From Alphaproteobacteria bacterium (GTDB lineage Bacteria; Pseudomonadota; Alphaproteobacteria; Rhodobacterales; Rhodobacteraceae), in NCBI GenBank assembly GCA_030425145.1, contig JAUHVK010000003.1, forward strand, positions 124,001 to 188,000: a stretch of DNA of 64,000 bases. The letters are read 5' to 3'. This document shows, in pieces, positions 1-64,000 of the stretch. Position 1 is the first letter of the stretch, and each line of letters opens with the position of its first letter. Made by a program: the position numbers and the translations under genes. The notes under the pieces were generated by a model. The model did not search any database, had not been told where the DNA came from, and saw nothing but the letters and a program-made list of their open reading frames with translations.

Positions 1-2
1 CG

Positions 3-968
3 CAGGGGATCGGCCTTTGCCGGACCGAGCACATGTTCTTTGAGGCCGAACGCCTGACACCGATGCGCGAGATGATCTTTGCGCAGAACCCGCAGGACCG
101 GCAGGCAGCCTTGGAACTGGTACTGCCGATGCAGCGCGCGGATTTCCTTGAGCTGTTCCGCATCATGCAAGGCCAGCCGGTGTGTATCCGCCTGTTCGAC
201 CCACCCCTGCACGAATTCCTGCCCACCAGCCGCGCGGGACAGCGCGAACTGGCCGAGGCGCTGGACATTCCGGTGAGCGATGTCACCCGCCGCATCGAAA
301 GTCTTGCGGAATACAACCCCATGCTGGGGATGCGCGGCGTGCGTTTGGGAATCTCGGTGCCCGAGATCTACGACATGCAGGCCCGCGCGATCTTTGAGGC
401 GACGGTCGAAGCGGCCGAAGAAGGCATCACCATCGTACCCGAGATCATGGTGCCGCTGGTTTCAGCCAAGCGTGAGGTCGAGCTGGTGCGCGCCCGTGTC
501 GAAGCCGTGGCCGGAGCGGTGCGCACCGAGCGCGCCGCCGATTTCACCTATCGTCTGGGCGTCATGGTCGAGACCCCCCGCGCCTGCCTGCGGGCCGGAG
601 ACATCGCCGAGCACACCCACTTCATGAGCTTTGGGACCAACGACCTTACGCAAATGACCTATGGCCTGTCGCGCGACGATGCCGGGCGGTTCATGTCCGA
701 ATATGTGCGCCAGGGCGTGTTCAGCGAAGACCCGTTCCACATCCTGGATACCGAAGGCGTAGGCGAATTGCTGCGTCTGGGCGTGGTCCGCGGACGGGAG
801 GCACGGCCCGATGTCGTGCTGTCGATCTGCGGGGAACATGCGGCTCATACCGAATCAATTGCCTTCTGTCGGGCCGCCGGATTCGATTATGTCAGCTGTT
901 CTCCGTTTCGGGTTCCGGTGGCACGTCTTGCCGCAGCGCAGCTTGCCTTGGCCGACAAAATCAGGTAG
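3..968 (+). CDS. ppdK: Pyruvate, phosphate dikinase, C-terminal part (5' truncated by window)
   Basis: This is the last 321 residues of pyruvate phosphate dikinase, which interconverts pyruvate + ATP + Pi and PEP + AMP + PPi. The frame is open from base 3, so the gene starts upstream of the window; family members are roughly 880 residues. The part present is the C-terminal PEP/pyruvate-binding TIM barrel. It opens with GLCRTEHMFF, has GTNDLTQMTYGLSRDD, and carries the catalytic cysteine in SICGEH near the end. The residues after it (AAHT) differ from the GGD I remember in other PPDKs. A weak stem (TGGCC 983-987, GGCCA 995-999) lies just downstream. No sign of damage. Confidence 0.95.
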   Translation, partial: QGIGLCRTEHMFFEAERLTPMREMIFAQNPQDRQAALELVLPMQRADFLELFRIMQGQPVCIRLFDPPLHEFLPTSRAGQRELAEALDIPVSDVTRRIESLAEYNPMLGMRGVRLGISVPEIYDMQARAIFEATVEAAEEGITIVPEIMVPLVSAKREVELVRARVEAVAGAVRTERAADFTYRLGVMVETPRACLRAGDIAEHTHFMSFGTNDLTQMTYGLSRDDAGRFMSEYVRQGVFSEDPFHILDTEGVGELLRLGVVRGREARPDVVLSICGEHAAHTESIAFCRAAGFDYVSCSPFRVPVARLAAAQLALADKIR

Positions 969-1153
969 TTTTAGACACGTTTTGGCCTAAATATGGCCAG
1001 AAAACCGATCTGGGCATCAGCCATGCGCCACGCGCATGGCCGCAAAACTTGTGAAAACATTAATATTTCTGTAACAGCCCGTCGACTGCGCGGCGCTGAT
1101 GCATTTTTGTGCATTGCGCTGCCACCCACAACGCCGCGAGATCGACACTCGGT

Positions 1154-1786
1154 ATGACGAGATTGTTTGCATTGTTTCTGGTTGCCGTCACCCTGGCGAA
1201 TCCGACTCTGGCAGAGCGCACGAAAGAAGCCGCACAAGAGCTTCTGAACCAAGAAAAATCCGTTCTGGCTTCTGCAGGCCAATCCCATCTGACATCACTG
1301 GTCACCCCAGTGTCCCGCAAAGGCGCTATCTACAACGCCTCCTGGCTCAACTCCCAACAGGCCCCTTCGGGCGGCGCGCAGTGGGAATGCCTTGCCGAAG
1401 CGCTCTACTTCGAAGCGCGTGGCGAAACCATCAAAGGCCAGTTTGCCGTGGCCGAAGTCATCATGAACCGGGTCAAGAGCGCACGCTTCCCCAATAGCGT
1501 CTGCGGCGTGATCAATCAGGGCACAGGCAGAAAATACCAGTGCCAGTTCACCTATACCTGTGACGGCCTCCCCGAGCGCATCCACGAGCCGAGAGCCTGG
1601 GAACGCGTCGGAAAAGTGGCCCGCGCCATTCTCGACGGTCGCGCGCCGATGAACCTGACCGATGGCGCCACCCACTATCACACCACCGCCGTACGCCCGC
1701 GCTGGTCGCGGACCTACACCAAAACGGCTTCGATCGGTGTGCACGTCTTCTACCGCCACACCTGGCGGGTCAGCTCGAACAGCTGA
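1154..1786 (+). CDS. SleB/CwlJ-type cell wall hydrolase, exported
   Basis: The 210-residue product starts with a signal peptide (MTRLFALFLVAVTLANPTLA) and carries a hydrolase_2 (SleB-like) domain from about residue 75 to 200. The block CLAEALYFEARGE holds the expected catalytic glutamate, followed by VAEVIMNRVKSARFPNSVCGV and the cysteine-containing CQFTYTCDG typical of the family. Such enzymes cut peptidoglycan glycan strands; outside spore formers they are thought to serve wall turnover. The ATG at 1154 was chosen because it places the signal peptide at the N-terminus; an in-frame ATG at 1109 would add 15 non-hydrophobic residues. The upstream 185 bp is AT-rich around 1045-1075 and probably contains the promoter. 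Confidence 0.85.
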   Translation: MTRLFALFLVAVTLANPTLAERTKEAAQELLNQEKSVLASAGQSHLTSLVTPVSRKGAIYNASWLNSQQAPSGGAQWECLAEALYFEARGETIKGQFAVAEVIMNRVKSARFPNSVCGVINQGTGRKYQCQFTYTCDGLPERIHEPRAWERVGKVARAILDGRAPMNLTDGATHYHTTAVRPRWSRTYTKTASIGVHVFYRHTWRVSSNS

Positions 1787-1828
1787 TCAGAGACCTAACA
1801 GACACAGTTGATGTCGCGGGTGGGGCGA

Positions 1829-1851
1829 AAAATGCCCCTCCGCGGCATTTT
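1829..1851 (+). terminator. Probable intrinsic terminator after the SleB-like gene
   Basis: Arms AAAATGCC (1829-1836) and GGCATTTT (1844-1851) form an 8-bp stem with a 7-base loop, followed by a short T-containing run (CGTTTCTGT). It lies 43 bp after the hydrolase stop codon and before the folB ribosome-binding site. Confidence 0.6.
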
Positions 1852-1904
1852 CGTTTCTGTCATCCTCTGATAGCCCGGATGCAGCTGACAGGGAGGGATG
1901 CGCC

Positions 1905-2831
1905 ATGAGCTCTGAAATTCGACTTGCTTTCGCTCATCCGACCGAACGGGCCATCGCGACTGCGGATGGTGCCCCCGTAGATCGCATTTCCCTGCGTGAC
2001 CACATTGTCGACGTGGAAATCGGCGCGTTTCAGGCTGAGCGTGGCACACGCCAGCGTATCGCCTTTAACGTGGTGGTCGAAGTACAGCCCATCGTTGGGA
2101 ATATCGACGACGATGTGGATCGCATCTTGTCCTATGACCGTGTGACCGAGGCGATCGCGACCGAGCTTGGCGCGGAACGCCTGAACCTTCTGGAAACGCT
2201 GGCCGAACGGATCGCGGACCGCATCCTGCTGGAGCCGCAAGCGCTACGGGTTTTTGTTCGGATCGAAAAGCTGGACCGTGGTCCCGGCGCTCTGGGTGTC
2301 GAGATCGTGCGGTCGCACAGTGATCTGGAGGGCGCGGCACACGATGCGATCCAAGAACGTCCGCATCCGCGCGTGGTGTATCTGACCAATGCCGCCATGG
2401 CATCCGATCATCTGGCAGGCTGGATCGACCAATTGTCCGCCGAACGCGCGCCATTGATCCTTTGCGTCGGACTGCCCGACATAGCGCGCACCAAGGTGCC
2501 GCACCGGATGGCCCAACGCCGGATTGATCTGTTGGCCATTGAGCAGAACGCTTGGGCCCTTGCCGCGCGGGACGATCGCTGCAAGGTGGTTGCCACCCGG
2601 ACCGAACTTGATTGGGCGATGAAGAACGGACAGGTCTGCGTCTGGGCGCCGTCGAAAATCGTGCTGGACGCGGTCGAGAGACCTGACGCACCAGTCACGG
2701 ATACGGTTGCGCTTACAGGTTGGTTTGCCGAGGAAATGGACGCCAGCGAATTGCTGGTGATTGGCGACGAGGCCCCGTCCCTGTCCAATGTTTCAGTTCG
2801 CAACAAACCGATCGGCGAAACCGCGCTTTAG
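1905..2831 (+). CDS. folB: Dihydroneopterin aldolase with C-terminal amino-acid-kinase-like extension
   Basis: Residues ~25-130 match dihydroneopterin aldolase (LRDHIVDVEIGAFQAERG, then a conserved RIADRIL region), which splits dihydroneopterin to hydroxymethyl-dihydropterin in folate synthesis. Stand-alone FolB is about 120 residues; this protein has 308. The remaining ~170 residues contain LLAIEQNAWALAA, GQVCVWAPSKIVLDA and a VTDTVALTGWFAEEM segment that resemble the C-terminal half of archaeal-type amino-acid kinases (the AMDQ, VWLPS and TSDSLAAWLA pattern). That second assignment is inferred from memory of the fold. GGGAGGG at about 1891 precedes the ATG. folP follows after 39 bp and glmM overlaps folP, indicating a folB-folP-glmM operon. 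Confidence 0.85.
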   Translation: MSSEIRLAFAHPTERAIATADGAPVDRISLRDHIVDVEIGAFQAERGTRQRIAFNVVVEVQPIVGNIDDDVDRILSYDRVTEAIATELGAERLNLLETLAERIADRILLEPQALRVFVRIEKLDRGPGALGVEIVRSHSDLEGAAHDAIQERPHPRVVYLTNAAMASDHLAGWIDQLSAERAPLILCVGLPDIARTKVPHRMAQRRIDLLAIEQNAWALAARDDRCKVVATRTELDWAMKNGQVCVWAPSKIVLDAVERPDAPVTDTVALTGWFAEEMDASELLVIGDEAPSLSNVSVRNKPIGETAL

Positions 2832-2870
2832 ACGCTTGTCAAACCGCGAATTGCGATTCATTCACACGCC

Positions 2871-3890
2871 ATGAAGACGTATTTTCGCCCCCTCCCCCAA
2901 TGTGGTGCTCTACGCCCGTCCGACGCGGTCTCTCTTGCGGGAGGACCGTTGTGGTTCACGCAGGCCGTAGCGCTGAAGCGCGGTTCCAAACCACATTTTG
3001 TTCCCGCCAAGGCCATCCCGGATGATGTTCTGTCGCGCCTGACTGCGCCGCGCGCCCCGATTGCCGGGTTGGACATGGGCGGCGTGACCCTGATGGGTAT
3101 TCTCAACGTCACACCGGACAGCTTTTCCGATGGTGGGCGCTACCTCGACCCTGAAGCAGCCGTGGCACAGGCCCGACGCATGGCAGAAGACGGTGCCGGG
3201 ATCATTGATGTGGGCGGCGAAAGCACCCGACCGGGGGCGGAGACCGTCCCCGTCGACGAAGAGATTCGCCGCGTCCGTGATCCGATTGCGGCAATCGCTG
3301 CGGACCTGTCCGTGCCGATCTCAATCGACACGCGCAAAGCGCCCGTGGCACAGGCAGCGCTCGACGCAGGCGCAGCGCTGGTCAATGACGTCGCTGGGTT
3401 CACCTATGATGCAGAGCTCGCGCCGCAGTGCGCGGACCGTCAGGTGCCGGTTTGCGTGATGCACGCGCAGGGCGATCCGCAAACCATGCAGGACGCGCCG
3501 CGCTACGACGATGTGCGGCTTGATGTTTACGACTTCCTGTCAGAGCGGGTCGAAGCGCTGGTCGCCCAAGGGATTGCCAGAGATCAGATCCTCGTCGATC
3601 CGGGCATCGGATTTGGCAAGACGCTGGATCACAACCTTGCCCTGCTGCGCGATATTGCGCTTTTTCACGGACTGGGATGCCCGATCCTGCTGGGCGCGTC
3701 GCGCAAGAAATTCATCGGCACGATCTCGGCGGCTGGCACGGCAGACACACGTGTCGCAGGATCGGTGAGTGTGGCTTTGCATGGAGCCATGCAGGGCGTA
3801 CAAGTCATACGGGTACACGACGTAAAAGAAACACGCCAAGCGTTGGCACTCTGGCGTGCAATCGAGTGGGGGTTCGACCATGGGGCGTAA
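2871..3890 (+). CDS. folP: Dihydropteroate synthase
   Basis: The 339-residue enzyme joins 6-hydroxymethyl-dihydropterin pyrophosphate with p-aminobenzoate to make dihydropteroate, one step after FolB. Its TIM-barrel motifs are all visible: [70 protein letters not shown] and a terminal RVHDV. About 60 residues precede the barrel, longer than in E. coli, a feature often seen in alphaproteobacteria. Its stop overlaps the glmM start by 11 bp, so translation is probably coupled. Confidence 0.96.
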
Positions 3891-5223
3891 GCTTTTTGGT
3901 ACCGATGGCGTGCGTGGCACGGCAAATATTCATCCAATGACCGCCGATATGGCGCTGCGGATCGGTGCAGCCGTTGGGCGGCATTTCCGGCGCGATTCCA
4001 AAGGTGTACACCGGGTGGTGATCGGCAAGGACACGCGGCAGTCAGGCTATATGTTCGAAAATGCGCTGACCGCCGGGTTGACCTCGACGGGGATGAACGT
4101 GCTGTTGCTTGGTCCGGTGCCGACGCCCGCTGTGGGTCTTCTGACCCCCTCCATGCGCGCCGATCTCGGGATCATGATCTCGGCCAGCCACAATCCAGCC
4201 GCCGATAATGGTATCAAGTTCTTCGGCCCGGACGGGTTCAAACTGTCGGATGCGGACGAGGCAGAGATCGAGGCGCTGATCGAAACGGGCGTCGCGCCAG
4301 CGGACGCCGACAACATCGGACGTGCGAAACGGATCGACGACGGGCGCTTCCGCTATCAGGAGCGGGTGAAGTCGACCTTTCCGTCGGATTTGCGCCTGGA
4401 CGGACTGAAAGTAGTGATCGACTGTGCCAACGGCGCCGCATACCGCGCAGCGCCCGAAGTGCTGTGGGAATTGGGCGCCGAGGTGATCCCGCTTGGAGTT
4501 TCGCCAAACGGTGCCAATATCAACGAAGGCTGCGGCTCGACCCACCCGCAATTGGCCGCTGCAGCGGTTGTGGAACATGGCGCGGATGTGGGGATTTGCC
4601 TTGATGGCGATGCCGACCGGGTGATCCTGATCGACGAAACCGGACAGGTTGCAGATGGCGACCAGATCATGGCCCTGATGGCCGCCCGCTGGGCTGAAGA
4701 AGACCGCCTGCGCGATGGCGTGCTCGTGGCGACGGTGATGTCCAATCTGGGGTTGGAGCGTTTCCTGACCGCCAAGGGCCTGCGGCTCGAACGCACCGGC
4801 GTTGGCGACCGCTATGTGGTCGAAGCGATGCGGCGCGGGGGATGGAACCTTGGCGGCGAACAATCCGGCCATATCGTGATGACGGATTTTGCCACCACGG
4901 GCGACGGGCTCATGGCCGGGCTGCAATTCCTCGGAGAGATGTGCCGCACCGGCAAACCCGCAAGCGCCTTGGCCCGCAGTTTCGATCCGGTGCCGCAATT
5001 GCTCAAAAACGTGCGGTATGATCCATCAGTTGCGCCGCTTGAGGCAGCATCGGTCAAGGCTGCCATTGCCGAAGCCGAAGCGCGGCTGGATGGCAGCGGT
5101 CGTCTGTTGATCCGCAAGTCGGGGACCGAACCGCTGATCCGGGTGATGGCGGAATGTGAGGACGAAGCGCTGCTGATCGACGTGGTAGATGGCATCGTGG
5201 CCGAGGTCGCAGCATCGGTCTGA
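3880..5223 (+). CDS. glmM: Phosphoglucosamine mutase
   Basis: This 447-residue enzyme converts glucosamine-6-phosphate to glucosamine-1-phosphate for UDP-GlcNAc, peptidoglycan and lipid A. It shows [11 protein letters not shown] at the N-terminus, the phosphoserine loop [16 protein letters not shown], the Mg-binding DGDADR, the sugar loop GEQSGH, and the phosphate-binding [12 protein letters not shown] near the C-terminus. The ATG at 3880 gives the canonical [13 protein letters not shown] start; an upstream in-frame GTG at 3856 would add eight unconserved residues. The folP-glmM pairing is widespread in bacteria. A twin palindrome follows the stop. Confidence 0.97.
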
Positions 5224-5232
5224 ACGGGGCAC

Positions 5233-5272
5233 GGATGGGTCGACCCATCCGGCGTTTGCGTTGACGCAAACG
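5233..5272. repeat. Tandem palindrome element A (glmM / serine hydrolase junction)
   Basis: Two adjacent dyads fill the gap between convergent genes. GGATGGGTCGACCCATCC (5233-5250) is an 18-bp perfect palindrome. CGTTTGCGTTGACGCAAACG (5253-5272) has 9-bp arms and a TG centre. No T-run follows either one. The same design recurs at five other gene ends in the window. Confidence 0.8.
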
Positions 5273-5282
5273 GAGCCAAGCG

Positions 5283-6221
5283 TCAGCGGTCACGCAGAAA
5301 CGACGCCAAACCATTTGCTAAGGCGTGGAACTGCGCCGGCTTGACCACTGGTTTGTCATACCCCATCGCCGCCACCGCGCCGGATGGGTAGACCAAGGCG
5401 AAGGCACCGGTCTTTGGCCCGAACGGGATCGCAATTGCCCCGGCGTGGGACATCCGGAACCCGGTCTCCTCAGCCTCGTAGTTCATGCCCAGCCCGTAAA
5501 AGCTGCCTTCGGCGCGCTTTATGTGCGGCAGCGCCAGCGGATCGCGCCCGACCCGGCCTTCCAGCCCGAACCAGTGCCAGAGCAGCGCCGCATGATCCGC
5601 CATTGTCATCCGCCAACCGCCCCAAGCGGCAAAGCCTCCGAAACGCAGTGACAGGTCTCCAGACACGCCTGCGGGGTCGAAAACCCGGGCCCGGCAGGCA
5701 TCGGCATATGTTTCACCAGTGGCCTGTTCGATGATCCGGCCCAAGAGCGCATAGTTCTCGTTGTTGTAGACAAATTTTCCTCGCGTTCCGCGCTGGCGAC
5801 CGCGGTTCAGGACAATGTCTGTCACATGGGCATGGCGGGGTTCGACTTCGTTCAGCCAAAACCCCATGCGAAGCTGGGTCGAGTCCCATCCGATCCCGGC
5901 GCTGTGGGTGACAAGTTCAGCCACCGTCCCCGAGGGCGCGTCTTGCCCCAACGCATCCGTCAGCGTCATGTCCCAGGCCAGCGTGCCCTCGTCCACAAGC
6001 GCCAGCACACAGAGCGCGGTGACAACTTTAGAATTGGAAGCCAAGTCATGCGGGGTGTCTGGCATCAGTGCTTCGGCCGCCACTCCGTTTCGCATCACCT
6101 GCATCAAGGCGGTGTCAGCTCCCGCCTTGTGCGCCCAGGACTGGAAATAAGCCACGGGATCAGACGCGACAACCGGTGGTGCCGCACCGAACCCCAACAA
6201 AAAAGCCAGAAGGCGTGTCAT
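5283..6221 (-). CDS. Exported serine hydrolase, beta-lactamase/PBP-like (class C fold)
   Basis: The 312-residue protein has a signal peptide (MTRLLAFLLGFGAAPPVVAS) and a beta-lactamase-type serine hydrolase domain. The nucleophile motif SxxK is seen as SNSK at residues 62-65, and the YxN motif as YNN near residue 154 (KFVYNNENYALLGR). The third motif is less clear. Families of this kind include D-amino-peptidases, esterases and class C-like enzymes, so the substrate cannot be told. It lies 50 bp downstream of proS on the same strand and may be co-transcribed with it. Confidence 0.8.
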   Translation of the reverse strand: MTRLLAFLLGFGAAPPVVASDPVAYFQSWAHKAGADTALMQVMRNGVAAEALMPDTPHDLASNSKVVTALCVLALVDEGTLAWDMTLTDALGQDAPSGTVAELVTHSAGIGWDSTQLRMGFWLNEVEPRHAHVTDIVLNRGRQRGTRGKFVYNNENYALLGRIIEQATGETYADACRARVFDPAGVSGDLSLRFGGFAAWGGWRMTMADHAALLWHWFGLEGRVGRDPLALPHIKRAEGSFYGLGMNYEAEETGFRMSHAGAIAIPFGPKTGAFALVYPSGAVAAMGYDKPVVKPAQFHALANGLASFLRDR

Positions 6222-6271
6222 GCCTTCTGGCTAACAAATGTGCTCCGCCCCGTTCAAGGGGTGGGTGTGCT

Positions 6272-7615
6272 TCAAGCGGTCGCTTTGCCGTAGATGGTGG
6301 CAATCCGCGCGATCGCCTGTTCGGGCGGCAGTTCTTCACTTTCGCCCGTGCGGCGCGAGGTCAGTTCGACAACGCCGTTCTTGAGCCCGCGCGGACCGAC
6401 GGTGATCCGCCACGGCAGGCCGATCAGGTCCATCGTGGCGAACTTGGCCCCGGCCCGTTCGCTGCGATCGTCGTACAGCGGCTCGAGGCCCAGCGCGGTC
6501 AGGCTGGCATAGAGCGCGTCGCAGGCGGCATCGGCTTCATTGTCGCCCTGCTTGAGGTTGACGATCCCGCAGTGGAACGGCGTCACGCCTTCGGGCCAGA
6601 TGATGCCGTTGTCGTCATGGCTGGCTTCGATGATCGCGCCCAGAAGGCGGCTCACGCCGATCCCGTGCGACCCCATATGCACTGGAACCTTGTTGCCCTC
6701 GGCATCGGCCACGGTTGCGCCCATCGCGTCGGAATACTTGGTGCCGAAGTAGAAGATCTGGCCCACTTCGATGCCGCGCGCGGTGCGGCGGCGCTCTTCG
6801 GGCACCTTGGCGAATTCAGCCACGTCATGGGTTTCGTCGGTGCGGGCGTAGCGCGAGGTGAACTCTTCGAGCACGGCCTGGCACTGTTCTACACTATCAT
6901 AGTCAATTGCACGGTCGCCGAATTTCAGATCGGTGATCTCGCTGTCATAGAACACCTCGGACTCGCCGGTTTCAGCCAGCACAAGGAATTCATGGGTGTC
7001 GTCGCCACCGATGGGGCCGGAATCGGCGCGCATCGGGATCGCTTGCAGGCCCATGCGTTCATAGGTGCGCAGGTAGCTTACAAGGTGACGGTTATAGGCG
7101 TGCAGCGCGTCTTCCTTGGTCAGGTCGAAATTGTAGCCGTCCTTCATCAGGAATTCACGGCCGCGCATCACGCCGAAGCGCGGGCGGATCTCGTCGCGGA
7201 ATTTCCACTGGATGTGGTAGAGCGTCAGCGGCAGGTCCTTGTAGCTGCCGACATGGCTGCGGAAGATGTCTGTGATCAGCTCTTCGTTCGTGGGACCGTA
7301 GAGCATGTCGCGACCGTGACGGTCGGTGATGCGAAGCATTTCCTGACCGTAATCGTCGTAGCGCCCGGATTCGCGCCAGAGGTCTGCCGATTGCAGCGTC
7401 GGCATCAGCATCGGAATATGGCCCGCGCGGACCTGTTCCTCATGCACGATCTGCTCGATGTTGCGCAGCACCTTATAGCCCAGCGGAAGCCAGGAATAGA
7501 TGCCCGCAGACGCCTGCTTGATCATGCCGGCACGCAGCATCAGCCGATGGCTGACGATCTGTGCCTCGGCGGGGGTTTCCTTGAGAACGGGCAAAAAATA
7601 GCGGGACAGACGCAT
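6272..7615 (-). CDS. proS: Prolyl-tRNA synthetase (short alphaproteobacterial type)
   Basis: This class II synthetase charges tRNA-Pro. At 447 residues it lacks the ~180-residue editing insertion of the E. coli type, matching the compact alphaproteobacterial/mitochondrial form. Visible motifs are LYGPTNEE, the motif 2 region [16 protein letters not shown], and motif 3 [13 protein letters not shown]. The start at 7615 gives [13 protein letters not shown], the typical N-terminus; a farther in-frame ATG would add 19 unconserved residues. Without the insertion, proofreading of Ala-tRNA-Pro would need a separate factor, which I do not see here. Confidence 0.96.
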
Positions 7616-7768
7616 CTGGGACCTCTGATCGGTGGTTTGGCCCGTCCTAGCGGGTTGCATCGGCACCGACAAGTGCCGGACGCGATGCAGGTGATTGGTA
7701 CGGTCTTTGCATGGGGTTAAGGCCGGAGCCGATTGCCACCACGATCGGCCATCACGATCGGGATGTGA

Positions 7769-9514
7769 ATGAGCGAGACCGCGACTTTGTCACTGCATGT
7801 GTCGCAGCTTGCGATGCAGGGGGTCGGCATCGCCGGGGTGCTTGGGCTTGTCGCCCTTGCGGGCCGGGGGCGGGCGCGGACTCGCGCGGGACAACAGGTC
7901 TCCTCAAAGGGCGCAGCGGCGCCCAAGCCCGTAATGTTTATCCGCCGTGCCGTTACAAAGCGTCGACTGGCCAGACGCCTGGCCCGAACCACTCAGCAGT
8001 TGCACAAGTGTGAACCCATTGGCTCGAAAGTGCCGGACGGGACCGACACCCGGATCAACGCATTGCTATCGTTAGAACGCATTGCACAGGACGCGGTGCG
8101 CCACGGTGCCGGACATTTGCATATCCGCGCGATGGAGGCTCTCTGCGCTTTTGTCCGCGAGGCTGCCCCCGCTGCGAAAGCGAGCGATTATCCTTTGCCC
8201 GACTGGGAGCCTCTGGGCGACACGCCGACAGAAGACGAGAAGGCTCATCATTTGGTCCTACGGGACACCCGGTTTGCCAATCTGGTGAACTCCAATGCAC
8301 GTGACTGGGCCATGAACCTGACGCCCCCGCGCAAAGACATACAGTTGGCATTGCGCATCATCGGTCGCCGCACGCGGGATCAATGCGTGGCCGAAGCCGC
8401 CGTATCATCGGACAGGCAAACGCCGGGTGTCTCGGTGTTCGACACGCCCTGCCCCGAGCTTGAGCCATGTGGCGCAGTGGCGAAAAACGATATCGCACAC
8501 ATCAACCAGTTCCAAGCTGACCTTCGCGGCTGGAAAGACACTCTGGCGGCCTATCGAGGGTATCGCCCCGACCTGCGGGATACAAATCTTCAGGCGGCCG
8601 ACCTGTCGGGCCTGAACCTGAGCGGCTTCCGTCTGGACCGCGCACGACTTGAGGGTGCCGTGATGCGAGAGGCGCTTCTAGATGGTGCGATTCTGCGCGG
8701 CGCACGAATGGAGGGAGCAGAGCTCCGCAATGCCCGGCTGCGCGGAGCCGATCTGCGTCGCGCACGACTCGAAGGGGCCTGTTTGCGAAACGTAGAGATG
8801 CAAGGCGCGGACTTGCGCAATACGCGTTTGGAATGGGTCAACTTCCAATACGCGCGGCTCGAAGGCGCGGAGTTCCACGCCGCACAAATGGAGGTCGCCT
8901 CTTTCTACAAGGCAAACTTGCAAGGCGCTGTTTTTTTTAGAGCCATGATGGACAGCGCCGTCCTCTACCAATCCCGCCTCGACGGTGCCGACATGCGGGA
9001 AGCAAGCCTAAGATGGACCAACATGCGGGACTCCCGGTTGGACGGCGCGCTGCTCAGTAGTGCGAGACTGGACGGGGCAGATCTTGGCGCGGCACTCTTG
9101 CATGGCGTTGATCTTTTCGAAGCCCGGCTCGACGGGGCCGCTTTTCACCGGGCACAGGTTTGCGGGGTGATCTTCTCCAAACCCGACGCTGACGGATATA
9201 CGTCTGTGCTGGAGACGAATTTCCAGCAGACCCTGCTTACGCAGGTGGATCTCAGCTTGGTGCCCATCAACCAATCACAGATCGACCAATGTCTCGGCGA
9301 CGACAGCGTGATCCTGCCTGAGCGGATCAGAACGCCACAGCATTGGACCCTCAGCACAGATGCCGACACCCTGCTCCAAAAATGGCACCAATGGCGCGGT
9401 GCCGCAGCGCTGAAACGAAAAGACCCTGAAAACAGCGGGTGCGACACGCCTGAAAGCGCCGAAACACGCAGTTTACCAGACCTGTCGGAAGCGCCGCACA
9501 GCGACCCCCTTTGA
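7769..9514 (+). CDS. Pentapeptide-repeat protein with N-terminal hydrophobic segment
   Basis: The 581-residue product has three parts. Residues ~12-30 form one hydrophobic stretch ([14 protein letters not shown]), perhaps a membrane anchor. Residues ~90-260 include a helical block ([17 protein letters not shown] and a region ending FVREAAP) that I recall from other Rhodobacteraceae pentapeptide proteins. Residues ~271-470 are about 40 consecutive A(D/N)LXX-type pentapeptides (for example [17 protein letters not shown]), which should fold as a right-handed quadrilateral beta-helix of about ten coils. Function is unknown; the Qnr/MfpA gyrase mimics share only the repeat fold. It is divergent from proS, and a sensor kinase gene follows after 70 bp. 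Confidence 0.8.
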
Positions 9515-9584
9515 CCTGTAGACATTACCAACTAAATCAACCAGCTTGGGGTTTAGTGAAGAGTTCGTGGGGGACCACTCAATA

Positions 9585-11066
9585 ATGAGCACCGATGTCT
9601 TTGCGTCAGGTATTTCCGACGAAAACAGTACCATAAAAGACATCCTGGCACTGGGTTTCGAAGCCGTTCCATTTGCCGCGCTGTTTTATCTCCCGGATGA
9701 CCGCCTGACACTTCTTTGGCGCAACTCGGCGCATGCGGTGATGTCCAGCTCAGTCGGAGTCGACATATCGGGCATGGGCATGTTCGAGGCATTCCCCCCC
9801 AGTTCGGATGCCGAAGGCTCGGATGCTGTGAATTTCATCCGCATTGCCACCAGCGAAATCATGAACACCGGCGAGCCGCAGGAGGTGGGACCAGCGCGGT
9901 TCGACCTTTTGAACGACGAAGGCCACTACGTCGAACATCACTGGCAGATGCATTTTGCCCCGATCCACAAGGACGGCAAAATCATTGCAATCCTCCAGAC
10001 CGCGCGTGACGTAACCGAGGCCACGCTGACCGCGCGTTTGGCGCAAAGCCACCGACGCGCTGCGACGTCAACAGCGTCGGTCGCCTATTTCAGCTACGAC
10101 CCGGAAACCGATCTGTTCCTGAGACACGACGCCATCGACGCCATGTTCGGCTTTGAGCCTGACGAGGCCGGACCTTATGCCGCTCCCTTCTTTGAGCGGG
10201 TTCACAAGGACGACATCGAGGCCGTTCATGCCGAAGTCGCCCGCGTACTGGCCGCGCCGCATGGCGAAATCGCCTCCTTCGATTACCGCGTGCCGCTGCC
10301 TTCGGGCGAAGAGCGCTTTGTCCGTATCCGTGGCGAAATCGCAACCGACCCGGTGGACCGGCGCGCCAAACTGGTCGGCACCTTTGTCGATCTGACCGAT
10401 ATCGAAACCGCGCGGCGCGACTTGCAAAAGGCGGTGAAGGTCCGCGAGGCGCTGGTGGTCGAGGCCAATCACCGGATCAAGAACAGCCTTCAGATCGCGC
10501 TATCGCTGCTGCGTCTGCAATCCAGCAAACTGATGGTCGCCGGCGGCCCGGCTGCCGACAAAGCGCGAGACGCCTTGCGCGCCGTGGAATCGCGCGTACG
10601 TGCGGTTGCCGACGTCCACGCTGCAATTCAGATTGACGACGATGTTGCCCGGATCGACCTCGTCAACCTGTTCAACCGACTGGTTCAATCCATCCGGAAA
10701 AGCGCGGAACTGCCGGAAACAGCGATGGTCTTCAATCACCCCTCAGAGGTGATTCCACTCAAGAGCGATACGGCCATCGCCCTCAGCCTGATGCTGAATG
10801 AATTGCTGACAAATGCGATCAAATATGGGGCACCGCGCAAAGGAACACCGGTCACACTCGACCTTTCAATTGTTGACGGCAACATGCTGAAATTCACTGT
10901 CGCCAACACCGACCTCAATACAGAGGCCACTCGGCTCGACATCGACAGCTCGGGCACCGGCGAACGACTCGTTCAGCAGTTTGCGCTTCAGATCGGGGCC
11001 GAGATCGACCGTCAGAAAGATGGCAAGCAGGTTGTGGCCACGATCACCATGCCGCTGGACACCTGA
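9585..11066 (+). CDS. Soluble PAS-PAS sensor histidine kinase, HisKA_2 family
   Basis: The 493-residue protein has no membrane segment. A first PAS-like region spans about residues 15-155 (GFEAVPFAALFYLPDD), a second about 160-285 ending GTFVDLTDIE, a typical PAS C-cap. The phosphoacceptor block EANHRIKNSLQIALSLLRLQ is of the HisKA_2/HWE type, followed by a HATPase region with the N-box LNELLTNAIKYG. No response-regulator gene is adjacent. In alphaproteobacteria such orphan kinases often feed the general stress response; that is inference here. The ATG at 9585 has a GGGGG ribosome-binding site at about 9570; a TTG at 9546 is the alternative start. Confidence 0.85.
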   Translation: MSTDVFASGISDENSTIKDILALGFEAVPFAALFYLPDDRLTLLWRNSAHAVMSSSVGVDISGMGMFEAFPPSSDAEGSDAVNFIRIATSEIMNTGEPQEVGPARFDLLNDEGHYVEHHWQMHFAPIHKDGKIIAILQTARDVTEATLTARLAQSHRRAATSTASVAYFSYDPETDLFLRHDAIDAMFGFEPDEAGPYAAPFFERVHKDDIEAVHAEVARVLAAPHGEIASFDYRVPLPSGEERFVRIRGEIATDPVDRRAKLVGTFVDLTDIETARRDLQKAVKVREALVVEANHRIKNSLQIALSLLRLQSSKLMVAGGPAADKARDALRAVESRVRAVADVHAAIQIDDDVARIDLVNLFNRLVQSIRKSAELPETAMVFNHPSEVIPLKSDTAIALSLMLNELLTNAIKYGAPRKGTPVTLDLSIVDGNMLKFTVANTDLNTEATRLDIDSSGTGERLVQQFALQIGAEIDRQKDGKQVVATITMPLDT

Positions 11067-11234
11067 CACGCGCTGAATAGCCCTTCTTAGCCGACACTTC
11101 GGCTACCCTGCGTGCGCGTTCTTTCCTGGGAATTCCCCTCACGCTTGCCCCCAGGCGCATCAAAGCGGGGCGTGCTCTCTTGAAACCCGGTGTCGGACAG
11201 GCAATGTAGGGGCAAGGTTTTTGGGGCATTTGGT

Positions 11235-12302
11235 ATGGCACTTCCCGCACGGGATCAGCTGAAGTACTGGGGCATTGCAGCGGCGGTGTTTGCTGTGGTG
11301 CTGTGGTTTCTCGGCGATGTTCTGTTGCCCTTCGTGCTGGGTGGCGCGATTGCCTATTTCCTCGATCCAGTTGCAGATCGGCTTGAACGGATGGGGTTCA
11401 GCCGGGTCATGGCCACGGCAATCATCACGGTGGTCGGCGTTCTGGCCTTTGTGCTTCTGCTCCTCTGGGTGATCCCGTCGCTGGTGAACCAGGCGCTTGA
11501 TTTGTTCGACGTGGCCCCCACCCTGTTCGCCAATCTGCGTGATTTCCTGATCGAACGCTTCCCCGACCTGATGGACACTGAAAGCCCGCTGCGCCAGTCG
11601 CTTGTCTCGGTCGGCGAAACCATCCAATCGCGCGGGGGAGAATTGCTCAACACCGTGCTGAGTTCGGCTGCGGGCATCATCAATATCGTGATGCTGTTCG
11701 TGATCGTGCCAGTGGTGGCGGTTTACCTGCTGCTCGACTGGGACAACATGGTGGCACGCATTGACCAACTGCTGCCCCGAGACCACGCACCCACGATACG
11801 CAGACTGGCGGCCGACATAGACGCAACGCTGGCCAGTTTCATTCGCGGCATGGGTACCGTCTGCATCATTCTGGGCACCTATTACGCGGCAGCCCTGATG
11901 CTGATCGGGCTGCAATTCGGACTGGTTGTCGGCTTCGTCGCGGGTCTGGTTACCTTCATCCCCTATCTTGGCGCGCTGATCGGCGGGGCGCTGGCGATTG
12001 GCCTTGCGCTGTTCCAGTTCTGGGGTGATTGGCTGTCCATCGGTATGGTGGCGGGCGTGTTTGTTCTAGGACAGGTGATCGAAGGCAATGTGCTGACACC
12101 GAAACTCGTAGGGTCGTCGGTCGGCCTGCACCCGGTCTGGCTGATCCTTGCTCTGTCGATCTTCGGCACGCTCTTCGGCTTTGTCGGGATGCTGGTGGCA
12201 GTGCCCGTCGCCGCCTCTATCGGCGTGATAACGCGCTTTGCCGCGCAACAGTATCTTCAAAGCCGCCTGTACCGCGGTCTGAGTGATCAGGACACGGAAT
12301 AA
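11235..12302 (+). CDS. AI-2E family transporter (PerM-like permease)
   Basis: The 355-residue polytopic membrane protein has about eight hydrophobic segments and the arrangement of the AI-2E/PerM family, with a conserved C-terminal half (GLVTFIPYLGALIGGALAIGLALFQ split by short loops, then GNVLTPKLVGSSVGLHP and FGFVGMLVAVPVAA). Members export autoinducer-2 in some bacteria or act as Na+/H+ antiporters in others; the substrate cannot be told. ATG 11235 was preferred over an in-frame GTG at 11190. Its stop overlaps the hdaA ATG by one base (TAATG), so the two genes are likely translated together. Confidence 0.88.
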   Translation: MALPARDQLKYWGIAAAVFAVVLWFLGDVLLPFVLGGAIAYFLDPVADRLERMGFSRVMATAIITVVGVLAFVLLLLWVIPSLVNQALDLFDVAPTLFANLRDFLIERFPDLMDTESPLRQSLVSVGETIQSRGGELLNTVLSSAAGIINIVMLFVIVPVVAVYLLLDWDNMVARIDQLLPRDHAPTIRRLAADIDATLASFIRGMGTVCIILGTYYAAALMLIGLQFGLVVGFVAGLVTFIPYLGALIGGALAIGLALFQFWGDWLSIGMVAGVFVLGQVIEGNVLTPKLVGSSVGLHPVWLILALSIFGTLFGFVGMLVAVPVAASIGVITRFAAQQYLQSRLYRGLSDQDTE

Positions 12303-12997
12303 TGGCTCTTCAGATGAAATTCGACATTCCGGCGCGCACCGCGCTGGGACGCGGGGACTTTTACGTCACCCACAGCAACGCAGTGGCGCTGGGGCTGGTG
12401 GACACCTGGCCGAACTGGCCCAATGGCAAACTGGCGCTTGTCGGTCCGCGCGGGTCCGGCAAGACCCATCTGGCCCATGTGTGGTGTTCGGATTCCGGTG
12501 GCCGCCTGATTGCGGCAGAAGACATCAGCGAAGACGACGTGCCGGTTCTGGCCGACGGGCCGGTCTGTATCGAGGATGTGGAAGATATTGCAGGCAACGC
12601 CGCCGCCGAGAACGCGCTGTTCCATCTGCACAACCTCGTTCTGGCCAACGGCCATTTCATGCTGCTGACCGCCAGCCGCGCGCCGACGGCCTGGGGCATC
12701 CGCCTGCCCGATCTGGCCAGCCGCATGTCCGGCACCACGGTCGCCAAACTGACCACACCCGACGACATTCTCCTGTCTGCGGTACTGGCCAAGCTCTTTG
12801 CTGACCGTCAGATCGTGCCGATGCCGGACGTGATCCCCTATCTCGTGCGCTGGATGCCCCGCTCATTCGAAGTAGCCGGTCAGGTCGTGGCACATTTGGA
12901 CACCGAAGCCCTTGGCACTCCCAAAGGTGTGACCCGAACACTGGCCCGTAACGCGCTGTCCGACCTTGAATTTCAGGACGAAACGGCGTCAGACTAG
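12302..12997 (+). CDS. hdaA: DnaA-related regulator HdaA
   Basis: The 231-residue protein is an AAA+ ATPase similar to DnaA domain III but without DnaA's DNA-binding domain IV. Walker A is GPRGSGKTHLAHVW and the Walker B region is VCIEDVEDI. In alphaproteobacteria HdaA works with the sliding clamp to stimulate ATP hydrolysis by DnaA and prevent over-initiation of replication. The position directly after a PerM-like gene and before ppk matches the order I remember in other Rhodobacterales. It starts inside the preceding stop codon. Confidence 0.9.
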   Translation: MALQMKFDIPARTALGRGDFYVTHSNAVALGLVDTWPNWPNGKLALVGPRGSGKTHLAHVWCSDSGGRLIAAEDISEDDVPVLADGPVCIEDVEDIAGNAAAENALFHLHNLVLANGHFMLLTASRAPTAWGIRLPDLASRMSGTTVAKLTTPDDILLSAVLAKLFADRQIVPMPDVIPYLVRWMPRSFEVAGQVVAHLDTEALGTPKGVTRTLARNALSDLEFQDETASD

Positions 12998-13064
12998 AAA
13001 GTCCGAGTGATGACCTGGAGCACGGCGTCACCCAACTGTCACGCGCCGCCGCTAAAGGAGCATC

Positions 13065-15239
13065 ATGAACAGCGCCGACTTCCTCAACGCACCGCTTCCC
13101 GAACCCGCCGAACTACCTGATCTGGACCTCACCGGACCGAGGCGGTTCTTCAACCGCGAGATGTCGTGGCTGGGCTTCAACTGGCGCGTTCTGGAAGAGG
13201 CGGAAAACCCGCGTGTGCCGCTTTTGGAACGGCTGCGGTTCCTGTCGATCTCGGCGACCAATCTGGACGAATTCTACACCGTGCGCGTCGCCGGTCTGCG
13301 CGAACTGGCGCAGGCGGGAAACGTGACCCCCGCTGCCGACGGTCTGACACCCGCAGAACAACTGGTTCTGATCAACGAGGACGCCCGCAAACTGATGGCT
13401 TCCCAGCAACGCGTCCTGGCCGACCTCCGCGAACAGATGGAGGCCGAAGGCATCTCGATCCTGTCGCGCGACGCGCTGGATGACGAAGATCGTGCCCATC
13501 TCGAAGACGTGTTCCTGAACCAGGTCTTCCCCGTCCTGTCACCGCTTGCCATCGACCCTGCGCACCCCTTCCCCTTCATCGCCAACAACGGCTACTGCCT
13601 CGCGCTGCAACTGGAACGGCGCAAGGATAAGACGGGATTGCAGGCGTTGCTGCCGATCCCGGCACAGGTGGCGCGCTTCGTGGCACTACCCAACCGCAAC
13701 GGGTCAGATCGGTTCATCTTCCTCGAAGACCTGCTCCTGCTGCATTTCGACCGGCTGTTTCCCGGCTACAAGCTGCGCGACCATTTCGGGTTCCGCGTGC
13801 TGCGTGACAGCGACATCGAAGTCGAGGACGAGGCCGAAGACCTTGTCCGCGAATTCGAAGTCGCGCTGAAGCGCCGCCGCCGGGGTGAGGTGGTACGACT
13901 GACAATCACCACAGGTGCCCCCAAGGGCCTGCGTGAAACGGTGATGCGCGAATTGCGCGCCCGCGAAGACGACGTGATCGAACTCACCGGCATGATCGGT
14001 GCTGCGGACCTGAAGGAACTGGTGCTCGACAGCCGCCCCGATCTGCTTTGGCCCAGCTTCACCCCACGCGTGCCGGAGCGGGTGCAGGATTTCGACGGCG
14101 ACATGTTCGCTGCGATCAAGCAGAAAGACATGTTGCTGCACCACCCCTACGAAACCTTCGACATGGTGGTGCGCTTTCTCACACAGGCCGCACGCGACCC
14201 GGACGTTGTGGCTATCAAGCAAACGCTTTACCGCACCTCGCGCCAATCCCCCATCGTGGCTGCGCTTTGCGAAGCCGCCGAGGACGGCAAATCCGTCACC
14301 GCGCTGGTCGAGTTGAAGGCGCGTTTCGACGAGGCCGCGAACATTCGCCAGTCCCGCCGCCTCGAACGGGCAGGTGCGCATGTGGTGTACGGGTTCCTCG
14401 ACTGGAAAACCCACGCCAAGATCTCGATCGTGGTGCGGCGCGAGGGCGACCGGCTCGTCACCTACACCCATTTCGGCACCGGCAATTACCACCCGATCAC
14501 CGCGACCATCTACACCGATCTGAGCTTTTTCACCTGCGATGCATCGCTCGGGCACGATGCCACCAAGGTGTTCAACTATCTCTCGGGCTACGCCCTGCCC
14601 GATGGGTTGGAAAACCTCAGCATCTCACCGCATTCCCTCAAGCCCAAGATGCTCGAAATGATCGCTGCCGAGGCCGACCATGCCCGAGCGGGAAAACCGG
14701 CGCAGATCTGGCTCAAGATGAACTCGTTGATCGAACCGGACATGATTGACGCACTATACGAAGCCAGCGCGGCCGGGGTTAAGATCGACTGCGTGGTACG
14801 CGGAATCTGCGGGCTGCGCCCAGGCGTGAAGGGGTTGAGCGAGAACATCCGCGTGAAATCCATTGTCGGGCGCTTCCTCGAACATTCGCGGATCATCTGT
14901 TTCGGCAATGGCTATGGCCTGCCCCACAAGAAAGCGCGGGTCTTCATGTCCTCCGCCGACTGGATGGGCCGCAACCTGACACGGCGCGTAGAAACGCTGG
15001 TCGAGATCGAAAATGCCACAGTGAAAGCCCAGATCGTAAGCCAGATCATGGCTGCCAATCTGGCCGACGTTGCGCAAAGCTGGATCATGCAGCCGGATGG
15101 CCGGTTTGAACGCACAACATGGGACGAAGGCGATTTCGCGTTCAACTGTCATAGGTTCTTCATGGAGAATCCGTCGCTGTCAGGTCGCGGCTCGGCCGGG
15201 GCCTCCGACGTGCCGAAGCTGACCCATACCGAGGAATAG
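13065..15239 (+). CDS. ppk: Polyphosphate kinase 1
   Basis: The 724-residue enzyme makes long-chain polyphosphate from ATP. The N-terminal domain opens with FFNREMSWLGFNWRVLEEA. The two phospholipase-D-like catalytic domains show the ARFDEAANI block and DWKTHAKI, containing the histidine expected to be autophosphorylated (about residue 445), followed by a second PLD-like domain with FGNGYG and SADWMGRNLTRRVE. AAAGGAG precedes the ATG. The exopolyphosphatase gene lies 1.1 kb downstream but is separated by an inverted panE. Confidence 0.97.
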   Translation: MNSADFLNAPLPEPAELPDLDLTGPRRFFNREMSWLGFNWRVLEEAENPRVPLLERLRFLSISATNLDEFYTVRVAGLRELAQAGNVTPAADGLTPAEQLVLINEDARKLMASQQRVLADLREQMEAEGISILSRDALDDEDRAHLEDVFLNQVFPVLSPLAIDPAHPFPFIANNGYCLALQLERRKDKTGLQALLPIPAQVARFVALPNRNGSDRFIFLEDLLLLHFDRLFPGYKLRDHFGFRVLRDSDIEVEDEAEDLVREFEVALKRRRRGEVVRLTITTGAPKGLRETVMRELRAREDDVIELTGMIGAADLKELVLDSRPDLLWPSFTPRVPERVQDFDGDMFAAIKQKDMLLHHPYETFDMVVRFLTQAARDPDVVAIKQTLYRTSRQSPIVAALCEAAEDGKSVTALVELKARFDEAANIRQSRRLERAGAHVVYGFLDWKTHAKISIVVRREGDRLVTYTHFGTGNYHPITATIYTDLSFFTCDASLGHDATKVFNYLSGYALPDGLENLSISPHSLKPKMLEMIAAEADHARAGKPAQIWLKMNSLIEPDMIDALYEASAAGVKIDCVVRGICGLRPGVKGLSENIRVKSIVGRFLEHSRIICFGNGYGLPHKKARVFMSSADWMGRNLTRRVETLVEIENATVKAQIVSQIMAANLADVAQSWIMQPDGRFERTTWDEGDFAFNCHRFFMENPSLSGRGSAGASDVPKLTHTEE

Positions 15240-15241
15240 CG

Positions 15242-15261
15242 CGGGCTCAGCGCCCGTTTTT
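15242..15261 (+). terminator. Short intrinsic terminator after ppk, overlapping panE stop
   Basis: A 5-bp GC stem (CGGGC 15242-15246 with GCCCG 15252-15256) is followed by five T residues (15257-15261). It overlaps the 3' end of the convergent panE gene. Confidence 0.6.
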
Positions 15262-16164
15262 GTGCGGCAAGAGGATCGCGTAAAGCGCGGTGTTGACCGG
15301 TGCGTCGACCCCGACCTTGGCGGCCAGCCGCGCAGCCGCGCCCGACACCCAGTCGATTTCCAAGGGCCGCCCGTGCTCCAGATCAATCGCGGTCGATGCG
15401 CGTCCGTGCGGTGGAAAAGCCATTACGCTCTCCCAGACCTTGGCTTCCAGATCCGCATCCAGCGCCAAGCCCATGGCACGGCCGATCTGCATGGTTTCAG
15501 ACATCACGCGTTTGAACAACGCCGCCAGCTCCGGGGTAGAACGGATGTCGCCCACGGTGCAGCGCCCGGCGGCAGTGACGCCGGACATCGCCGAGAACAG
15601 CACGAATTTCGACCAAAGCTCCTTGTCGATGTCGTCCGTCACGGGCGCCGAAGCCCCCGCCGCATTGATTGCCGCCTGTAGCGCTTCGATGCGGGCGGAC
15701 GGACGGCTGTCGCGCTCGGCAAAGATGAAGGATTGGAACGCCCCCGTTTGTTTGATCACCCCTGGTTCCGCGATTGTGGTCGAAACGCGGGCCACACCAT
15801 TCGCGACACTTCCTTCCGGCAGGATTTCGGTCAGCCGATCCGACGCTTCGACACCATTGAGAAAGGGCACCACCACTGTCTCGGGGCCGATCATCGGCAG
15901 ACAGGCCCGCGCTGCGTCTTCCAGTCCGTCACCTTTGACGCCAAAGATTATGGCATCGACGACCCCCACCTCTTCGGGACGGTCGGTGGCGATCATCGGA
16001 TGAGCCACCTCGGACCCGTCTGCATGGTCCAGTCGCAACCCGTTCTTGCGGATCGCCTCAAGATGCGCCCCCCGCGCGATGGTTGCGACGTCATGTCCCG
16101 CATTGGCCAATTTGACCGCCAGAAACCCACCAATACCGCCCGTTGCCATTGTTGCGATGCGCAT
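15247..16164 (-). CDS. panE: 2-dehydropantoate 2-reductase family (PanE/ApbA)
   Basis: The 305-residue NADPH-dependent reductase begins with a Rossmann motif (ATMATGGIGGFLAVKLANAG). The family reduces ketopantoate to pantoate in pantothenate and CoA synthesis. Also visible are FLNGVEASDRL, ATTI-type central residues (RVSTTIAEPG) and the catalytic-lysine region DIDKELWSKFV. Paralogues with other 2-keto acid substrates exist, so the pantoate role is likely but not certain. It lies antisense between ppk and ppx, ending 7 bp from ppk, and is divergent from ppx. Confidence 0.85.
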   Translation of the reverse strand: MRIATMATGGIGGFLAVKLANAGHDVATIARGAHLEAIRKNGLRLDHADGSEVAHPMIATDRPEEVGVVDAIIFGVKGDGLEDAARACLPMIGPETVVVPFLNGVEASDRLTEILPEGSVANGVARVSTTIAEPGVIKQTGAFQSFIFAERDSRPSARIEALQAAINAAGASAPVTDDIDKELWSKFVLFSAMSGVTAAGRCTVGDIRSTPELAALFKRVMSETMQIGRAMGLALDADLEAKVWESVMAFPPHGRASTAIDLEHGRPLEIDWVSGAAARLAAKVGVDAPVNTALYAILLPHKNGR

Positions 16165-16197
16165 GTGATATCTCCCCCGGTATTCTTACATGATCGG

Positions 16198-16210
16198 GGT
16201 CAGTCTGACC
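16198..16210. promoter_or_regulatory. Candidate operator GGTCAG-T-CTGACC
   Basis: A perfect 13-bp dyad (GGTCAG T CTGACC) sits 34 bp upstream of the panE start in the 165-bp gap between divergent panE and ppx. Its form resembles GntR- or LysR-type operators. No such regulator gene is nearby. Confidence 0.35.
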
Positions 16211-16329
16211 GATGTCAAACCCGGCGGAAAGGCGCGTTCGAACCGCTTGAACCGCAAATCTGCCACCATGGATTCTTGACCTTCCCCGTGCGCTTTGACA
16301 CGGTGCGCGCAACCTGATCGGGAGGTCAC

Positions 16330-17877
16330 ATGGACGGGAACGCCGACGCCGAACACGATCCGATGGGTCTGTTCGGTCGCCCTCTGTTCAACGATCCCAA
16401 GGCCCGCGCACTAAGCCGGGTGGGTGTGGTCGATATCGGATCGAACTCAGTTCGCCTTGTCGTCTTCGACGGTGCGGCACGGTCTCCGGCCTATTTTTAC
16501 AACGAAAAACTCATGTGCGCGCTTGGTGCTGGCATGTCCGACACCGGACGTCTCAATCCCAGCGGCCGCGCGCGCGCGCTTCAGGCGCTCAAGCGGTTTC
16601 AGGCACTGGCCGAAGGGATGAACCTGCCCCCGCTCACCGTGGTGGCGACCGCTGCCGTGCGCGAGGCCGAGGACGGACCGGAGTTCCGCGAAGATGTGCT
16701 GCGCGAAACCGGACTGCGGATTTGGGTGATCGGCGGCGAGGAAGAGGCGCGGCTGTCTGCGCAGGGCGTTATGCTGGGTTGGCCGGGCAGCTATGGGCTG
16801 GTCTGTGACATCGGTGGGTCTTCTATGGAGTTGGCCGAAATCTCGGGTGGGCGCGTCGGACGACGGATCAGCTCGAACCTCGGGCCGCTCAAACTGCGCG
16901 ATCTCAAAGGCGGCCAAAAAGGCCGCGACGAACACATCAAGGCCGTCATGGAGACCCTCTCTGCGCATATGGGCGTGCAGCGCGACCGACTGTTTCTGGT
17001 CGGTGGCTCGTGGCGCGCGATTGCCCGTATAGACATGCATCGTCGCGGCTATCCGCTGCATGTCCTGCACGAATACCGGATGGACAAGAAAGCCGTGTCC
17101 CAGACGGTGAAATACATCAAGTCGAGCAATCTCGAAGAGTTGCGCTCGGCCTGCGGCGTGTCCTCAGCACGGATGGACCTCGTTCCCTACGCGGTCGATG
17201 TGCTCAAGCGCTTGGTGCAGACCTTCAAACCCAAGGACATCGCCATCTCAAGCTATGGGATCCGCGAAGGGCTGCTTTACGAACAGATGCCGCAAGAATT
17301 GCGTGACCGCGATCCGCTGATCGAAGCCTGCCGTTTTGCCGAAGCCAAGGATGCGCGCTTGCCCGGGTTCGGGAAAAAGCTGTTCCGCTTTGTCGCGCCG
17401 CTCTTTCCCAGCAATGACAAACCGCGCATGCGCTTGGTCAAGGCGGCTTGCCTTCTGCACGATGTGAGCTGGCGCGCGCATCCCGATTACCGGGCTGAGA
17501 CCTGTTTCGACAACGCCACCCGCGCCAATCTGGGTGGGCTGAAGCACTCCGAGCGGGTCTATCTCGGGCTGGCGCTATTGCACCGCTACAAGAACAAGCG
17601 CGAAGGCACGCGGTTTGAAGAAATGGAAGGGCTGCTATCGCCCAAGGCCACGCTCGACGCAGAAGTGCTGGGCAAGGCGCTCCGCTTTGGTGCGATGCTG
17701 TGGATGTCGGACGCGAGCGCGGATGGGACAGCCCTTGAGTGGAAACCGCGCAAAAAGCTGTTGCGGTTAAAACTGACCAAGGATTCCGTCCCGCTCTACG
17801 GCGAGGTGGCCGAGGCGCGGTTCCTGTCGTTGGCGGCCTCCCTTGGCGCCGAAACTGACGTGGTGATCCAGCGCTGA
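16330..17877 (+). CDS. ppx: Exopolyphosphatase / Ppx-GppA family phosphatase
   Basis: The 515-residue protein has the actin-like ATPase fold of the Ppx/GppA family: VGVVDIGSNSVRLVVFDG near residue 35, AVREAEDGPEF, and CDIGGSSMELAEI near residue 160. The C-terminal half (ACLLHDVSWRAHPDYR) has the HD-like character of long Ppx enzymes. It hydrolyses polyphosphate and perhaps pppGpp, opposing PPK encoded just upstream. GGGAGGT precedes the ATG. Because panE is inverted between ppk and ppx, this gene must have its own promoter in the 16165-16329 gap. Confidence 0.9.
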   Translation: MDGNADAEHDPMGLFGRPLFNDPKARALSRVGVVDIGSNSVRLVVFDGAARSPAYFYNEKLMCALGAGMSDTGRLNPSGRARALQALKRFQALAEGMNLPPLTVVATAAVREAEDGPEFREDVLRETGLRIWVIGGEEEARLSAQGVMLGWPGSYGLVCDIGGSSMELAEISGGRVGRRISSNLGPLKLRDLKGGQKGRDEHIKAVMETLSAHMGVQRDRLFLVGGSWRAIARIDMHRRGYPLHVLHEYRMDKKAVSQTVKYIKSSNLEELRSACGVSSARMDLVPYAVDVLKRLVQTFKPKDIAISSYGIREGLLYEQMPQELRDRDPLIEACRFAEAKDARLPGFGKKLFRFVAPLFPSNDKPRMRLVKAACLLHDVSWRAHPDYRAETCFDNATRANLGGLKHSERVYLGLALLHRYKNKREGTRFEEMEGLLSPKATLDAEVLGKALRFGAMLWMSDASADGTALEWKPRKKLLRLKLTKDSVPLYGEVAEARFLSLAASLGAETDVVIQR

Positions 17878-17948
17878 CGGACGCGCCTACGCGTCCGGCG
17901 TTTCCGTCGACGGAAACGCGCACCCGGCATTTTACCAATTGGTAAAAT
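17878..17948. repeat. Triple palindrome element B (ppx / DUF3422 junction)
   Basis: Three dyads fill the 71-bp gap between convergent genes. Dyad 1 (17878-17897) has arms CGGACGCG and CGCGTCCG with a CCTA loop. Dyad 2 (17898-17919) is a perfect 22-bp palindrome with core TTTCCGTCGACGGAAA. Dyad 3 (17929-17948), ATTTTACCAATTGGTAAAAT, is a perfect AT-rich palindrome ending at the DUF3422 stop codon. Dyads 1 and 2 resemble the pairs at 5.24, 32.45 and 38.75 kb. Confidence 0.8.
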
Positions 17949-19247
17949 TCAAAGGTCAGGACCACCCTGCTCTACCACACGGCGGATGCGGCGAATGGCC
18001 AGCCAGACCAGCAACACCACCGGGATCGTCGCGGCGGCTGTAACGGCACCCTTCGAAAGGCCCATCATATCCGCCACCGGGTACAGCAGGTACCCAGCCA
18101 GCGACACGGCGTAATAGCTGATCGCGACAACCGAGAGCCCTTCGACCGTCTTTTGCAGCCGCAATTGCATGTCCGCACGCTGGTTCATGCTTTCGAGCAG
18201 TTGCTGGTTCTGCGCCGAGCGTGCCACCTCGACCCGCGTGCGCAGCAAGTCACCTGCACGCACTGCCCGTTCCGCCATCGCCGACAGGCGGCGTTCGGCG
18301 GATTTGACCGTGCGCATCGCCGGGTCATAGCGGCGGGTCATGAATTCGGCGAAGGTCTGACGCCCCTGAAACCGCTCTTCCCGCAAGACCGATATGCGTT
18401 GTTCCACGATGGCTTCGTACGCCCCTGTTGCACCAAAGCGGAAAGAGGTCTGCGCCGACAGGCTTTCGAGTTCAGCCGAAACCGATAGCAGCGATTTCAA
18501 CCGATCCTCTTCCTGACCGTCGCCATGGGTCATCGCGGCCATGAGCCGGTTCAACTCGTTGTCGATCTCGCCCATGCGCGGCCCGATTTCGCGGACCCGG
18601 GTGAAGCCCAGCATGGACATCGTCTTGTAGGTTTCGATCTCGCACAGGCGTTGTACGATGCGACCCACCCGACGGCGGCCGATGCCATTATTCACGAAAC
18701 AGGCGAACCGCAGATGCCCCGCCGGATCAATGCGGAAATCCCCGGCGCAAATGGCGTCGTCATCCAACACGCAGCTGACGGCGAGGCTTTCCGGCACAAA
18801 CCAATCGGACAGGTATTGCGAAATCCTGTCTTCCTCTGGCCTGTTCTCCACTCGGATCAGTGCTGAGGTGATGCGCACACCGGGGGCCGAGGCCAGCCAG
18901 CTGTCGGGGAACACGTCCATATCCGACGGATCGAAGGGGCGGTCGGTCAACCCGTTCAGGAACACCGTGTAGGTCACGAACTCGGTGTGCTGTTCCCATT
19001 TCAGTGTGTGTTGGCCGATCTGCCCCGAGAAGTGCGTCGCCCCCGGTTGCGGATGCGCGGTGCCGTAACGATCCAGCAGAACCTTGAGATGGTCGAGGTC
19101 GAGCGACTTGTCCCGCGCCGCCGCCGCCTTGGGCTTTTTCAGCGCGAGATAAACCGCGCGGCAAGGCGCCTCGAGCGAGGGAAACGGACGCGCGTGCAAT
19201 TCGTTCGACAGGGCATAGCGCAGGGGGTGATCTTCGATAGGCGGCAT
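17949..19247 (-). CDS. DUF3422 family membrane-associated protein
   Basis: The 432-residue product matches the DUF3422 family as I remember it: N-terminal PLRYALSNELHARPFP, a soluble central region (LLSVSAELESLSAQTSFRFGATGAYEAI in pieces), and a C-terminal part with two hydrophobic segments (VVAISYYAVSLAGYLLYP, TIPVVLLVWLAI). Its layout of a large soluble domain, a coiled region and two terminal membrane helices resembles CorA-type proteins in outline only. Function is unknown. ATG 19247 gives the usual MPPIEDHPLRYAL start. It is divergent from the flavodoxin gene across a 288-bp gap. Confidence 0.8.
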   Translation of the reverse strand: MPPIEDHPLRYALSNELHARPFPSLEAPCRAVYLALKKPKAAAARDKSLDLDHLKVLLDRYGTAHPQPGATHFSGQIGQHTLKWEQHTEFVTYTVFLNGLTDRPFDPSDMDVFPDSWLASAPGVRITSALIRVENRPEEDRISQYLSDWFVPESLAVSCVLDDDAICAGDFRIDPAGHLRFACFVNNGIGRRRVGRIVQRLCEIETYKTMSMLGFTRVREIGPRMGEIDNELNRLMAAMTHGDGQEEDRLKSLLSVSAELESLSAQTSFRFGATGAYEAIVEQRISVLREERFQGRQTFAEFMTRRYDPAMRTVKSAERRLSAMAERAVRAGDLLRTRVEVARSAQNQQLLESMNQRADMQLRLQKTVEGLSVVAISYYAVSLAGYLLYPVADMMGLSKGAVTAAATIPVVLLVWLAIRRIRRVVEQGGPDL

Positions 19248-19300
19248 GGCTCGGGCTTTCAAATATGGCCAAGACTTAGGCTTCCGGATTTGTCAAGTAA

Positions 19301-19346
19301 AGGAAATTTCCTGTTATTTCAGTATTTTACCAGTATTCTACAGTAT
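19301..19346. promoter_or_regulatory. Phased CAGTAT repeats and AGGAAATTTCCT dyad upstream of DUF3422
   Basis: The AT-rich segment before DUF3422 has a 12-bp palindrome AGGAAATTTCCT (19301-19312) and three direct CAGTAT repeats starting at 19320, 19331 and 19341, spaced 11 and 10 bp, so on one face of the helix. This looks like a cooperative regulator site. The rest of the 19248-19535 gap holds no other feature I can support. Confidence 0.35.
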
Positions 19347-19535
19347 GCAATTCATCATCAGCGCCTAATTAAACCGCCACTGCCGACGGTCCGGTTCGCA
19401 GTGCACACCCGGCAGATCAATGATCTCAAACGGTTTTTGCGGCAGGTCAACGCGCAGTCGCACGCTTGCGGTTAGGATTGCGGCTGTCCGGCAGGGTTCG
19501 CCTGCTGTGGCAGTTCGGCAGCAAAGGATCGGACC

Positions 19536-20072
19536 ATGAAACTGTTTATCGGCTACGCAACCACGGAAGGTCAGACACAAAAGATCGTCCGACACATCGC
19601 AGAACGTCTTGTCGACCAAGGCCATAGCGTCGAGTTGGCCACGTTCGGTGCGGCGGGCCCGGTCGATCTCAAAAAGTTCGACGGCGCCATTCTGGGCGCA
19701 TCGATTCACATCGGGCACTACCAGACCGCGCTCACGGACTTCGTCGAGGCGCAATTGGCTGCGCTCTCGGCTATGCCGACACTGCTGCTGTCGGTCTCGC
19801 TTGCGGCCGCAGGGCATGACGCCGAGGACTGGCGCGGGCTGGACAAAATCCTGTCCGACTTTGCCGAAGCCACAGGTTGGACACCCACTGAGGTCATGCA
19901 GGTCGCCGGGGCTTATACGCCGTCTCAATACGACGTGTTCCGCCGCTTTGCGATGCGCCGGATCGTTGCAGCAAAAGACCCGGAGGCCGATCTTGATTGG
20001 GACAAAGAATACACCGATTGGGACGCGCTGAATGCGCAGGTCGATACGTGGGTGTCCAAGATCACGGCATGA
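19536..20072 (+). CDS. Flavodoxin-domain protein (HemG-like)
   Basis: The 178-residue protein begins with a flavodoxin FMN-phosphate loop (LFIGYATTEGQTQKI) and continues with GAILGASIHIGHYQ, as in the HemG-type protoporphyrinogen oxidases. HemG oxidises protoporphyrinogen IX using menaquinone or ubiquinone. The C-terminal DWDKEYTDWDALNAQVDTW fits that family. However, other small flavodoxins look alike, and no haem gene is adjacent, so the oxidase role is only possible. A strong terminator follows. Confidence 0.75.
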   Translation: MKLFIGYATTEGQTQKIVRHIAERLVDQGHSVELATFGAAGPVDLKKFDGAILGASIHIGHYQTALTDFVEAQLAALSAMPTLLLSVSLAAAGHDAEDWRGLDKILSDFAEATGWTPTEVMQVAGAYTPSQYDVFRRFAMRRIVAAKDPEADLDWDKEYTDWDALNAQVDTWVSKITA

Positions 20073-20074
20073 AA

Positions 20075-20102
20075 AAACCCCGCATCCTGCGATGCGGGGT
20101 TT
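20075..20102. terminator. Bidirectional intrinsic terminator
   Basis: A perfect 11-bp stem, AAACCCCGCAT (20075-20085) with ATGCGGGGTTT (20092-20102), and a 6-base loop lie between convergent genes. A-runs on one side and T-runs on the other allow action in both directions. Confidence 0.85.
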
Positions 20103-20126
20103 CATGGATCAGGTCAAAGACCGAAC

Positions 20127-21623
20127 TTAGCTGATCTTGCCCAGCAGCGTGTCGAGGCTGGCTTTCGCGTCACCGTAGAACATGCGCGTGTTCTCTTTGA
20201 AGAACAGCGGGTTCTCGATGCCCGAATAACCGGTGCCCTGACCGCGCTTTGACACGAAGACCTGCTTGGCCTTCCAGCATTCCAGAACCGGCATACCGGC
20301 GATAGGGCTGTTCGGATCGTCCTGTGCCGCCGGGTTCACGATGTCGTTCGAGCCGATGACGATCGCGACATCCGTATCCGGGAAGTCGTCGTTGATCTCG
20401 TCCATCTCGAGCACGATGTCGTAAGGCACCTTGGCTTCGGCCAGAAGCACGTTCATGTGGCCGGGCAGACGACCTGCGACCGGGTGGATCGCAAAGCGCA
20501 CTTCCTTGCCCTTGGCGCGCAGGCGACGGGTAAGTTCCGCCACGTTCTGCTGCGCCTGTGCCACCGCCATGCCGTAGCCCGGAATGATGATGACGCTGTC
20601 GGCTTCTTCCAGCGCGTTGGCAACACCGTCAGCGTCGATTGCGATCTGTTCACCTTCGACGGCCATCTGTTCGCCCGCCGGGCCACCAAAGCCACCCAGG
20701 ATCACGCTGATGAACGAGCGGTTCATCGCCTTACACATGATGTAGGACAGGATCGCACCCGAGGAGCCCACAAGCGCCCCCACCACGATCAGGAGGTCGT
20801 TGCCGAGAGAGAAACCAATCGCCGCAGCCGCCCAACCCGAGTAGGAGTTCAGCATCGAAACCACGACCGGCATGTCGGCGCCGCCAATGCCCATGATCAG
20901 GTGGTAACCGATGAAGAGCGCCAGCAGGGTCAGCAGAACGAGGGTCCAGCTGCCCGAACCACCCAGATACATGATTGCCAGCAGCAGCGAGAGCGCCGCA
21001 GCACCCGCGTTCAGCAGGTGACCGCCCGGCAGTTTCTTGGCCGATGTGTCGACCTTGCCCGCCAGTTTGCCATAGGCGATGACCGAACCCGTGAAGGTCA
21101 CGGCACCGATCCAGATGCCCAGAACAAGCTCGACCTTGAGGATGTTGATCTCGATGCTGGTCTTCTTGGCGATCAGTTTGCCGAAGGACGACAGCCCGTC
21201 ATAAACCTCTTTCGGCAGGCCGATGGCTGTGTAGCCGTCCTCTGCAACCGCTCCGAGCACGAGGTTGTTGGCCTCGTAGATGTCGGAGATGTTGTTGATC
21301 ATGATGTCGGCGTTGAAGCCCACAAAGACCGCTGCCAGACCGACAAGGCTGTGCATGATTGCCACAAGCTCGGGCATCTGGGTCATCTGCACGCGCGTGG
21401 CGAGCTGATAACCCACACCTGCGCCCAATGCGATGAGCACGAGAGAGACCACAAACAGCCCCTGCCCCGGTCCAATCAGCGTGGCGACCACAGCGATGGC
21501 CATACCGACAATGCCGTACCAGACCGCGCGCTTGGCGCTTTCCTGGCCGCTCAGGCCACCCAGTGACAGGATGAAGAGAACCGCTGCGACCGCATAGGCC
21601 GCGATGGTGAATCCGAATTCCAT
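20127..21623 (-). CDS. pntB: NAD(P) transhydrogenase subunit beta
   Basis: The 498-residue subunit has an N-terminal domain of about nine membrane helices (residues 1-270) and a C-terminal NADP(H)-binding domain III with [36 protein letters not shown] and [18 protein letters not shown]. With PntA it forms the proton-translocating transhydrogenase that makes NADPH from NADH using the proton gradient. It follows pntA by 13 bp in one operon. Confidence 0.97.
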
Positions 21624-21636
21624 GGTGCCTGCCCCC

Positions 21637-23208
21637 TTAGGATTTCTGGAACATGGCGAGCATACGCCGTGTAACGAGGAAGCCGCCGAAGATGTTGATG
21701 GCGGCCATGAAGATGCCCAACGCAGCCAAAAGCGTAATCAAGAACGAACTGGACCCGATCTGGATCAGCGCGCCAAGGATCACGATTGACGAGATCGCGT
21801 TGGTCACAGCCATCAGCGGCGTGTGCAGCGAATGTGCGACGTTCCAGATCACCTGGAAGCCGATGAACACCGACAACACGAAGACGATGAAGTGCTGCAT
21901 GAAGCTCGCCGGAGCGATGAGACCGACTCCCAGTACAAGGGCGGCACCAATCGCCAGCAGAGTAACCTGCTGCTTGGTCTGCGCCTTGAACGCGGCCACT
22001 TCGTGCGCGCGCTTTTCTTCCGGCGTGAGTTCCTTGGCCTTTTCCTTGGGCTTGGCGGCAATCGCCTGAACCTTGGGCGGGGGCGGTGGGAAGGTCACGG
22101 CCTTTTCGTGCGCGATGGTCGCGCCGCGGATCACGTCGTCTTCCATGTTGTGCACGACCTGACCGTCTTTTTCCGGTGTCAGGTCAGACATCATATGACG
22201 GATGTTAGTCGCGTAGAGAGTGGAGGACTGCGTGGCCATGCGCGACGGGAAGTCGGTGTAGCCGATGATTGTCACGCCGTTGTCGGTGACGATCTTTTCG
22301 TCCATCACGGTCAGCTTGCAGTTACCGCCCTTTTCGGCGGCAAGGTCGACGATGACCGAACCCGGCTTCATGCTTTCGACCATGTCCTTGGTCCAAAGCT
22401 CGGGCGCTTCACGGTTGGGGATCAGCGCGGTGGTGATCACGATGTCCATTTCGGGTGCCAGTTCACGGAACTTGGCAAGCTGGGCCGCTGCGAATTCGGG
22501 CGAGGAAACAGACGCATAGCCGCCTGTGGCTGCGCCGTCCTGCTGCTCTTCCTCGAAATCAAGGAAGACGAATTCCGCACCCATCGACTCGACCTGTTCC
22601 GCCACTTCGGGGCGCACGTCGAAGGCGTAGGTGATCGCACCCAGCGATGTCGATGTGCCGATGGCAGCAAGACCGGCCACACCGGCGCCGACAACCAGAA
22701 CCTTCGCCGGGGGTACTTTGCCCGCCGCGGTGATCTGACCAGTGAAGAAGCGGCCAAAGTTGTTGCCAGCTTCGATCACAGCGCGGTAACCCGCGATATT
22801 GGCCATCGAGGACAGTGCGTCCATCTTCTGTGCCCGCGAAATCCGCGGCACCATGTCCATCGCGATGACCGAAGCGCCCTGATCGGCGGCCTGCTGCATC
22901 AGTTTTTCATTCTGCGCGGGGTAGAAGAACGAGATCAGAAGCTGGCCTTCGCGCGACTTCTTCAGTTCGGCTTCGGTCGGCGGGCGCACTTTGGCAACCA
23001 CATCGGCTGCTTTCCAAAGCGCCGCGGCGGTTTTGACAACCTCGACGCCAGCGTCTTTGTAGGTGGCGTCATTAAAGCCTGCTGCGTCGCCTGCACCGCT
23101 TTCAATGATGCACTCATATCCCAGCTTTTGAAGCTGGCGGGCTGAATCCGGGGTCATGGCAACACGTGCCTCACCCTTCATCACTTCTTTTGGCGTCCCG
23201 ATTTTCAC
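21637..23208 (-). CDS. pntA: NAD(P) transhydrogenase subunit alpha
   Basis: The 523-residue subunit carries the NAD(H)-binding domain I ([41 protein letters not shown]), a proline-rich linker near residue 380 ([20 protein letters not shown]) and four C-terminal membrane helices. This is the single-chain alpha subunit, unlike the split PntAA/PntAB found in Rhodospirillum and some other alphaproteobacteria. Its product pairs with PntB. The 137 bp upstream should hold the operon promoter; I see no clear regulator site there. Confidence 0.96.
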
Positions 23209-23345
23209 CTGAGCCGTCCCCCTTATGGTTGGTTGCGAAGTGCCGTAGCGGCAGTTTTTTCCAAGATGGGTCTACATTGCTGACCTAAAGCGCACAATGC
23301 TACCCACCCGCGAACCGCTCCTCTAGAACAGATGTACCCTGTCGG

Positions 23346-23798
23346 CTAGAGCCAACGTCGCGTTTGTTTCTCGTATCGTGCAAAATTCGCACGAAAATTT
23401 CGTCGCAGTCGTTTTTCTTCACCAAGAATGAAGTGTTTCTCGATCCACCAGACAAAGACCGGGATCAATGGGAGCGATAACACCGCATCCCAATACAGGA
23501 TCATGCCCGTAAGGATCAGCGAATCAGCAAGATAGATGGGATTTCGCGAGCGTTTGAAGATGCCGCTGGTAACCAGCGCATCAGGAACTCGGTGCGGTAT
23601 GATCGTCGTGCGGTGCCGCCGCATCTCATAGGCGGCAAGCGCGATCAGGACGATCCCACCGCCCACCAGCAAACCGCCCAGCAGATCGGCCCAGACCGGT
23701 CCGAAACTCAGACCAAGACTGAAATGGGTCTTTTGCAGCCATGCCACGCCCAACGCGGCGGCCAGCCAGACCGGAGGAAGATCGAAAAAGTTTTTCAT
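23346..23798 (-). CDS. Isoprenylcysteine carboxyl methyltransferase-like membrane protein
   Basis: The 150-residue protein has four or five hydrophobic segments and the C-terminal signature of the ICMT/phospholipid methyltransferase fold: GIFKRSRNPIYLADSLIL, then WWIEKHFILGEEKRLRRNF with a conserved glutamate near an ARYEKQTRRWL tail. Such bacterial enzymes use S-adenosylmethionine; the substrate is unknown. ATG 23798 gives MKNFFDLPPVWLAA with a first membrane helix; an in-frame start 26 residues upstream looks spurious. It may be co-transcribed with the small gene upstream at 23881-24078. Confidence 0.75.
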   Translation of the reverse strand: MKNFFDLPPVWLAAALGVAWLQKTHFSLGLSFGPVWADLLGGLLVGGGIVLIALAAYEMRRHRTTIIPHRVPDALVTSGIFKRSRNPIYLADSLILTGMILYWDAVLSLPLIPVFVWWIEKHFILGEEKRLRRNFRANFARYEKQTRRWL

Positions 23799-23880
23799 AA
23801 ACCGGGCATAGCAAAACCCGGTCTTCAGAGCGAGATAGTACAGATGGACAAAAGGCCGCCCCTTTCGGGCGACCAAAAGG

Positions 23881-24078
23881 TCACATCTTCACGCAGCCCA
23901 GAATCTCGTTTTGGGGGATCCGCGCGACCATCACGCCGCCTTCGACGCGCTTGACGTGGTATCCATAGCCGCGCATGCGGAATTTCCATTCAGCATCCGA
24001 CAGTGTTTTCTGACGTTCCGCCACAAGGAAATGGCGCAGTTGGCCCAGATCCGGGCGGGAGATGTTTTCGGCAAACAT
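23881..24078 (-). CDS. Small conserved hypothetical protein (65 aa)
   Basis: A 65-residue soluble, basic protein starting MFAENISRPDLGQLRHFLVAE and ending GCVKM. I do not recognise a domain. Support comes from its GC-rich third codon positions and clean position on the same strand as the ICMT-like gene 82 bp downstream. The ATG at 24078 is preferred to a longer start that would run into the AT-rich region at 24090-24160. Confidence 0.55.
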   Translation of the reverse strand: MFAENISRPDLGQLRHFLVAERQKTLSDAEWKFRMRGYGYHVKRVEGGVMVARIPQNEILGCVKM

Positions 24079-24220
24079 GGGTGTTCCTCGTACATTACCT
24101 GCCCCCTTTATCACCGCGGATTGTGACCAATTTGCGCTGTGATCTTGGTTTTTTGCGGAATTCGAAACAATGGCTCGCCTCCTGCATCAGATTACTGACG
24201 CAGGCTGCCGCAGGGTCAAC

Positions 24221-25138
24221 CTAACCCTTTGTTTCGTTTACCAAAGGGGTACGATGCAATTTGCGCAACTGGGCTTCGCGCCAGGTGATGAAGATCACCG
24301 ATGCCATGATTATGACACCTCCGAGGATCACCCACGGATCAGCCGGCTCACCGAAGAAAAGCGCACCCAGAAGCACCGACCACACCAATTGCAAAAACGT
24401 CACCGGCTGCGTGACGGTCACGGGGGCCGCTGCAAAAGACAACGTCATCGTATAGTGCCCTGCTGTAGCAAAACAGGCGATGGCTGCGAGCACCAATAGG
24501 TCTGCAAAACTCGGCGTGACCCAGACCGCGATGGCAAATGGGGCAAGGCCGATGGTCACAGTGATCGACAACAGCGCCACCACGAGGCTGGCCGGTAATT
24601 CACCCGATACGATCTTGGCAATCAGATAGCTTCCCGCAAAGAGCAACGCCGTGCCCAGCATGGCGATGTGACCGGGGTCGAGTTCCCGGAAACCGGGACG
24701 CAGGATGATAAGCGACCCGATCAACGCCGCAATCACCGCCAACACCCGGCGCAGCGCCATCTTCTCGCCCAGCAGGAACACCGCTAGGATCGAGACATAG
24801 ACAGGGTTGAGGTAATTCATCGCCGTAACTTCGGCGATCGGAATTCGCGTCATCGCGTAGAACCACAGGATCACCCCCAGCGAATGCACGATCCCGCGCA
24901 GACCAAAGAGCTTTTTCTGCCGTGGTGTCAGACGTATCGCCACCAGTTCGCGCCAGACCGGGATCAGGAATACGAGGCCGATCACGTAGCGCAGGAAGGC
25001 GGACTCGGCTGCGGGAATACGTCCGCCCAGCGTTTTGACCAAAGCCGTCACCGCCACAAAGCAGATGCCCGTGACCACCATCCACAAGATGCCTTTGACG
25101 GGGTTGCCGATGTTTTGGGGTGACGACGAAGCGGTCAT
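24221..25138 (-). CDS. DMT superfamily transporter (EamA repeats)
   Basis: The 305-residue protein has ten hydrophobic segments in two EamA halves (residues ~15-150 and ~160-290). The first ends YAMTRIPIAEVTAMNYLNPV, the second has a matching PVTVTQPVTFLQLVWS, each typical of drug/metabolite exporters of the RhaT/YdcZ type. Substrate is unknown. lysE lies 136 bp upstream on the same strand, with a hairpin between. Confidence 0.85.
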   Translation of the reverse strand: MTASSSPQNIGNPVKGILWMVVTGICFVAVTALVKTLGGRIPAAESAFLRYVIGLVFLIPVWRELVAIRLTPRQKKLFGLRGIVHSLGVILWFYAMTRIPIAEVTAMNYLNPVYVSILAVFLLGEKMALRRVLAVIAALIGSLIILRPGFRELDPGHIAMLGTALLFAGSYLIAKIVSGELPASLVVALLSITVTIGLAPFAIAVWVTPSFADLLVLAAIACFATAGHYTMTLSFAAAPVTVTQPVTFLQLVWSVLLGALFFGEPADPWVILGGVIIMASVIFITWREAQLRKLHRTPLVNETKG

Positions 25139-25202
25139 GCCGCCAATGGAGCCGAAGGCGTCGGGAAGTGCAAGAGGTCGTGCGTCACGTGATTAAAACG
25201 CC

Positions 25203-25225
25203 ATCCTCGGGTTCGACCCGAGGAT
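25203..25225. repeat. Palindrome ATCCTCGGGT-TCG-ACCCGAGGAT between lysE and DMT gene
   Basis: Perfect 10-bp arms with a 3-base loop. A degenerate half (CCCGAGG at about 25253) follows. No T-run is present on the minus strand after it, so it is more likely an intergenic repetitive palindrome or attenuating hairpin than a terminator. Its GGGTTCGACCC centre resembles a tRNA T-arm, but no tRNA surrounds it. Confidence 0.6.
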
Positions 25226-25274
25226 CTCCGGCCATTCAGGTCCCCGCGCCAAGCCCGAGGACGACCGATTGGCC

Positions 25275-25868
25275 TCACATCAGCAGAAGTTTCACCGCGA
25301 TGGCCCACATCACGATGCCGATGATGACGTCGAGAACCTGCCACGCGCGCGGCTTGGCGAAAAACGGCGCCAACAGGCGCGCGCCATACCCAAGCGAGAA
25401 GAAGAACACGAAACTCGCGGTCATCGCGCCCAGCGCAAAGAACAGCCGGTCGGCGTATTGTGACGCAACTGCGCCCAGCAACACCACTGTGTCAAGATAG
25501 ACATGCGGGTTCAGCCATGTCAGCGCAAGGCAGGTGAGCAGCGCGGTGCGCAGTGATCCTGCCGCCTGACCTGTTGGCATGGCCTGCCCGCCGCGCCATG
25601 CGCTCAGCAACGTGCGTGCGCCGTACCAGATGAGAAATACCGCACCCAGCAGGCGCATCGCCAGTTCCAGCCCCGGCACCGCTTGTGTCAGCGCACCAAA
25701 TCCGGCCACCCCGGCGGCGATCAGTATGGCATCGGATAGCGCGCAGGTCAGACACACCGCAAAGACGTGTGATTTCAGCAAGCCTTGCCGTAGAACAAAG
25801 GCGTTCTGCGCACCGATGGCGAGGATCAGGGAAAAGCCGAGCGCAAACCCGGCAAAGGCTGCTGTCAT
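25275..25868 (-). CDS. LysE/ArgO family amino-acid exporter
   Basis: The 197-residue protein has six hydrophobic helices and the LysE-family start FALGFSLILAIGAQNAFVLRQGL, closest to ArgO/LysE basic amino-acid exporters. LTWLNPHVYLDTVVLLGAV is the conserved second-repeat motif. No LysG/ArgP-type activator gene is adjacent. Its start codon directly abuts the purD stop (25869), so it is probably read with purD in one transcript. Confidence 0.85.
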   Translation of the reverse strand: MTAAFAGFALGFSLILAIGAQNAFVLRQGLLKSHVFAVCLTCALSDAILIAAGVAGFGALTQAVPGLELAMRLLGAVFLIWYGARTLLSAWRGGQAMPTGQAAGSLRTALLTCLALTWLNPHVYLDTVVLLGAVASQYADRLFFALGAMTASFVFFFSLGYGARLLAPFFAKPRAWQVLDVIIGIVMWAIAVKLLLM

Positions 25869-27131
25869 TTACAGCGCCCGCCAGCCGATGTCGCGGCGGC
25901 AGAAGCCCTCGGGCCAGTTCACCTGATCGACCATGGCATAGGCCCGGTCGCGGGCCTCTTGCAGCGTGGCACCGCGCGCGGTGGCGTTCAGGACGCGCCC
26001 CCCGGTTGCGGTGATCTTGCCGTCCTTTTCGGTGGTGCCCGCGTGGAACATCATGTGGAAGCTGTCCTCGGGAAGATCATCCAACCCGCCGATCACGCTG
26101 CCCTTCTCATAGCTGCCGGGATAGCCATTGGCCGCCAGTACCACAGTCATGGCATGGTCGTTGGCCCAGTTCACCCGCGCTTCGCCAAGACGGCCTTCGG
26201 CACAGGCGTGCAGCAGATCCATGGCTTGTCCACCCAAGCGCATCATCAGCACCTGACATTCCGGATCGCCAAAGCGGACATTGTATTCCACCAGCCGCGG
26301 CTGGCCGTCTTCAATCATCAGCCCGGCATAGAGCACACCCTGATAGGGCGCACCGCGCTTGGCCATTTCGGCCATCGTCGGCTTGATGATCTCGTCGAGC
26401 GCCTTTTGCGCGATGGCATCGGTCAGCACCGGTGCCGGAGAATAGGCCCCCATACCGCCGGTGTTGAGGCCGGTATCGCCCTCGCCCACCCGCTTGTGGT
26501 CCTGCGCGGTGCCGATGGGGAGCACGTCGGTGCCATCGCAGAGCACAAAGAACGACGCTTCCTCGCCTTGCATGAATTCCTCGATCACCACCTCGGCCCC
26601 GGCCCCGCCGAACGCGCCGCCGAACATGTCGTCGATGGCGGCTTCGGCCTCGGCCACGGTTTCGGCGATGATGACACCCTTGCCAGCGGCCAGACCATCC
26701 GCCTTGACCACGATCGGCGCACCCTGCGCCCGGACATAGGCCTTGGCCGCATCCGCATCGGTGAAATGCCCATAGGCTGCGGTCGGCGCGTTGGCCGCAT
26801 CGCAGATCTCTTTGGTGAAGCTTTTGGAGGCTTCCAGCCGCGCCGCCTCGGCCGATGGGCCAAAAACCAGAAGACCCGCATCGCGCAGCCGGTCCGCAAC
26901 ACCCGCCGCCAGTGGCGCTTCGGGGCCGACGATCACGAAGTCGATGCTGTTCTCCTCGGCGAAGGTGACAACCGCACCGCCGTCTTCGATGTCCAGAGCC
27001 GCGCAATCCGCGATCATCGCGATCCCGGCATTGCCCGGTGCCACGATCAGCCGGTCACATTTCGGGTTCTGCATCACGGCCCATGCCAGCGCATGTTCGC
27101 GCCCGCCACTTCCAAGGATGAGAATGTTCAT
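25869..27131 (-). CDS. purD: Phosphoribosylamine-glycine ligase (GAR synthetase)
   Basis: The 420-residue ATP-grasp enzyme joins phosphoribosylamine and glycine in purine synthesis. It starts with MNILILGSGGREHALAW, and shows PLAAGVADRL, VKADGLAAGKGVIIAE (ATP-grasp), EASFFVLCDG, GGMGAYSPAPV and the metal-binding NVRFGDPECQ. ATG 27131 gives the canonical N-terminus; the open frame extends 72 codons upstream into the xseA 5' region without conservation. It is divergent from xseA across 73 bp. Confidence 0.97.
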   Translation of the reverse strand: MNILILGSGGREHALAWAVMQNPKCDRLIVAPGNAGIAMIADCAALDIEDGGAVVTFAEENSIDFVIVGPEAPLAAGVADRLRDAGLLVFGPSAEAARLEASKSFTKEICDAANAPTAAYGHFTDADAAKAYVRAQGAPIVVKADGLAAGKGVIIAETVAEAEAAIDDMFGGAFGGAGAEVVIEEFMQGEEASFFVLCDGTDVLPIGTAQDHKRVGEGDTGLNTGGMGAYSPAPVLTDAIAQKALDEIIKPTMAEMAKRGAPYQGVLYAGLMIEDGQPRLVEYNVRFGDPECQVLMMRLGGQAMDLLHACAEGRLGEARVNWANDHAMTVVLAANGYPGSYEKGSVIGGLDDLPEDSFHMMFHAGTTEKDGKITATGGRVLNATARGATLQEARDRAYAMVDQVNWPEGFCRRDIGWRAL

Positions 27132-27204
27132 GGCGCACGCTCCGTCTTCACCTTCGGTTGCGCGCGTTCTAGGGTCAGGGCGAGTAAAGCGCAAGCGAGG
27201 CCAA

Positions 27205-28755
27205 ATGTCCGATCTGATCGACGATCCGCGTCCGGGGCAGAACATGCCCGAATACACCGTGTCCGAAGTCTCGGGTGCTGTGAAAAAGACGCTGGAAGAC
27301 CAGTTCGGCCGCATACGCGTGCGCGGAGAGGTGGGCCGCGTGTTCACCGCGCGCTCGGGGCACCTCTATTACGACGTCAAGGACGACCGTTCGGTTCTGG
27401 CCTGCACGACGTGGAAAGGTCAGGTCTCCAGCCTGTCGGTGATCCCCGAGGAAGGGCTGGAGGTCATCGTCACCGGGCGCATGACGGCGTTCGGCGGGCA
27501 GTCCAAGTACAACCTCAACGTCGATGAGGTGACCGTCGCGGGCGAAGGCGCGTTGATGGCGATGCTGGAGAAGCGCAAAAAGGCACTGGCCGCCGAAGGG
27601 CTGTTCGATCCGGCGCGCAAGAAGGAATTGCCGTACCTGCCGGACATCATCGGTGTCATCACCTCACCCTCGGGTGCGGTGATCCGGGACATCCTGCACC
27701 GTCTGCGCGACCGCTTTCCGCGCAAAGTGCTGGTCTGGCCGGTGGCCGTTCAGGGCGCAGCCTGCGCGCCTGAGGTCGCACGCGCCATCGCCGGTTTCAA
27801 TGCACTGACACCCGGTGGAGCCCTGCCCCGGCCCGACTTGCTGATCGTCGCGCGAGGCGGCGGCAGCATTGAAGACCTCTGGGGCTTCAACGAAGAAATC
27901 GTCGCGCGGGCGGCGGCGGCCTCTGACATACCGCTCATCTCGGCGGTGGGGCACGAGACCGACACCACCCTGATCGACTACGTGTCCGACCAACGCGCGC
28001 CCACGCCGACTGCCGCGGCGGAGATCGCAGTGCCCGTAAGACTGGAACTGCTGGGCTGGGTCGGCGACCAACAGGCGCGCATGGCCCGCGCTGTGTCGCA
28101 GCGGATGCAGACCCGCGACCAGCGCCTGCGCGATCTGGCCCGCGCCCTCCCCCGACCCGACGCGTTGCTTGCCGGACCGACCCAACGGCTTGACCTGATG
28201 GCCGACCGCCTGCCGCGCGCCTTGACCCGCTCGGTCGATCTCCGGCGCGGACGTCTCATCGAAGCGGCCGCGTCCCTGCGCCCGTCGCTTTTGTCCCGCG
28301 CTTTAGCCGAACAGAGGCGGCGGTTCGACCAAAGCGCCACCCGGCTCGCGCCGGGCCTAAGCCGCGTGGTCGAGACCAAGCGCGAGGCACTGGCGCGCCG
28401 CGCAGACCGACTGTCGGTCAAACCCATCGAACGCGATCTGGCCGCCAAGCGTGACAGACTGGAGGCGCTGACCCGGCGGCTGTCCAGCGCCGGGCAGGCA
28501 CAGGTCAAGGATTGGCAATCCCGGCTGACAGCACTGGATCGGCTGCGCGAAACGCTCGGCTACAAGGAAACTCTCAAACGCGGCTACGCCGTGGTTCGCG
28601 GTGACGGCGCAGTGGTGACGACGCAGGTCGCGGCTCAAAAGGCAACTGCGCTGGAGATCGAGTTTGCCGATGGGCGCATGACCGTCGGGGCGGCTGGCAC
28701 GAAACCAGCGACAAAGGCCAAGCCTAAGCCACCGGAACAGGGATCGCTGTTCTAA
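27205..28755 (+). CDS. xseA: Exodeoxyribonuclease VII large subunit
   Basis: The 516-residue subunit has an N-terminal OB fold (EYTVSEVSGAVKKTL, VRGEVGRVFTARSGHLYYDVKDD split), the catalytic domain with RGGGSIEDLWGFNEE and SAVGHETDTTLIDYVSDQRAPTPTAAAE in pieces, a long arginine-rich coiled-coil, and the conserved tail LGYKETLKRGYAVVRGDG. With XseB it degrades single-stranded DNA in both directions. xseB is not adjacent. A triple palindrome follows the stop. Confidence 0.96.
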   Translation: MSDLIDDPRPGQNMPEYTVSEVSGAVKKTLEDQFGRIRVRGEVGRVFTARSGHLYYDVKDDRSVLACTTWKGQVSSLSVIPEEGLEVIVTGRMTAFGGQSKYNLNVDEVTVAGEGALMAMLEKRKKALAAEGLFDPARKKELPYLPDIIGVITSPSGAVIRDILHRLRDRFPRKVLVWPVAVQGAACAPEVARAIAGFNALTPGGALPRPDLLIVARGGGSIEDLWGFNEEIVARAAAASDIPLISAVGHETDTTLIDYVSDQRAPTPTAAAEIAVPVRLELLGWVGDQQARMARAVSQRMQTRDQRLRDLARALPRPDALLAGPTQRLDLMADRLPRALTRSVDLRRGRLIEAAASLRPSLLSRALAEQRRRFDQSATRLAPGLSRVVETKREALARRADRLSVKPIERDLAAKRDRLEALTRRLSSAGQAQVKDWQSRLTALDRLRETLGYKETLKRGYAVVRGDGAVVTTQVAAQKATALEIEFADGRMTVGAAGTKPATKAKPKPPEQGSLF

Positions 28756-28765
28756 CCAACGCGCG

Positions 28766-28832
28766 GAAGCGATTTCGAAATCGCTTCAAAGCCCATGTGC
28801 ATGGGCTTTTTCAACGCGTTTCGAAACGCGTT
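28766..28832. repeat. Triple palindrome element C (after xseA)
   Basis: Three dyads in tandem: 28766-28787, a perfect 22-bp palindrome centred on TTTCGAAA; 28788-28809, arms AAAGCCCATG and CATGGGCTTT around TG, running into five T residues, so it may terminate xseA; and 28813-28832, AACGCGTTTCGAAACGCGTT, perfect. No other feature is visible before ymdB at 28892. Confidence 0.8.
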
Positions 28833-28891
28833 CTCTTCTGGCGCCGGTTTGCCTCTTTGCTTTCGCCACCTCCCGCTCTAATCCTCTGGGC

Positions 28892-29704
28892 ATGAGAACA
28901 CTTTTTCTTGGCGATATCATGGGCCGTGCGGGTCGCTCCGCGATCACCGAACGGCTGGCCGACCTCAAAGCGCGACTGAAGGTCGATTTCTGCGTCGTGA
29001 ACGGTGAAAACGCGTCAAGCGGCGTTGGCCTGTCCGGCCCTCACGCCGACGCGCTTTTGAAAGCCGGGGTCGACTGCCTGACGCTCGGCGATCACGCCTT
29101 CGATCAGAAAGACATGTTGTCCTACATCGAAAACGAGCCCCGCATCCTGCGCCCGCTGAACTTTGCGAAGGTCGCCCCCGGTCGCGGCCATCGCCTGTTT
29201 ACCGATGCGCGGGGCCGCAAGATCCTTGTGTTGCAGGTGCTGGGACAGGTGTTCATGAAACGCGCCTTCGACGATCCGTTTTCGGCCGTCGATGCGGTGC
29301 TGCGCGCCCATCCTTTAGGCGGTCAGGCGCAGATGATTCTTGTCGACATGCATTGCGAGGCAACCTCTGAAAAGATGGGCATGGGCCATTTCTGCGATGG
29401 CCGCGCCAGCCTTGTCGTTGGCACCCACACCCATGTGCCCACCGGCGACGCGCAGATCCTGCCCGGTGGCACAGGCTATCTGACCGATGCAGGGATGTGC
29501 GGCGACTACAATTCTGTGATCGGGATGGAAAAAACCGAACCGATGCGCCGCTTTGTGACCGGTATGAGCAAGGGCCGCTTCCAGCCTGCTCTGGGCGAGG
29601 CCACGCTGTCGGGCGTGCTGGTCGAGACCGACGACCGGACCGGCAAGGCCACCGCGATCCACATGGTCCGCGACGGCGGACGGCTTCAGGCCAGCGCCCC
29701 ATGA
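28892..29704 (+). CDS. ymdB: YmdB-type metallophosphoesterase
   Basis: The 270-residue protein belongs to the YmdB family: FLGDIMGRAGRSAI at the start, FCVVNGENASSGVGL, LGDHAFDQ, DMHCEATSEK and VVGTHTHVPTGDAQIL, which together supply the di-metal ligands. The B. subtilis homologue hydrolyses 2',3'-cyclic nucleotides and affects RNA turnover and development. The following transporter starts within its stop codon (ATGA). Confidence 0.9.
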   Translation: MRTLFLGDIMGRAGRSAITERLADLKARLKVDFCVVNGENASSGVGLSGPHADALLKAGVDCLTLGDHAFDQKDMLSYIENEPRILRPLNFAKVAPGRGHRLFTDARGRKILVLQVLGQVFMKRAFDDPFSAVDAVLRAHPLGGQAQMILVDMHCEATSEKMGMGHFCDGRASLVVGTHTHVPTGDAQILPGGTGYLTDAGMCGDYNSVIGMEKTEPMRRFVTGMSKGRFQPALGEATLSGVLVETDDRTGKATAIHMVRDGGRLQASAP

Positions 29705-30624
29705 CACGCGCCCTGCCGCTGATCGTTCTGATCCTCGCAGGGGCCGCCTGGGGGGCGACACAGCCGCTTGCCAAAACCGCCGTCAGCGAAGGGTATCGAC
29801 ATTTCGGCATCCTTTTCTGGCAAATGGGGATCGGCGCCGCGGTTTTAGGGCTGGTCTGCGTGCTGCGTGGGACCGGCCTGCGGTTCACCCGGCGGGACAT
29901 GGCGCTGTATACAGTTCTCGCCCTGATCGGCTCGGTTCTGCCGGGCATCTCTTCCTACTCAGCGGCGATCCACCTGCCATCCGGTGTGTTGTCGATCCTG
30001 CTCAGCAGTATCCCGATGATCGCCTTCCCCATCGCGCTGGCCTTCGGGCTGGAACGCTTCCGGTGGCGCAGACTGGCGGGCCTGAGCCTTGGCTTCACCG
30101 GCATCTGCCTGCTGATCCTGCCCGAGACCAGCCTGCCCACCTCGGTGTCGGTGATCTGGGTCGTCGTCGCACTGATCTCATCGCTATTCTATGCGCTAGA
30201 AAGCAACGTGGTCGCCCGTTGGGGGCTGGGCGGGCTCGACCCGGTGCAAACCCTTTGCGGCGCCTCCTTGGTCGGTACCCTGATCACCCTGCCACTGGCA
30301 CTGCTCACCGGACAATTCATCGACCCGCGCGGGCCTTGGGGCGCCCCGGATGTTGCGATCGTGGCGTCGTCGCTGCTGCATGCCGCGGCTTATGTAGCCT
30401 ATGTCTGGCTTGTCGGACGCGCGGGCCCGGTCTTTACCGTGCAGATCAGCTATTTCGTAACACTCTTCGGCGTCACCTGGGCGATGCTCTTTCTCAATGA
30501 AAGCTATTCGCCCTATTTCTGGGCGGCGCTTGCTGTGATGCTCGCCGGTCTGGCACTGGTCCAGCCGCGACCCAAAGCAGTGCTTGTCCCGACAGACGCC
30601 TCCGTTCAAACTAAAGCTCCCTGA
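29701..30624 (+). CDS. DMT superfamily transporter (EamA repeats)
   Basis: The 307-residue protein has about ten membrane helices in two EamA repeats. The N-terminal half begins LPLIVLILAGAAWGATQPLAK. The C-terminal half contains GLDPVQTLCGAS and ends with a short polar tail. It shares four bases (ATGA) with ymdB and is likely translationally coupled to it. Substrate is unknown. Confidence 0.85.
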   Translation: MTRALPLIVLILAGAAWGATQPLAKTAVSEGYRHFGILFWQMGIGAAVLGLVCVLRGTGLRFTRRDMALYTVLALIGSVLPGISSYSAAIHLPSGVLSILLSSIPMIAFPIALAFGLERFRWRRLAGLSLGFTGICLLILPETSLPTSVSVIWVVVALISSLFYALESNVVARWGLGGLDPVQTLCGASLVGTLITLPLALLTGQFIDPRGPWGAPDVAIVASSLLHAAAYVAYVWLVGRAGPVFTVQISYFVTLFGVTWAMLFLNESYSPYFWAALAVMLAGLALVQPRPKAVLVPTDASVQTKAP

Positions 30625-30642
30625 AACAAAGGACCCCACCCC

Positions 30643-32427
30643 GTGCTCACTGCACTGATCGACCTCGACCAGACCACGCAGGCCATGCTGGCCCTTGGCA
30701 CAGTGGCAGTCATGTTCGCGCTGTTTGTGCGCGAGACCTATCCGACCGAAGTCGTGGCCATCGGTGGGGTGGCGTTTCTTCTGGCAACAGGGGTTCTGCC
30801 CTACGGTGACGCATTGGACGTTCTGTCGAACCCCGCCCCCTGGACCATCGCGGCGATGTTCCTGGTAATGGGCGCCTTGGTGCGCACAGGTGCGCTCAAC
30901 GCCTTTACCAATGCCGCGCAATCGGCGGTGCAGAAAAGCCCAAAACGCGCGATGACGGGGATCATCGGTGTGGTCATTGTCGCCTCGGCCTTCATGAACA
31001 ACACGCCTGTCGTGGTGGTCATGCTGCCGCTCTTCGTGCAACTGGCGAAAACCCTTGGGCTGGCCCCGTCGAAACTGCTGATCCCGCTCAGCTATGCCGC
31101 CATCCTCGGCGGCACGTTGACCCTGATCGGCACTTCCACGAACCTACTGGTCGATGGTGTGGCCCGCGCGCAGGGGCTTGAGCCCTTCTCCATCTTCGAA
31201 GTGACCCCGCTGGCGGTGGTTCTGATCGCGTGGGGCATGTTCTATCTCTGGGCCTTTGGCCGCTACCTTCTGCCAGAACGCACCAGTATGGCTGCGATGC
31301 TGTCAGACCGGTCAAAGATGAAGTTCTTCACCGAAGCGGTGATCCCGCCCGACAGCAACCTCATCGGCCGTGAGGTACAGGGCGTACAGCTTTTCAAACG
31401 CGACGGGGTGCGCCTGATCGACGTGATCCGCGGCGATGCCTCGCTGCGCCGTAACCTTGATGGCGTGACGCTTCAGGTGGGTGACCGCGTGGTGCTACGC
31501 ACACAGATGACCGAACTCCTGAGCCTGCAACGCAACAAGGAATTGCGCCGGGTGGATCAGGTTTCGGCGGTGGAAACCACCACGGTCGAAGTGCTGATCA
31601 CTCCGGTCTGCAAGATGGTAGGCCGTCGTCTGGGTGCGATGCGCCTGCGGCGGCGTTATGGTGTCTACCCGCTGGCGGTGCACCGGCGGAATCAGAATAT
31701 CGGGCGACAACTCGATGATCTGGTGGTGCGCGTGGGCGACACGCTGCTGATCGAAGGCGCACCCGAGGACATCCAGCGTATGGCGGAAGAACTCAACCTC
31801 GTGGATGTGGCCAAACCCTCGGCTCGCGCCTACCGCCGCAGCCATGCCCCTATCGCCATTGCGGCGCTCGCGGGCCTCGTTCTGCTGGCCGCCTTCGGTG
31901 TGGCCCCGATCCTTGCGCTGGCAATCATCGCCGTAGCGGTGGTGCTGCTGACGAAATGTGTCGACTCGGACGAAGCGTTTTCCTTTGTCGAAGGCCAGCT
32001 CCTTGCGCTCATCTTTGCGATGCTGGCCATCGGCGCAGCCTTGGAAGCGTCAGGCGCGGTGACGCTGATCGTCGAAGGTCTGGCCCCCTATATGATGAAC
32101 CTGCCGCCCTGGGCGATTGTCTGGGCGATCTACCTGCTGACCAGCCTGCTCACCGAACTGGTCAGCAACAACGCAGTGGCGGTGGTGGTTACGCCCATTG
32201 CCATCGGGTTGGCGCAGGTGATGGGGATCGACCCCAGACCTCTGGTGGTGGCGGTGATGGTGTCGGCGTCCTGCGCGTTTGCCACGCCCATCGGATACCA
32301 GACCAACACATTGGTCTACGGGCCGGGCGGCTATTCGTTTGCGGATTTCCTGAAAGTCGGTGTGCCCTTGAACCTGACCGTGGGCATGCTGGCCTCGGCC
32401 CTCATCCCGCTGATCTGGCCGTTCTAA
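30643..32427 (+). CDS. SLC13/CitT-type permease with TrkA-C (RCK_C) domains
   Basis: The 594-residue permease has N-terminal helices (residues ~10-215), two cytoplasmic TrkA-C domains (~225-310 and ~310-395, with LIGREVQGVQLFKRDGV and GRRLGAMRLRRRYGVYPLAV), and a second helix group to the end. SNTT-like and NNAVAVVVTPIAIGLA motifs match the divalent-anion/Na+ symporter (SLC13) family, whose substrates include sulfate and dicarboxylates. The start is GTG at 30643, preceded by AAAGGA about 10 bp upstream. It follows the DMT gene by 18 bp. Confidence 0.85.
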   Translation: MLTALIDLDQTTQAMLALGTVAVMFALFVRETYPTEVVAIGGVAFLLATGVLPYGDALDVLSNPAPWTIAAMFLVMGALVRTGALNAFTNAAQSAVQKSPKRAMTGIIGVVIVASAFMNNTPVVVVMLPLFVQLAKTLGLAPSKLLIPLSYAAILGGTLTLIGTSTNLLVDGVARAQGLEPFSIFEVTPLAVVLIAWGMFYLWAFGRYLLPERTSMAAMLSDRSKMKFFTEAVIPPDSNLIGREVQGVQLFKRDGVRLIDVIRGDASLRRNLDGVTLQVGDRVVLRTQMTELLSLQRNKELRRVDQVSAVETTTVEVLITPVCKMVGRRLGAMRLRRRYGVYPLAVHRRNQNIGRQLDDLVVRVGDTLLIEGAPEDIQRMAEELNLVDVAKPSARAYRRSHAPIAIAALAGLVLLAAFGVAPILALAIIAVAVVLLTKCVDSDEAFSFVEGQLLALIFAMLAIGAALEASGAVTLIVEGLAPYMMNLPPWAIVWAIYLLTSLLTELVSNNAVAVVVTPIAIGLAQVMGIDPRPLVVAVMVSASCAFATPIGYQTNTLVYGPGGYSFADFLKVGVPLNLTVGMLASALIPLIWPF

Positions 32428-32432
32428 CGCGC

Positions 32433-32475
32433 CCGATGCGTCGACGCATCGGAGGGTTCCGTCGACGGAACCCTC
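32433..32475. repeat. Twin palindrome element D (SLC13 / GATase junction)
   Basis: CCGATGCGTCGACGCATCGG (32433-32452) is a perfect 20-bp palindrome. It shares one base with a second perfect palindrome of 24 bp (32452-32475, core GGTTCCGTCGACGGAACC) that includes part of the convergent amidotransferase stop codon. Both are centred on TCGA. Confidence 0.82.
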
Positions 32476-33211
32476 ACACGCCGTAGCGCACCACGAACCG
32501 GCGCAGGATTTCGACAGGCACGGTCACGTCGCTGGCGTGGCACATGGCGATAAGGTCATCCGCCGTCTCGGGCGCAAAATACCCCTTGTGGCGATAGATG
32601 CGGATCCGGTCCTCGAACACGCCCGCATCCGCCTCGGGGTGGAACTGCGTGGCATAGACGTTCTGCCCGAACCGGATCATCTGAAAAGGGCACGGGTCTG
32701 ACGCCAGCAGATGCACGCACCCCTCCGGCAAGTCCTGCACCGCCTCTTTGTGGCCGACAAACGCGTCGAATGCCCCCGGCAGCCCAGCCACCAGCGGGTC
32801 CACCGCACCTTCGACCGTCACGCGGCAGGTCACTGGCCCGACCGGTTCGCCATAGCGCCGCTTGGACACCTCGGCCCCCAGATGGTGCCCCAAAATGCCG
32901 ATACCGTAACAACAGCCCATGAACGGCACGTCCCGTTCCGTAATCTCGGGCATGAGCGACAGGATCTCCGCCTCAATCCGCGCCTCAACCGGGTCTTTGG
33001 TGGCCGGATCATCCGACACACAGCCCGGCCCGCCGCCAACGATGACCCCAGCATAGTCGCCCAGCCGCAACCCGTCTGGCAGTGGCTCCCGGTCAAGGCA
33101 GATGCGATGGACCTGTGCCTCGGTGAGACCTCCCTTTTCAAGGAATGCGGCGAATTCGCCATCACTGGCTTCGGCCTCGGGGCGCAATTGCAGGATCAGA
33201 AACGGTTTCAT
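32474..33211 (-). CDS. Type 1 glutamine amidotransferase (GMP synthase-like)
   Basis: The 245-residue protein is a class I glutamine amidotransferase domain. GVIVGGGPGCVSDD precedes the nucleophile block VPFMGCCYGIGILGHHLG (cysteine in GCCYG), and the histidine-glutamate pair is in ATQFHPEAD. Free-standing members of this type hydrolyse glutamine or gamma-glutamyl compounds; the acceptor is unknown. The start at 33211 gives MKPFLILQLRPEAEASDGE. It is divergent from yebC across 122 bp. Confidence 0.85.
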   Translation of the reverse strand: MKPFLILQLRPEAEASDGEFAAFLEKGGLTEAQVHRICLDREPLPDGLRLGDYAGVIVGGGPGCVSDDPATKDPVEARIEAEILSLMPEITERDVPFMGCCYGIGILGHHLGAEVSKRRYGEPVGPVTCRVTVEGAVDPLVAGLPGAFDAFVGHKEAVQDLPEGCVHLLASDPCPFQMIRFGQNVYATQFHPEADAGVFEDRIRIYRHKGYFAPETADDLIAMCHASDVTVPVEILRRFVVRYGV

Positions 33212-33333
33212 ACCGATCTCATACCCAACGCCGCCCCACACGCAAACCTCGAAAACGCAACTTGTTCCCGCCCCGCCTTCTGCGCTAAAGACGCCAAAAC
33301 TTCTCGACATCCGACAATCAAGGACAGGACACC

Positions 33334-34074
33334 ATGGCCGGCCATTCCAAATGGGCAAACATCCAGCACCGCAAGGGTCGTCAGGACAAGATGCGGGCCA
33401 AGCTGTTTTCGAAGCTCTCCAAAGAGATCACCGTCGCCGCAAAAATGGGCGACCCCGATCCCGACAAGAACCCGCGCCTGCGCCTCGCGGTGAAAGAAGC
33501 GCGCGGTCAGTCCATGCCGAAGGACAACATCGAACGCGCCATCAAGAAAGCCTCCGGTGGCGAGGGCGAGGATTACGAAGAAATCCGGTACGAGGGTTAC
33601 GGCCCGAACGGCGTTGCCGTGATCGTAGAGGCGATGACCGACAACCGCAACCGCACGGCGTCCAACGTGCGCTCCACTTTCACCAAGAACGGTGGCAACT
33701 TGGGCGAGACCGGTTCGGTCGGTTTCATGTTCGACCGCAAGGGTGAAATCACATACCCCGCCGATGCAGGCGATGCCGACACGGTTATGATGGCCGCCAT
33801 CGAAGCTGGCGCCGAAGACGTGGAAAGCAGCGAAGACGGCCACATCATCTGGTGCGCCGACACCGATCTGAACGAGGTCGCCACCGCGCTCGAAGCCGAG
33901 CTTGGCGAATCCGACTCGACCAAGCTGGTCTGGAAGCCGACCACCACAACCGAGCTTGACCTCGACGGGATGCAGTCGCTGATGAAGCTTGTGGATGCGT
34001 TGGAAGACGATGACGACGTCCAGCGCGTCACCACCAACTTCGAGGCCACTGACGAGGTCATGGCCCAACTCTGA
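33334..34074 (+). CDS. yebC: YebC/PmpR family regulator
   Basis: The 246-residue protein matches YebC throughout: [46 protein letters not shown] in pieces, [23 protein letters not shown]-like ([15 protein letters not shown]) and [11 protein letters not shown]. Family members act as DNA-binding regulators or, as shown more recently for TACO1/YebC, help ribosomes through proline-rich stretches. ruvC, a frequent neighbour in other genomes, is absent here. Confidence 0.95.
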
Positions 34075-34081
34075 GACCGGC

Positions 34082-34151
34082 GCCAAGGGCGGTCGACCGC
34101 CCTTGGCCGCGTTTTCGAAAACGCGGGATCAAGCGCCTTCCAAGGCGCTTG
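34082..34151. repeat. Triple palindrome element E (yebC / FG-GAP junction)
   Basis: 34082-34107 is a perfect 26-bp palindrome centred on GGTCGACC. It overlaps by one base CCGCGTTTTCGAAAACGCGG (34107-34126), also perfect. The third dyad (34130-34151) has 10-bp arms CAAGCGCCTT and AAGGCGCTTG around CC. Together they fill almost the whole gap between convergent genes. Confidence 0.82.
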
Positions 34152-34154
34152 CCC

Positions 34155-34904
34155 TCAACAGCCCAGCGCACGCTCCATCGCATCGGGCGTATATGGCCCC
34201 AGCACGGTTTCCGTCAGACCCGCACCGTCAAACCGCACCGCGACCACGTTTGACCATCCCGCATCGGCCAACACCATCTCCGGCCCCTGCCCGCAGTCAC
34301 GCAGACCCCCGGCGATATAATCCCAGCCGATCCGGTGATTGGTCACACCGCCCAGCGACGCCACTTCGCTCAGCCGGACCTGCCCCGCGCCCAGTGGCTC
34401 ATACCGCCAGACGCGCAGCACCTTCGCAAGGTGCGGGCGATCGACATAGGCCAGTTCCACCAGCCCGTCGCCATCCAGATCCGCCACAGCGGCGGGTGCC
34501 AGCCAGCGGAACCGCGTTCCAATAAAAGGTGTCGTCGCTTTGGCAGCCAGCGTGCCATCGACCAGCCCCCAGACAGCCAGCCGTGCGCCCTGCCGTTCGT
34601 GGCTTTCGACCACCACCACTTCGGGCGCGCCGTCGCCATCCACATCCACCACGCGGGGGGACAGGTCTTCGAACACGATGTCCTGTGCCCAGCGCGCCGA
34701 CATCTCCCGTCCATCGCTCAGGCGCACTGTCAGGGTGTCATACTCGACCTCGTCGCCCAAAACGCCATGCGGATAGCGTGTGGTCGGACCGTCATAGCGG
34801 GCAGACACGATCTCCTGCGCCGCGGCCTGTGACGCGAGCCCGGCACACAGCCAGACAGCCGCGCCGCGAGCCCAAGACTGCATCAGGCGGCGCGGAACCC
34901 ACAT
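34155..34904 (-). CDS. Exported FG-GAP/VCBS-repeat protein
   Basis: The 249-residue product carries a signal peptide (AVWLCAGLASQAAAQE) and a beta-propeller-like body with calcium-binding DxDxDG repeats, seen as DVDGDGAPEVVVV and DLDGDGLVELAYVD. These repeats occur in integrin-like propellers and secreted bacterial proteins; the partner is unknown. The start could be 34904 (4 bp after the ferredoxin stop) or 34883, which gives a tighter signal peptide (MQSWARGAAVWLCAG). It shares an operon with the ferredoxin upstream. Confidence 0.75.
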   Translation of the reverse strand: MWVPRRLMQSWARGAAVWLCAGLASQAAAQEIVSARYDGPTTRYPHGVLGDEVEYDTLTVRLSDGREMSARWAQDIVFEDLSPRVVDVDGDGAPEVVVVESHERQGARLAVWGLVDGTLAAKATTPFIGTRFRWLAPAAVADLDGDGLVELAYVDRPHLAKVLRVWRYEPLGAGQVRLSEVASLGGVTNHRIGWDYIAGGLRDCGQGPEMVLADAGWSNVVAVRFDGAGLTETVLGPYTPDAMERALGC

Positions 34905-34908
34905 CGGA

Positions 34909-35310
<402 letters not shown>

Positions 35311-35430
35311 TCACTGTCATAGCCCTACCCCACGGCCTGTCGTGCGTTTCGGCACGGTTCCGCGCAGCGACGCGGTCTTCCGGTGGCGTTCTTTTGCGTC
35401 TCTGGATTGTCGAGTTCCGCGCCGTCATGA

Positions 35431-35450
35431 ATTTTACCAAACGGTCAAAA
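35431..35450. promoter_or_regulatory. Imperfect dyad ATTTTACCAAACGGTCAAAA in a 360-bp gap
   Basis: The 35233-35592 gap is less GC-rich than its surroundings. It holds ATTTTACCAA-ACGGTCAAAA, whose left half equals that of the perfect palindrome at 17929-17948. The ACCAAACGGT centre resembles TetR-type operators. Apart from this and the SOS-like box, I see no gene or RNA in the gap. Confidence 0.35.
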
Positions 35451-35575
35451 AATGCGCCTTGCATCCCATGGATTGGCGGTCCTCACTTACTCACTCGGCA
35501 GGGCCTTGCGTCATTTACGCCAGATGACGCGATCCGAATTCCGCAGAAATTGCGGGCTTGCACTGCACGGCAGAT

Positions 35576-35590
35576 GTTCTACTTTTGTTC
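35576..35590 (+). promoter_or_regulatory. Candidate LexA (SOS) box GTTC-N7-GTTC
   Basis: GTTC at 35576-35579 and GTTC at 35587-35590 are separated by seven bases, the direct-repeat LexA site known in alphaproteobacteria. It ends 2 bp before an ATG that opens the DnaE2-derived reading frame. A box of this kind normally controls imuA-imuB-dnaE2. Confidence 0.55.
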
Positions 35591-35592
35591 AC

Positions 35593-36000
35593 ATGCGAGT
35601 TGTCACCCCCCGCCCCAGCAGAACCGACTGGCCCCGTCCGCCCTCGTGCCTGTGCGCCGACCAGTTGCGCCTGCCGCCCGACAACGCGCGGATCACGGTG
35701 GCGGGGCTGGTGATCCTGCGGCAGCGCCCCGGCACCGCCAAGGGGGTGATCTTCCTCACGCTTGAGGACGAGACCGGGGTGGTGAACGTGATCGTCTGGC
35801 GCAGGCTTTACGAACGCTACCGCCGCGCGGTGATTGCAGGGCGCTTGCTGCGCGTCACCGGGCGGCTGCAAAGCGAGGGTGACGTGATCCATGTGATCGC
35901 CGAGGTGATCGAGGACATCTCGCCAATGCTGGATCAGCTTCTGGCCCCCGCATCCGAGGTGGAGCCAGAGGCGCTTTCGCCAGAGGACCAAACAGGCTAG
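35593..36000 (+). pseudogene. dnaE2: C-terminal OB-fold remnant of error-prone polymerase DnaE2 (ImuC)
   Basis: Residues ~30-115 of this 135-codon frame match the last domain of DnaE2: [53 protein letters not shown]. Full DnaE2 is over 1000 residues and acts with ImuA/ImuB in SOS mutagenesis; the PHP, polymerase and thumb domains are missing, and no imuA or imuB is nearby. The first ~25 residues ([16 protein letters not shown]) are not DnaE2-like. The frame is intact and GC-rich, so it could be expressed as a free OB-fold protein. Alternative in-frame ATGs are at 35452 and 35524; 35593 directly follows the LexA-like box. Confidence 0.7.
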
Positions 36001-36042
36001 ACTGCGCCCAAGCAGAAACAGGCAAACAGGCGCACATCCTCC

Positions 36043-36594
36043 GTGACCCCTCCCCCGTCAGCGATCCGGGCTCTGTGGGCCGTGGCCTTGGCCGGTCTTG
36101 CGGCCTGTGCCGGACCGCAGCCTTACGGTGGCGACGTGGCGGATGTGCCTGTGCCCGATTTCGCCTCGGCCCAGATCGCCCCGCCCCCCGGCGTGCGCCC
36201 GGATGGCTGCTGGGTCCGCGATGTGGCACCGGCCGAATTGCAGACCATCACCCGCCAGATCGAAGTGGCGCCCGCGCAGTTTGACGCCGCAGGCCAGAAA
36301 ATCGCCCCGGCCCGGTTCCGCACCGAGACCGCGCAGGTGATCCTGCGCGAGCGGCAGGCGCTGATCTTCGAGACCCCCTGCCCCGATGTCCTGACCCCCG
36401 ACCTGATCGCAACCCTGCAACGGGCGCTGGACGCGCGCGGGCTGTACCGGGGGCCGATCACCGGGGTGATGGATGTGCCGACCCGTCTGGCGGTGCGACG
36501 CTACCAGAGCGCAAACGGGTTGCCGAGCGGCCTGCTGTCGATCCAGTCGGCCCGCAGCCTTGGCCTTCTGGCCACGCCGCGCGACCAGTTGTGA
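36043..36594 (+). CDS. Peptidoglycan-binding lipoprotein
   Basis: The 183-residue protein begins (GTG) with a short lipoprotein signal ending in the lipobox LAAC (cysteine at about residue 22). The C-terminal ~65 residues form a PG_binding_1 domain: LIATLQRALDARGLYRGPITG and TRLAVRRYQSANGLPSG split by a short linker, with the usual final leucine-rich SARSLGLL. The central part is unrecognised. It is probably a wall-anchored outer-membrane lipoprotein. It follows the DnaE2 remnant by 42 bp. Confidence 0.8.
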   Translation: MTPPPSAIRALWAVALAGLAACAGPQPYGGDVADVPVPDFASAQIAPPPGVRPDGCWVRDVAPAELQTITRQIEVAPAQFDAAGQKIAPARFRTETAQVILRERQALIFETPCPDVLTPDLIATLQRALDARGLYRGPITGVMDVPTRLAVRRYQSANGLPSGLLSIQSARSLGLLATPRDQL

Positions 36595-36617
36595 TCGGAC
36601 GACTCGGCTCAGGCAAG

Positions 36618-36733
36618 TTTGCACCTCAGAGTTTGCAACTTTGCAAAATCGAGGCTCAAGCAAAGAAACTCTGCATAACAGCGGCGAGTTTGCAAAAGTT
36701 TGCAATTTGATAGCGCCAAAACTGCAAAGTTTT
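36618..36733. promoter_or_regulatory. Cluster of TTTGCAA motifs upstream of prpE
   Basis: TTTGC occurs at 36618, 36632, 36640, 36689 and 36699, with inverted GCAAA at 36660 and 36724. Two close pairs stand out: TTTGCAACTTTGCAAAA (36632-36648) and TTTGCAAAAGTTTGCAA (36689-36705). Tandem TTTGCAAA-like sites are bound by short-chain acyl-CoA responsive regulators (ScfR/PccR/RamB family) at propionate and acetate genes in other bacteria. The cluster lies 93-208 bp upstream of the prpE start. Confidence 0.6.
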
Positions 36734-36825
36734 TGCGGCCTTCTGCCGCGCGATGGATCGCGAGACTTGCCGCAACGTTCAGCGCGCCGTACCCCATGGG
36801 CAACACGTCACAGGAGGAAATCGGG

Positions 36826-38718
36826 ATGGGCTACCAAGAGGTGTATGAGAGTTGGAAATCCGACCCGGAAGGGTTCTGGATGCAGCAGGCCGAGGCGATT
36901 GACTGGGACCGCAAACCCAGCAAAGCGCTGTTCGAGGTCGGTGAGAACCTCTACGAATGGTTCGCGGACGGCCAGACAAACACATGCTGGAACGCGGTCG
37001 ACCGCCATGTCGAGGCTGGGCGCGGCGGACAGGTGGCGATCATCCATGACAGCCCGATCACCGGCACCCTGCACAAGATCACCTATGCCGAACTGCGCAA
37101 CCGCGTCGCCCGTCTGGCCGGTGCGCTGCGCGCCAAGGGTGTGGAAAAAGGCGACCGCGTCATCATCTATATGCCGATGGTGCCCGAAGCGCTGGAGGCG
37201 ATGCTCGCATGTTCGCGCCTTGGAGCCATCCACTCGGTGGTATTCGGCGGCTTCGCGGCCAACGAACTGGCCGTCCGCATCGACGACGCGAAACCCAAGG
37301 CAATCATCGCCGCCTCCTGCGGGCTCGAGCCGGGACGTGTGGTGCATTACAAACCGCTGCTCGACGGGGCCATCGACCTAGCCACCCACAAGCCGGATTT
37401 CTGCGTGATCTTCCAGCGCGAGCAGGAAGTCGCGCATCTGGAAGAAGGCCGCGACTATGACTGGCATGGGTTCCAATACGGCGTCGAACCCGCAGACTGT
37501 GTCCCGGTCGAAGGCAACCACCCCGCCTATATCCTCTACACCTCCGGCACCACAGGCGCGCCGAAAGGCGTGATCCGCCATACCGGCGGCCACCTGGTGG
37601 CGTTGAACTGGACGATGAAGAACATCTACAATGTCGATCCGGGCGATGTGTTCTGGGCGGCCTCGGACGTCGGCTGGGTCGTGGGCCACAGCTATATCTG
37701 CTACGCGCCGCTGGTGCACGGCAACACCACCATCGTGTTCGAGGGCAAGCCTGTGGGCACGCCGGACGCCGGCACGTTCTGGCGGGTCATTTCGGAACAC
37801 AAGGTCCGCAGTTTCTTCACCGCCCCTACCGCGTTCCGCGCGGTGAAGCGGGACGACCCCAAGGGCGAATATGTCGGCAAGTATGACATCTCCTGCCTGC
37901 GCGCGATCTACCTTGCGGGCGAACGGGCGGATCCGGACACGATCGAATGGGCGCAGAAGGTCACTGGCAAGCCGATCTATGACCACTGGTGGCAGACCGA
38001 AACGGGCTGGACCATCGCGGGTATGCCGGCAGGCATCGAAGCGCTGCCGGTCAAGATCGGCTCTCCCTCGGTGCCGATGCCGGGTTACGACGTGCAGATC
38101 CTCGACGAGGCGGGCCATCCGATGAAACCGGGTGAGCTGGGTGCGATTGCGGTCAAACTGCCCCTTCCCCCGGGCACGCTGCCGACGCTGTGGAATGCCG
38201 AGGACCGGTTCCGCAAATCCTACCTGTCGCACTTCCCCGGCTATTATGAGACCGGCGATGCGGGCATGATCGACGAGGACGGATACCTCTACATCATGGC
38301 GCGCACCGATGACGTGATCAACGTCGCGGGCCACCGCCTGTCGACGGGTGGTATGGAAGAAGTTCTGGCCGCCCACCCCGACGTGGCAGAATGCGCGGTG
38401 ATCGGCGTGACCGATCAGCTCAAGGGCCAGTTGCCGATGGGCTTTGTCTGCCTGACCACTGGCGTGAACCGCCCGCATGACGAGATCACCAAGGAATGTG
38501 TGAAGCTGGTGCGCGACAAGATCGGCCCGGTTGCGGCGTTCAAGCTCTGCGCGGTCGTGGACCGTCTGCCGAAGACCCGGTCCGGCAAGATCCTGCGGGC
38601 AACCATGGTCAAGATCGCGGACAGCGAAGAGTTCAAGATGCCCGCAACCATCGACGATCCGGCCATTCTGGACGAGATCAAGGTCGCCTTGCAGGCGATG
38701 GGTTACGCGAAAGGCTAA
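36826..38718 (+). CDS. prpE: Propionyl-CoA synthetase
   Basis: The 630-residue AMP-forming acyl-CoA synthetase activates propionate. The opening GYQEVYESWKSDPEGFW and the length match PrpE more than acetyl-CoA synthetase. Adenylation motifs present are YILYTSGTTGAPKGVIRHTG, DHWWQTETGW, YYETGDAG and the acetylatable lysine motif RLPKTRSGKILRATM. The ATG at 36826 has a perfect AGGAGG 8 bp upstream; an in-frame ATG at 36796 is less well placed. The upstream TTTGCAA cluster points to control by propionyl-CoA or related acyl-CoA. Confidence 0.93.
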   Translation: MGYQEVYESWKSDPEGFWMQQAEAIDWDRKPSKALFEVGENLYEWFADGQTNTCWNAVDRHVEAGRGGQVAIIHDSPITGTLHKITYAELRNRVARLAGALRAKGVEKGDRVIIYMPMVPEALEAMLACSRLGAIHSVVFGGFAANELAVRIDDAKPKAIIAASCGLEPGRVVHYKPLLDGAIDLATHKPDFCVIFQREQEVAHLEEGRDYDWHGFQYGVEPADCVPVEGNHPAYILYTSGTTGAPKGVIRHTGGHLVALNWTMKNIYNVDPGDVFWAASDVGWVVGHSYICYAPLVHGNTTIVFEGKPVGTPDAGTFWRVISEHKVRSFFTAPTAFRAVKRDDPKGEYVGKYDISCLRAIYLAGERADPDTIEWAQKVTGKPIYDHWWQTETGWTIAGMPAGIEALPVKIGSPSVPMPGYDVQILDEAGHPMKPGELGAIAVKLPLPPGTLPTLWNAEDRFRKSYLSHFPGYYETGDAGMIDEDGYLYIMARTDDVINVAGHRLSTGGMEEVLAAHPDVAECAVIGVTDQLKGQLPMGFVCLTTGVNRPHDEITKECVKLVRDKIGPVAAFKLCAVVDRLPKTRSGKILRATMVKIADSEEFKMPATIDDPAILDEIKVALQAMGYAKG

Positions 38719-38729
38719 AGCCGGGGAAC

Positions 38730-38790
38730 GGATGCGCCGGCGCATCCTTTTTCCGTTGACGGAAAAACCCCGCGCCTGTGGCGCGGGGTT
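38730..38790. repeat. Triple palindrome element F (after prpE), last hairpin terminator-like
   Basis: GGATGCGCCGGCGCATCC (38730-38747) is perfect and runs into five T residues. TTTTTCCGTTGACGGAAAAA (38748-38767) has 9-bp arms around TG. A third hairpin (38766-38790) has arms AACCCCGCGCC and GGCGCGGGGTT with a TGT loop. The first or third could terminate prpE; the first two match the pair type at 5.24 and 32.45 kb. Confidence 0.82.
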
Positions 38791-38873
38791 ACGCTTTGGT
38801 GCCAACCGGCCTGACCAGTTTACAGCCTCAGCCTTTCACCCCACTATGGGACTCCGTCACGCAGGAGACCGCC

Positions 38874-39674
38874 ATGACCCGCCCCATCGTTTATCACATT
38901 CCCGTCTGCCCGTTTTCGCAACGCCTTGAAATCATGCTGGCACTCAAGGGACAGAGCGATGCGGTGGAATTCCGGGTAGTAGACATTACCAAACCGCGTG
39001 ACCCCGACCTGCTGCGCAAGACGCGCGGCACTACGGCCTTGCCTGTTCTTGAATTGCCGGGCGAACAGATCATCAAGGAAAGCCTTGTCATCCTGGAGTA
39101 TCTCGACAGCACCGTTGGGGACCAACCGATCCGCCAAAGCGATCCGTATCGCCACGCGGTCGAGCAGATGCTGATCGCCCGTGAGGGACCGTTCACGATG
39201 GCAGGGTATCTCTTTGTGATGAACCAGGACCCAAGCGCGCGCGAAAGCTATCGCGAGAAGATACTGGGCCTGTATCGGGACATCGACGCGTTTCTGACCC
39301 AACATGCGCCGGACGGACCTTTCCTATTCGAGGATTTTGGACTGGCCGAGGCGGTGTTCACGCCGATGTTCATGCGGTTCTGGTTTCTGGACTACTACGA
39401 AGGATTCACACTCCCCGACACAGCAGACTATGCCCGCGTGCGCGAGTGGCAGCAGGCCTGTCTTGCGCATCCAGCGGCGCAGCAGGTCACGCGTGAGGAA
39501 ATCGTGAAGCTCTATTATGATTATGCGCTTGGAGCTGGGAATGGTGCGCTGCCCAAAGGACGGCGGGTGTCGAGCTTTGTGTTTGAGCCGGATTGGCGGA
39601 CCCGCCCCTGGCCGCCCGCAAACAAATATGACGGCACCGCATCGGACGCCGCGTTGGGTTTGGTCGCCGCCTGA
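38874..39674 (+). CDS. Glutathione S-transferase family protein
   Basis: The 266-residue protein has an N-terminal thioredoxin-like GST domain (IVYHIPVCPFSQRLEIMLAL) with a CPFS active-site motif like that of omega-class GSTs, the cis-proline region TTALPVLEL and ESLVILEYLD, then an all-helical C-terminal domain. CAGGAGA precedes the ATG at 38874. The C-terminal ~50 residues (VSSFVFEPDWRTRPWPP) extend past the usual GST end. Substrate is unknown. Confidence 0.85.
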   Translation: MTRPIVYHIPVCPFSQRLEIMLALKGQSDAVEFRVVDITKPRDPDLLRKTRGTTALPVLELPGEQIIKESLVILEYLDSTVGDQPIRQSDPYRHAVEQMLIAREGPFTMAGYLFVMNQDPSARESYREKILGLYRDIDAFLTQHAPDGPFLFEDFGLAEAVFTPMFMRFWFLDYYEGFTLPDTADYARVREWQQACLAHPAAQQVTREEIVKLYYDYALGAGNGALPKGRRVSSFVFEPDWRTRPWPPANKYDGTASDAALGLVAA

Positions 39675-39699
39675 ACGGTCCCCCGATTAGCAAGACAGC

Positions 39700-39729
39700 C
39701 AAAAAGAAAGGGCGCCGGTAAGGCGCCCT
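39700..39729 (-). terminator. Intrinsic terminator of the degP transcript
   Basis: Read on the minus strand, AGGGCGCC (rc of 39722-39729) pairs with GGCGCCCT (rc of 39709-39716) across a 5-base loop, and is followed by TTCTTTTT. It lies 25 bp after the degP stop. Confidence 0.8.
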
Positions 39730-39754
39730 ATCCAATTGTCATACGTGCTGACGA

Positions 39755-41221
39755 TCACTCGTCGTCGGTGATGCTCAGAGCGACGAAGCGCGGATCACCG
39801 GCGCGGCGGACCAGAAGCAGGATCGACTTGCGGCCAGCTTCCTTGGCTTCGTCGATACGCTCTTCCAGATCGCTGAGCGCCAGAACCTGAGCCTGACCGG
39901 CTTCGGTGATGACGTCACCTGCCCGCAGGCCCTTTTCGAAGGCTTCAGACGTCTCGTCCACGTCCATCACGGCCAGACCCTTGGCGCTTTCCGGCAGTTC
40001 CAGCTGTTCGCGGATTTCCGATGTCAGCGGGCTGAGAGTCAGGCCCATCAGGTCCATCGACATCGGTGCCTCTTCTTCCGGGCCAGGCTGGGATGCGGGA
40101 ACTGCGGTTTCGGCTTCCTCGCGGCGACCCAGTGTCACCAGAAGTGTCTGTGTGGCGCCATCGCGATTGACGACAACGCGCACGGCTTTGCCGACCTCGG
40201 TGTTGCCAACCTGGCGGACAAGACCACGCGTGTCCTCGACGTCGCGACCATCAAAGCTGATGATCACGTCGCCTGCCTGCATACCGGCTTCCATTGCGGG
40301 ACCTTCCGGCACATCGGAGACCAGAGCACCTTTGGCCGAGGCCAGACCCAGCGCTTCGGCCACGTCGTCGGTCACGTCCTGGATACGGACACCGAGCCAG
40401 CCGCGACGGGTTTCACCGAACTCCTTGAGTTGGTCGACAACGCGGGTCACCACGTTCGACGCCATCGAGAAGCCGATACCAATCGAGCCACCGTTGGGCG
40501 ACAGGATCGCGGTGTTCACGCCAATGACATCGCCGTTCATGTCAAACAGCGGGCCACCAGAGTTGCCACGGTTGATGGCGGCGTCGGTCTGGATGTAGTC
40601 GTCATAGGTGCCGCTGAGCGCGCGATTGCGGGCCGATACGATCCCTGCGGAGACCGAGAAGCCCTGCCCGAGCGGGTTACCCATCGCCATGACCCAATCG
40701 CCGACGCGGGCGGTGTCGCTGTCGCCGAACTTGACGAATTTCAGCGGCGTTTCGCTTTCCACCTTAAGCAGCGCGATGTCGGTGTTGGGGTCGGTGCCGA
40801 CGATGACTGCGGGCAGTTCGAAGCCTTCGAAGAATTCGATCAGGACTTCATCTGCGCCTTCGATCACGTGGTTGTTTGTCACGATGAATCCGTCTTCGGA
40901 AATCACGAAACCGGAGCCGAGCGCGGAGGACCGGCGCGCGCGGTTGCCCTCACCATTGCGGTCCTGGAATTCACGGAAGAAATCCTCGAACGGCGAACCC
41001 TCGGGCACGATACCCTGTGGGCCAGTGCGACCTGCCACCGTGGTCGAGGTGGTGATGTTTACGACTGCCGGGCTGACTTTCTCGGCCAGGTTCGCAAAAC
41101 TTTCCTGCGCTTGCCCCATGAGGGACTGCGCAACAATCAGAATCATGGACAACGAGGTCAGCCAGAACATGCGCAAAGGCGTGCTCTGTTCTCGTTGGAT
41201 GGTTGCTGCCTGTGAGGTCAA
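39755..41221 (-). CDS. degP: Do/DegP-like periplasmic serine protease
   Basis: The protease has a trypsin-like domain and two PDZ domains. The triad is visible: histidine in TNNHVIEGADEV, aspartate in DIALLKVE, serine in GNSGGPLFD. PDZ domains lie at about residues 275-365 and 390-480. It degrades or refolds misfolded periplasmic proteins. I favour a TTG start at 41221, because AAGGAG sits 6 bases upstream and the product (488 residues) then begins TSQAATIQREQSTPLR before the signal helix FWLTSLSMILIVAQSL. An ATG at 41272 would add 17 residues. hflCK and DUF2065 lie upstream on the same strand. Confidence 0.92.
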   Translation of the reverse strand: MTSQAATIQREQSTPLRMFWLTSLSMILIVAQSLMGQAQESFANLAEKVSPAVVNITTSTTVAGRTGPQGIVPEGSPFEDFFREFQDRNGEGNRARRSSALGSGFVISEDGFIVTNNHVIEGADEVLIEFFEGFELPAVIVGTDPNTDIALLKVESETPLKFVKFGDSDTARVGDWVMAMGNPLGQGFSVSAGIVSARNRALSGTYDDYIQTDAAINRGNSGGPLFDMNGDVIGVNTAILSPNGGSIGIGFSMASNVVTRVVDQLKEFGETRRGWLGVRIQDVTDDVAEALGLASAKGALVSDVPEGPAMEAGMQAGDVIISFDGRDVEDTRGLVRQVGNTEVGKAVRVVVNRDGATQTLLVTLGRREEAETAVPASQPGPEEEAPMSMDLMGLTLSPLTSEIREQLELPESAKGLAVMDVDETSEAFEKGLRAGDVITEAGQAQVLALSDLEERIDEAKEAGRKSILLLVRRAGDPRFVALSITDDE

Positions 41222-41371
41222 GGGAAACTCCTTCGTCTTTGGTGCGGTGGGATGGCCGCACCTGCCTGTCATTGCATTAATGTAGGTGCGCCCACGCAAC
41301 ACGCAATTAGGAAAGCGGCGGATCAAGCTTATGTGACTTGATCGTGACGTAAACTCTGGGAACGGGCCCGG

Positions 41372-41563
41372 TCAGACGGCCTGCGCAAGCCAAAGCATGG
41401 CGACGCCGGTTGCCAGCGCCGACAGGCCAACCATGCGGCGCATGTCGATGGGCATGGCACGCAGCGCTTCGAGCATCCGCTCGATAAGCGAAGGGGCCAG
41501 CGCATAGGCCAGCCCCTCGATGATCAGCACGAGTGCAATCCCTTGGATCACGGTCTCGATCAA
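41372..41563 (-). CDS. DUF2065 small membrane protein
   Basis: The 63-residue protein has two membrane helices (IALVLIIEGLAYALAP and LSALATGVAMLWLAQ) and an amphipathic RMLEALRAMPIDMRRMVG link, typical of DUF2065. It overlaps the hflC stop by four bases (ATGA), as in many genomes where this family follows hflKC. Function is unknown; the position suggests a role with the HflKC complex. Confidence 0.85.
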   Translation of the reverse strand: MIETVIQGIALVLIIEGLAYALAPSLIERMLEALRAMPIDMRRMVGLSALATGVAMLWLAQAV

Positions 41564-42591
41564 TTGGAGGCATCCTCTGCCGGTGCCTGGTTCTCCAGTT
41601 CTTCCTCAAGCCGTTCACGCTCGGCCTCGGGCAGGTTTGGAGAGATCGTCGCCTCTGGGGCCATTTCACGCAGACGGTCCACGTCGAACTCGGTCGCGGC
41701 GATGCTGCCCAGACCATCGGCGCGCACGGCACCGAACATCTGGCCAAGGAAATCGCTGTCAGGCGAGAAGACCATTGTGGAATTGTCCTTGTTCAGCGAC
41801 CGCTCCATCGCTTCGAGCGAGCGATAGAAGGCAAAGAACTCGGGGTTGTTGCCATAGGCTTCGGCATAGATCCGGTTGCGTTCCGCATCCGCCTCACCGC
41901 GGGTGATATTGGCGTCACGTTCAGAGTTGGAGACGGTTTCCACCACGGTCCGGTCAGCTGCCGCGCGTACACGCTGGGCCGCTTCGTTACCGCGGGCGAT
42001 TTCGTCAGCCGCTTCGCGTTCACGTTCTGCCCGCATCCGCGCAAAGGTGGCTGCAAGGTTCTGTTCGGGCAGGTTGGTCTGCTTCAGACGCACGTCAACG
42101 ATTTCAAGCCCGAGGCCCGCCGCACTGGTGCGCGCCTGATCCCGGATACGCAATGCGAGATCGCGGCGCGCGGGGGACAGGATGGTGTCGGATGTCACCT
42201 GATCCGCACCCAGCACTTCGCGGATCTGCGCGTTGAGAACCGAAGACAGACGGTCTTCGGCGACGCGGGTGCCGCCGATGCCAACGGCCTGACGGAACTG
42301 GACCACATCTGCGATCCGGTAGCGGGTGAAGGCGTCGACAACCAGACGGCGGTCATCGGAGGGTGTGACCTCGATCGTGTCAGTGTCGAGCGACAGGATG
42401 CGGCCGTCATAACGCACGACCTCCTGAATGACCGGGATCTTGAAGTTCAGACCCGGCTCTTCGACGACCTGCTTGATCTGACCGAATTGCAGGACGAGCA
42501 CTTTCTCGCGTTCATCCACGATGAAGATCGACGAAAGGATACCGACGATGGCAAGAACACCGATCGGAAGAAGGAAAGCGGATTTTCGCAT
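41560..42591 (-). CDS. hflC: HflC, SPFH-domain subunit of the HflKC complex
   Basis: The 343-residue protein has an N-terminal membrane helix (AFLLPIGVLAIVGILSSIF) and an SPFH/band 7 domain (VQFRQAV, ADVVQFR, AAEVQRVRAAADR-like coiled-coil rich in alanine and glutamate). With HflK it forms large cages around the FtsH protease in the inner membrane. It overlaps hflK by one base (TGATG). Confidence 0.95.
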   Translation of the reverse strand: MRKSAFLLPIGVLAIVGILSSIFIVDEREKVLVLQFGQIKQVVEEPGLNFKIPVIQEVVRYDGRILSLDTDTIEVTPSDDRRLVVDAFTRYRIADVVQFRQAVGIGGTRVAEDRLSSVLNAQIREVLGADQVTSDTILSPARRDLALRIRDQARTSAAGLGLEIVDVRLKQTNLPEQNLAATFARMRAEREREAADEIARGNEAAQRVRAAADRTVVETVSNSERDANITRGEADAERNRIYAEAYGNNPEFFAFYRSLEAMERSLNKDNSTMVFSPDSDFLGQMFGAVRADGLGSIAATEFDVDRLREMAPEATISPNLPEAERERLEEELENQAPAEDASN

Positions 42592-43772
42592 CAGTTCGAC
42601 CCTCCGGTTGTCTGGCCAGAGCGGCGCAGTTCGTTCAGGGGCAGATAGGGCAGCACGCCCTGCCCGGCGCCGTTGCCCGCATCGTCAAGCAGGATCTTGT
42701 CCATGTCGCCTAGAGTTCTTTCGATGGTCTCGAGATAGAGGCGCCGCTGGGTGACTTCCGGCGCTTCGTTGAATTCCTGTGCCACAGCGATAAAGCGGCT
42801 GGCTTCACCGATGGCTTCGTTGATCACGCGGGCGCGGTAGCCTTCAGCCTCTTCGAGAATCTGCGCGGCAGAACCACGCGCCTCGGCGAGAACGCGGTTG
42901 GCATAGGCGTCGGCCTGACGCTGCAAGCGGTCGCGTTCCTGTTCGGCGGCCTGCACTTCGCGGAAGGCGTCGATCACCTCGGCGGGCGGGTCGGCGGTAT
43001 CAAGGTTGACCCGGACGATGGTGATGCCGCTCTGGTACTCATCCAGCGTTGCCTGGATGTTTTCGCGTGCAGTATCGGCAATCAGACCACGATCCCGGTT
43101 GAGAATCGGCGCAAGGTTGGTTGCCGCGATGATTTCGCGCATGACTGCCTCAGACACCGCCTGTACAGTGGTCTGCGGGTCGCGCAGGTTGAACAGCAGT
43201 TTCGCCGGATCGTTAATATTCCAGACCACCTGGAAGTCGATATCGACGATGTTGGCGTCCGTGGTGAGCATCAGCCCGTCACCGCCAACGCTGCCGCGTC
43301 CGCTGCCAATGTTTTCGGTCCGTTCAGAGGTCACGTTGACCACTTCGGCCGTCACAAAGGGCCAGGGTGCGAAGTTCAGACCGGGATTGCCGATGGCGTA
43401 GTATTCCCCGAGGAAAAGCTCGACCGACTGTTCTTCCGGTCGGACCGTGTAGAAGCTGGAAAACGCCCAAAGCGCCAGACCACCAAGTGCGGCCAGACCG
43501 ATTGTGCCGCGGGTAAACTTGAAGCCGTCGCCGCCGCCACCGCCGCCACCGCCAGAGCCTCTGGTGCCGCCGCCATCGCCACGGCCGCCCATCAGAACGC
43601 GAAGACGTTCCTGGCCTTTCTTCATCAATTCGTCGATTTCGGGAATCTGCGGTTGGTTGTCGTCGCTTGGCCGCCGGCCGCCGCCATTGTTGCCGCCGCG
43701 CGGGCGATCGTCGCCACGGTTTCCACCGTTGTTTCCGCCGCCGCCCCACGGGCCGCCACTGTTACCTGCCAT
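42591..43772 (-). CDS. hflK: HflK, SPFH-domain subunit of the HflKC complex
   Basis: The 393-residue protein has a cytoplasmic N-terminus of ~90 residues made almost of glycine, asparagine, arginine and aspartate (NNGGNRGDDRPRGGNNGGG), one membrane helix (LAALGGLALWAFSSFY), then the SPFH domain (TVRPEEQSVELFLGEY, DIDFQVVWNI) and a coiled-coil. It partners HflC to restrain FtsH. The glycine-rich leader makes long runs of GCC/GCG triplets around 43540-43750. Confidence 0.95.
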   Translation of the reverse strand: MAGNSGGPWGGGGNNGGNRGDDRPRGGNNGGGRRPSDDNQPQIPEIDELMKKGQERLRVLMGGRGDGGGTRGSGGGGGGGGDGFKFTRGTIGLAALGGLALWAFSSFYTVRPEEQSVELFLGEYYAIGNPGLNFAPWPFVTAEVVNVTSERTENIGSGRGSVGGDGLMLTTDANIVDIDFQVVWNINDPAKLLFNLRDPQTTVQAVSEAVMREIIAATNLAPILNRDRGLIADTARENIQATLDEYQSGITIVRVNLDTADPPAEVIDAFREVQAAEQERDRLQRQADAYANRVLAEARGSAAQILEEAEGYRARVINEAIGEASRFIAVAQEFNEAPEVTQRRLYLETIERTLGDMDKILLDDAGNGAGQGVLPYLPLNELRRSGQTTGGSN

Positions 43773-43843
43773 CTGGTCTCTTCCCCTCTCGGAACATTCG
43801 GTCTTTCATGTCACGTTCTTACCTGTGGGCAAAGCTTGGAAAT

Positions 43844-45283
43844 TCAAGCCGTGCGCATCGGTTTGCGCATTGTGACCATCTCTTCGGACATGGTCGGGTG
43901 AACCGCAACCGTGCGGTCAAAATCCTCTTTCGTCGCGCCCATTTTTATCGCGATTCCCGCCATCTGGATCATTTCGCCAGCACCGGGCGCGACGATGTGA
44001 CAGCCCAGAACCTTGCGGGTTTCCTGGCTGACGATGAGTTTCATCAGCACACGACCCGGTTTGTCGGCGAAAGCCGTCTGCATCGGGCGGAACGATGTGC
44101 AGTATACCTCAATCGGCTCCTGATCGCGCGCCTGTTCTTCGGTCAGGCCGACAGTGCCCAATTCAGGCTGCGTAAACACGGCGGACGGGATCAGGTCATG
44201 ATCAACCGGAGTCGGGTTGCCGTGGAACACGGTTTCGACAAAGGCCATACCTTCGCGGATTGCCACCGGCGTCAGGTTCACGCGGTCGGTCACATCGCCG
44301 ATGGCGTAGATCGACGGCACCTTGGTCTGGCTGTATTCGTCCACTTCGACAGCCCCACCCCGGCCCAGTGTGACGCCAACCTCTTCGAGGCCCATGTCGT
44401 CACTGTTGGGGCGACGCCCTGTCGCGAACAGCACTTGGTCGAAAACTTTGACATGGCCATTGGTGGATTTCACCTTGAGCGGCCCCTCTTGCGGAGCATC
44501 GCTTGCAGGCATCGCATATTGTGTGGCCTCGACAGGGGCGTCAAAGCCCTCGTCATCTTCGCCGCGATAGCAGCCCATTTCGACGATATTGGTGCCGGTG
44601 TGCAGGTCGACACCCAATTCGCGCATCGACTCTGCGATCAGGCCTCGCGCCTCGTCATCGAACCCACGCAGGATCTGCGCACCGCGATAATACTGTGTCA
44701 CCTCAACGCCCAAACCAGCGAGGATGCACGCGAATTCGCAGGCGATATAGCCGCCGCCGATGATGAGGATCGACTTGGGCAGTTTTTCGAGATGGAAAAT
44801 GTCATCCGACACAATGCCCAGATGGGCGTTCGGCAGATCGGGGCGCACCGGACGTCCGCCCGTGGCAATCAGGATGTGTTTTGCCGTGAAAGTCTCGCCG
44901 GTTGAGAGTTCAACCGTGTGTGCGTCTTTCACGCGCGCGCGGGCATCGTATGTGGTCACCCCAGACCCGGCGAGGAGCTTGCGATAGACGCCTTCGAGCC
45001 GATCCAGTTCTTTGTTCAGGTGGCCCGAAAAGGTCTGCCAGTCAAAGCCCCGGTTGAGCATGTCCCAACCGTAATGGGTGGCCTCCTCGACCATGCCGCC
45101 ATAGCCGCTGGCGAACACCATCAGCTTTTTCGGCACACAGCCCCGGATCACGCAGGTGCCGCCATAGCGGTCTTCTTCGGCCAGCGCGACCTTGGCCCCG
45201 GCCTCACCCGCCGCGACGCGCGCCGCCCGGACCCCACCGGACCCGCCCCCGATCACAAAGAGATCGTAGTCGAATGTGCTCAT
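43844..45283 (-). CDS. gor: Glutathione-disulfide reductase
   Basis: The 479-residue flavoprotein reduces GSSG with NADPH. It has the FAD fingerprint DLFVIGGGSGGVRAARVA, the redox-active CVIRGC within GGTCVIRGCVPKKLM, the NADPH-binding ILIIGGGYIACEFA, and the C-terminal histidine-glutamate in AVHPTMSEEMV. About 30 extra acidic residues (~236-270, with DDEGFDAPVEATQY) sit in the second NADPH-domain region. ATG 45283 follows AAGGAG. It is divergent from the TTC38-like gene. Confidence 0.95.
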   Translation of the reverse strand: MSTFDYDLFVIGGGSGGVRAARVAAGEAGAKVALAEEDRYGGTCVIRGCVPKKLMVFASGYGGMVEEATHYGWDMLNRGFDWQTFSGHLNKELDRLEGVYRKLLAGSGVTTYDARARVKDAHTVELSTGETFTAKHILIATGGRPVRPDLPNAHLGIVSDDIFHLEKLPKSILIIGGGYIACEFACILAGLGVEVTQYYRGAQILRGFDDEARGLIAESMRELGVDLHTGTNIVEMGCYRGEDDEGFDAPVEATQYAMPASDAPQEGPLKVKSTNGHVKVFDQVLFATGRRPNSDDMGLEEVGVTLGRGGAVEVDEYSQTKVPSIYAIGDVTDRVNLTPVAIREGMAFVETVFHGNPTPVDHDLIPSAVFTQPELGTVGLTEEQARDQEPIEVYCTSFRPMQTAFADKPGRVLMKLIVSQETRKVLGCHIVAPGAGEMIQMAGIAIKMGATKEDFDRTVAVHPTMSEEMVTMRKPMRTA

Positions 45284-45421
45284 GGTCGGCTCCTTCTCAT
45301 GGTCGCGCATTGATATTTCATATGCAGGCTGGGAAGGCCAGAGAGGGAAACTCACGTCCGGTCACGTGCGTGTTGTCGGACTTGGCTTCTTTGACTATGC
45401 TTTCCCGATTGGGAGGCTGCG

Positions 45422-46705
45422 ATGAAGTACGACAGATACGACAATCCAATCTCTACCACATCCGACGTTGCCCGCGATCGTTACATTGCTGCGACTGACC
45501 TGCTTCTGGCCGGCCAGCCCGGTATTTCAGACGCGTTTCAACAGGCCATCGACAACGATCCGGATTTTGCCCTTGCCCATGTCGGGCTGGCGCGCGGGCT
45601 GCAATACGAAGGCAAGATGCAGGCCGCCAAAGATGCGATGGCTGGTGCGAAGGCCGCAACTGGCCCCCGCACCGACCGCGAGGCCAGCCATATCGCCGCC
45701 TTCGACCTGCTTATCGCGGGAAAGACGGGAGAGGCCTACCCGGCGATCCGTGCGCATGTGGACGAACACCCCCGTGATGCGCTGCTGGCGCAAACCTGCA
45801 CTTCGGTCTTCGGGCTGATCGGGTTTTCTGGAAAACCGGGGCGCGAGGCCGAAATGCTGGCCTACAATTCCAAGCTGCTGCCGCACTATGGGGAGGATTG
45901 GTGGTGCCTGAGCCAATATGCCTTTGCCCTTTGCGAAACCGGCAATCTGGCTGAGGCAGATACTTACATCGAACGCTCTCTTGCGCTGAACCCGCGCAAT
46001 GCGAACGGCGCGCATGTGCGCAGCCACATTTATTATGAGACCGGCGATATCGACCTTGGGGTCGGGTACCTGTCGGACTGGTTGGGCCCTTACGATCGCG
46101 CTGGATATATGCATGGTCACCTCTCTTGGCACGCCGCTCTTTGGGCGCTGGAACAGGGCGACACGCAAACCATGTGGCACCGGATGGAGACCGACATTCT
46201 GCCAGACGTGTCACAAAGCCTGCCAATCAACGTGCTGACCGATGCGGCCTCACTGCTGTTCCGCGCGGAGTTGGCTGGGGTTGAGGTGCCGCAGCACCTC
46301 TGGCACGAGATCAGCGCCTATGCACGGCAGTTCTTTCCCAAAACCGGGATCGGGTTTGTCGACATCCACGCGGCGTTGGCCCATGCGATGGCCGGGGATG
46401 GCGATGCGCTGATGAAAATAATGTCCGAACCAAACCCAAGCACCGGTGATGTGGTCACACCGCTGGCTGAAGCGTTCCGTCAACTGGCACAACAGAACTG
46501 GGCTGCGGCCACCGCCCTGCTGATCGGCGCCATGAGTGACCATGCGCGTCTTGGCGGCAGTCGCGCGCAGCGGGACCTTTTGGAGTTTGCTTTGCTGGGC
46601 GCGCTGCTCAAGCAGGGTAAGGACGAGGAAGCCAAGCATTTGCTCGCCCTGCGCCGCCCCGCCTTGGTCGGCACCCACGCCGTACACGGGCTGTCAGTTC
46701 ACTGA
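45422..46705 (+). CDS. TTC38-like tetratricopeptide protein
   Basis: The 427-residue protein is all helical, with TPR-like helix pairs along its length. It starts with DNPISTTSDVARDRYIAATD and has ALCETGNLAEADTYIERSL, RNANGAHVRSHIYYETGD and GHLSWHAALWALEQGD, all features of the TTC38 family found from bacteria to animals. No catalytic motif is visible. It probably binds protein or small-molecule partners; function is unknown. GGGAGG precedes the ATG. Confidence 0.8.
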   Translation: MKYDRYDNPISTTSDVARDRYIAATDLLLAGQPGISDAFQQAIDNDPDFALAHVGLARGLQYEGKMQAAKDAMAGAKAATGPRTDREASHIAAFDLLIAGKTGEAYPAIRAHVDEHPRDALLAQTCTSVFGLIGFSGKPGREAEMLAYNSKLLPHYGEDWWCLSQYAFALCETGNLAEADTYIERSLALNPRNANGAHVRSHIYYETGDIDLGVGYLSDWLGPYDRAGYMHGHLSWHAALWALEQGDTQTMWHRMETDILPDVSQSLPINVLTDAASLLFRAELAGVEVPQHLWHEISAYARQFFPKTGIGFVDIHAALAHAMAGDGDALMKIMSEPNPSTGDVVTPLAEAFRQLAQQNWAAATALLIGAMSDHARLGGSRAQRDLLEFALLGALLKQGKDEEAKHLLALRRPALVGTHAVHGLSVH

Positions 46706-46722
46706 CGCGAACGGACCTGCAT

Positions 46723-47505
46723 TCAAATGTCCGAGAACAGGTTTTCGGTCTCGGCAAAGTCGATAAGATCTTCGCTTACCGTGCCTTCGTTGATGTCGCG
46801 GGTTTCGACACGGCCATCGCTGTAGCCGATGATGACCTTGTCACAGAGGTCGACGAAGAGGCCATTCTCCACCACGCCGGGCATCTGGTTCAACGCCATC
46901 GACAGCTGGCGGGCGTTGCCAATGCGGCTGAGGTGCAGGTCGAGGATGTGATTGCCCTCATCCGTGACGAAGGGCTTGCCGTTGTTCATGCGCAGGGTGA
47001 TGCGGCGGCCCATGACGTCGGCCGAGACCAGCAGCTCTTCGATCAGCATCTGTGTTGTGGTCCAGCCGAAGGGGACCACCTCGACCGGCAAGGGAAAGGC
47101 ACCGAGCGTTCCCACTTCCTTGGCGGCGTCGGCGATGATCACCACTTCTTCGCTGGCCGCAGCCACAATCTTTTCGCGCAGGAGCGCGCCACCGCCGCCT
47201 TTGATCAGGTTCAGCTTGCCGTCGAATTCGTCGGCCCCGTCAATGGTGATGTTGAGCGTTCCGGCCTCGTTCAGCGAGATCACGTCAATCCCGACCTGCT
47301 TTGCCAGTTGCGCAGTGCGGGCAGAGGTTCGGACACCTTTGATGCGCAACCCTTCGTCGCGCACACGATCGCCCAGATGGCGGACCAGCCAAGCTGCGGT
47401 CGACCCAGTGCCAAGGCCGACGCGCATACCATCTTCGACCATCTCGGCCGCGCGTTTTGCGGCGACGAATTTGGCCTTGTCGATGGGCGACAGCTCTCCG
47501 GTCAT
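46723..47505 (-). CDS. rpiA: Ribose-5-phosphate isomerase A
   Basis: The 260-residue enzyme interconverts ribose-5-phosphate and ribulose-5-phosphate. Motifs are GLGTGSTAAWLVRHLG, TIDGADEFDGKLNLIKGGGG (broken here at 20), ALLREKIVAAAS and GVVENGLFVDLCD. It ends 17 bp from the convergent TTC38-like gene. Confidence 0.96.
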   Translation of the reverse strand: MTGELSPIDKAKFVAAKRAAEMVEDGMRVGLGTGSTAAWLVRHLGDRVRDEGLRIKGVRTSARTAQLAKQVGIDVISLNEAGTLNITIDGADEFDGKLNLIKGGGGALLREKIVAAASEEVVIIADAAKEVGTLGAFPLPVEVVPFGWTTTQMLIEELLVSADVMGRRITLRMNNGKPFVTDEGNHILDLHLSRIGNARQLSMALNQMPGVVENGLFVDLCDKVIIGYSDGRVETRDINEGTVSEDLIDFAETENLFSDI

Positions 47506-47612
47506 GTGCGGCTCCTCGGTCAGACGTGTCCGTGTTATAGGACGTCACGTTGCGCGGGGCGAGACCGAATTCGCGTTCTTTCTGTTGATGATGTCCGGCG
47601 TGCCGGAAACGA

Positions 47613-47789
47613 TTATTGGTCAGTCTCGACCATGTCATTGGACGGAACCGGCGGCAGCGAGAGTGTCTCCACGCCCGGCGCTTTGGGGAACATCACCGGA
47701 AACGCCAACGCGGTGCGCGGAACAAAAGCCCATGCCAGGATCATGAGCATGGCCACCAACCACGCAAGTTTGTTCAGATAGGTCGTCAT
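47613..47789 (-). CDS. Small exported or membrane peptide (58 aa)
   Basis: A 58-codon frame reads MTTYLNKLAWLVAMLMILAW at its start, then FVPRTALAFPVMFP, and ends NDMVETDQ. The first ~30 residues form a signal peptide or single membrane helix with a plausible AxA-type cleavage site (TALAF). AAAGGGAAG sits 4 bp upstream of the ATG, a strong ribosome-binding site. Codon choice is GC-biased. The gene is short enough to be missed by many annotations. It lies 107 bp upstream of rpiA on the same strand. No family recognised. Confidence 0.6.
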   Translation of the reverse strand: MTTYLNKLAWLVAMLMILAWAFVPRTALAFPVMFPKAPGVETLSLPPVPSNDMVETDQ

Positions 47790-47946
47790 AAACTTCCCTT
47801 TCGCATCATGTCAGCCGTCTGCTTGCAGCATATGTGCCAACAACGTGACCGATGCGGGTAAAGACAGGGTTAAACGCATCGCTTTTTTGCCGCTACGCGC
47901 CGCTTTCGCCGCTTGCGTCTGGAATGATGCACGATACACCCGCATC

Positions 47947-48636
47947 ATGAGTTATGTGCTGCACTATGCCCCTGACAATGCCTCGCTGGTCGTTCGACTT
48001 GTGCTCGAGGAATTGCGCCTGCCCTATCGCACGGCGCTGGTGGACCGCCGTGCGTCTGCGCAACGCGGCGCGCACTACAAACGGCTGAACCCAGTGGGCC
48101 GTATCCCGGCGCTTGAAACGCCGGACGGTCCGTTATTCGAGACCGCCGCCATCTGCCTTTGGCTGGCTGACCGGCACCGGGACGGGCTGCACCTCTCTCC
48201 CGATCTGTCCAATCCCGCTCGCGGAAAGTTCCTGAGCTGGCTGTTCTTCCTGTCGAACACCGTACACTCCGAACTCCGCAACCTGTTCTATCCCCAACTG
48301 GTCGCTGGGACGGACCCGGAGCACCAAGCCGTTGCCAGCCAACAGATCCAGACCTCACTGACGGCTCATCTAGACCTCCTGAACATCCGACAGGACTCTG
48401 GCGACCTGACGATCTGCGACCTTTACCTTGCCGTGCTTTTGCGTTGGTCCGCGCTCTATCCCGTGGAGGCGGATCGCAGTTGGTTCGACCTGGCGCGCTG
48501 GCGTAACCTGAACGCCCTTGCCCAAAGGATCGAGATGCGCGGCTCTGCCTTGGCCGCTGCACAGGCAGAGGGTTTGGGTCCGACGCCGTTTTCAAATCCG
48601 CATCCAGCCACGCCACCCGAAGGGAGCGCTCTTTAA
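47947..48636 (+). CDS. Glutathione S-transferase family protein
   Basis: The 229-residue protein has a GST N-terminal domain (YVLHYAPDNASLVVRLVLEE, LNPVGRIPALE, FETAAICLWLAD) and a helical C-terminal domain. There is a serine at the catalytic position (NAS). ATG 47947 gives the conserved start; the open frame extends 34 codons upstream without conservation. sdaA begins 2 bp after its stop, so they are probably co-transcribed. Confidence 0.85.
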   Translation: MSYVLHYAPDNASLVVRLVLEELRLPYRTALVDRRASAQRGAHYKRLNPVGRIPALETPDGPLFETAAICLWLADRHRDGLHLSPDLSNPARGKFLSWLFFLSNTVHSELRNLFYPQLVAGTDPEHQAVASQQIQTSLTAHLDLLNIRQDSGDLTICDLYLAVLLRWSALYPVEADRSWFDLARWRNLNALAQRIEMRGSALAAAQAEGLGPTPFSNPHPATPPEGSAL

Positions 48637-48638
48637 CC

Positions 48639-50012
48639 ATGTTTCTATCCGTCTTCGACATGTTCAAGGTCGGTATCGGCCCGTCCTCGTCTCATACGAT
48701 GGGGCCGATGGTGGCCGCCGCGCGCTTTCTGGAGCGGTTGCGCAAGGCGCCGTTTTCGGTGGCCGGGGTCAAAGCCTCGCTGCATGGCTCGCTCGCATTT
48801 ACCGGGGTGGGTCACGCAACCGACCGCGCCACAATCCTGGGCCTCGCCGGTTTCGTTCCCGAGAGCTATGACCGGGACAAGGCGGATGCCGCGCTGGCCG
48901 AGATCAAAGCGACCAAGACCGTCACCCCCGACGGCCTGCCTGCGCTGCGCTTTGATCCCGAAACCGATCTGATCTTCGATTTCGGCCCCAACCTGCCGGG
49001 CCACGCAAATGGCATGATCCTGAGCGCGACCGACCCGCAGGGCGACGTGATCCTGCAAGAGACCTATTATTCCATCGGCGGCGGGTTCGTGATGACCCAA
49101 GCCGAACTGGACGCGGGCAAGGACACCGACGAAGGCGCGCCTGTGCCCTACCCCTTCAAATCGGCCGCCGAGATGCTGGAGATGGCCAAGGCATCCGGTC
49201 TTAGCATCGCCGAGATGAAGCGGGCGAACGAGATTTCCCGCCGCTCTGTTTCTGATCTGGACGCAGGAATGCGCCGTCTTTGGCAAGTGATGAACGATTG
49301 CATTGACCGCGGGCTTGAGAATGACGGAATTCTTCCGGGCGGGTTGAAGGTCAAACGCCGCGCCAAAGGCATCCACGAGAAATTGCTGGCCGAGCGCGGG
49401 ATGAACCTGACCGCACCGCATACAATCAACGATTGGATGAGCGTCTACGCGATGGCGGTGAACGAAGAAAACGCCGCCGGGGGTCAGGTTGTGACCGCGC
49501 CCACTAACGGCGCGGCCGGTGTGGTGCCCGCCACGATCCGCTACTACCTCGACCATGTGCCCGGTGCCACGACCACGCGCGTGCCGGAATTCCTGCTGAC
49601 CGCTGCCGCTATCGGGGGATTGGTCAAATTCAACGCCTCGATCAGCGGCGCCGAAGCCGGCTGTCAGGCCGAGGTGGGAAGTGCCAGTGCGATGGCTGCT
49701 GCGGGACTCTGCGCTGTTCTGGGCGGGACACCAGAGCAGATCGAGAACGCTGCCGAAATCGCGCTGGAGCATCACCTCGGCATGACCTGCGATCCGGTCA
49801 AGGGGCTGGTGCAGGTGCCCTGCATCGAACGAAACGGGCTGGGCGCGATCAAAGCGGTCAGTGCCGCCAGCCTTGCACTGCGCGGCGACGGCACACATTT
49901 CGTCCCGCTCGATTCGGCGATCGAGACCATGCGTCAAACCGGGGCGGACATGCATGAGAAATACAAGGAAACGTCATTGGGCGGCTTGGCGGTGAACATC
50001 CCCAACTGCTGA
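48639..50012 (+). CDS. sdaA: L-serine ammonia-lyase (iron-sulfur)
   Basis: The 457-residue single-chain enzyme deaminates L-serine to pyruvate. It has the N-terminal beta domain (VFDMFKVGIGPSSSHTMGP) and the alpha domain with TAPTNGAAGVVPATIRYY and the [4Fe-4S] cysteines, seen in EAGCQAEVGSASAMAAAGLC, MTCDPVKGLV and PCIERN. GAAGGGAG precedes the ATG. Confidence 0.96.
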   Translation: MFLSVFDMFKVGIGPSSSHTMGPMVAAARFLERLRKAPFSVAGVKASLHGSLAFTGVGHATDRATILGLAGFVPESYDRDKADAALAEIKATKTVTPDGLPALRFDPETDLIFDFGPNLPGHANGMILSATDPQGDVILQETYYSIGGGFVMTQAELDAGKDTDEGAPVPYPFKSAAEMLEMAKASGLSIAEMKRANEISRRSVSDLDAGMRRLWQVMNDCIDRGLENDGILPGGLKVKRRAKGIHEKLLAERGMNLTAPHTINDWMSVYAMAVNEENAAGGQVVTAPTNGAAGVVPATIRYYLDHVPGATTTRVPEFLLTAAAIGGLVKFNASISGAEAGCQAEVGSASAMAAAGLCAVLGGTPEQIENAAEIALEHHLGMTCDPVKGLVQVPCIERNGLGAIKAVSAASLALRGDGTHFVPLDSAIETMRQTGADMHEKYKETSLGGLAVNIPNC

Positions 50013-50111
50013 TCCCTTTGAAATCAAACGCGTTTTGTGGCATTATCGATCAGCTTCCGTACAGGTAAGGAGAGCGTTGACAGGGAAACTCAACCAATAG
50101 TAGCGTCCCTT

Positions 50112-51056
50112 ATGACTCAAGATCGCCCTACCCTCGGAATCGCGCTCATGCTGGGTTTCTGCGTCGTGGCTCCGATGGGAGATGCGCTTGCGAAAATCCT
50201 TTCGAACAAAGTAGCGCTTGGACAGTTGCTCTTTATGCGGTTTGGCGTACAGGCGGCTGTGCTCATCCCGATCATTGCCCTCACGGGCCGCATCTGGCGC
50301 ATGTCGCAACGGGTGTTCATGCTAACTGTGCTGCGGACCCTGATGCACATCGTCGGGATCGGAATGATGGTGTCAGCGCTGTATTACCTGCCGCTGGCGG
50401 ATGCCATCGCGATTGCCTTCGTGATGCCCTTCATGATGCTTCTTCTTGGGCATTATGTTCTGGGTGAAGAGGTCGGGATGCGCCGAATGCTCGCCTGCGC
50501 GGTCGGATTTATTGGCACTATGCTGGTTGTTCAGCCCTCATTCCAAGAGGTGGGCTGGCCCGCCCTGCTACCGATGGGCGTCGCAGTCAACTTCGCGCTC
50601 TTCATGCTGGTGACGCGCAAGATCGCCAAGGAAACCGATCCGATTGGGCTTCAGGCGGTGTCTGGTATGATCGCTCTTGTCCTTATGTCACCGGTACTTT
50701 TCCTGGTCCCGGCCAGCGCCGCGCCGATCCTTGCGTGGGATTCAGGCCTCCCAATGTCGACTTGGTCGCTGTTGTTGGCGATTGGCCTCTCGGGCACATT
50801 GGCGCATCTGCTGATGACTTGGTCGTTGCGCTATGCACCTTCTGCCACGCTGGCCCCGATGCAATATCTGGAAATCCCCATCGCCACGATCATCGGCTTT
50901 GCCGTCTTCGGCGATTTGCCAAACTCGATGGCGACGGTCGGGATTTGCATTGTGATCGCGTCGGGCCTCTACATCGTGTTCAGAGAGCAGGCCATCGGTC
51001 GTCAGACGCAACGAGCGCCTGTTTCAGAAGGTGGCGTTCCGACACCGGCAGAATGA
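50112..51056 (+). CDS. DMT superfamily transporter (EamA repeats)
   Basis: The 314-residue protein has about ten helices in two EamA repeats. The first half has ALYYLPLADAIAIAFVMPFM, the second SLRYAPSATLAPMQYLEIP, typical of S-adenosylmethionine/DMT exporters. ATG 50112 gives MTQDRPTLGIALML; the frame is open 25 codons further upstream. Its last 77 bp overlap the 3' end of the thiamine pyrophosphokinase gene on the other strand. Confidence 0.85.
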   Translation: MTQDRPTLGIALMLGFCVVAPMGDALAKILSNKVALGQLLFMRFGVQAAVLIPIIALTGRIWRMSQRVFMLTVLRTLMHIVGIGMMVSALYYLPLADAIAIAFVMPFMMLLLGHYVLGEEVGMRRMLACAVGFIGTMLVVQPSFQEVGWPALLPMGVAVNFALFMLVTRKIAKETDPIGLQAVSGMIALVLMSPVLFLVPASAAPILAWDSGLPMSTWSLLLAIGLSGTLAHLLMTWSLRYAPSATLAPMQYLEIPIATIIGFAVFGDLPNSMATVGICIVIASGLYIVFREQAIGRQTQRAPVSEGGVPTPAE

Positions 51057-51663
51057 TCAGCATACCCGTCGATTGAACGGTCAGAGACACCGGACCCGCC
51101 GCGCGGTTCGACGTTCCGACACGCCCACCCGGCGACAACTCAAGCCCGTCGATGGGCCAGTGCAACCCCGTTGACGCGCCCATCACCGGACGCATCGGAT
51201 AGAGTGAGACACGGGTATCCGCCGCCAGCGGCAGGTTGATATGCGGCGGCAAATGCGCCACGACATCGGTGTCTCCGATCAGCACAATGGCACGATCTGG
51301 ATAGCGTGCCAAAACGGTCATTGCCGCCAGCAGGTGATCTACCTGCCCGCCAAGAAACCCGATACCAAGGATCAATGGTGCGTCGATCGCACGGATCGCC
51401 TTTTCGAAATCGGTGCTGTCCTGCTCTGCAATATGATGCACCGCGTTCGGTGGCACCGCAGCGCGAGTTGAGGCCGAGACCGAATCCAGATCACCGATCA
51501 GTGCATCCGGCACGCATCCGACAGCACGCAGCCAATCCGCTCCGCTGTCTGCGGCAACCACTGTACCGACCTCGTTCAATAAGGACAAAAGCTGCGCATT
51601 GTCGCCATGCGCGCCACCGACAAGCAGGACTGGTTCCTGAGAACGGACAATTGGATCATTCAT
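50980..51663 (-). CDS. Thiamine diphosphokinase
   Basis: The 227-residue enzyme transfers pyrophosphate from ATP to thiamine. TPK motifs are VVAADSGADWLRAVG, PDALIGDLDSVS, EQDSTDFEKAIRAI and LGGQVDHLLAAM. The C-terminal beta domain contains the expected thiamine-binding glycine-rich region (GLELSPGGRVGTSNRA). It allows thiamine scavenging; no other thi gene or THI-box riboswitch is visible nearby. Its 3' end overlaps the convergent transporter by 77 bp, encoding ERHLLKQALVASDDRWPAL. Confidence 0.88.
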   Translation of the reverse strand: MNDPIVRSQEPVLLVGGAHGDNAQLLSLLNEVGTVVAADSGADWLRAVGCVPDALIGDLDSVSASTRAAVPPNAVHHIAEQDSTDFEKAIRAIDAPLILGIGFLGGQVDHLLAAMTVLARYPDRAIVLIGDTDVVAHLPPHINLPLAADTRVSLYPMRPVMGASTGLHWPIDGLELSPGGRVGTSNRAAGPVSLTVQSTGMLIILPVSERHLLKQALVASDDRWPAL

Positions 51664-51801
51664 GGCGGATTAATGACGAAAGGCGAAACAGATCACAATC
51701 AGGACATGAAATGATACCGTACAGGGCACAGATTCGATGCGCTTTGGTCTTGGTAAACGTGCTAGCAAGATCAACGCAGAAGTTTGGAAGTGAGTGATGT
51801 T

Positions 51802-54177
51802 ATGGTGAGTTCGAACAAGATACTCACGGTATCCTACGGGACCTTTTCATGTACGCTCGAGGGGTTTGATAATTCCTTCGACACGATGAAGGCAATCGCG
51901 GAATACTTTCGCGATCTTGCGCAGGATGACCGATATTTTGGTGCGGAGCCACCCACCCCGGATGCAGAAATGCTGGCCCGGATCGCGGAGCGTGAAATCG
52001 CGCGTCGAGTTGAAGCCCGTTTCGAAAAAGGTAACCTGGTTCTGCGTGCCTCTGAAGATGCCGAGCCGCCGCATGGGGATGTCGCGCCGGAATCTCAAAG
52101 GCACACAGCCAAAGAGGACGCGACAGCCGGAGTGGCTGCCACTGCACTGGCTGTCGCGGCCCAATCGGCAGAGGCTGAGATCGCTCCTGTCGAAGCTGAG
52201 GAAGAGACCACTCCTGTCGCAGAGGACCTCGAAGATACATCCATCGACACGACCGAGGTCGATCTGTCGAACCTCGACCTGTCGGATGATGTCGATGACT
52301 CCGAGGTCGATCTGACTGACCTGTCCATCGACACAGATGACAACGACAACGATACAATCAGCTTAGAAAATGTCCTGTCCTTTGATGCGGACGACGAAGA
52401 AGAAGCGAGCATTGACGACCTGATCGCGCAGCAAAGCGCCGAAGCGGTCGAAGAGAGCGACGTGGTTGAGGACAACGTGGTGGCCGAACCAGCCCCCGCC
52501 GTGACCGACAGCGTCGCCGAAAAGCTGCAACGCATTCGTGCCGTGGTCGCCTCCAAGACTCAGGTCACTCCGGAATACATCGAAGACGAACACGCGATGG
52601 CCGGTCCGGATGGCGACGGCGTTGACGAAAACGATGCGCTCGATGTGACCGAAGCAGCTTCGTTGGACGACAATCTGTTCACCGACACCATCGCCGCAGT
52701 GGTTTCCGACCAACTCGACATGGAAGAGGATGACGAGGACAGCACTCTGCTGCCCGAAATTTCGCTCGACGAAGAGGACGAAGACCAGGACGATATCGCT
52801 TCGGTCTCCGCGGCCGAAGACGACGCGCCGAGCGAGCTGGAGATTCTGCGCGCCAAGATCGCAGAGTTGGAAGCTCAGGCCGCCAATGCGCGCGCCACAG
52901 AGGTGGTCCAGCCGATCGAAGAGACAATCGCGGAAGAAACTATCGCGCCGGTCGCAGAACTCGACGTCGACGAGGATGCCGACGAGGACGATCTTGTCGC
53001 CGAAGACACATCCGACACGGATGACGAAGACACGCTGACCTTTGACGATGACGACGAAGATGAAGAAACGCCCTTCGTCCTTGAGGATGCCATTTCCGAC
53101 GATTCTGAGGAAGACGAAACGGATGAAGCACCCGAGCCCCTCGTCGCCCGTGTCAGCAAGGCCAAGCGCTCCGAGGTCGAAGCGGCTCTGGCTGCTGGCC
53201 GGATCGAAGAATACGACGAGGATGAAGACGAGGACGATGCTCCGACCGCAGAGATCGCCCCCGTCCCCGGCCTTGACGACAGCAGCCTCACCCCGGAACA
53301 GGAAGCAGAACTGGCTCGTGAACTGGCCGACCTGAATGCCGAAATCGACGAAGACGACGATTGGGATTTCGACGATGAGGACGAGGATGACGACACACCG
53401 GTCCTGTCCGAAGCCGAAGAGAAAGCCGCCAGCGCCAATATCCGCAAAGCCGTCAAGCTGACCAGCCCGGGTCGCGCGATGCTGACCGACACCTCCATCG
53501 AGGAAGACGACGAATCCGTCGAACGTCTGGCGGACAAGACCGACACCGAAATGGAAGAGCCGGAGGGCAACCGCCGCCGCAGCGCCATCGCGCATCTGCG
53601 CGCTGCCGTTGCCGCAACCAAGGCGGATCGCATTCTTGGCTTTGGCAAAAAGACGGTAGACGAAGAAGTGCCGTATCGCGAGGATCTGGCAGACGCAGTC
53701 CGCCCGCGTCGCCCCAAGGTTACCGAAACGCGCTCTGCACGCCCGGCACCGGTGCGCCCTGCCCCGCTCAAGCTTGTGGCCGAGCAGCGGATTGATGTCG
53801 ATGCCGACAAGGACATCGCCCCCGTCCGCCCGCGCCGCGTGATGCGCAATATCGAACCGGTCGACACGGCTGGCCAGACAGCGGGCGACGATGCCGGCTT
53901 TGTGGAATTCGCGGAAAGCCAGGGTGCCCATACGCTGCCCGAGCTTCTTGAAGCGGCTGCATCCTACATGTCGTTCGTCGAAGGCCGGGACCAGTTCTCG
54001 CGCCCGCAGCTGATGACCAAACTGCTGCAGGCCGAAGGCGAGGCCAGCTCGCGCGAAGAACGGCTGCGCAGCTTTGGCCAGCTTCTGCGCGAAGGCAAGA
54101 TCGAGAAAAAGGGCGGTGGCCGCTTTGCCGCATCGGACAGCATCGGCTTCAAACCCGATGAGCGGGCGGCGAGCTGA
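51802..54177 (+). CDS. Large acidic protein of unknown function (791 aa)
   Basis: The protein has a conserved-looking N-terminal ~80 residues (ILTVSYGTFSCTLEGFDNSF, then a helical RIAEREIARRVEARFEKG), a central ~500 residues dominated by aspartate and glutamate (for example DEDEDDDTPVL), a shorter basic, arginine/proline-rich stretch (residues ~640-690), and a globular C-terminus of ~100 residues (PQLMTKLLQAEGEASSREER, LREGKIEKKGGGRF). It is a charge-segregated polyampholyte. Homologues in related genomes are sometimes labelled CheA, but I see no kinase or Hpt motif. The first part suggests a protein interaction or nucleoid-related role, as inference only. A strong terminator follows. Confidence 0.75.
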   Translation: MVSSNKILTVSYGTFSCTLEGFDNSFDTMKAIAEYFRDLAQDDRYFGAEPPTPDAEMLARIAEREIARRVEARFEKGNLVLRASEDAEPPHGDVAPESQRHTAKEDATAGVAATALAVAAQSAEAEIAPVEAEEETTPVAEDLEDTSIDTTEVDLSNLDLSDDVDDSEVDLTDLSIDTDDNDNDTISLENVLSFDADDEEEASIDDLIAQQSAEAVEESDVVEDNVVAEPAPAVTDSVAEKLQRIRAVVASKTQVTPEYIEDEHAMAGPDGDGVDENDALDVTEAASLDDNLFTDTIAAVVSDQLDMEEDDEDSTLLPEISLDEEDEDQDDIASVSAAEDDAPSELEILRAKIAELEAQAANARATEVVQPIEETIAEETIAPVAELDVDEDADEDDLVAEDTSDTDDEDTLTFDDDDEDEETPFVLEDAISDDSEEDETDEAPEPLVARVSKAKRSEVEAALAAGRIEEYDEDEDEDDAPTAEIAPVPGLDDSSLTPEQEAELARELADLNAEIDEDDDWDFDDEDEDDDTPVLSEAEEKAASANIRKAVKLTSPGRAMLTDTSIEEDDESVERLADKTDTEMEEPEGNRRRSAIAHLRAAVAATKADRILGFGKKTVDEEVPYREDLADAVRPRRPKVTETRSARPAPVRPAPLKLVAEQRIDVDADKDIAPVRPRRVMRNIEPVDTAGQTAGDDAGFVEFAESQGAHTLPELLEAAASYMSFVEGRDQFSRPQLMTKLLQAEGEASSREERLRSFGQLLREGKIEKKGGGRFAASDSIGFKPDERAAS

Positions 54178-54198
54178 TCAAACGCTTCATCCAATAGA

Positions 54199-54227
54199 AA
54201 AAGGCCGGACTGTATGTCCGGCCTTTT
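54199..54227. terminator. Bidirectional intrinsic terminator
   Basis: Arms AAAAGGCCGGAC (54199-54210) and GTCCGGCCTTTT (54216-54227) form a perfect 12-bp stem with a TGTAT loop between convergent genes. Confidence 0.88.
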
Positions 54228-54247
54228 CCTATTCACCCGTCGATGCG

Positions 54248-54469
54248 TCAGTCTTTGGCGTCAGGGTCCGGCTGACCGATCCCCTTGAACACAAACTTGA
54301 ACGGCAGCGCCCAGAGAATCCCCAACACGATGTAGACCAGCAACTCGACAAGGAAGGACGGTCGATCCAGCCAAGTGAGAACCGTTACGCAGGCGATCAC
54401 ATAGGCAGGCATGCCAACCAGAAGGATCACCAGCGCCCAGCGTTTACGGGCCTTGTAACTCAGCGCCAT
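54248..54469 (-). CDS. DUF2842 small membrane protein
   Basis: The 73-residue protein has two membrane helices (ALVILLVGMPAYVIACV and VELLVYIVLGILWALPF) and the terminal PFKFVFKGIGQPDPD of DUF2842. Function is unknown. It lies 16 bp downstream of purA and is likely read with it. Confidence 0.85.
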   Translation of the reverse strand: MALSYKARKRWALVILLVGMPAYVIACVTVLTWLDRPSFLVELLVYIVLGILWALPFKFVFKGIGQPDPDAKD

Positions 54470-54485
54470 CCGCGCCTCCTTTCCG

Positions 54486-55781
54486 TCAATCCGCGAACGG
54501 ATCGGTCACGAGGATTGTGTCCTCCCGCTCGGGTGAGGTGGAAAGTAGGGCCACCGGGCATTCGATCAATTCCTCGATCCGGCGCACATATTTGATCGCC
54601 TCGGCCGGCAGATCGACCCAGGACCGTGCGCCTTCGGTCGATTGCGACCAGCCGGGCATTTCCTCATAGATCGGTGTGCAGCGCACCTGCTCTTCTGCGG
54701 CAGTCGGCAGGTAGTCGTAACGCTGACCGTCCAACTCGTAGCCGACGCAGATTTTCAGCGTCTCGAACCCGTCCAGCACATCGAGCTTGGTGAGCGAAAT
54801 ACCGTTCACACCACTCGTGGCACAGGTCTGGCGCACAAGGCAGGCATCGAACCAGCCGCAGCGCCGCTTGCGCCCGGTTGTGGTGCCAAATTCATGCCCA
54901 CGTTCGCCAAGGCGCTGCCCGTCGGCGTCATGCAATTCTGTCGGGAACGGACCTTCGCCCACCCGTGTGGTATAGGCTTTGACGATTCCCAGCACGTAAT
55001 CGATCGCACCCGGCCCAAGACCAACACCCGTCGCCGCCTGACCGGCGATGACGTTGGACGAGGTCACAAACGGATAGGTGCCGAAATCGATATCGAGAAG
55101 TGCACCCTGCGCCCCTTCGAACAGGATGCGCTTGCCCGCCTTGCGTTTCTCGTTGAGCACCTTCCAGACCGGTGCGGCAAAGGGAAGGATCTGATCCGCA
55201 ATCTCGGTCAGCTGCGCCAGAAGTGCGTCGCGGTCCACCGGATCGAAACCAAGACCCTTGCGCAGCGGATCATGGTGCTGCAACGCACGGTCCACGCGCG
55301 CTTCAAGTGTTGCGCGATCTGCAAGGTCAGCCACACGGACCGACCGGCGGCCCACTTTATCTTCATAAGCCGGGCCGATGCCGCGCCCGGTGGTGCCGAT
55401 CTTGGTACCCTTGCTGGCGGCTTCTTCGCGCGCCCGGTCCAACTCACCGTGAATCGGCAGGATCAGCGGCGTGTTCTCCGCGATCATCAGCGTTTCCGGG
55501 GTGATCTCCACACCCTGACCACGAATGGTTTCGATCTCTTTCATCAGGTGCCACGGGTCGAGGACCACACCATTGCCGATCACCGACAGCTTGCCACCGC
55601 GCACCACGCCGGACGGCAGCGCATGCAGCTTGTAGACCTTACCATCAATGACAAGCGTATGGCCGGCATTGTGCCCGCCCTGAAAGCGGCAGATCACATC
55701 CGCACGCTCCGAGAGCCAGTCCACAATCTTGCCTTTGCCCTCGTCGCCCCACTGGGCACCCACGACCACCACATTCGCCAT
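54486..55781 (-). CDS. purA: Adenylosuccinate synthetase
   Basis: The 431-residue GTP-dependent enzyme converts IMP and aspartate to adenylosuccinate. It shows [48 protein letters not shown] in pieces, [20 protein letters not shown] and [13 protein letters not shown] 55781 gives the canonical N-terminus. The second purine gene, purD, lies 28 kb away. Confidence 0.97.
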
Positions 55782-56018
55782 GTCTTTAGACCTTTGCTGG
55801 AGTTCCATCCGTCAAACCCGCGCCCGTATAGTGCGCAATGCACGCGGGGGAAACCGGTTTTCGGAAACCTTTGCGCGACATTTCACCATGCACCGCGAAC
55901 CCCACCCCCGTCTCTGCCCGTTTGCCACAGGGATTTAGCCAGCATAAACAGCCCTCTGGACACTCCGCCCTGCTTTGGGCGATCAAACCGCACCTGCGAT
56001 CTGGAAAGGCGAACACTC

Positions 56019-56414
56019 ATGGGATTCCTTCTGCGTTGGCTCTTCGCCTTTGGACTTGTCGCCGCCACCTACAACCCGACGGCCTATAACTTCACCAGTT
56101 GGGCAATGACCGACGGGCAGGATCAGTTGTCGATCACGGTGCTGGTCGGGCTGGTCCTTCTGGTCGGCTACATCATCTACCTGCGCGCCACGCTGCGCTC
56201 CATCGGCGCTTTCGGCATGATCCTGATCCTCGCGCTTGTGGGCGCACTGCTCTGGGTCGCGTATGATTTCGGCCTTCTTGATTTGCAAAACCGCACCCTG
56301 ACCGTCTGGATCGGCATCATTGCCCTGTCGCTGGTGCTCGGCATCGGCCTCAGTTGGTCGATCGTGCGCCGAAAACTCTCAGGTCAGGCGGATGTGGACG
56401 ACGTGGAAGAATAA
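56019..56414 (+). CDS. Small four-helix membrane protein (DUF6524-like)
   Basis: The 131-residue protein has four hydrophobic helices and begins MGFLLRWLFAFGLVAATYNP. Polar residues cluster in one loop (TSWAMTDGQDQLS) and the tail (GQADVDDVEE). I recall similar short proteins in Rhodobacterales under DUF6524, with moderate certainty. The 237-bp gap upstream (55782-56018), between it and divergent purA, shows no gene or RNA that I can support. Confidence 0.65.
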   Translation: MGFLLRWLFAFGLVAATYNPTAYNFTSWAMTDGQDQLSITVLVGLVLLVGYIIYLRATLRSIGAFGMILILALVGALLWVAYDFGLLDLQNRTLTVWIGIIALSLVLGIGLSWSIVRRKLSGQADVDDVEE

Positions 56415-56546
56415 TCGCTTCTTCTCCTTCCAAATGCGCACAAGCACCGCCAGCCAAACACACGCGATCAGATCGCCCAACACGGGTTGCACCACGCTGC
56501 GCTTGGCCTTAGATACCCCCCATTCACGAAGAGATCCGGGACAGCC

Positions 56547-56921
56547 ATGGAAAACGTCGTTCTCATCATCCACCTCCTTCTCGCGCTCGCGCTGATCGGC
56601 GTCGTGCTGCTGCAGCGCTCTGATGGCGGTGGGCTTGGCGCCATGGGTGGTGGCGGCGGCGGTGCAATCAGCACCCGCAGCGCAGCAACGGGCCTTGGCA
56701 AACTGACCTGGATCCTCGCCATCGCGTTTATCTGCACCTCGCTCACCCTGACGGTGATCGCCGCGCAGAACGCGTCGGGCAGCTCCATCATGGATCGCCT
56801 GACCACCGGCGGCGATGCTGCAACCGAAGAAACCGACAGCAATACGCTCGACACGGATGGGCTTCTGCCGCCGCCGTCCTCGGTTGATCCGAACGCCCCG
56901 CTTCTGCCCCGCGCCGACTGA
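56547..56921 (+). CDS. secG: Preprotein translocase subunit SecG
   Basis: The 124-residue protein has the SecG pattern: helix 1 VVLIIHLLLALALIGVVLLQ, the glycine-rich GLGAMGGGGGG loop and helix 2 (LTWILAIAFICTSLTLTVIA), then an acidic, proline-rich tail. SecG assists SecYE during protein export. The pyrG gene follows, as in many alphaproteobacteria. Confidence 0.94.
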   Translation: MENVVLIIHLLLALALIGVVLLQRSDGGGLGAMGGGGGGAISTRSAATGLGKLTWILAIAFICTSLTLTVIAAQNASGSSIMDRLTTGGDAATEETDSNTLDTDGLLPPPSSVDPNAPLLPRAD

Positions 56922-56942
56922 TCCGGCACAGGCTTTGAACCG

Positions 56943-56977
56943 ACGCGCGGTCGCTTGGGGCCGCGCGTTTTTCTTTG
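56943..56977 (+). terminator. Intrinsic terminator after secG
   Basis: Arms ACGCGCGG (56943-56950) and CCGCGCGT (56961-56968) with a 10-base loop, followed by TTTTCTTT. Confidence 0.8.
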
Positions 56978-57147
56978 CGCCACAAACCCACCATCCCTTG
57001 AGGCGCAGCAATCTGACGTAACATCATCTTGGGGTTCGGCCTTGCCTTTTTCCGCCGAATCCTCTACCGCTCAAATCCCGTGATGCTGCGTGCCTTTGGC
57101 TGCGCAGATCGCTTGGTTTGCAGGCACATCTCGGGAGGTCTCCACTC

Positions 57148-58791
57148 ATGGCACGCTTCATCTTCATCACCGGCGGCGTGGTGTCTTCCTTGGGCAAAGG
57201 TCTGGCTTCGGCTGCACTGGGCGCGTTGCTTCAGGCGCGTGGCTATTCGGTCCGTCTGCGCAAGCTCGACCCCTACCTGAACGTCGATCCCGGCACGATG
57301 TCGCCGTTCGAGCATGGCGAAGTGTTCGTCACCGACGATGGTGCGGAAACCGACCTCGACCTCGGCCACTATGAACGCTTCACCGGCGTGCCCGCGCGCA
57401 AGACCGACAGCATCTCGTCGGGCCGCATCTACACCAACGTGCTCGAGAAAGAGCGCCGGGGCGATTACCTTGGCAAAACGATCCAGGTAATCCCGCACGT
57501 CACCAATGAAATCAAGGACTTCATCTCCATTGGCGAGGATGAGGTCGACTTCATGCTCTGCGAAATCGGCGGCACTGTGGGCGACATCGAAGGCCTGCCC
57601 TTCTTCGAGGCGATCCGCCAGTTTTCCCAGGACAAACCGCGCGGCCAGTGTATCTTCATGCACCTGACGCTGCTGCCCTACATCAAGGCCTCGGGCGAGC
57701 TGAAGACCAAGCCCACCCAGCACTCCGTCAAGGAGCTCCGCTCCATCGGCCTGGCCCCCGACATTCTTGTCTGCCGCTCCGAAGGACCGATCCCGCAGAA
57801 AGAACGCGATAAGCTGGCGCTTTTCTGCAATGTGCGCCCCGACGCCGTGATCGCCGCCCAAGACCTCAAGTCGATTTATGAGGCCCCCCTCGCCTATCAC
57901 CGCGAGGGCCTCGATCAGGCGGTGCTCGACGCGTTCCAGATCACGCCCGCGCCCAAGCCGAATCTCGAAAAATGGGAAGACGTGGCCGACCGCATCTACA
58001 ACCCCGAAGGCGAGGTGAATGTCGCCATCGTGGGCAAATACGTGCAGCTTGAGGACGCCTATAAATCCATTGCCGAGGCGCTCACCCATGGCGGCATGGC
58101 CAACCGCGTCAAGGTCAACATCCAGTGGGTCGATGCAGAGATCTTCGAACGCGAAGACCCCGCCCCCCATCTCGAAGGCTTCCACGCGATCCTCGTGCCC
58201 GGCGGCTTTGGGGAACGCGGCACAGAGGGCAAGATCAAGGCGGCGCAATTCGCCCGCGAACACAAGGTGCCCTATCTCGGCATCTGCCTTGGCATGCAGA
58301 TGGCGGTGATCGAAGCCGCGCGCAACGTCGCCAAACTGCCCGATGCCGGGTCCGAGGAGTTTGACCACGAGGCCGGAAAAAAGCGTTTCACGCCCGTGGT
58401 TTACCACCTCAAGGAATGGGTGCAGGGCAACCAGACCGTCAACCGCAGCGTGGCCGACGACAAGGGCGGCACGATGCGCCTTGGCGCCTATGACGCGGTG
58501 CTGACCGAAGGCTCAAAAGTCGCCGAGGTCTACGGCACCACCACCATCGACGAACGCCACCGCCACCGCTACGAGGTCGACATCAAGTACCGCAAGGCGC
58601 TTGAGGAAGGCGGGCTGTGTTTCTCCGGCATGAGCCCCGACGGCCGCCTGCCCGAGATCGTCGAATGGCCCGACCACCCGTGGTTCATCGGCGTCCAGTT
58701 CCACCCGGAACTGAAGTCGAAACCGTTCGACCCGCATCCGCTGTTCAAGGATTTTGTGCGGGCGGCGAAGGATGTGTCGCGGTTGGTGTAA
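57148..58791 (+). CDS. pyrG: CTP synthase
   Basis: The 547-residue enzyme makes CTP from UTP using glutamine nitrogen. The synthetase domain has [19 protein letters not shown] and [20 protein letters not shown]. The C-terminal glutamine amidotransferase has [24 protein letters not shown] (nucleophile cysteine) and the FHPEL histidine-glutamate. GGGAGG precedes the ATG at 57148. Confidence 0.97.
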
Positions 58792-58940
58792 CGCACCATC
58801 GCCAGACCGCGGGATGGCGATGGCGCGGCACCTACGGTGCTATTCGCAAAGGGCGCCTAACTCAACGTCGTAGGGTGCGTGCTCGCACGCACAGTCAAAC
58901 GCGGCCTCGAAGCCGTGTAATTGCTGCGTCGACGCGGCGA
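58792..58940. repeat. Cluster of decayed palindromes after pyrG
   Basis: The gap holds several hairpins: CCATCGCC (58796-58803) with GGCGATGG (58816-58823); GCACC-TAC-GGTGC (58828-58840); GTGCGTGC-TC-GCACGCAC (58875-58892) within TAGGGTGCGTG; and two with one mismatch near 58900-58937 (GCTGCGTCGACGCGGC). It resembles REP-type intergenic DNA. No gene is seen in it. Confidence 0.6.
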
Positions 58941-58980
58941 CACCCTTCCCCAAACCACCTGCGCCCGTTACGCTCGCAAC

Positions 58981-59289
58981 ATGCCCCTCGCCGCCTTCAC
59001 CACGATCGACAGCGAAGACGCCGCCCGCAGCCTTGCGCGCGCGGTCGTCACCGCCAAACTCGCCGCCTGCGTGCAGATCGAAAAGATCACCTCGGTCTAC
59101 GAATGGAACGGCGTGCAGGAGGAACCCGAATACCGGCTGCTCTTCAAAACCAGCGCCGCTGCGTGGCCCGCGCTGAAAGAGTTGATTCTGCGCGATCATC
59201 CCTATGATGAACCCGCACTTTGGGCGGTCGAGATGACGGACGGCTCGGAGAGTTTCCTGAACTGGATCGACACCGCCGCCACTGGCTGA
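58981..59289 (+). CDS. cutA: Divalent-cation tolerance protein CutA
   Basis: The 102-residue protein has the CutA1 features: an N-terminal strand with AAFTTIDSEDAARSLARAVV, LAACVQIEKITSVYEWNG and the conserved LILRDHPYDEPALWAVE. CutA forms very stable trimers; its linkage to copper tolerance is debated. ATG 58981 gives the right length. It ends 6 bp from the convergent glycosyltransferase gene. Confidence 0.93.
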   Translation: MPLAAFTTIDSEDAARSLARAVVTAKLAACVQIEKITSVYEWNGVQEEPEYRLLFKTSAAAWPALKELILRDHPYDEPALWAVEMTDGSESFLNWIDTAATG

Positions 59290-59295
59290 AGCCTG

Positions 59296-60336
59296 TCAGG
59301 CCAGCATCTCGCGCGCGGCGTCGGTGATCTGCAGAAAGTCCTGTTCAATCAGGTGCTCGACAGTCGGCCCCTGCGCATCGCAATAGGTCGCGAGGTTGAG
59401 GTCGCCCTCCTGCGCAAGCCGCGACACCCGCAAGCGGGTCTCGTCATGTGCCACGCGGTTCTCGGCCAGCAGCTTCTGCTCTCGCGCCATCACACCGCCC
59501 GCCAGTTTGTAATGCCGCAGCACGGCAGAAAAATCGGTACAGACCACGCCCGTCGTCACATGTGGATGCGGCTGCGGAACCACCCCGTCCCCCATCCGGA
59601 ACAGCGCGTGTTTGGTCAGGCAGCACGCCTCGCCAAAGGCGGCACGGCGCAATCCGCCATAGAGCACAGGGATCGTCGGATGGGTGATGCGGTTCCGTTC
59701 AAGGTGCCAACCCCAATTGAGACCCGAGCCGTGATAGGAAAACCGCTCCAGATCCCCGATATTGTAGCGGTCAAATCTCTCCGCTGCCTCGGCATAGGGC
59801 ATCTCCCCCGCCACCGAGATCGGACCGTCGAATGCCACGTCCAGCATCTGCGCCACCAGCGCGCTGTGCCCCCGTTCGGCCATGCGCCGCGCAAGTTCCG
59901 GCAAAGGCACGCGGTCGGCATTGGGATAGTCGAGCAATTCGTCCGGGTCGATGGCCAGACGCCACCCACCCTCAAGCACCAAGGTGTTGGCCAGGAACCG
60001 GATCTCACGCTCGTACTCGCGGAAATCGGCGTCACAGCTGATGATGGTGACGTCCGGCCAGCGCCGCGCGATGTCGATGGACCCGTCGGTCGAGCCGTTG
60101 TCGACATAGACGATATGCGACACACCCAGCTTGCGGTGATGGGCGATATGATGGTCGAGGAAATAGGCGACATCCCGTCCGACCAGAACCAGCGCCACGT
60201 CGTGCTCTGCCAGCCGTGTCAGGCGCGGGCCATGCACAACGGTCATCCCACTGCGCACCTGCTTCGCTGCGCGGCGCATGTAAAGGCGGCCGTTCAGGTT
60301 CTGCCATACGCGCTGTGCGGGGCCGAAAATGCCCAT
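59296..60336 (-). CDS. Glycosyltransferase family 2-like protein
   Basis: The 346-residue protein has a GT-A type core: DVAYFLDHHIAHHRKLGVSH, IVYVDNGSTDGSIDIARRW and RLAIDPDELLDYP, the last providing a DxD-like metal site. The pattern suits the Glyco_tranf_2_4 family often found with surface polysaccharide genes, though none are adjacent. The C-terminal half (HYKLAGGVMAREQKLLAENR) is typical of the family. ATG 60336 follows AGGAG. Confidence 0.8.
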   Translation of the reverse strand: MGIFGPAQRVWQNLNGRLYMRRAAKQVRSGMTVVHGPRLTRLAEHDVALVLVGRDVAYFLDHHIAHHRKLGVSHIVYVDNGSTDGSIDIARRWPDVTIISCDADFREYEREIRFLANTLVLEGGWRLAIDPDELLDYPNADRVPLPELARRMAERGHSALVAQMLDVAFDGPISVAGEMPYAEAAERFDRYNIGDLERFSYHGSGLNWGWHLERNRITHPTIPVLYGGLRRAAFGEACCLTKHALFRMGDGVVPQPHPHVTTGVVCTDFSAVLRHYKLAGGVMAREQKLLAENRVAHDETRLRVSRLAQEGDLNLATYCDAQGPTVEHLIEQDFLQITDAAREMLA

Positions 60337-60458
60337 CCCCTGCTCTCCTGTTGCTCCGCCCGCCGCCCTCACTTTGTAGAAACACGACCGGGGATCAACC
60401 CTTTAGATCCACGCCAAGCCCTCTATCGAAGCCGATCAAACTGGCCTATCACGGGCAG

Positions 60459-61226
60459 ATGCTGTCCTATCAACACCTCTACCACGCGGGCAACGCCGCT
60501 GACGTCCACAAGCACGCCGCACTTGCGCTTGCGCTGGACTACCTGACGCAAAAGCCCAAACCCCTGAGCTATATCGAGACCCATGCCGGACGTGGGCGCT
60601 ATGACCTGAACGCCCCCGAAGCGGTCAAGACCGGCGAGGCGGCGCAGGGCATCGCCCGTCTGCAAGCCGGGTTTGCCAAGACACACCCGTATATCCGCGC
60701 GCTCGCCGCACAGCCCGATGGCCTCTACCCCGGTTCCCCAGCCATCGCGCAGGCGCTGCTCCGCCCCGAGGACACACTGCATCTGGCGGAACTTCACCCG
60801 CAGGAGCACGCCGCCCTGCGCACCAATCTGCGCGCGCCGAACACACATGTGTACCATCAGGATGGTTTGGAGCTGGCCCAAAGCTTGTGCCCGCCGACCC
60901 CCCGCCGGGGGCTGATGCTGGTTGACCCGAGCTACGAGATCAAAGCCGAATACACCCAGATTCCGAAATGGTTGTCGGCAATCACCCGTAAATGGAATGT
61001 CGGTGTGGTGATGATCTGGTACCCGATCCTCACCTCCGGCGCGCACCGCCCGATGCTGCGCAGCCTTCAGGCGGACCATCCCGAAGCGCTTACTCACGAG
61101 GTGCGCTTCCCCCCGGCCCGAGAAGGGCATCGCATGATCGGATCGGGCCTCTTCGTGGTGAACCCACCTTTCGGTCTTGAGGCCGCGCTGAAACCGCTCG
61201 CCGCGGCGTTCCGCAAGCTGGCATGA
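60459..61226 (+). CDS. rlmJ: 23S rRNA (adenine2030-N6)-methyltransferase RlmJ
   Basis: The 255-residue enzyme methylates A2030 of 23S rRNA. It starts MLSYQHLYHAGNAADVHKH, has YIETHAGRGRYDL as the AdoMet site, and LMLVDPSYEIKAEY as the catalytic (D/N)PP(Y/F)-type motif, here DPSY. The last residues overlap the next gene start (ATGA). ATG 60459 gives the canonical start although the frame is open upstream. Confidence 0.92.
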   Translation: MLSYQHLYHAGNAADVHKHAALALALDYLTQKPKPLSYIETHAGRGRYDLNAPEAVKTGEAAQGIARLQAGFAKTHPYIRALAAQPDGLYPGSPAIAQALLRPEDTLHLAELHPQEHAALRTNLRAPNTHVYHQDGLELAQSLCPPTPRRGLMLVDPSYEIKAEYTQIPKWLSAITRKWNVGVVMIWYPILTSGAHRPMLRSLQADHPEALTHEVRFPPAREGHRMIGSGLFVVNPPFGLEAALKPLAAAFRKLA

Positions 61227-61894
61227 TCCGCCTCGCCGCCGCGCTGCTTGTCCTTCCCGGCCTTGCCAGCGCGGAAGGCGTGTTGGCGGTGCCCTATGAC
61301 GATCTCCTGCTCCAACCGCACCGGATCGAACGGTTCGACAGCTTGCCCAGCGCGCCAGAACCCGGCCACCGCATCGACCAGCATTGGCGCGCGCCGGGTC
61401 TGAGCATCGGAGAACGACTGGTCGGTCAAAGCGCCCGCGACAGCGATGGGTTTGACGCCTTGACCGGCTTCCCCAATCCCCCGCTGCGCGCGATCCCCGG
61501 CGCACCGGGCCAGACGTTCGCCATCGCGCATCACGCAGGCTTCGGCTCAAACGCGCTGTTTCCTGTCGGCCCCAAAGGCGCAGACCTGCCGGAAGGTCGT
61601 GGCGAAGGCAGCGCTGCGCTTGTATTTGATGCCCCGCAAACCGCCCTCGGCCTTCGGCTGCACGCGGAATACCCCGACCCTCTCGGCCAGCGCCCGCCAC
61701 CGGGCAGCGCGGTGGTGACCTTCTACGACGCGGCAGGCGATATCACCGCGATCACACTGCCGCTGTCGCATGGCGTCCTTTCTCTCGGTTGGCGCAGCGA
61801 CATGGGCATCACAGCGCTGACGATTGAAAACACCGACCCGGGCGGCATCGCAATCGACGACATCCTCTACGATGTGACTGCGCTGGCCGGATAG
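61223..61894 (+). CDS. Exported protein of unknown function
   Basis: The 223-residue product has a signal peptide (MIRLAAALLVLPGLASAEG) and a body rich in beta-strand-forming residues. A C-terminal DPGGIAIDDILYDV resembles the end of PEP-CTERM-type beta-sandwich domains, but the sorting tail is absent. It overlaps rlmJ by four bases. No family recognised. Confidence 0.65.
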   Translation: MIRLAAALLVLPGLASAEGVLAVPYDDLLLQPHRIERFDSLPSAPEPGHRIDQHWRAPGLSIGERLVGQSARDSDGFDALTGFPNPPLRAIPGAPGQTFAIAHHAGFGSNALFPVGPKGADLPEGRGEGSAALVFDAPQTALGLRLHAEYPDPLGQRPPPGSAVVTFYDAAGDITAITLPLSHGVLSLGWRSDMGITALTIENTDPGGIAIDDILYDVTALAG

Positions 61895-61933
61895 CCCATT
61901 GGCTAAGCCTCCGGCCCGGCATATATCCCCCGC

Positions 61934-62368
61934 ATGTTTGCAGATTTCCTCAAGCGCCTCACCGCGCCAGCCCCCGCCCCGCTTCCCGACACCGACGCAC
62001 GCCTCGCGCTGACCGCCCTTCTGGTGCGGGTCGCCCGCACCGATGGCGATTACGACGAGAGCGAGAAAACCCGCATCGACCGGATTGCCGCCTCGCGCTA
62101 CGGCCTGTCGCCTGATGAGGCAACCAAACTTCGCGGCGAAGCCGAAGCCTTGGAAGCCGAAGCCCCAGACACGGTGCGATTTACCTCGGCCATCAAGGCA
62201 GCCGTCCCCTATGAAGACCGGATCGCGGTGATTGAAGCGTTGTGGCAGGTGGTGCTCGCAGACGGCGTGCGCGAGGCGGAAGAAGACGCGCTCCTGCGCC
62301 TCGTGGCCAAGCTGCTCGGCGTCAATGACCGCGACAGCGCCTTCGCCCGCCAGCGCGTGGATAGGTAA
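61934..62368 (+). CDS. TerB-domain protein
   Basis: The 144-residue protein has the TerB helical domain (ALTALLVRVARTDGDYDESE, ALWQVVLADGVREAEEDALL), with the paired acidic motifs that bind metal in TerB. In enterobacteria TerB belongs to a tellurite/phage resistance operon; here no other ter gene is present, so it is a solitary member. It overlaps the following gene by one base (TAATG). Confidence 0.85.
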   Translation: MFADFLKRLTAPAPAPLPDTDARLALTALLVRVARTDGDYDESEKTRIDRIAASRYGLSPDEATKLRGEAEALEAEAPDTVRFTSAIKAAVPYEDRIAVIEALWQVVLADGVREAEEDALLRLVAKLLGVNDRDSAFARQRVDR

Positions 62369-63105
62369 TGAGCATCGCCAGCCTGCCGATGTATTGGCGG
62401 CCCGAGAACGCACATCTCTGGCGCGCGTTCTGGTCCGTGGTTCAGGAATGCGCTCGGGACGAAGGCCTGTCCTTGCCCGACCTCACGCCCCCCGATGCTC
62501 TGCCCGCCGACTGGTACAGCCATTGGCTGTCCCCCGATCTTGCCCTGTCGATGACCTGCGGCCTGCCGTTTCGCAGCAGGCTGCACGACAAGGTGCAGTA
62601 TATCGGCACGCTGGATTTTGACCTTGGCGGCCCTGCCGGGCATTACCACTCGCAGATCATTACCCGTAAGGATTGCTCCGGTCCGGCCCGGACGCTGGCC
62701 TACAACAGCGCCGACAGCCAGTCCGGCTGGGCTGCGGCTCAGGAATTGCCAGAACGTGCAGCGCTCACCGAATTCGTGGAGACCGGCGGTCACGCAGAAT
62801 CGCTGGCGGCGGTGGCCGAGGGTCGCGCAGATATAGCCTGCCTCGACGGATCGACTTGGCGCCTTCTGCAAGCCTTCGATCCCAACGCCGCCAAAGTGAT
62901 ACCACGCGGCACCACGCGCCCCACTCCGGCGTTGCCGCTGATCGCGGCGCAAGGCACCGATCCGGCACCGATCCGCGCGGCGACGGCACGGGCGACCGAG
63001 GCGTTTCAGACGGACTCTCCCGACCACATGGGCGGCCGCATGAGCTTTTGCGTCCTTGATGTGCAATCCTATCTGGCAGAGCCGATTCCCGCGCCACCGG
63101 CATGA
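62368..63105 (+). CDS. PhnD/SsuA-like substrate-binding protein lacking a signal peptide
   Basis: The 245-residue protein resembles the periplasmic binding protein fold of PhnD/SsuA transporters (TLAYNSADSQSGWAAAQEL, GHAESLAAVAEGRADIACLD), but its N-terminus (MSIASLPMYWRPENAHLWR) has no signal peptide or lipobox. It may act in the cytoplasm as a sensor, or the start may be misplaced. The neighbouring TerB gene is translationally coupled to it. No permease or PhnC partner is seen. Confidence 0.65.
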   Translation: MSIASLPMYWRPENAHLWRAFWSVVQECARDEGLSLPDLTPPDALPADWYSHWLSPDLALSMTCGLPFRSRLHDKVQYIGTLDFDLGGPAGHYHSQIITRKDCSGPARTLAYNSADSQSGWAAAQELPERAALTEFVETGGHAESLAAVAEGRADIACLDGSTWRLLQAFDPNAAKVIPRGTTRPTPALPLIAAQGTDPAPIRAATARATEAFQTDSPDHMGGRMSFCVLDVQSYLAEPIPAPPA

Positions 63106-63220
63106 CTGACGCTGGGTCATTATACAGGTTCAGACGGAATCCCTCGATTTCCGCATTGCATCGGAGCCGGTTTTGTCGTCAACCTACGGTCCATCCTATG
63201 CCAATCCTTCAGAGCACTAC

Positions 63221-63994
63221 GTGACAGACACGCCCGTCCTGGAAATACGCAACCTGCACAAGCAGTACGGAAGCCTTGAGGTCATCAAGGGTGTCGACAT
63301 CACCGCCCATCGGGGCGATGTGGTCTCGTTGATTGGCTCATCCGGTTCCGGCAAATCGACCATCCTGCGCTGTGCCAACCTGCTTGAGGACAGCCAGCAG
63401 GGCGACATCCTGTTCAAGGGTGAAGCCGTCGCGTGGAAGGGCAGCGGCCTTGGCCGCCACCCGTCGGACCCGAAACAGGTGCTGCGCATCCGCACCAACC
63501 TGTCGATGGTGTTCCAGCAGTTCAACCTGTGGTCCCACATGACGATCCTGCAAAACGTCATGGAAGCCCCGCTCACCGTGCTTGGCCGCGACCGGGCCGA
63601 GGTTGAACAGGCGGCACGGGGCTATCTCGACAAGGTGGGCATCGGCGACAAATGCGACGCCTATCCGGCCCAGTTGTCTGGCGGCCAGCAACAGCGCGCA
63701 GCGATTGCCCGGGCGCTCTGCATGGAACCCGAGGCGCTTCTTTTCGACGAACCCACCTCGGCGCTGGATCCGGAATTGGAACAGGAAGTGGTGCGCGTCA
63801 TCAAGGATCTGGCCTCCGAAGGCCGGACCATGCTGATCGTCACCCATGACATGAAAATGGCCCGCGACGTGAGCAATCACGTGGTGTTCCTGCATCAGGG
63901 CCTGATCGAAGAAGAAGGTGCACCGGACGAATTGTTCGGGGCACCGAAATCGGAACGGCTGCGAGGCTTTTTGTCCTCGACCATGGCCGAATAA
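63221..63994 (+). CDS. Amino-acid ABC transporter ATP-binding protein (HisP/GlnQ type)
   Basis: The ATPase has Walker A GSSGSGKSTILRCANLLE, the Q-loop VFQQFNLWSHM, signature LSGGQQQRAAIARAL, Walker B ALLFDEPTSALDPE and the switch histidine in IVTHDM. A short insertion (VAWKGSGLGRHPSDPKQVL) before the Q-loop is typical of the basic/polar amino-acid group (HisP/ArtP/AotP). Permeases and binding protein presumably follow beyond 64 kb. The start is uncertain: GTG 63221 gives the conserved VTDTPVLEIRNLHKQYG, whereas a TTG at 63173 has a better GGAG site and would add 16 residues. Confidence 0.93.
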   Translation: MTDTPVLEIRNLHKQYGSLEVIKGVDITAHRGDVVSLIGSSGSGKSTILRCANLLEDSQQGDILFKGEAVAWKGSGLGRHPSDPKQVLRIRTNLSMVFQQFNLWSHMTILQNVMEAPLTVLGRDRAEVEQAARGYLDKVGIGDKCDAYPAQLSGGQQQRAAIARALCMEPEALLFDEPTSALDPELEQEVVRVIKDLASEGRTMLIVTHDMKMARDVSNHVVFLHQGLIEEEGAPDELFGAPKSERLRGFLSSTMAE

Positions 63995-64000
63995 CCACCA

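Follow-up and report, generated by a model that had tools for sequence, protein, structure and literature searches.

We identified a dispersed, two-part palindromic repeat at gene ends in the genus Marivita, which we term the A-B element. It consists of palindrome A (NNGATGCGTCGACGCATCNN), a spacer of 0-2 bp and palindrome B (NNTTTCCGTYGACGGAAANN), two different palindromes of ~20 bp each with centres about 21-22 bp apart. A-B is a genus-confined, untagged, REP-like extragenic element. Its copies are dispersed, lie at gene ends in both orders relative to transcription, vary by paired changes, are retained with decay at orthologous ends, and are in places locally amplified. The element came to light in the window, a 64,000-nucleotide stretch of a Rhodobacteraceae genome (hereafter the own genome).

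Results

Tandem palindromes in the window

Palindromes were defined by arms of ≥10 bp and a centre of ≤4 nt, and dinucleotide shuffles served as the control. The window contains 12 palindromes compared to a mean of 0.6 in three shuffles, and all but two (20075 and 25203) fall within the six spots reported by an earlier sequence-only reading. Its description of back-to-back, mostly perfect and loopless palindromes applies at all six, far above chance. The excess extended to a 464-kb sample of the own genome (45 palindromes versus 2.3 in shuffles) and to 80 related loci (1.66 Mb), which held 20 tandem clusters, i.e. two or more units ≤10 bp apart, versus none in one shuffle of each. With genes assigned by a codon-score caller made for this analysis, all 13 tandem clusters in the 464-kb sample were intergenic and adjoined a gene 3' end, and none lay between divergent genes; a stricter setting without overlapping arms gave eight clusters. 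Together, the shuffles and the reversed-pattern controls given below rule out chance or composition as the source of the palindromes. Rfam models gave no match at gathering score in the window.

The six spots had been taken for a single family, which proved wrong: there are two wordings (Table 1). A two-part A-B design is common to four loci, as proposed (5232-5272, 17878-17919, 32433-32475 and 38729-38767), and the other two are TTCGAA/GTCGAC-centred arrays. Our gene calls agree with the reported convergent setting at four spots (5233, 17878, 32433 and 34082), those at 28766 and 38730 being codirectional. The description needs correcting on T-runs: E3 unit 2 has TTTTT right behind it and resembles an ordinary terminator, and the G006 orthologue of the third hairpin of E6 has a T-run. 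The A-B pair is without a T-run in 40 of 43 own-genome copies.

Table 1. Palindromic units at the six spots of the window (window coordinates).
Feature	Position	Strand	Sequence	Remarks
E1 palindrome A	5232..5251	+	CGGATGGGTCGACCCATCCG	8 nt past glmM stop (glmM = TIGR01455)
E1 palindrome B	5253..5272	+	CGTTTGCGTTGACGCAAACG	TTTGCG wording
E2 palindrome A	17878..17897	+	CGGACGCGCCTACGCGTCCG	Directly past Ppx/GppA-type stop
E2 palindrome B	17898..17919	+	GCGTTTCCGTCGACGGAAACGC	
Further palindrome by E2	17929-17948		ATTTTACCAATTGGTAAAAT	Other wording
E3 unit 1	28766..28787	.	GAAGCGATTTCGAAATCGCTTC	TTCGAA-centred array behind xseA
E3 unit 2	28788..28809	.	AAAGCCCATGTGCATGGGCTTT	T-run next, terminator-like; centre TTCGAA in several relatives
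E3 unit 3	28813..28832	.	AACGCGTTTCGAAACGCGTT	
E4 palindrome A	32433..32452	+	CCGATGCGTCGACGCATCGG	Behind anion-transporter-like gene
E4 palindrome B	32452..32475	+	GAGGGTTCCGTCGACGGAACCCTC	Extends into stop codon of convergent glutamine amidotransferase gene
E5 unit 1	34082..34107	.	GCCAAGGGCGGTCGACCGCCCTTGGC	Behind YebC-family gene
E5 unit 2	34107..34126	.	CCGCGTTTTCGAAAACGCGG	
E5 unit 3	34130..34151	.	CAAGCGCCTTCCAAGGCGCTTG	T-run next in G004, G013, G016
E6 palindrome A	38729..38748	+	GGATGCGCCGGCGCATCC (core, 38730-38747)	Behind acetyl-CoA synthetase-type gene
E6 palindrome B	38748..38767	+	TTTTTCCGTTGACGGAAAAA	
E6 third hairpin	38766..38790	+	AACCCCGCGCC-TGT-GGCGCGGGGTT	Terminator-like, outside A-B

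Copy number and confinement to Marivita

Searching for further copies, as the sequence-only reading had suggested, bore out a repeated element. The sequences TTCCGTCGACGGAA and GATGCGTCGACGCATC occur at 12 and 19 places in the own genome, respectively (reversed-pattern controls, 0 in both cases), and an A-B model matched at least 43 places there (E ≤2.3e-6; 43 candidates scored). The model (R1) had a match in all 17 Marivita genomes and, with stricter filters, in 1 of 148 other genomes of the family. The B core occurs in 16 of 17 genomes of the genus and, beyond it, in 2 of 44 genera within the family. None of 40 genomes from other families has it, and its reversed control matched once each in two other-family genomes. 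Not every Marivita genome is rich in the element: the sequenced M. hallyeonensis DSM 29431 has few copies, the exact B core was not found in G010, and G015 has one double-centre match, equal to its control (the control of that search gave 0 in the own genome and up to 7 in one other genome, G332).

Raw R1 counts, of which the 99 for the own genome is an example, also take in partial matches on the opposite strand and were not used as copy numbers. To compare conserved bases, 81 of 197 model matches were kept, dropping those of ≤34.5 bits, an overlapping opposite-strand match above that score (L219, 2005-2042) and a duplicate place (L026/L207); eight own-genome sites at loci that the search had not covered joined this set. 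A Python copy finder requiring 6 of 8 pairs was stricter than the model: its 39 own-genome copies leave out E6 of the window, and it also misses palindromic copies at the transporter end of G001 and G011.

Across 137 distinct copies from the own and other Marivita genomes, the spacer is 1 nt in 92, 2 nt in 43 and 0 nt in 2. The inner six bases and a GTYGAC centre are conserved in the compared set, and the centre of A is TCGA in 97 of 137. At E2 this centre reads CCTA in the window and TCGA in G001, G011, G012 and G014. Where B is kept at orthologous glmM ends, most show the same B wording as E1, TTTGCG. In general, A-B is retained at orthologous gene ends in many relatives and decayed in others, and its absences look like decay or deletion. 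Local amplification was seen as three copies 103-105 bp apart in both G011 and G001 (L240 and L241, better strand only) and as three clustered copies, all on one strand, at the glmM end of G001 (L144).

Placement and order relative to transcription

The 43 own-genome copies comprise 22 between convergent genes, 20 between codirectional genes and one overlapping a called gene, with none between divergent genes. Among all 137 copies, 65 are convergent, 67 codirectional and one divergent, two lie in called genes and two at a locus edge. Convergent settings are over-represented: they account for 19 of 38 own-genome copies, compared to 39 of the 205 gaps that contain a 3' end (p 1e-4). The element often takes up the space between such genes, and in 58 of the 65 convergent cases a stop is ≤20 nt away. 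For codirectional copies the median distance is 12 nt to the stop and 110 nt to the start that follows; 46 of 67 are ≤20 nt from the stop and none is that close to the next start.

Both orders occur: counted by gene family, A is proximal to the stop in 16 and B in 12. Order is not cleanly indifferent, as single copies lean to A beside the stop before grouping by family (48:19 for all copies, 14:6 in the own genome). When the B centre is asymmetric, its xxGA form keeps to the element's A-to-B strand, antisense or not: the 19 B-proximal copies include 10 asymmetric centres, and all 10 follow this rule.

Paired variation of the arms

The arms were said to differ by paired changes that keep the dyad, and Watson-Crick pairs indeed occupy 2111 of 2192 arm cells in the 137 copies. 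The outermost dinucleotides come in 14 kinds for A and 10 for B and are complementary in 117 and 115 of 137 copies, respectively, in a set for which the finder had required 6 of 8 pairs. The covariation test proposed by the sequence-only reading gave a moderate signal on raw MAFFT alignments: 130 of 254 double changes were complementary, compared to 101 of 337 in controls with slid partners. The signal is no stronger because these alignments also contain copies that have decayed or been replaced. One-sided changes in that test comprised 80 G.U, 79 A.C and 181 others. At orthologous ends, 89 cells changed on one side, 78 changed as pairs and 44 changed on both sides without pairing. A set of 14 palindromes gave 36 cells changed on both sides and none on one, a count biased because these palindromes were hand-picked.

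G.U and A.C mismatches were compared to tell RNA-level from DNA-level upkeep. On the sense strand of codirectional A-B copies, G.U and A.C mismatches number 9:12, versus 11:2 in T-tailed terminators of the same genomes (Fisher p 0.03; 21 and 13 mismatches, copies not all independent, and a T-tailed set that contains two window hairpins, E3 unit 2 and palindrome A of E6). On these small numbers, upkeep at the DNA level is therefore favoured over a sense-RNA hairpin. However, half of the copies sit between convergent genes, and there selection on the RNA of both strands would likewise erase the G.U signal.

Terminator and protein-site readings

RNA-level punctuation, in which hairpins in both convergent transcripts stop polymerase or protect mRNA 3' ends, is possible but in our judgement doubtful. 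It would fit the position of A-B right past stops, the enrichment between convergent genes, the lean of single copies to A beside the stop and the stable RNA hairpin predicted for each of the six loci (z -3.7 to -5.7). T-tailed terminators occur at 47 of 232 element-free gene ends in the own-genome sample (gaps ≥30 nt), so another end device could be useful. In addition, 14 of 43 own-genome copies score as weak terminators when A is read together with B's T-rich arm, and the TTCGAA arrays include terminator-like units. Like intrinsic and bidirectional terminators, A-B forms potential hairpins past stop codons, most often between convergent genes; unlike them, it is mostly loopless, and its wording is repeated at many places in the genome. 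A T-run (≥4 T in the 8 nt past the element, either strand) follows only 3 of 43 own-genome copies, and TCGA in the centre of A provides a self-complementary loop that RNA would not need. The missing sense-strand G.U excess, present in T-tailed hairpins, removes support from the earlier suggestion of RNA hairpins protecting 3' ends. We also rejected A plus the T-rich B arm as a directional terminator, to which the order by gene family lends little support despite the raw lean. Finally, the frequency of T-tailed terminators does not clearly differ in either direction between A-B ends (18 of 130 in convergent and 9 of 67 in codirectional settings) and element-free ends (18 of 112 and 26 of 327), and with no clear depletion A-B was rejected as their replacement. 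In the element-free-end survey alone, 1 of 10 A-B ends in convergent settings was T-tailed and 1 of 2 in codirectional ones; for other tandem palindromes the counts were 0 of 12 and 2 of 5.

It is improbable that A and B are paired operator-like sites, spaced by two helical turns and bound by a dimeric protein. The fixed spacer of mostly 1 or 2 nt, the conserved inner six bases and the GTYGAC centre would suit such sites, but the outer arms vary yet stay complementary, a poor fit to the fixed protein-binding sites once considered. Furthermore, three relatives carry a different wording at the same gene end, the centre of B shows strand asymmetry, and the element lies past stops rather than before promoters. 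Outside A-B in the 464-kb sample, the A half word GATGCGTC is not enriched (26 versus 37.9 expected) and the B half word TTTCCGTC occurs 23 times versus 19.1 expected; since half words are not enriched as singles, pairs of DNA uptake sequences were rejected as well. In the TTCGAA class, ATTTCGAAAT is enriched (10 versus 1.0 expected).

Relation to known REP families

A-B shares the general features of REPs: a palindromic repeat of 20-40 bp in many intergenic copies, mostly at 3' ends. Of the explanations floated earlier, a mobile REP-like family is the nearest, in that A-B is dispersed, extragenic, located at 3' ends and locally amplified; the proposed search for RAYT-type transposases failed. 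We found no Y1_Tnp in the own genome and one in only 4 of 17 Marivita genomes, while all 17 match A-B. The Y1_Tnp-negative own genome led us to reject a RAYT-driven REPIN, and a currently mobile REPIN moved by such a transposase is very improbable. Dispersed extragenic palindromes in local clusters with spacers do recall the GTAG REPs, REPINs and BIMEs that accompany RAYTs. However, flank information content in 39 own-genome copies revealed no GTAG tag, and no gene family among the 137 copies mixes both orders. G-T stem pairs, frequent in GTAG families according to PMC3733652, are not favoured in A-B, and the alternating orientation of regularly spaced REPs in BIMEs was not seen in the one-stranded glmM cluster of G001.

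A closer comparison is with CGTC-tagged REPs, which Di Nocera et al. 2013 (PMC3733652) describe as commonest in Alphaproteobacteria and often dimeric, with 8-9 bp stems, loops of 4-5 and no dedicated transposase; convergent copies lie ≤20 bp from both stops and unidirectional ones near the upstream 3' end. By that account A-B is alike in stem and loop size, dimers, lack of a dedicated transposase and placement near 3' ends. It differs in missing the defining unpaired CGTC end tag with its CCA-type tail: the flanks of the 39 own-genome copies yield no such consensus (the 5' flank is G-rich, and the 3' flank has C at its first and a weak G at its fifth position), and CGTC in A-B sits inside the dyad centre. 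A-B also has a mostly self-complementary centre and two unlike units in fixed order, 0-2 bp apart. In a search of open-licence PMC papers we recognised no description of the A-B element.

Discussion

Weighing these results, we lean, with modest confidence, towards A-B being a Marivita-confined, untagged REP-like repeat, perhaps a DNA element at transcription-unit ends, whose dyads are re-perfected at the DNA level and which spread in the genus ancestor and is now mainly vertical. If it acts at all, it may mark transcription-unit ends as DNA, forming two adjacent hairpins or cruciforms that could, for example, absorb supercoils or hinder polymerase passage. Replication template switching between the arms, together with selection, would then re-perfect the dyads, rather than selection on an RNA stem. 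Some mobiliser might have spread A-B in the ancestor of Marivita, after which inheritance would have become mainly vertical. According to PMC8794818, template switching maintains hairpins in RNA genes, and it offers here a similar mutational route to paired changes without G.U intermediates; that work concerned RNA genes, and its extension to intergenic DNA palindromes is our inference. One-sided changes as frequent as paired ones (89 versus 78) weigh against it, as do the 44 cells changed on both sides without pairing.

A broader version of DNA-level upkeep is offered tentatively. Gene ends may hold a "palindrome slot", in which two or more perfect dyads past the stop are kept while their wording is swapped between lineages, the dyads perfecting themselves by template switching so that covariation mimics RNA structure. 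At one transporter gene end, A-B stands in the window and array-type wording in three relatives; the wordings at this end include A-B and TTCGAA/TTGCAA-centred pairs within Marivita and a third wording in some Salipiger. If this is true, covariation that looks like RNA structure would not be RNA structure.

More generally, compensatory changes by themselves are no proof of RNA function, and the comparison of G.U with A.C mismatches is a way to separate DNA-level from RNA-level upkeep of symmetry. A-B is a clear addition to the REP-like elements, untagged, confined to one genus, built of two fixed modules and lacking a known transposase, and its presence in many sequenced relatives makes gain, loss and word exchange traceable at the same gene ends.

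Tandem palindromes at six gene ends

Direct reading confirmed two or three palindromes end to end at each of the six spots described in the sequence-only reading. Counting palindromes with arms of ≥10 bp, a mechanical scan found 12 in the window versus 0.6 in dinucleotide shuffles; in a sample of 464 kb from the window's own genome (4.9 Mb) the count was 45 versus 2.3, the excess over shuffled sequence that was to be checked. All 13 tandem clusters in this sample were intergenic and adjoined the 3' end of a gene, and none lay between divergent genes. The idea of a single family held for four spots, which share an element of two palindromes (A-B), but not for E3 and E5, which differ in wording.

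Palindrome spots in the window
Spot	Position	Preceding gene	Composition
E1	5232-5272	glmM	palindrome A then B
E2	17878-17919	Ppx/GppA-type	palindrome A then B
E3	28766-28832	xseA	array, centres mostly TTCGAA or GTCGAC
E4	32433-32475	anion-transporter-like	palindrome A then B
E5	34082-34151	YebC-family	array, centres mostly TTCGAA or GTCGAC
E6	38729-38767	acetyl-CoA synthetase-type	palindrome A then B

The E3 and E5 arrays have arms unlike those of A-B; judged by sequence, they match it in architecture and place, not in wording. The loopless palindrome ATTTTACCAATTGGTAAAAT (17929-17948) differs from A and B and looks operator-like; a near copy, ATTTTACCAAGTGGTAAAAT, occurs at C102:110956 of the same genome.

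Copies and range of A-B

As the sequence-only reading had anticipated, the element recurs in its genome: 12 places carry the B core TTCCGTCGACGGAA (reversed control, 0) and 19 carry the A core GATGCGTCGACGCATC (control, 0). A covariance model built from 14 copies matched at least 43 places (E ≤ 2.3e-6), a lower bound because only 43 candidates were scored. The nearest named relatives of the window are five Marivita loci (transporter protein identity 90-97%), and its genus is taken to be Marivita. The model matched all 17 Marivita genomes but, under stricter filters, just one (G018) of 148 family genomes outside the genus, where the match consists of a tandem pair of B-like palindromes following a TGA triplet. 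The exact B core was present in 16 of 17 genus genomes, in 2 of 44 from other genera of the family and in 0 of 40 from other families. The paired centre CGTNGACG-N12-15-CGTNGACG matched 34 times in the own genome when each strand was scored, so that symmetric places counted twice (control, 0), and at most 6 times in every other of 394 genomes. Abundance is uneven across Marivita, since G015, the only other member of the genus in that draw, had just 1 such match (control, 1).

Among 80 related loci, three of the five from Marivita had tandem palindromes (11 clusters); outside Marivita these were rare, with 9 clusters among the 75 other loci. The transporter end of five Salipiger loci showed a third tandem wording in L062 and L063, one scored unit in L059 and no scored units in L054 and L077. 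This wording, CAAGATTTTT...AAAAATCTTG, lies near 11790 in L062, near 11779 in L063 and in part in L059; L077 carries tandem palindromes of it away from the transporter, at 8948. A Paracoccaceae MAG (L122, 20375) holds a four-palindrome array with GTCGAC/TTCGAA centres, and G368 has three similarly worded double-centre places.

Placement and order

The 43 own copies comprised 22 between convergent genes, 20 between codirectional genes, 1 overlapping a called gene and none between divergent genes; across this and other Marivita genomes, 137 distinct copies were placed, of which 65 lay between convergent and 67 between codirectional genes, with 1 in a divergent gap, 2 falling within called genes and 2 at the edge of a locus. 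Codirectional copies lay a median of 12 nt after the stop and 110 nt ahead of the next start, with 46/67 no more than 20 nt from the stop and 0/67 that close to the next start; 58/65 convergent copies lay within 20 nt of a stop. Both orders were seen: A was nearer the stop in 14 own codirectional copies and B in 6, with 48 and 19 among all codirectional copies and 16 and 12 by gene family, no family mixing the two. On these counts, A may be preferred beside the stop as a lean, not a rule.

In 8 of 39 own copies (L200, L206, L210, L213, L215, L219, L043 and L033) and 7 of 98 others, B is directly followed by another repeat, which reads roughly GGGGC-nnn-GCCCC, next CCCCGARGTATTT and last an AGAGAAG-like end; it is always in one orientation and never ahead of A. 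The core of this repeat was counted 3 times in the own sample (464 kb), 6 times in other genera (1.56 Mb) and not at all in G007 (400 kb). A, B and this repeat may form a larger composite element, A-B-C.

Comparison with known systems

No Rfam family matched the palindromes in the window, and a test for an uptake-sequence pair was negative for A-B. The case originally made against simple terminators stood only in part: a T-run directly follows A-B in only 3 of 43 own copies, which speaks against the usual terminator, but A plus the T-rich arm of B scores as a weak terminator in 14 of 43, and E3 unit 28788-28809 (with TTTTT) and E5 unit 3 (with a T-run in three relatives) have ordinary terminator shape. 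T-tailed terminators were about equally frequent at A-B ends (18/130 convergent, 9/67 codirectional) and element-free ends (18/112 and 26/327).

The suggested search for RAYT-type transposases was negative for a Y1 transposase in the own genome and gave Y1_Tnp matches in just 4 of 17 Marivita genomes (G004, G008, G014, G016), the other 13 having none. A-B agrees with REPs in general in placement, size and copy number. As far as the account of Di Nocera et al. (2013; PMC3733652) goes, CGTC-tagged REPs are commonest in Alphaproteobacteria, have no dedicated transposase and at convergent ends lie ≤20 bp from stops; A-B shares the absence of a dedicated transposase and the stop-near convergent placement. 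Those REPs are defined by an unpaired tag, however, and A-B has none; the flanks of 39 own copies are G-rich on the 5' side and show little on the 3' side. Because placement fits while the family-defining tag is absent, A-B is classed as a REP-like element and kept apart from the CGTC REPs.

Level at which symmetry is kept

Watson-Crick pairs fill 2111 of 2192 arm cells in the 137 copies. Although 6 of 8 pairs per palindrome sufficed for our finder, the outermost two pairs were complementary in 117/137 (A) and 115/137 (B), with 14 and 10 kinds of outer dinucleotide, respectively.

In an RNA stem, G.U mismatches on the transcribed strand can be accommodated, but A.C mismatches cannot. Sense-strand mismatches in codirectional A-B copies numbered 9 G.U versus 12 A.C, compared with 11 versus 2 in T-tailed hairpins at codirectional ends (n=28; own and G007 samples; Fisher p 0.03); palindrome units of the codirectional spots E3 and E6 had 3 and 4. 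Convergent copies showed 10 of each on the A-to-B strand (that reading A then B) and convergent T-tailed hairpins 4 G.U and 5 A.C, an even balance that any model expects there. On the A-to-B strand, TTGA is a frequent centre of B and TCAA a rare one (61 versus 5), and in copies with B next to the stop, 10 of 10 asymmetric centres keep xxGA on that strand. Since this holds even though the strand is untranscribed, the asymmetry belongs to the element rather than to the transcript. The mismatch counts and the strand-fixed centre favour, on small numbers, upkeep of symmetry at the DNA level. The main rival remains a bidirectional role in RNA, given that convergent copies make up half of the total and the G.U/A.C counts are small.

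History at orthologous ends

A-B was present no more than 140 nt from the stop in 10/17 glmM, 5/12 Ppx-type, 8/17 transporter and 5/7 acetyl-CoA synthetase-type stretches fetched, counts from which the finder omits a few visibly palindromic copies. Other genomes had decayed remnants or nothing, and G004 had lost A alone. When orthologues were compared, 78 pair cells had changed on both sides and still paired, 89 had changed on one side, and 44 had changed on both without pairing. At the transporter end of G005, G010 and G014, tandem palindromes centred on TTCGAA or TTGCAA are present instead of A-B; these genomes do not form one clade in a weakly supported single-gene tree.

In G011, and likewise in G001, local amplification is seen as three copies spaced at 103-105 bp. 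The glmM end has three copies in G001 and two in G003. The G001 glmM copies (L144, 12300-12760) are spacer-separated, and flanking bases common to the last two suggest tandem duplication.

A-B is a dispersed DNA repeat at the ends of transcription units, occurring in both orders with its Watson-Crick pairs kept up. It would form a DNA hairpin or cruciform, and its arms would be repaired by template switching, a mechanism described, in the account at PMC8794818, for RNA genes. The element possibly acts as bidirectional punctuation or as a supercoil sink.
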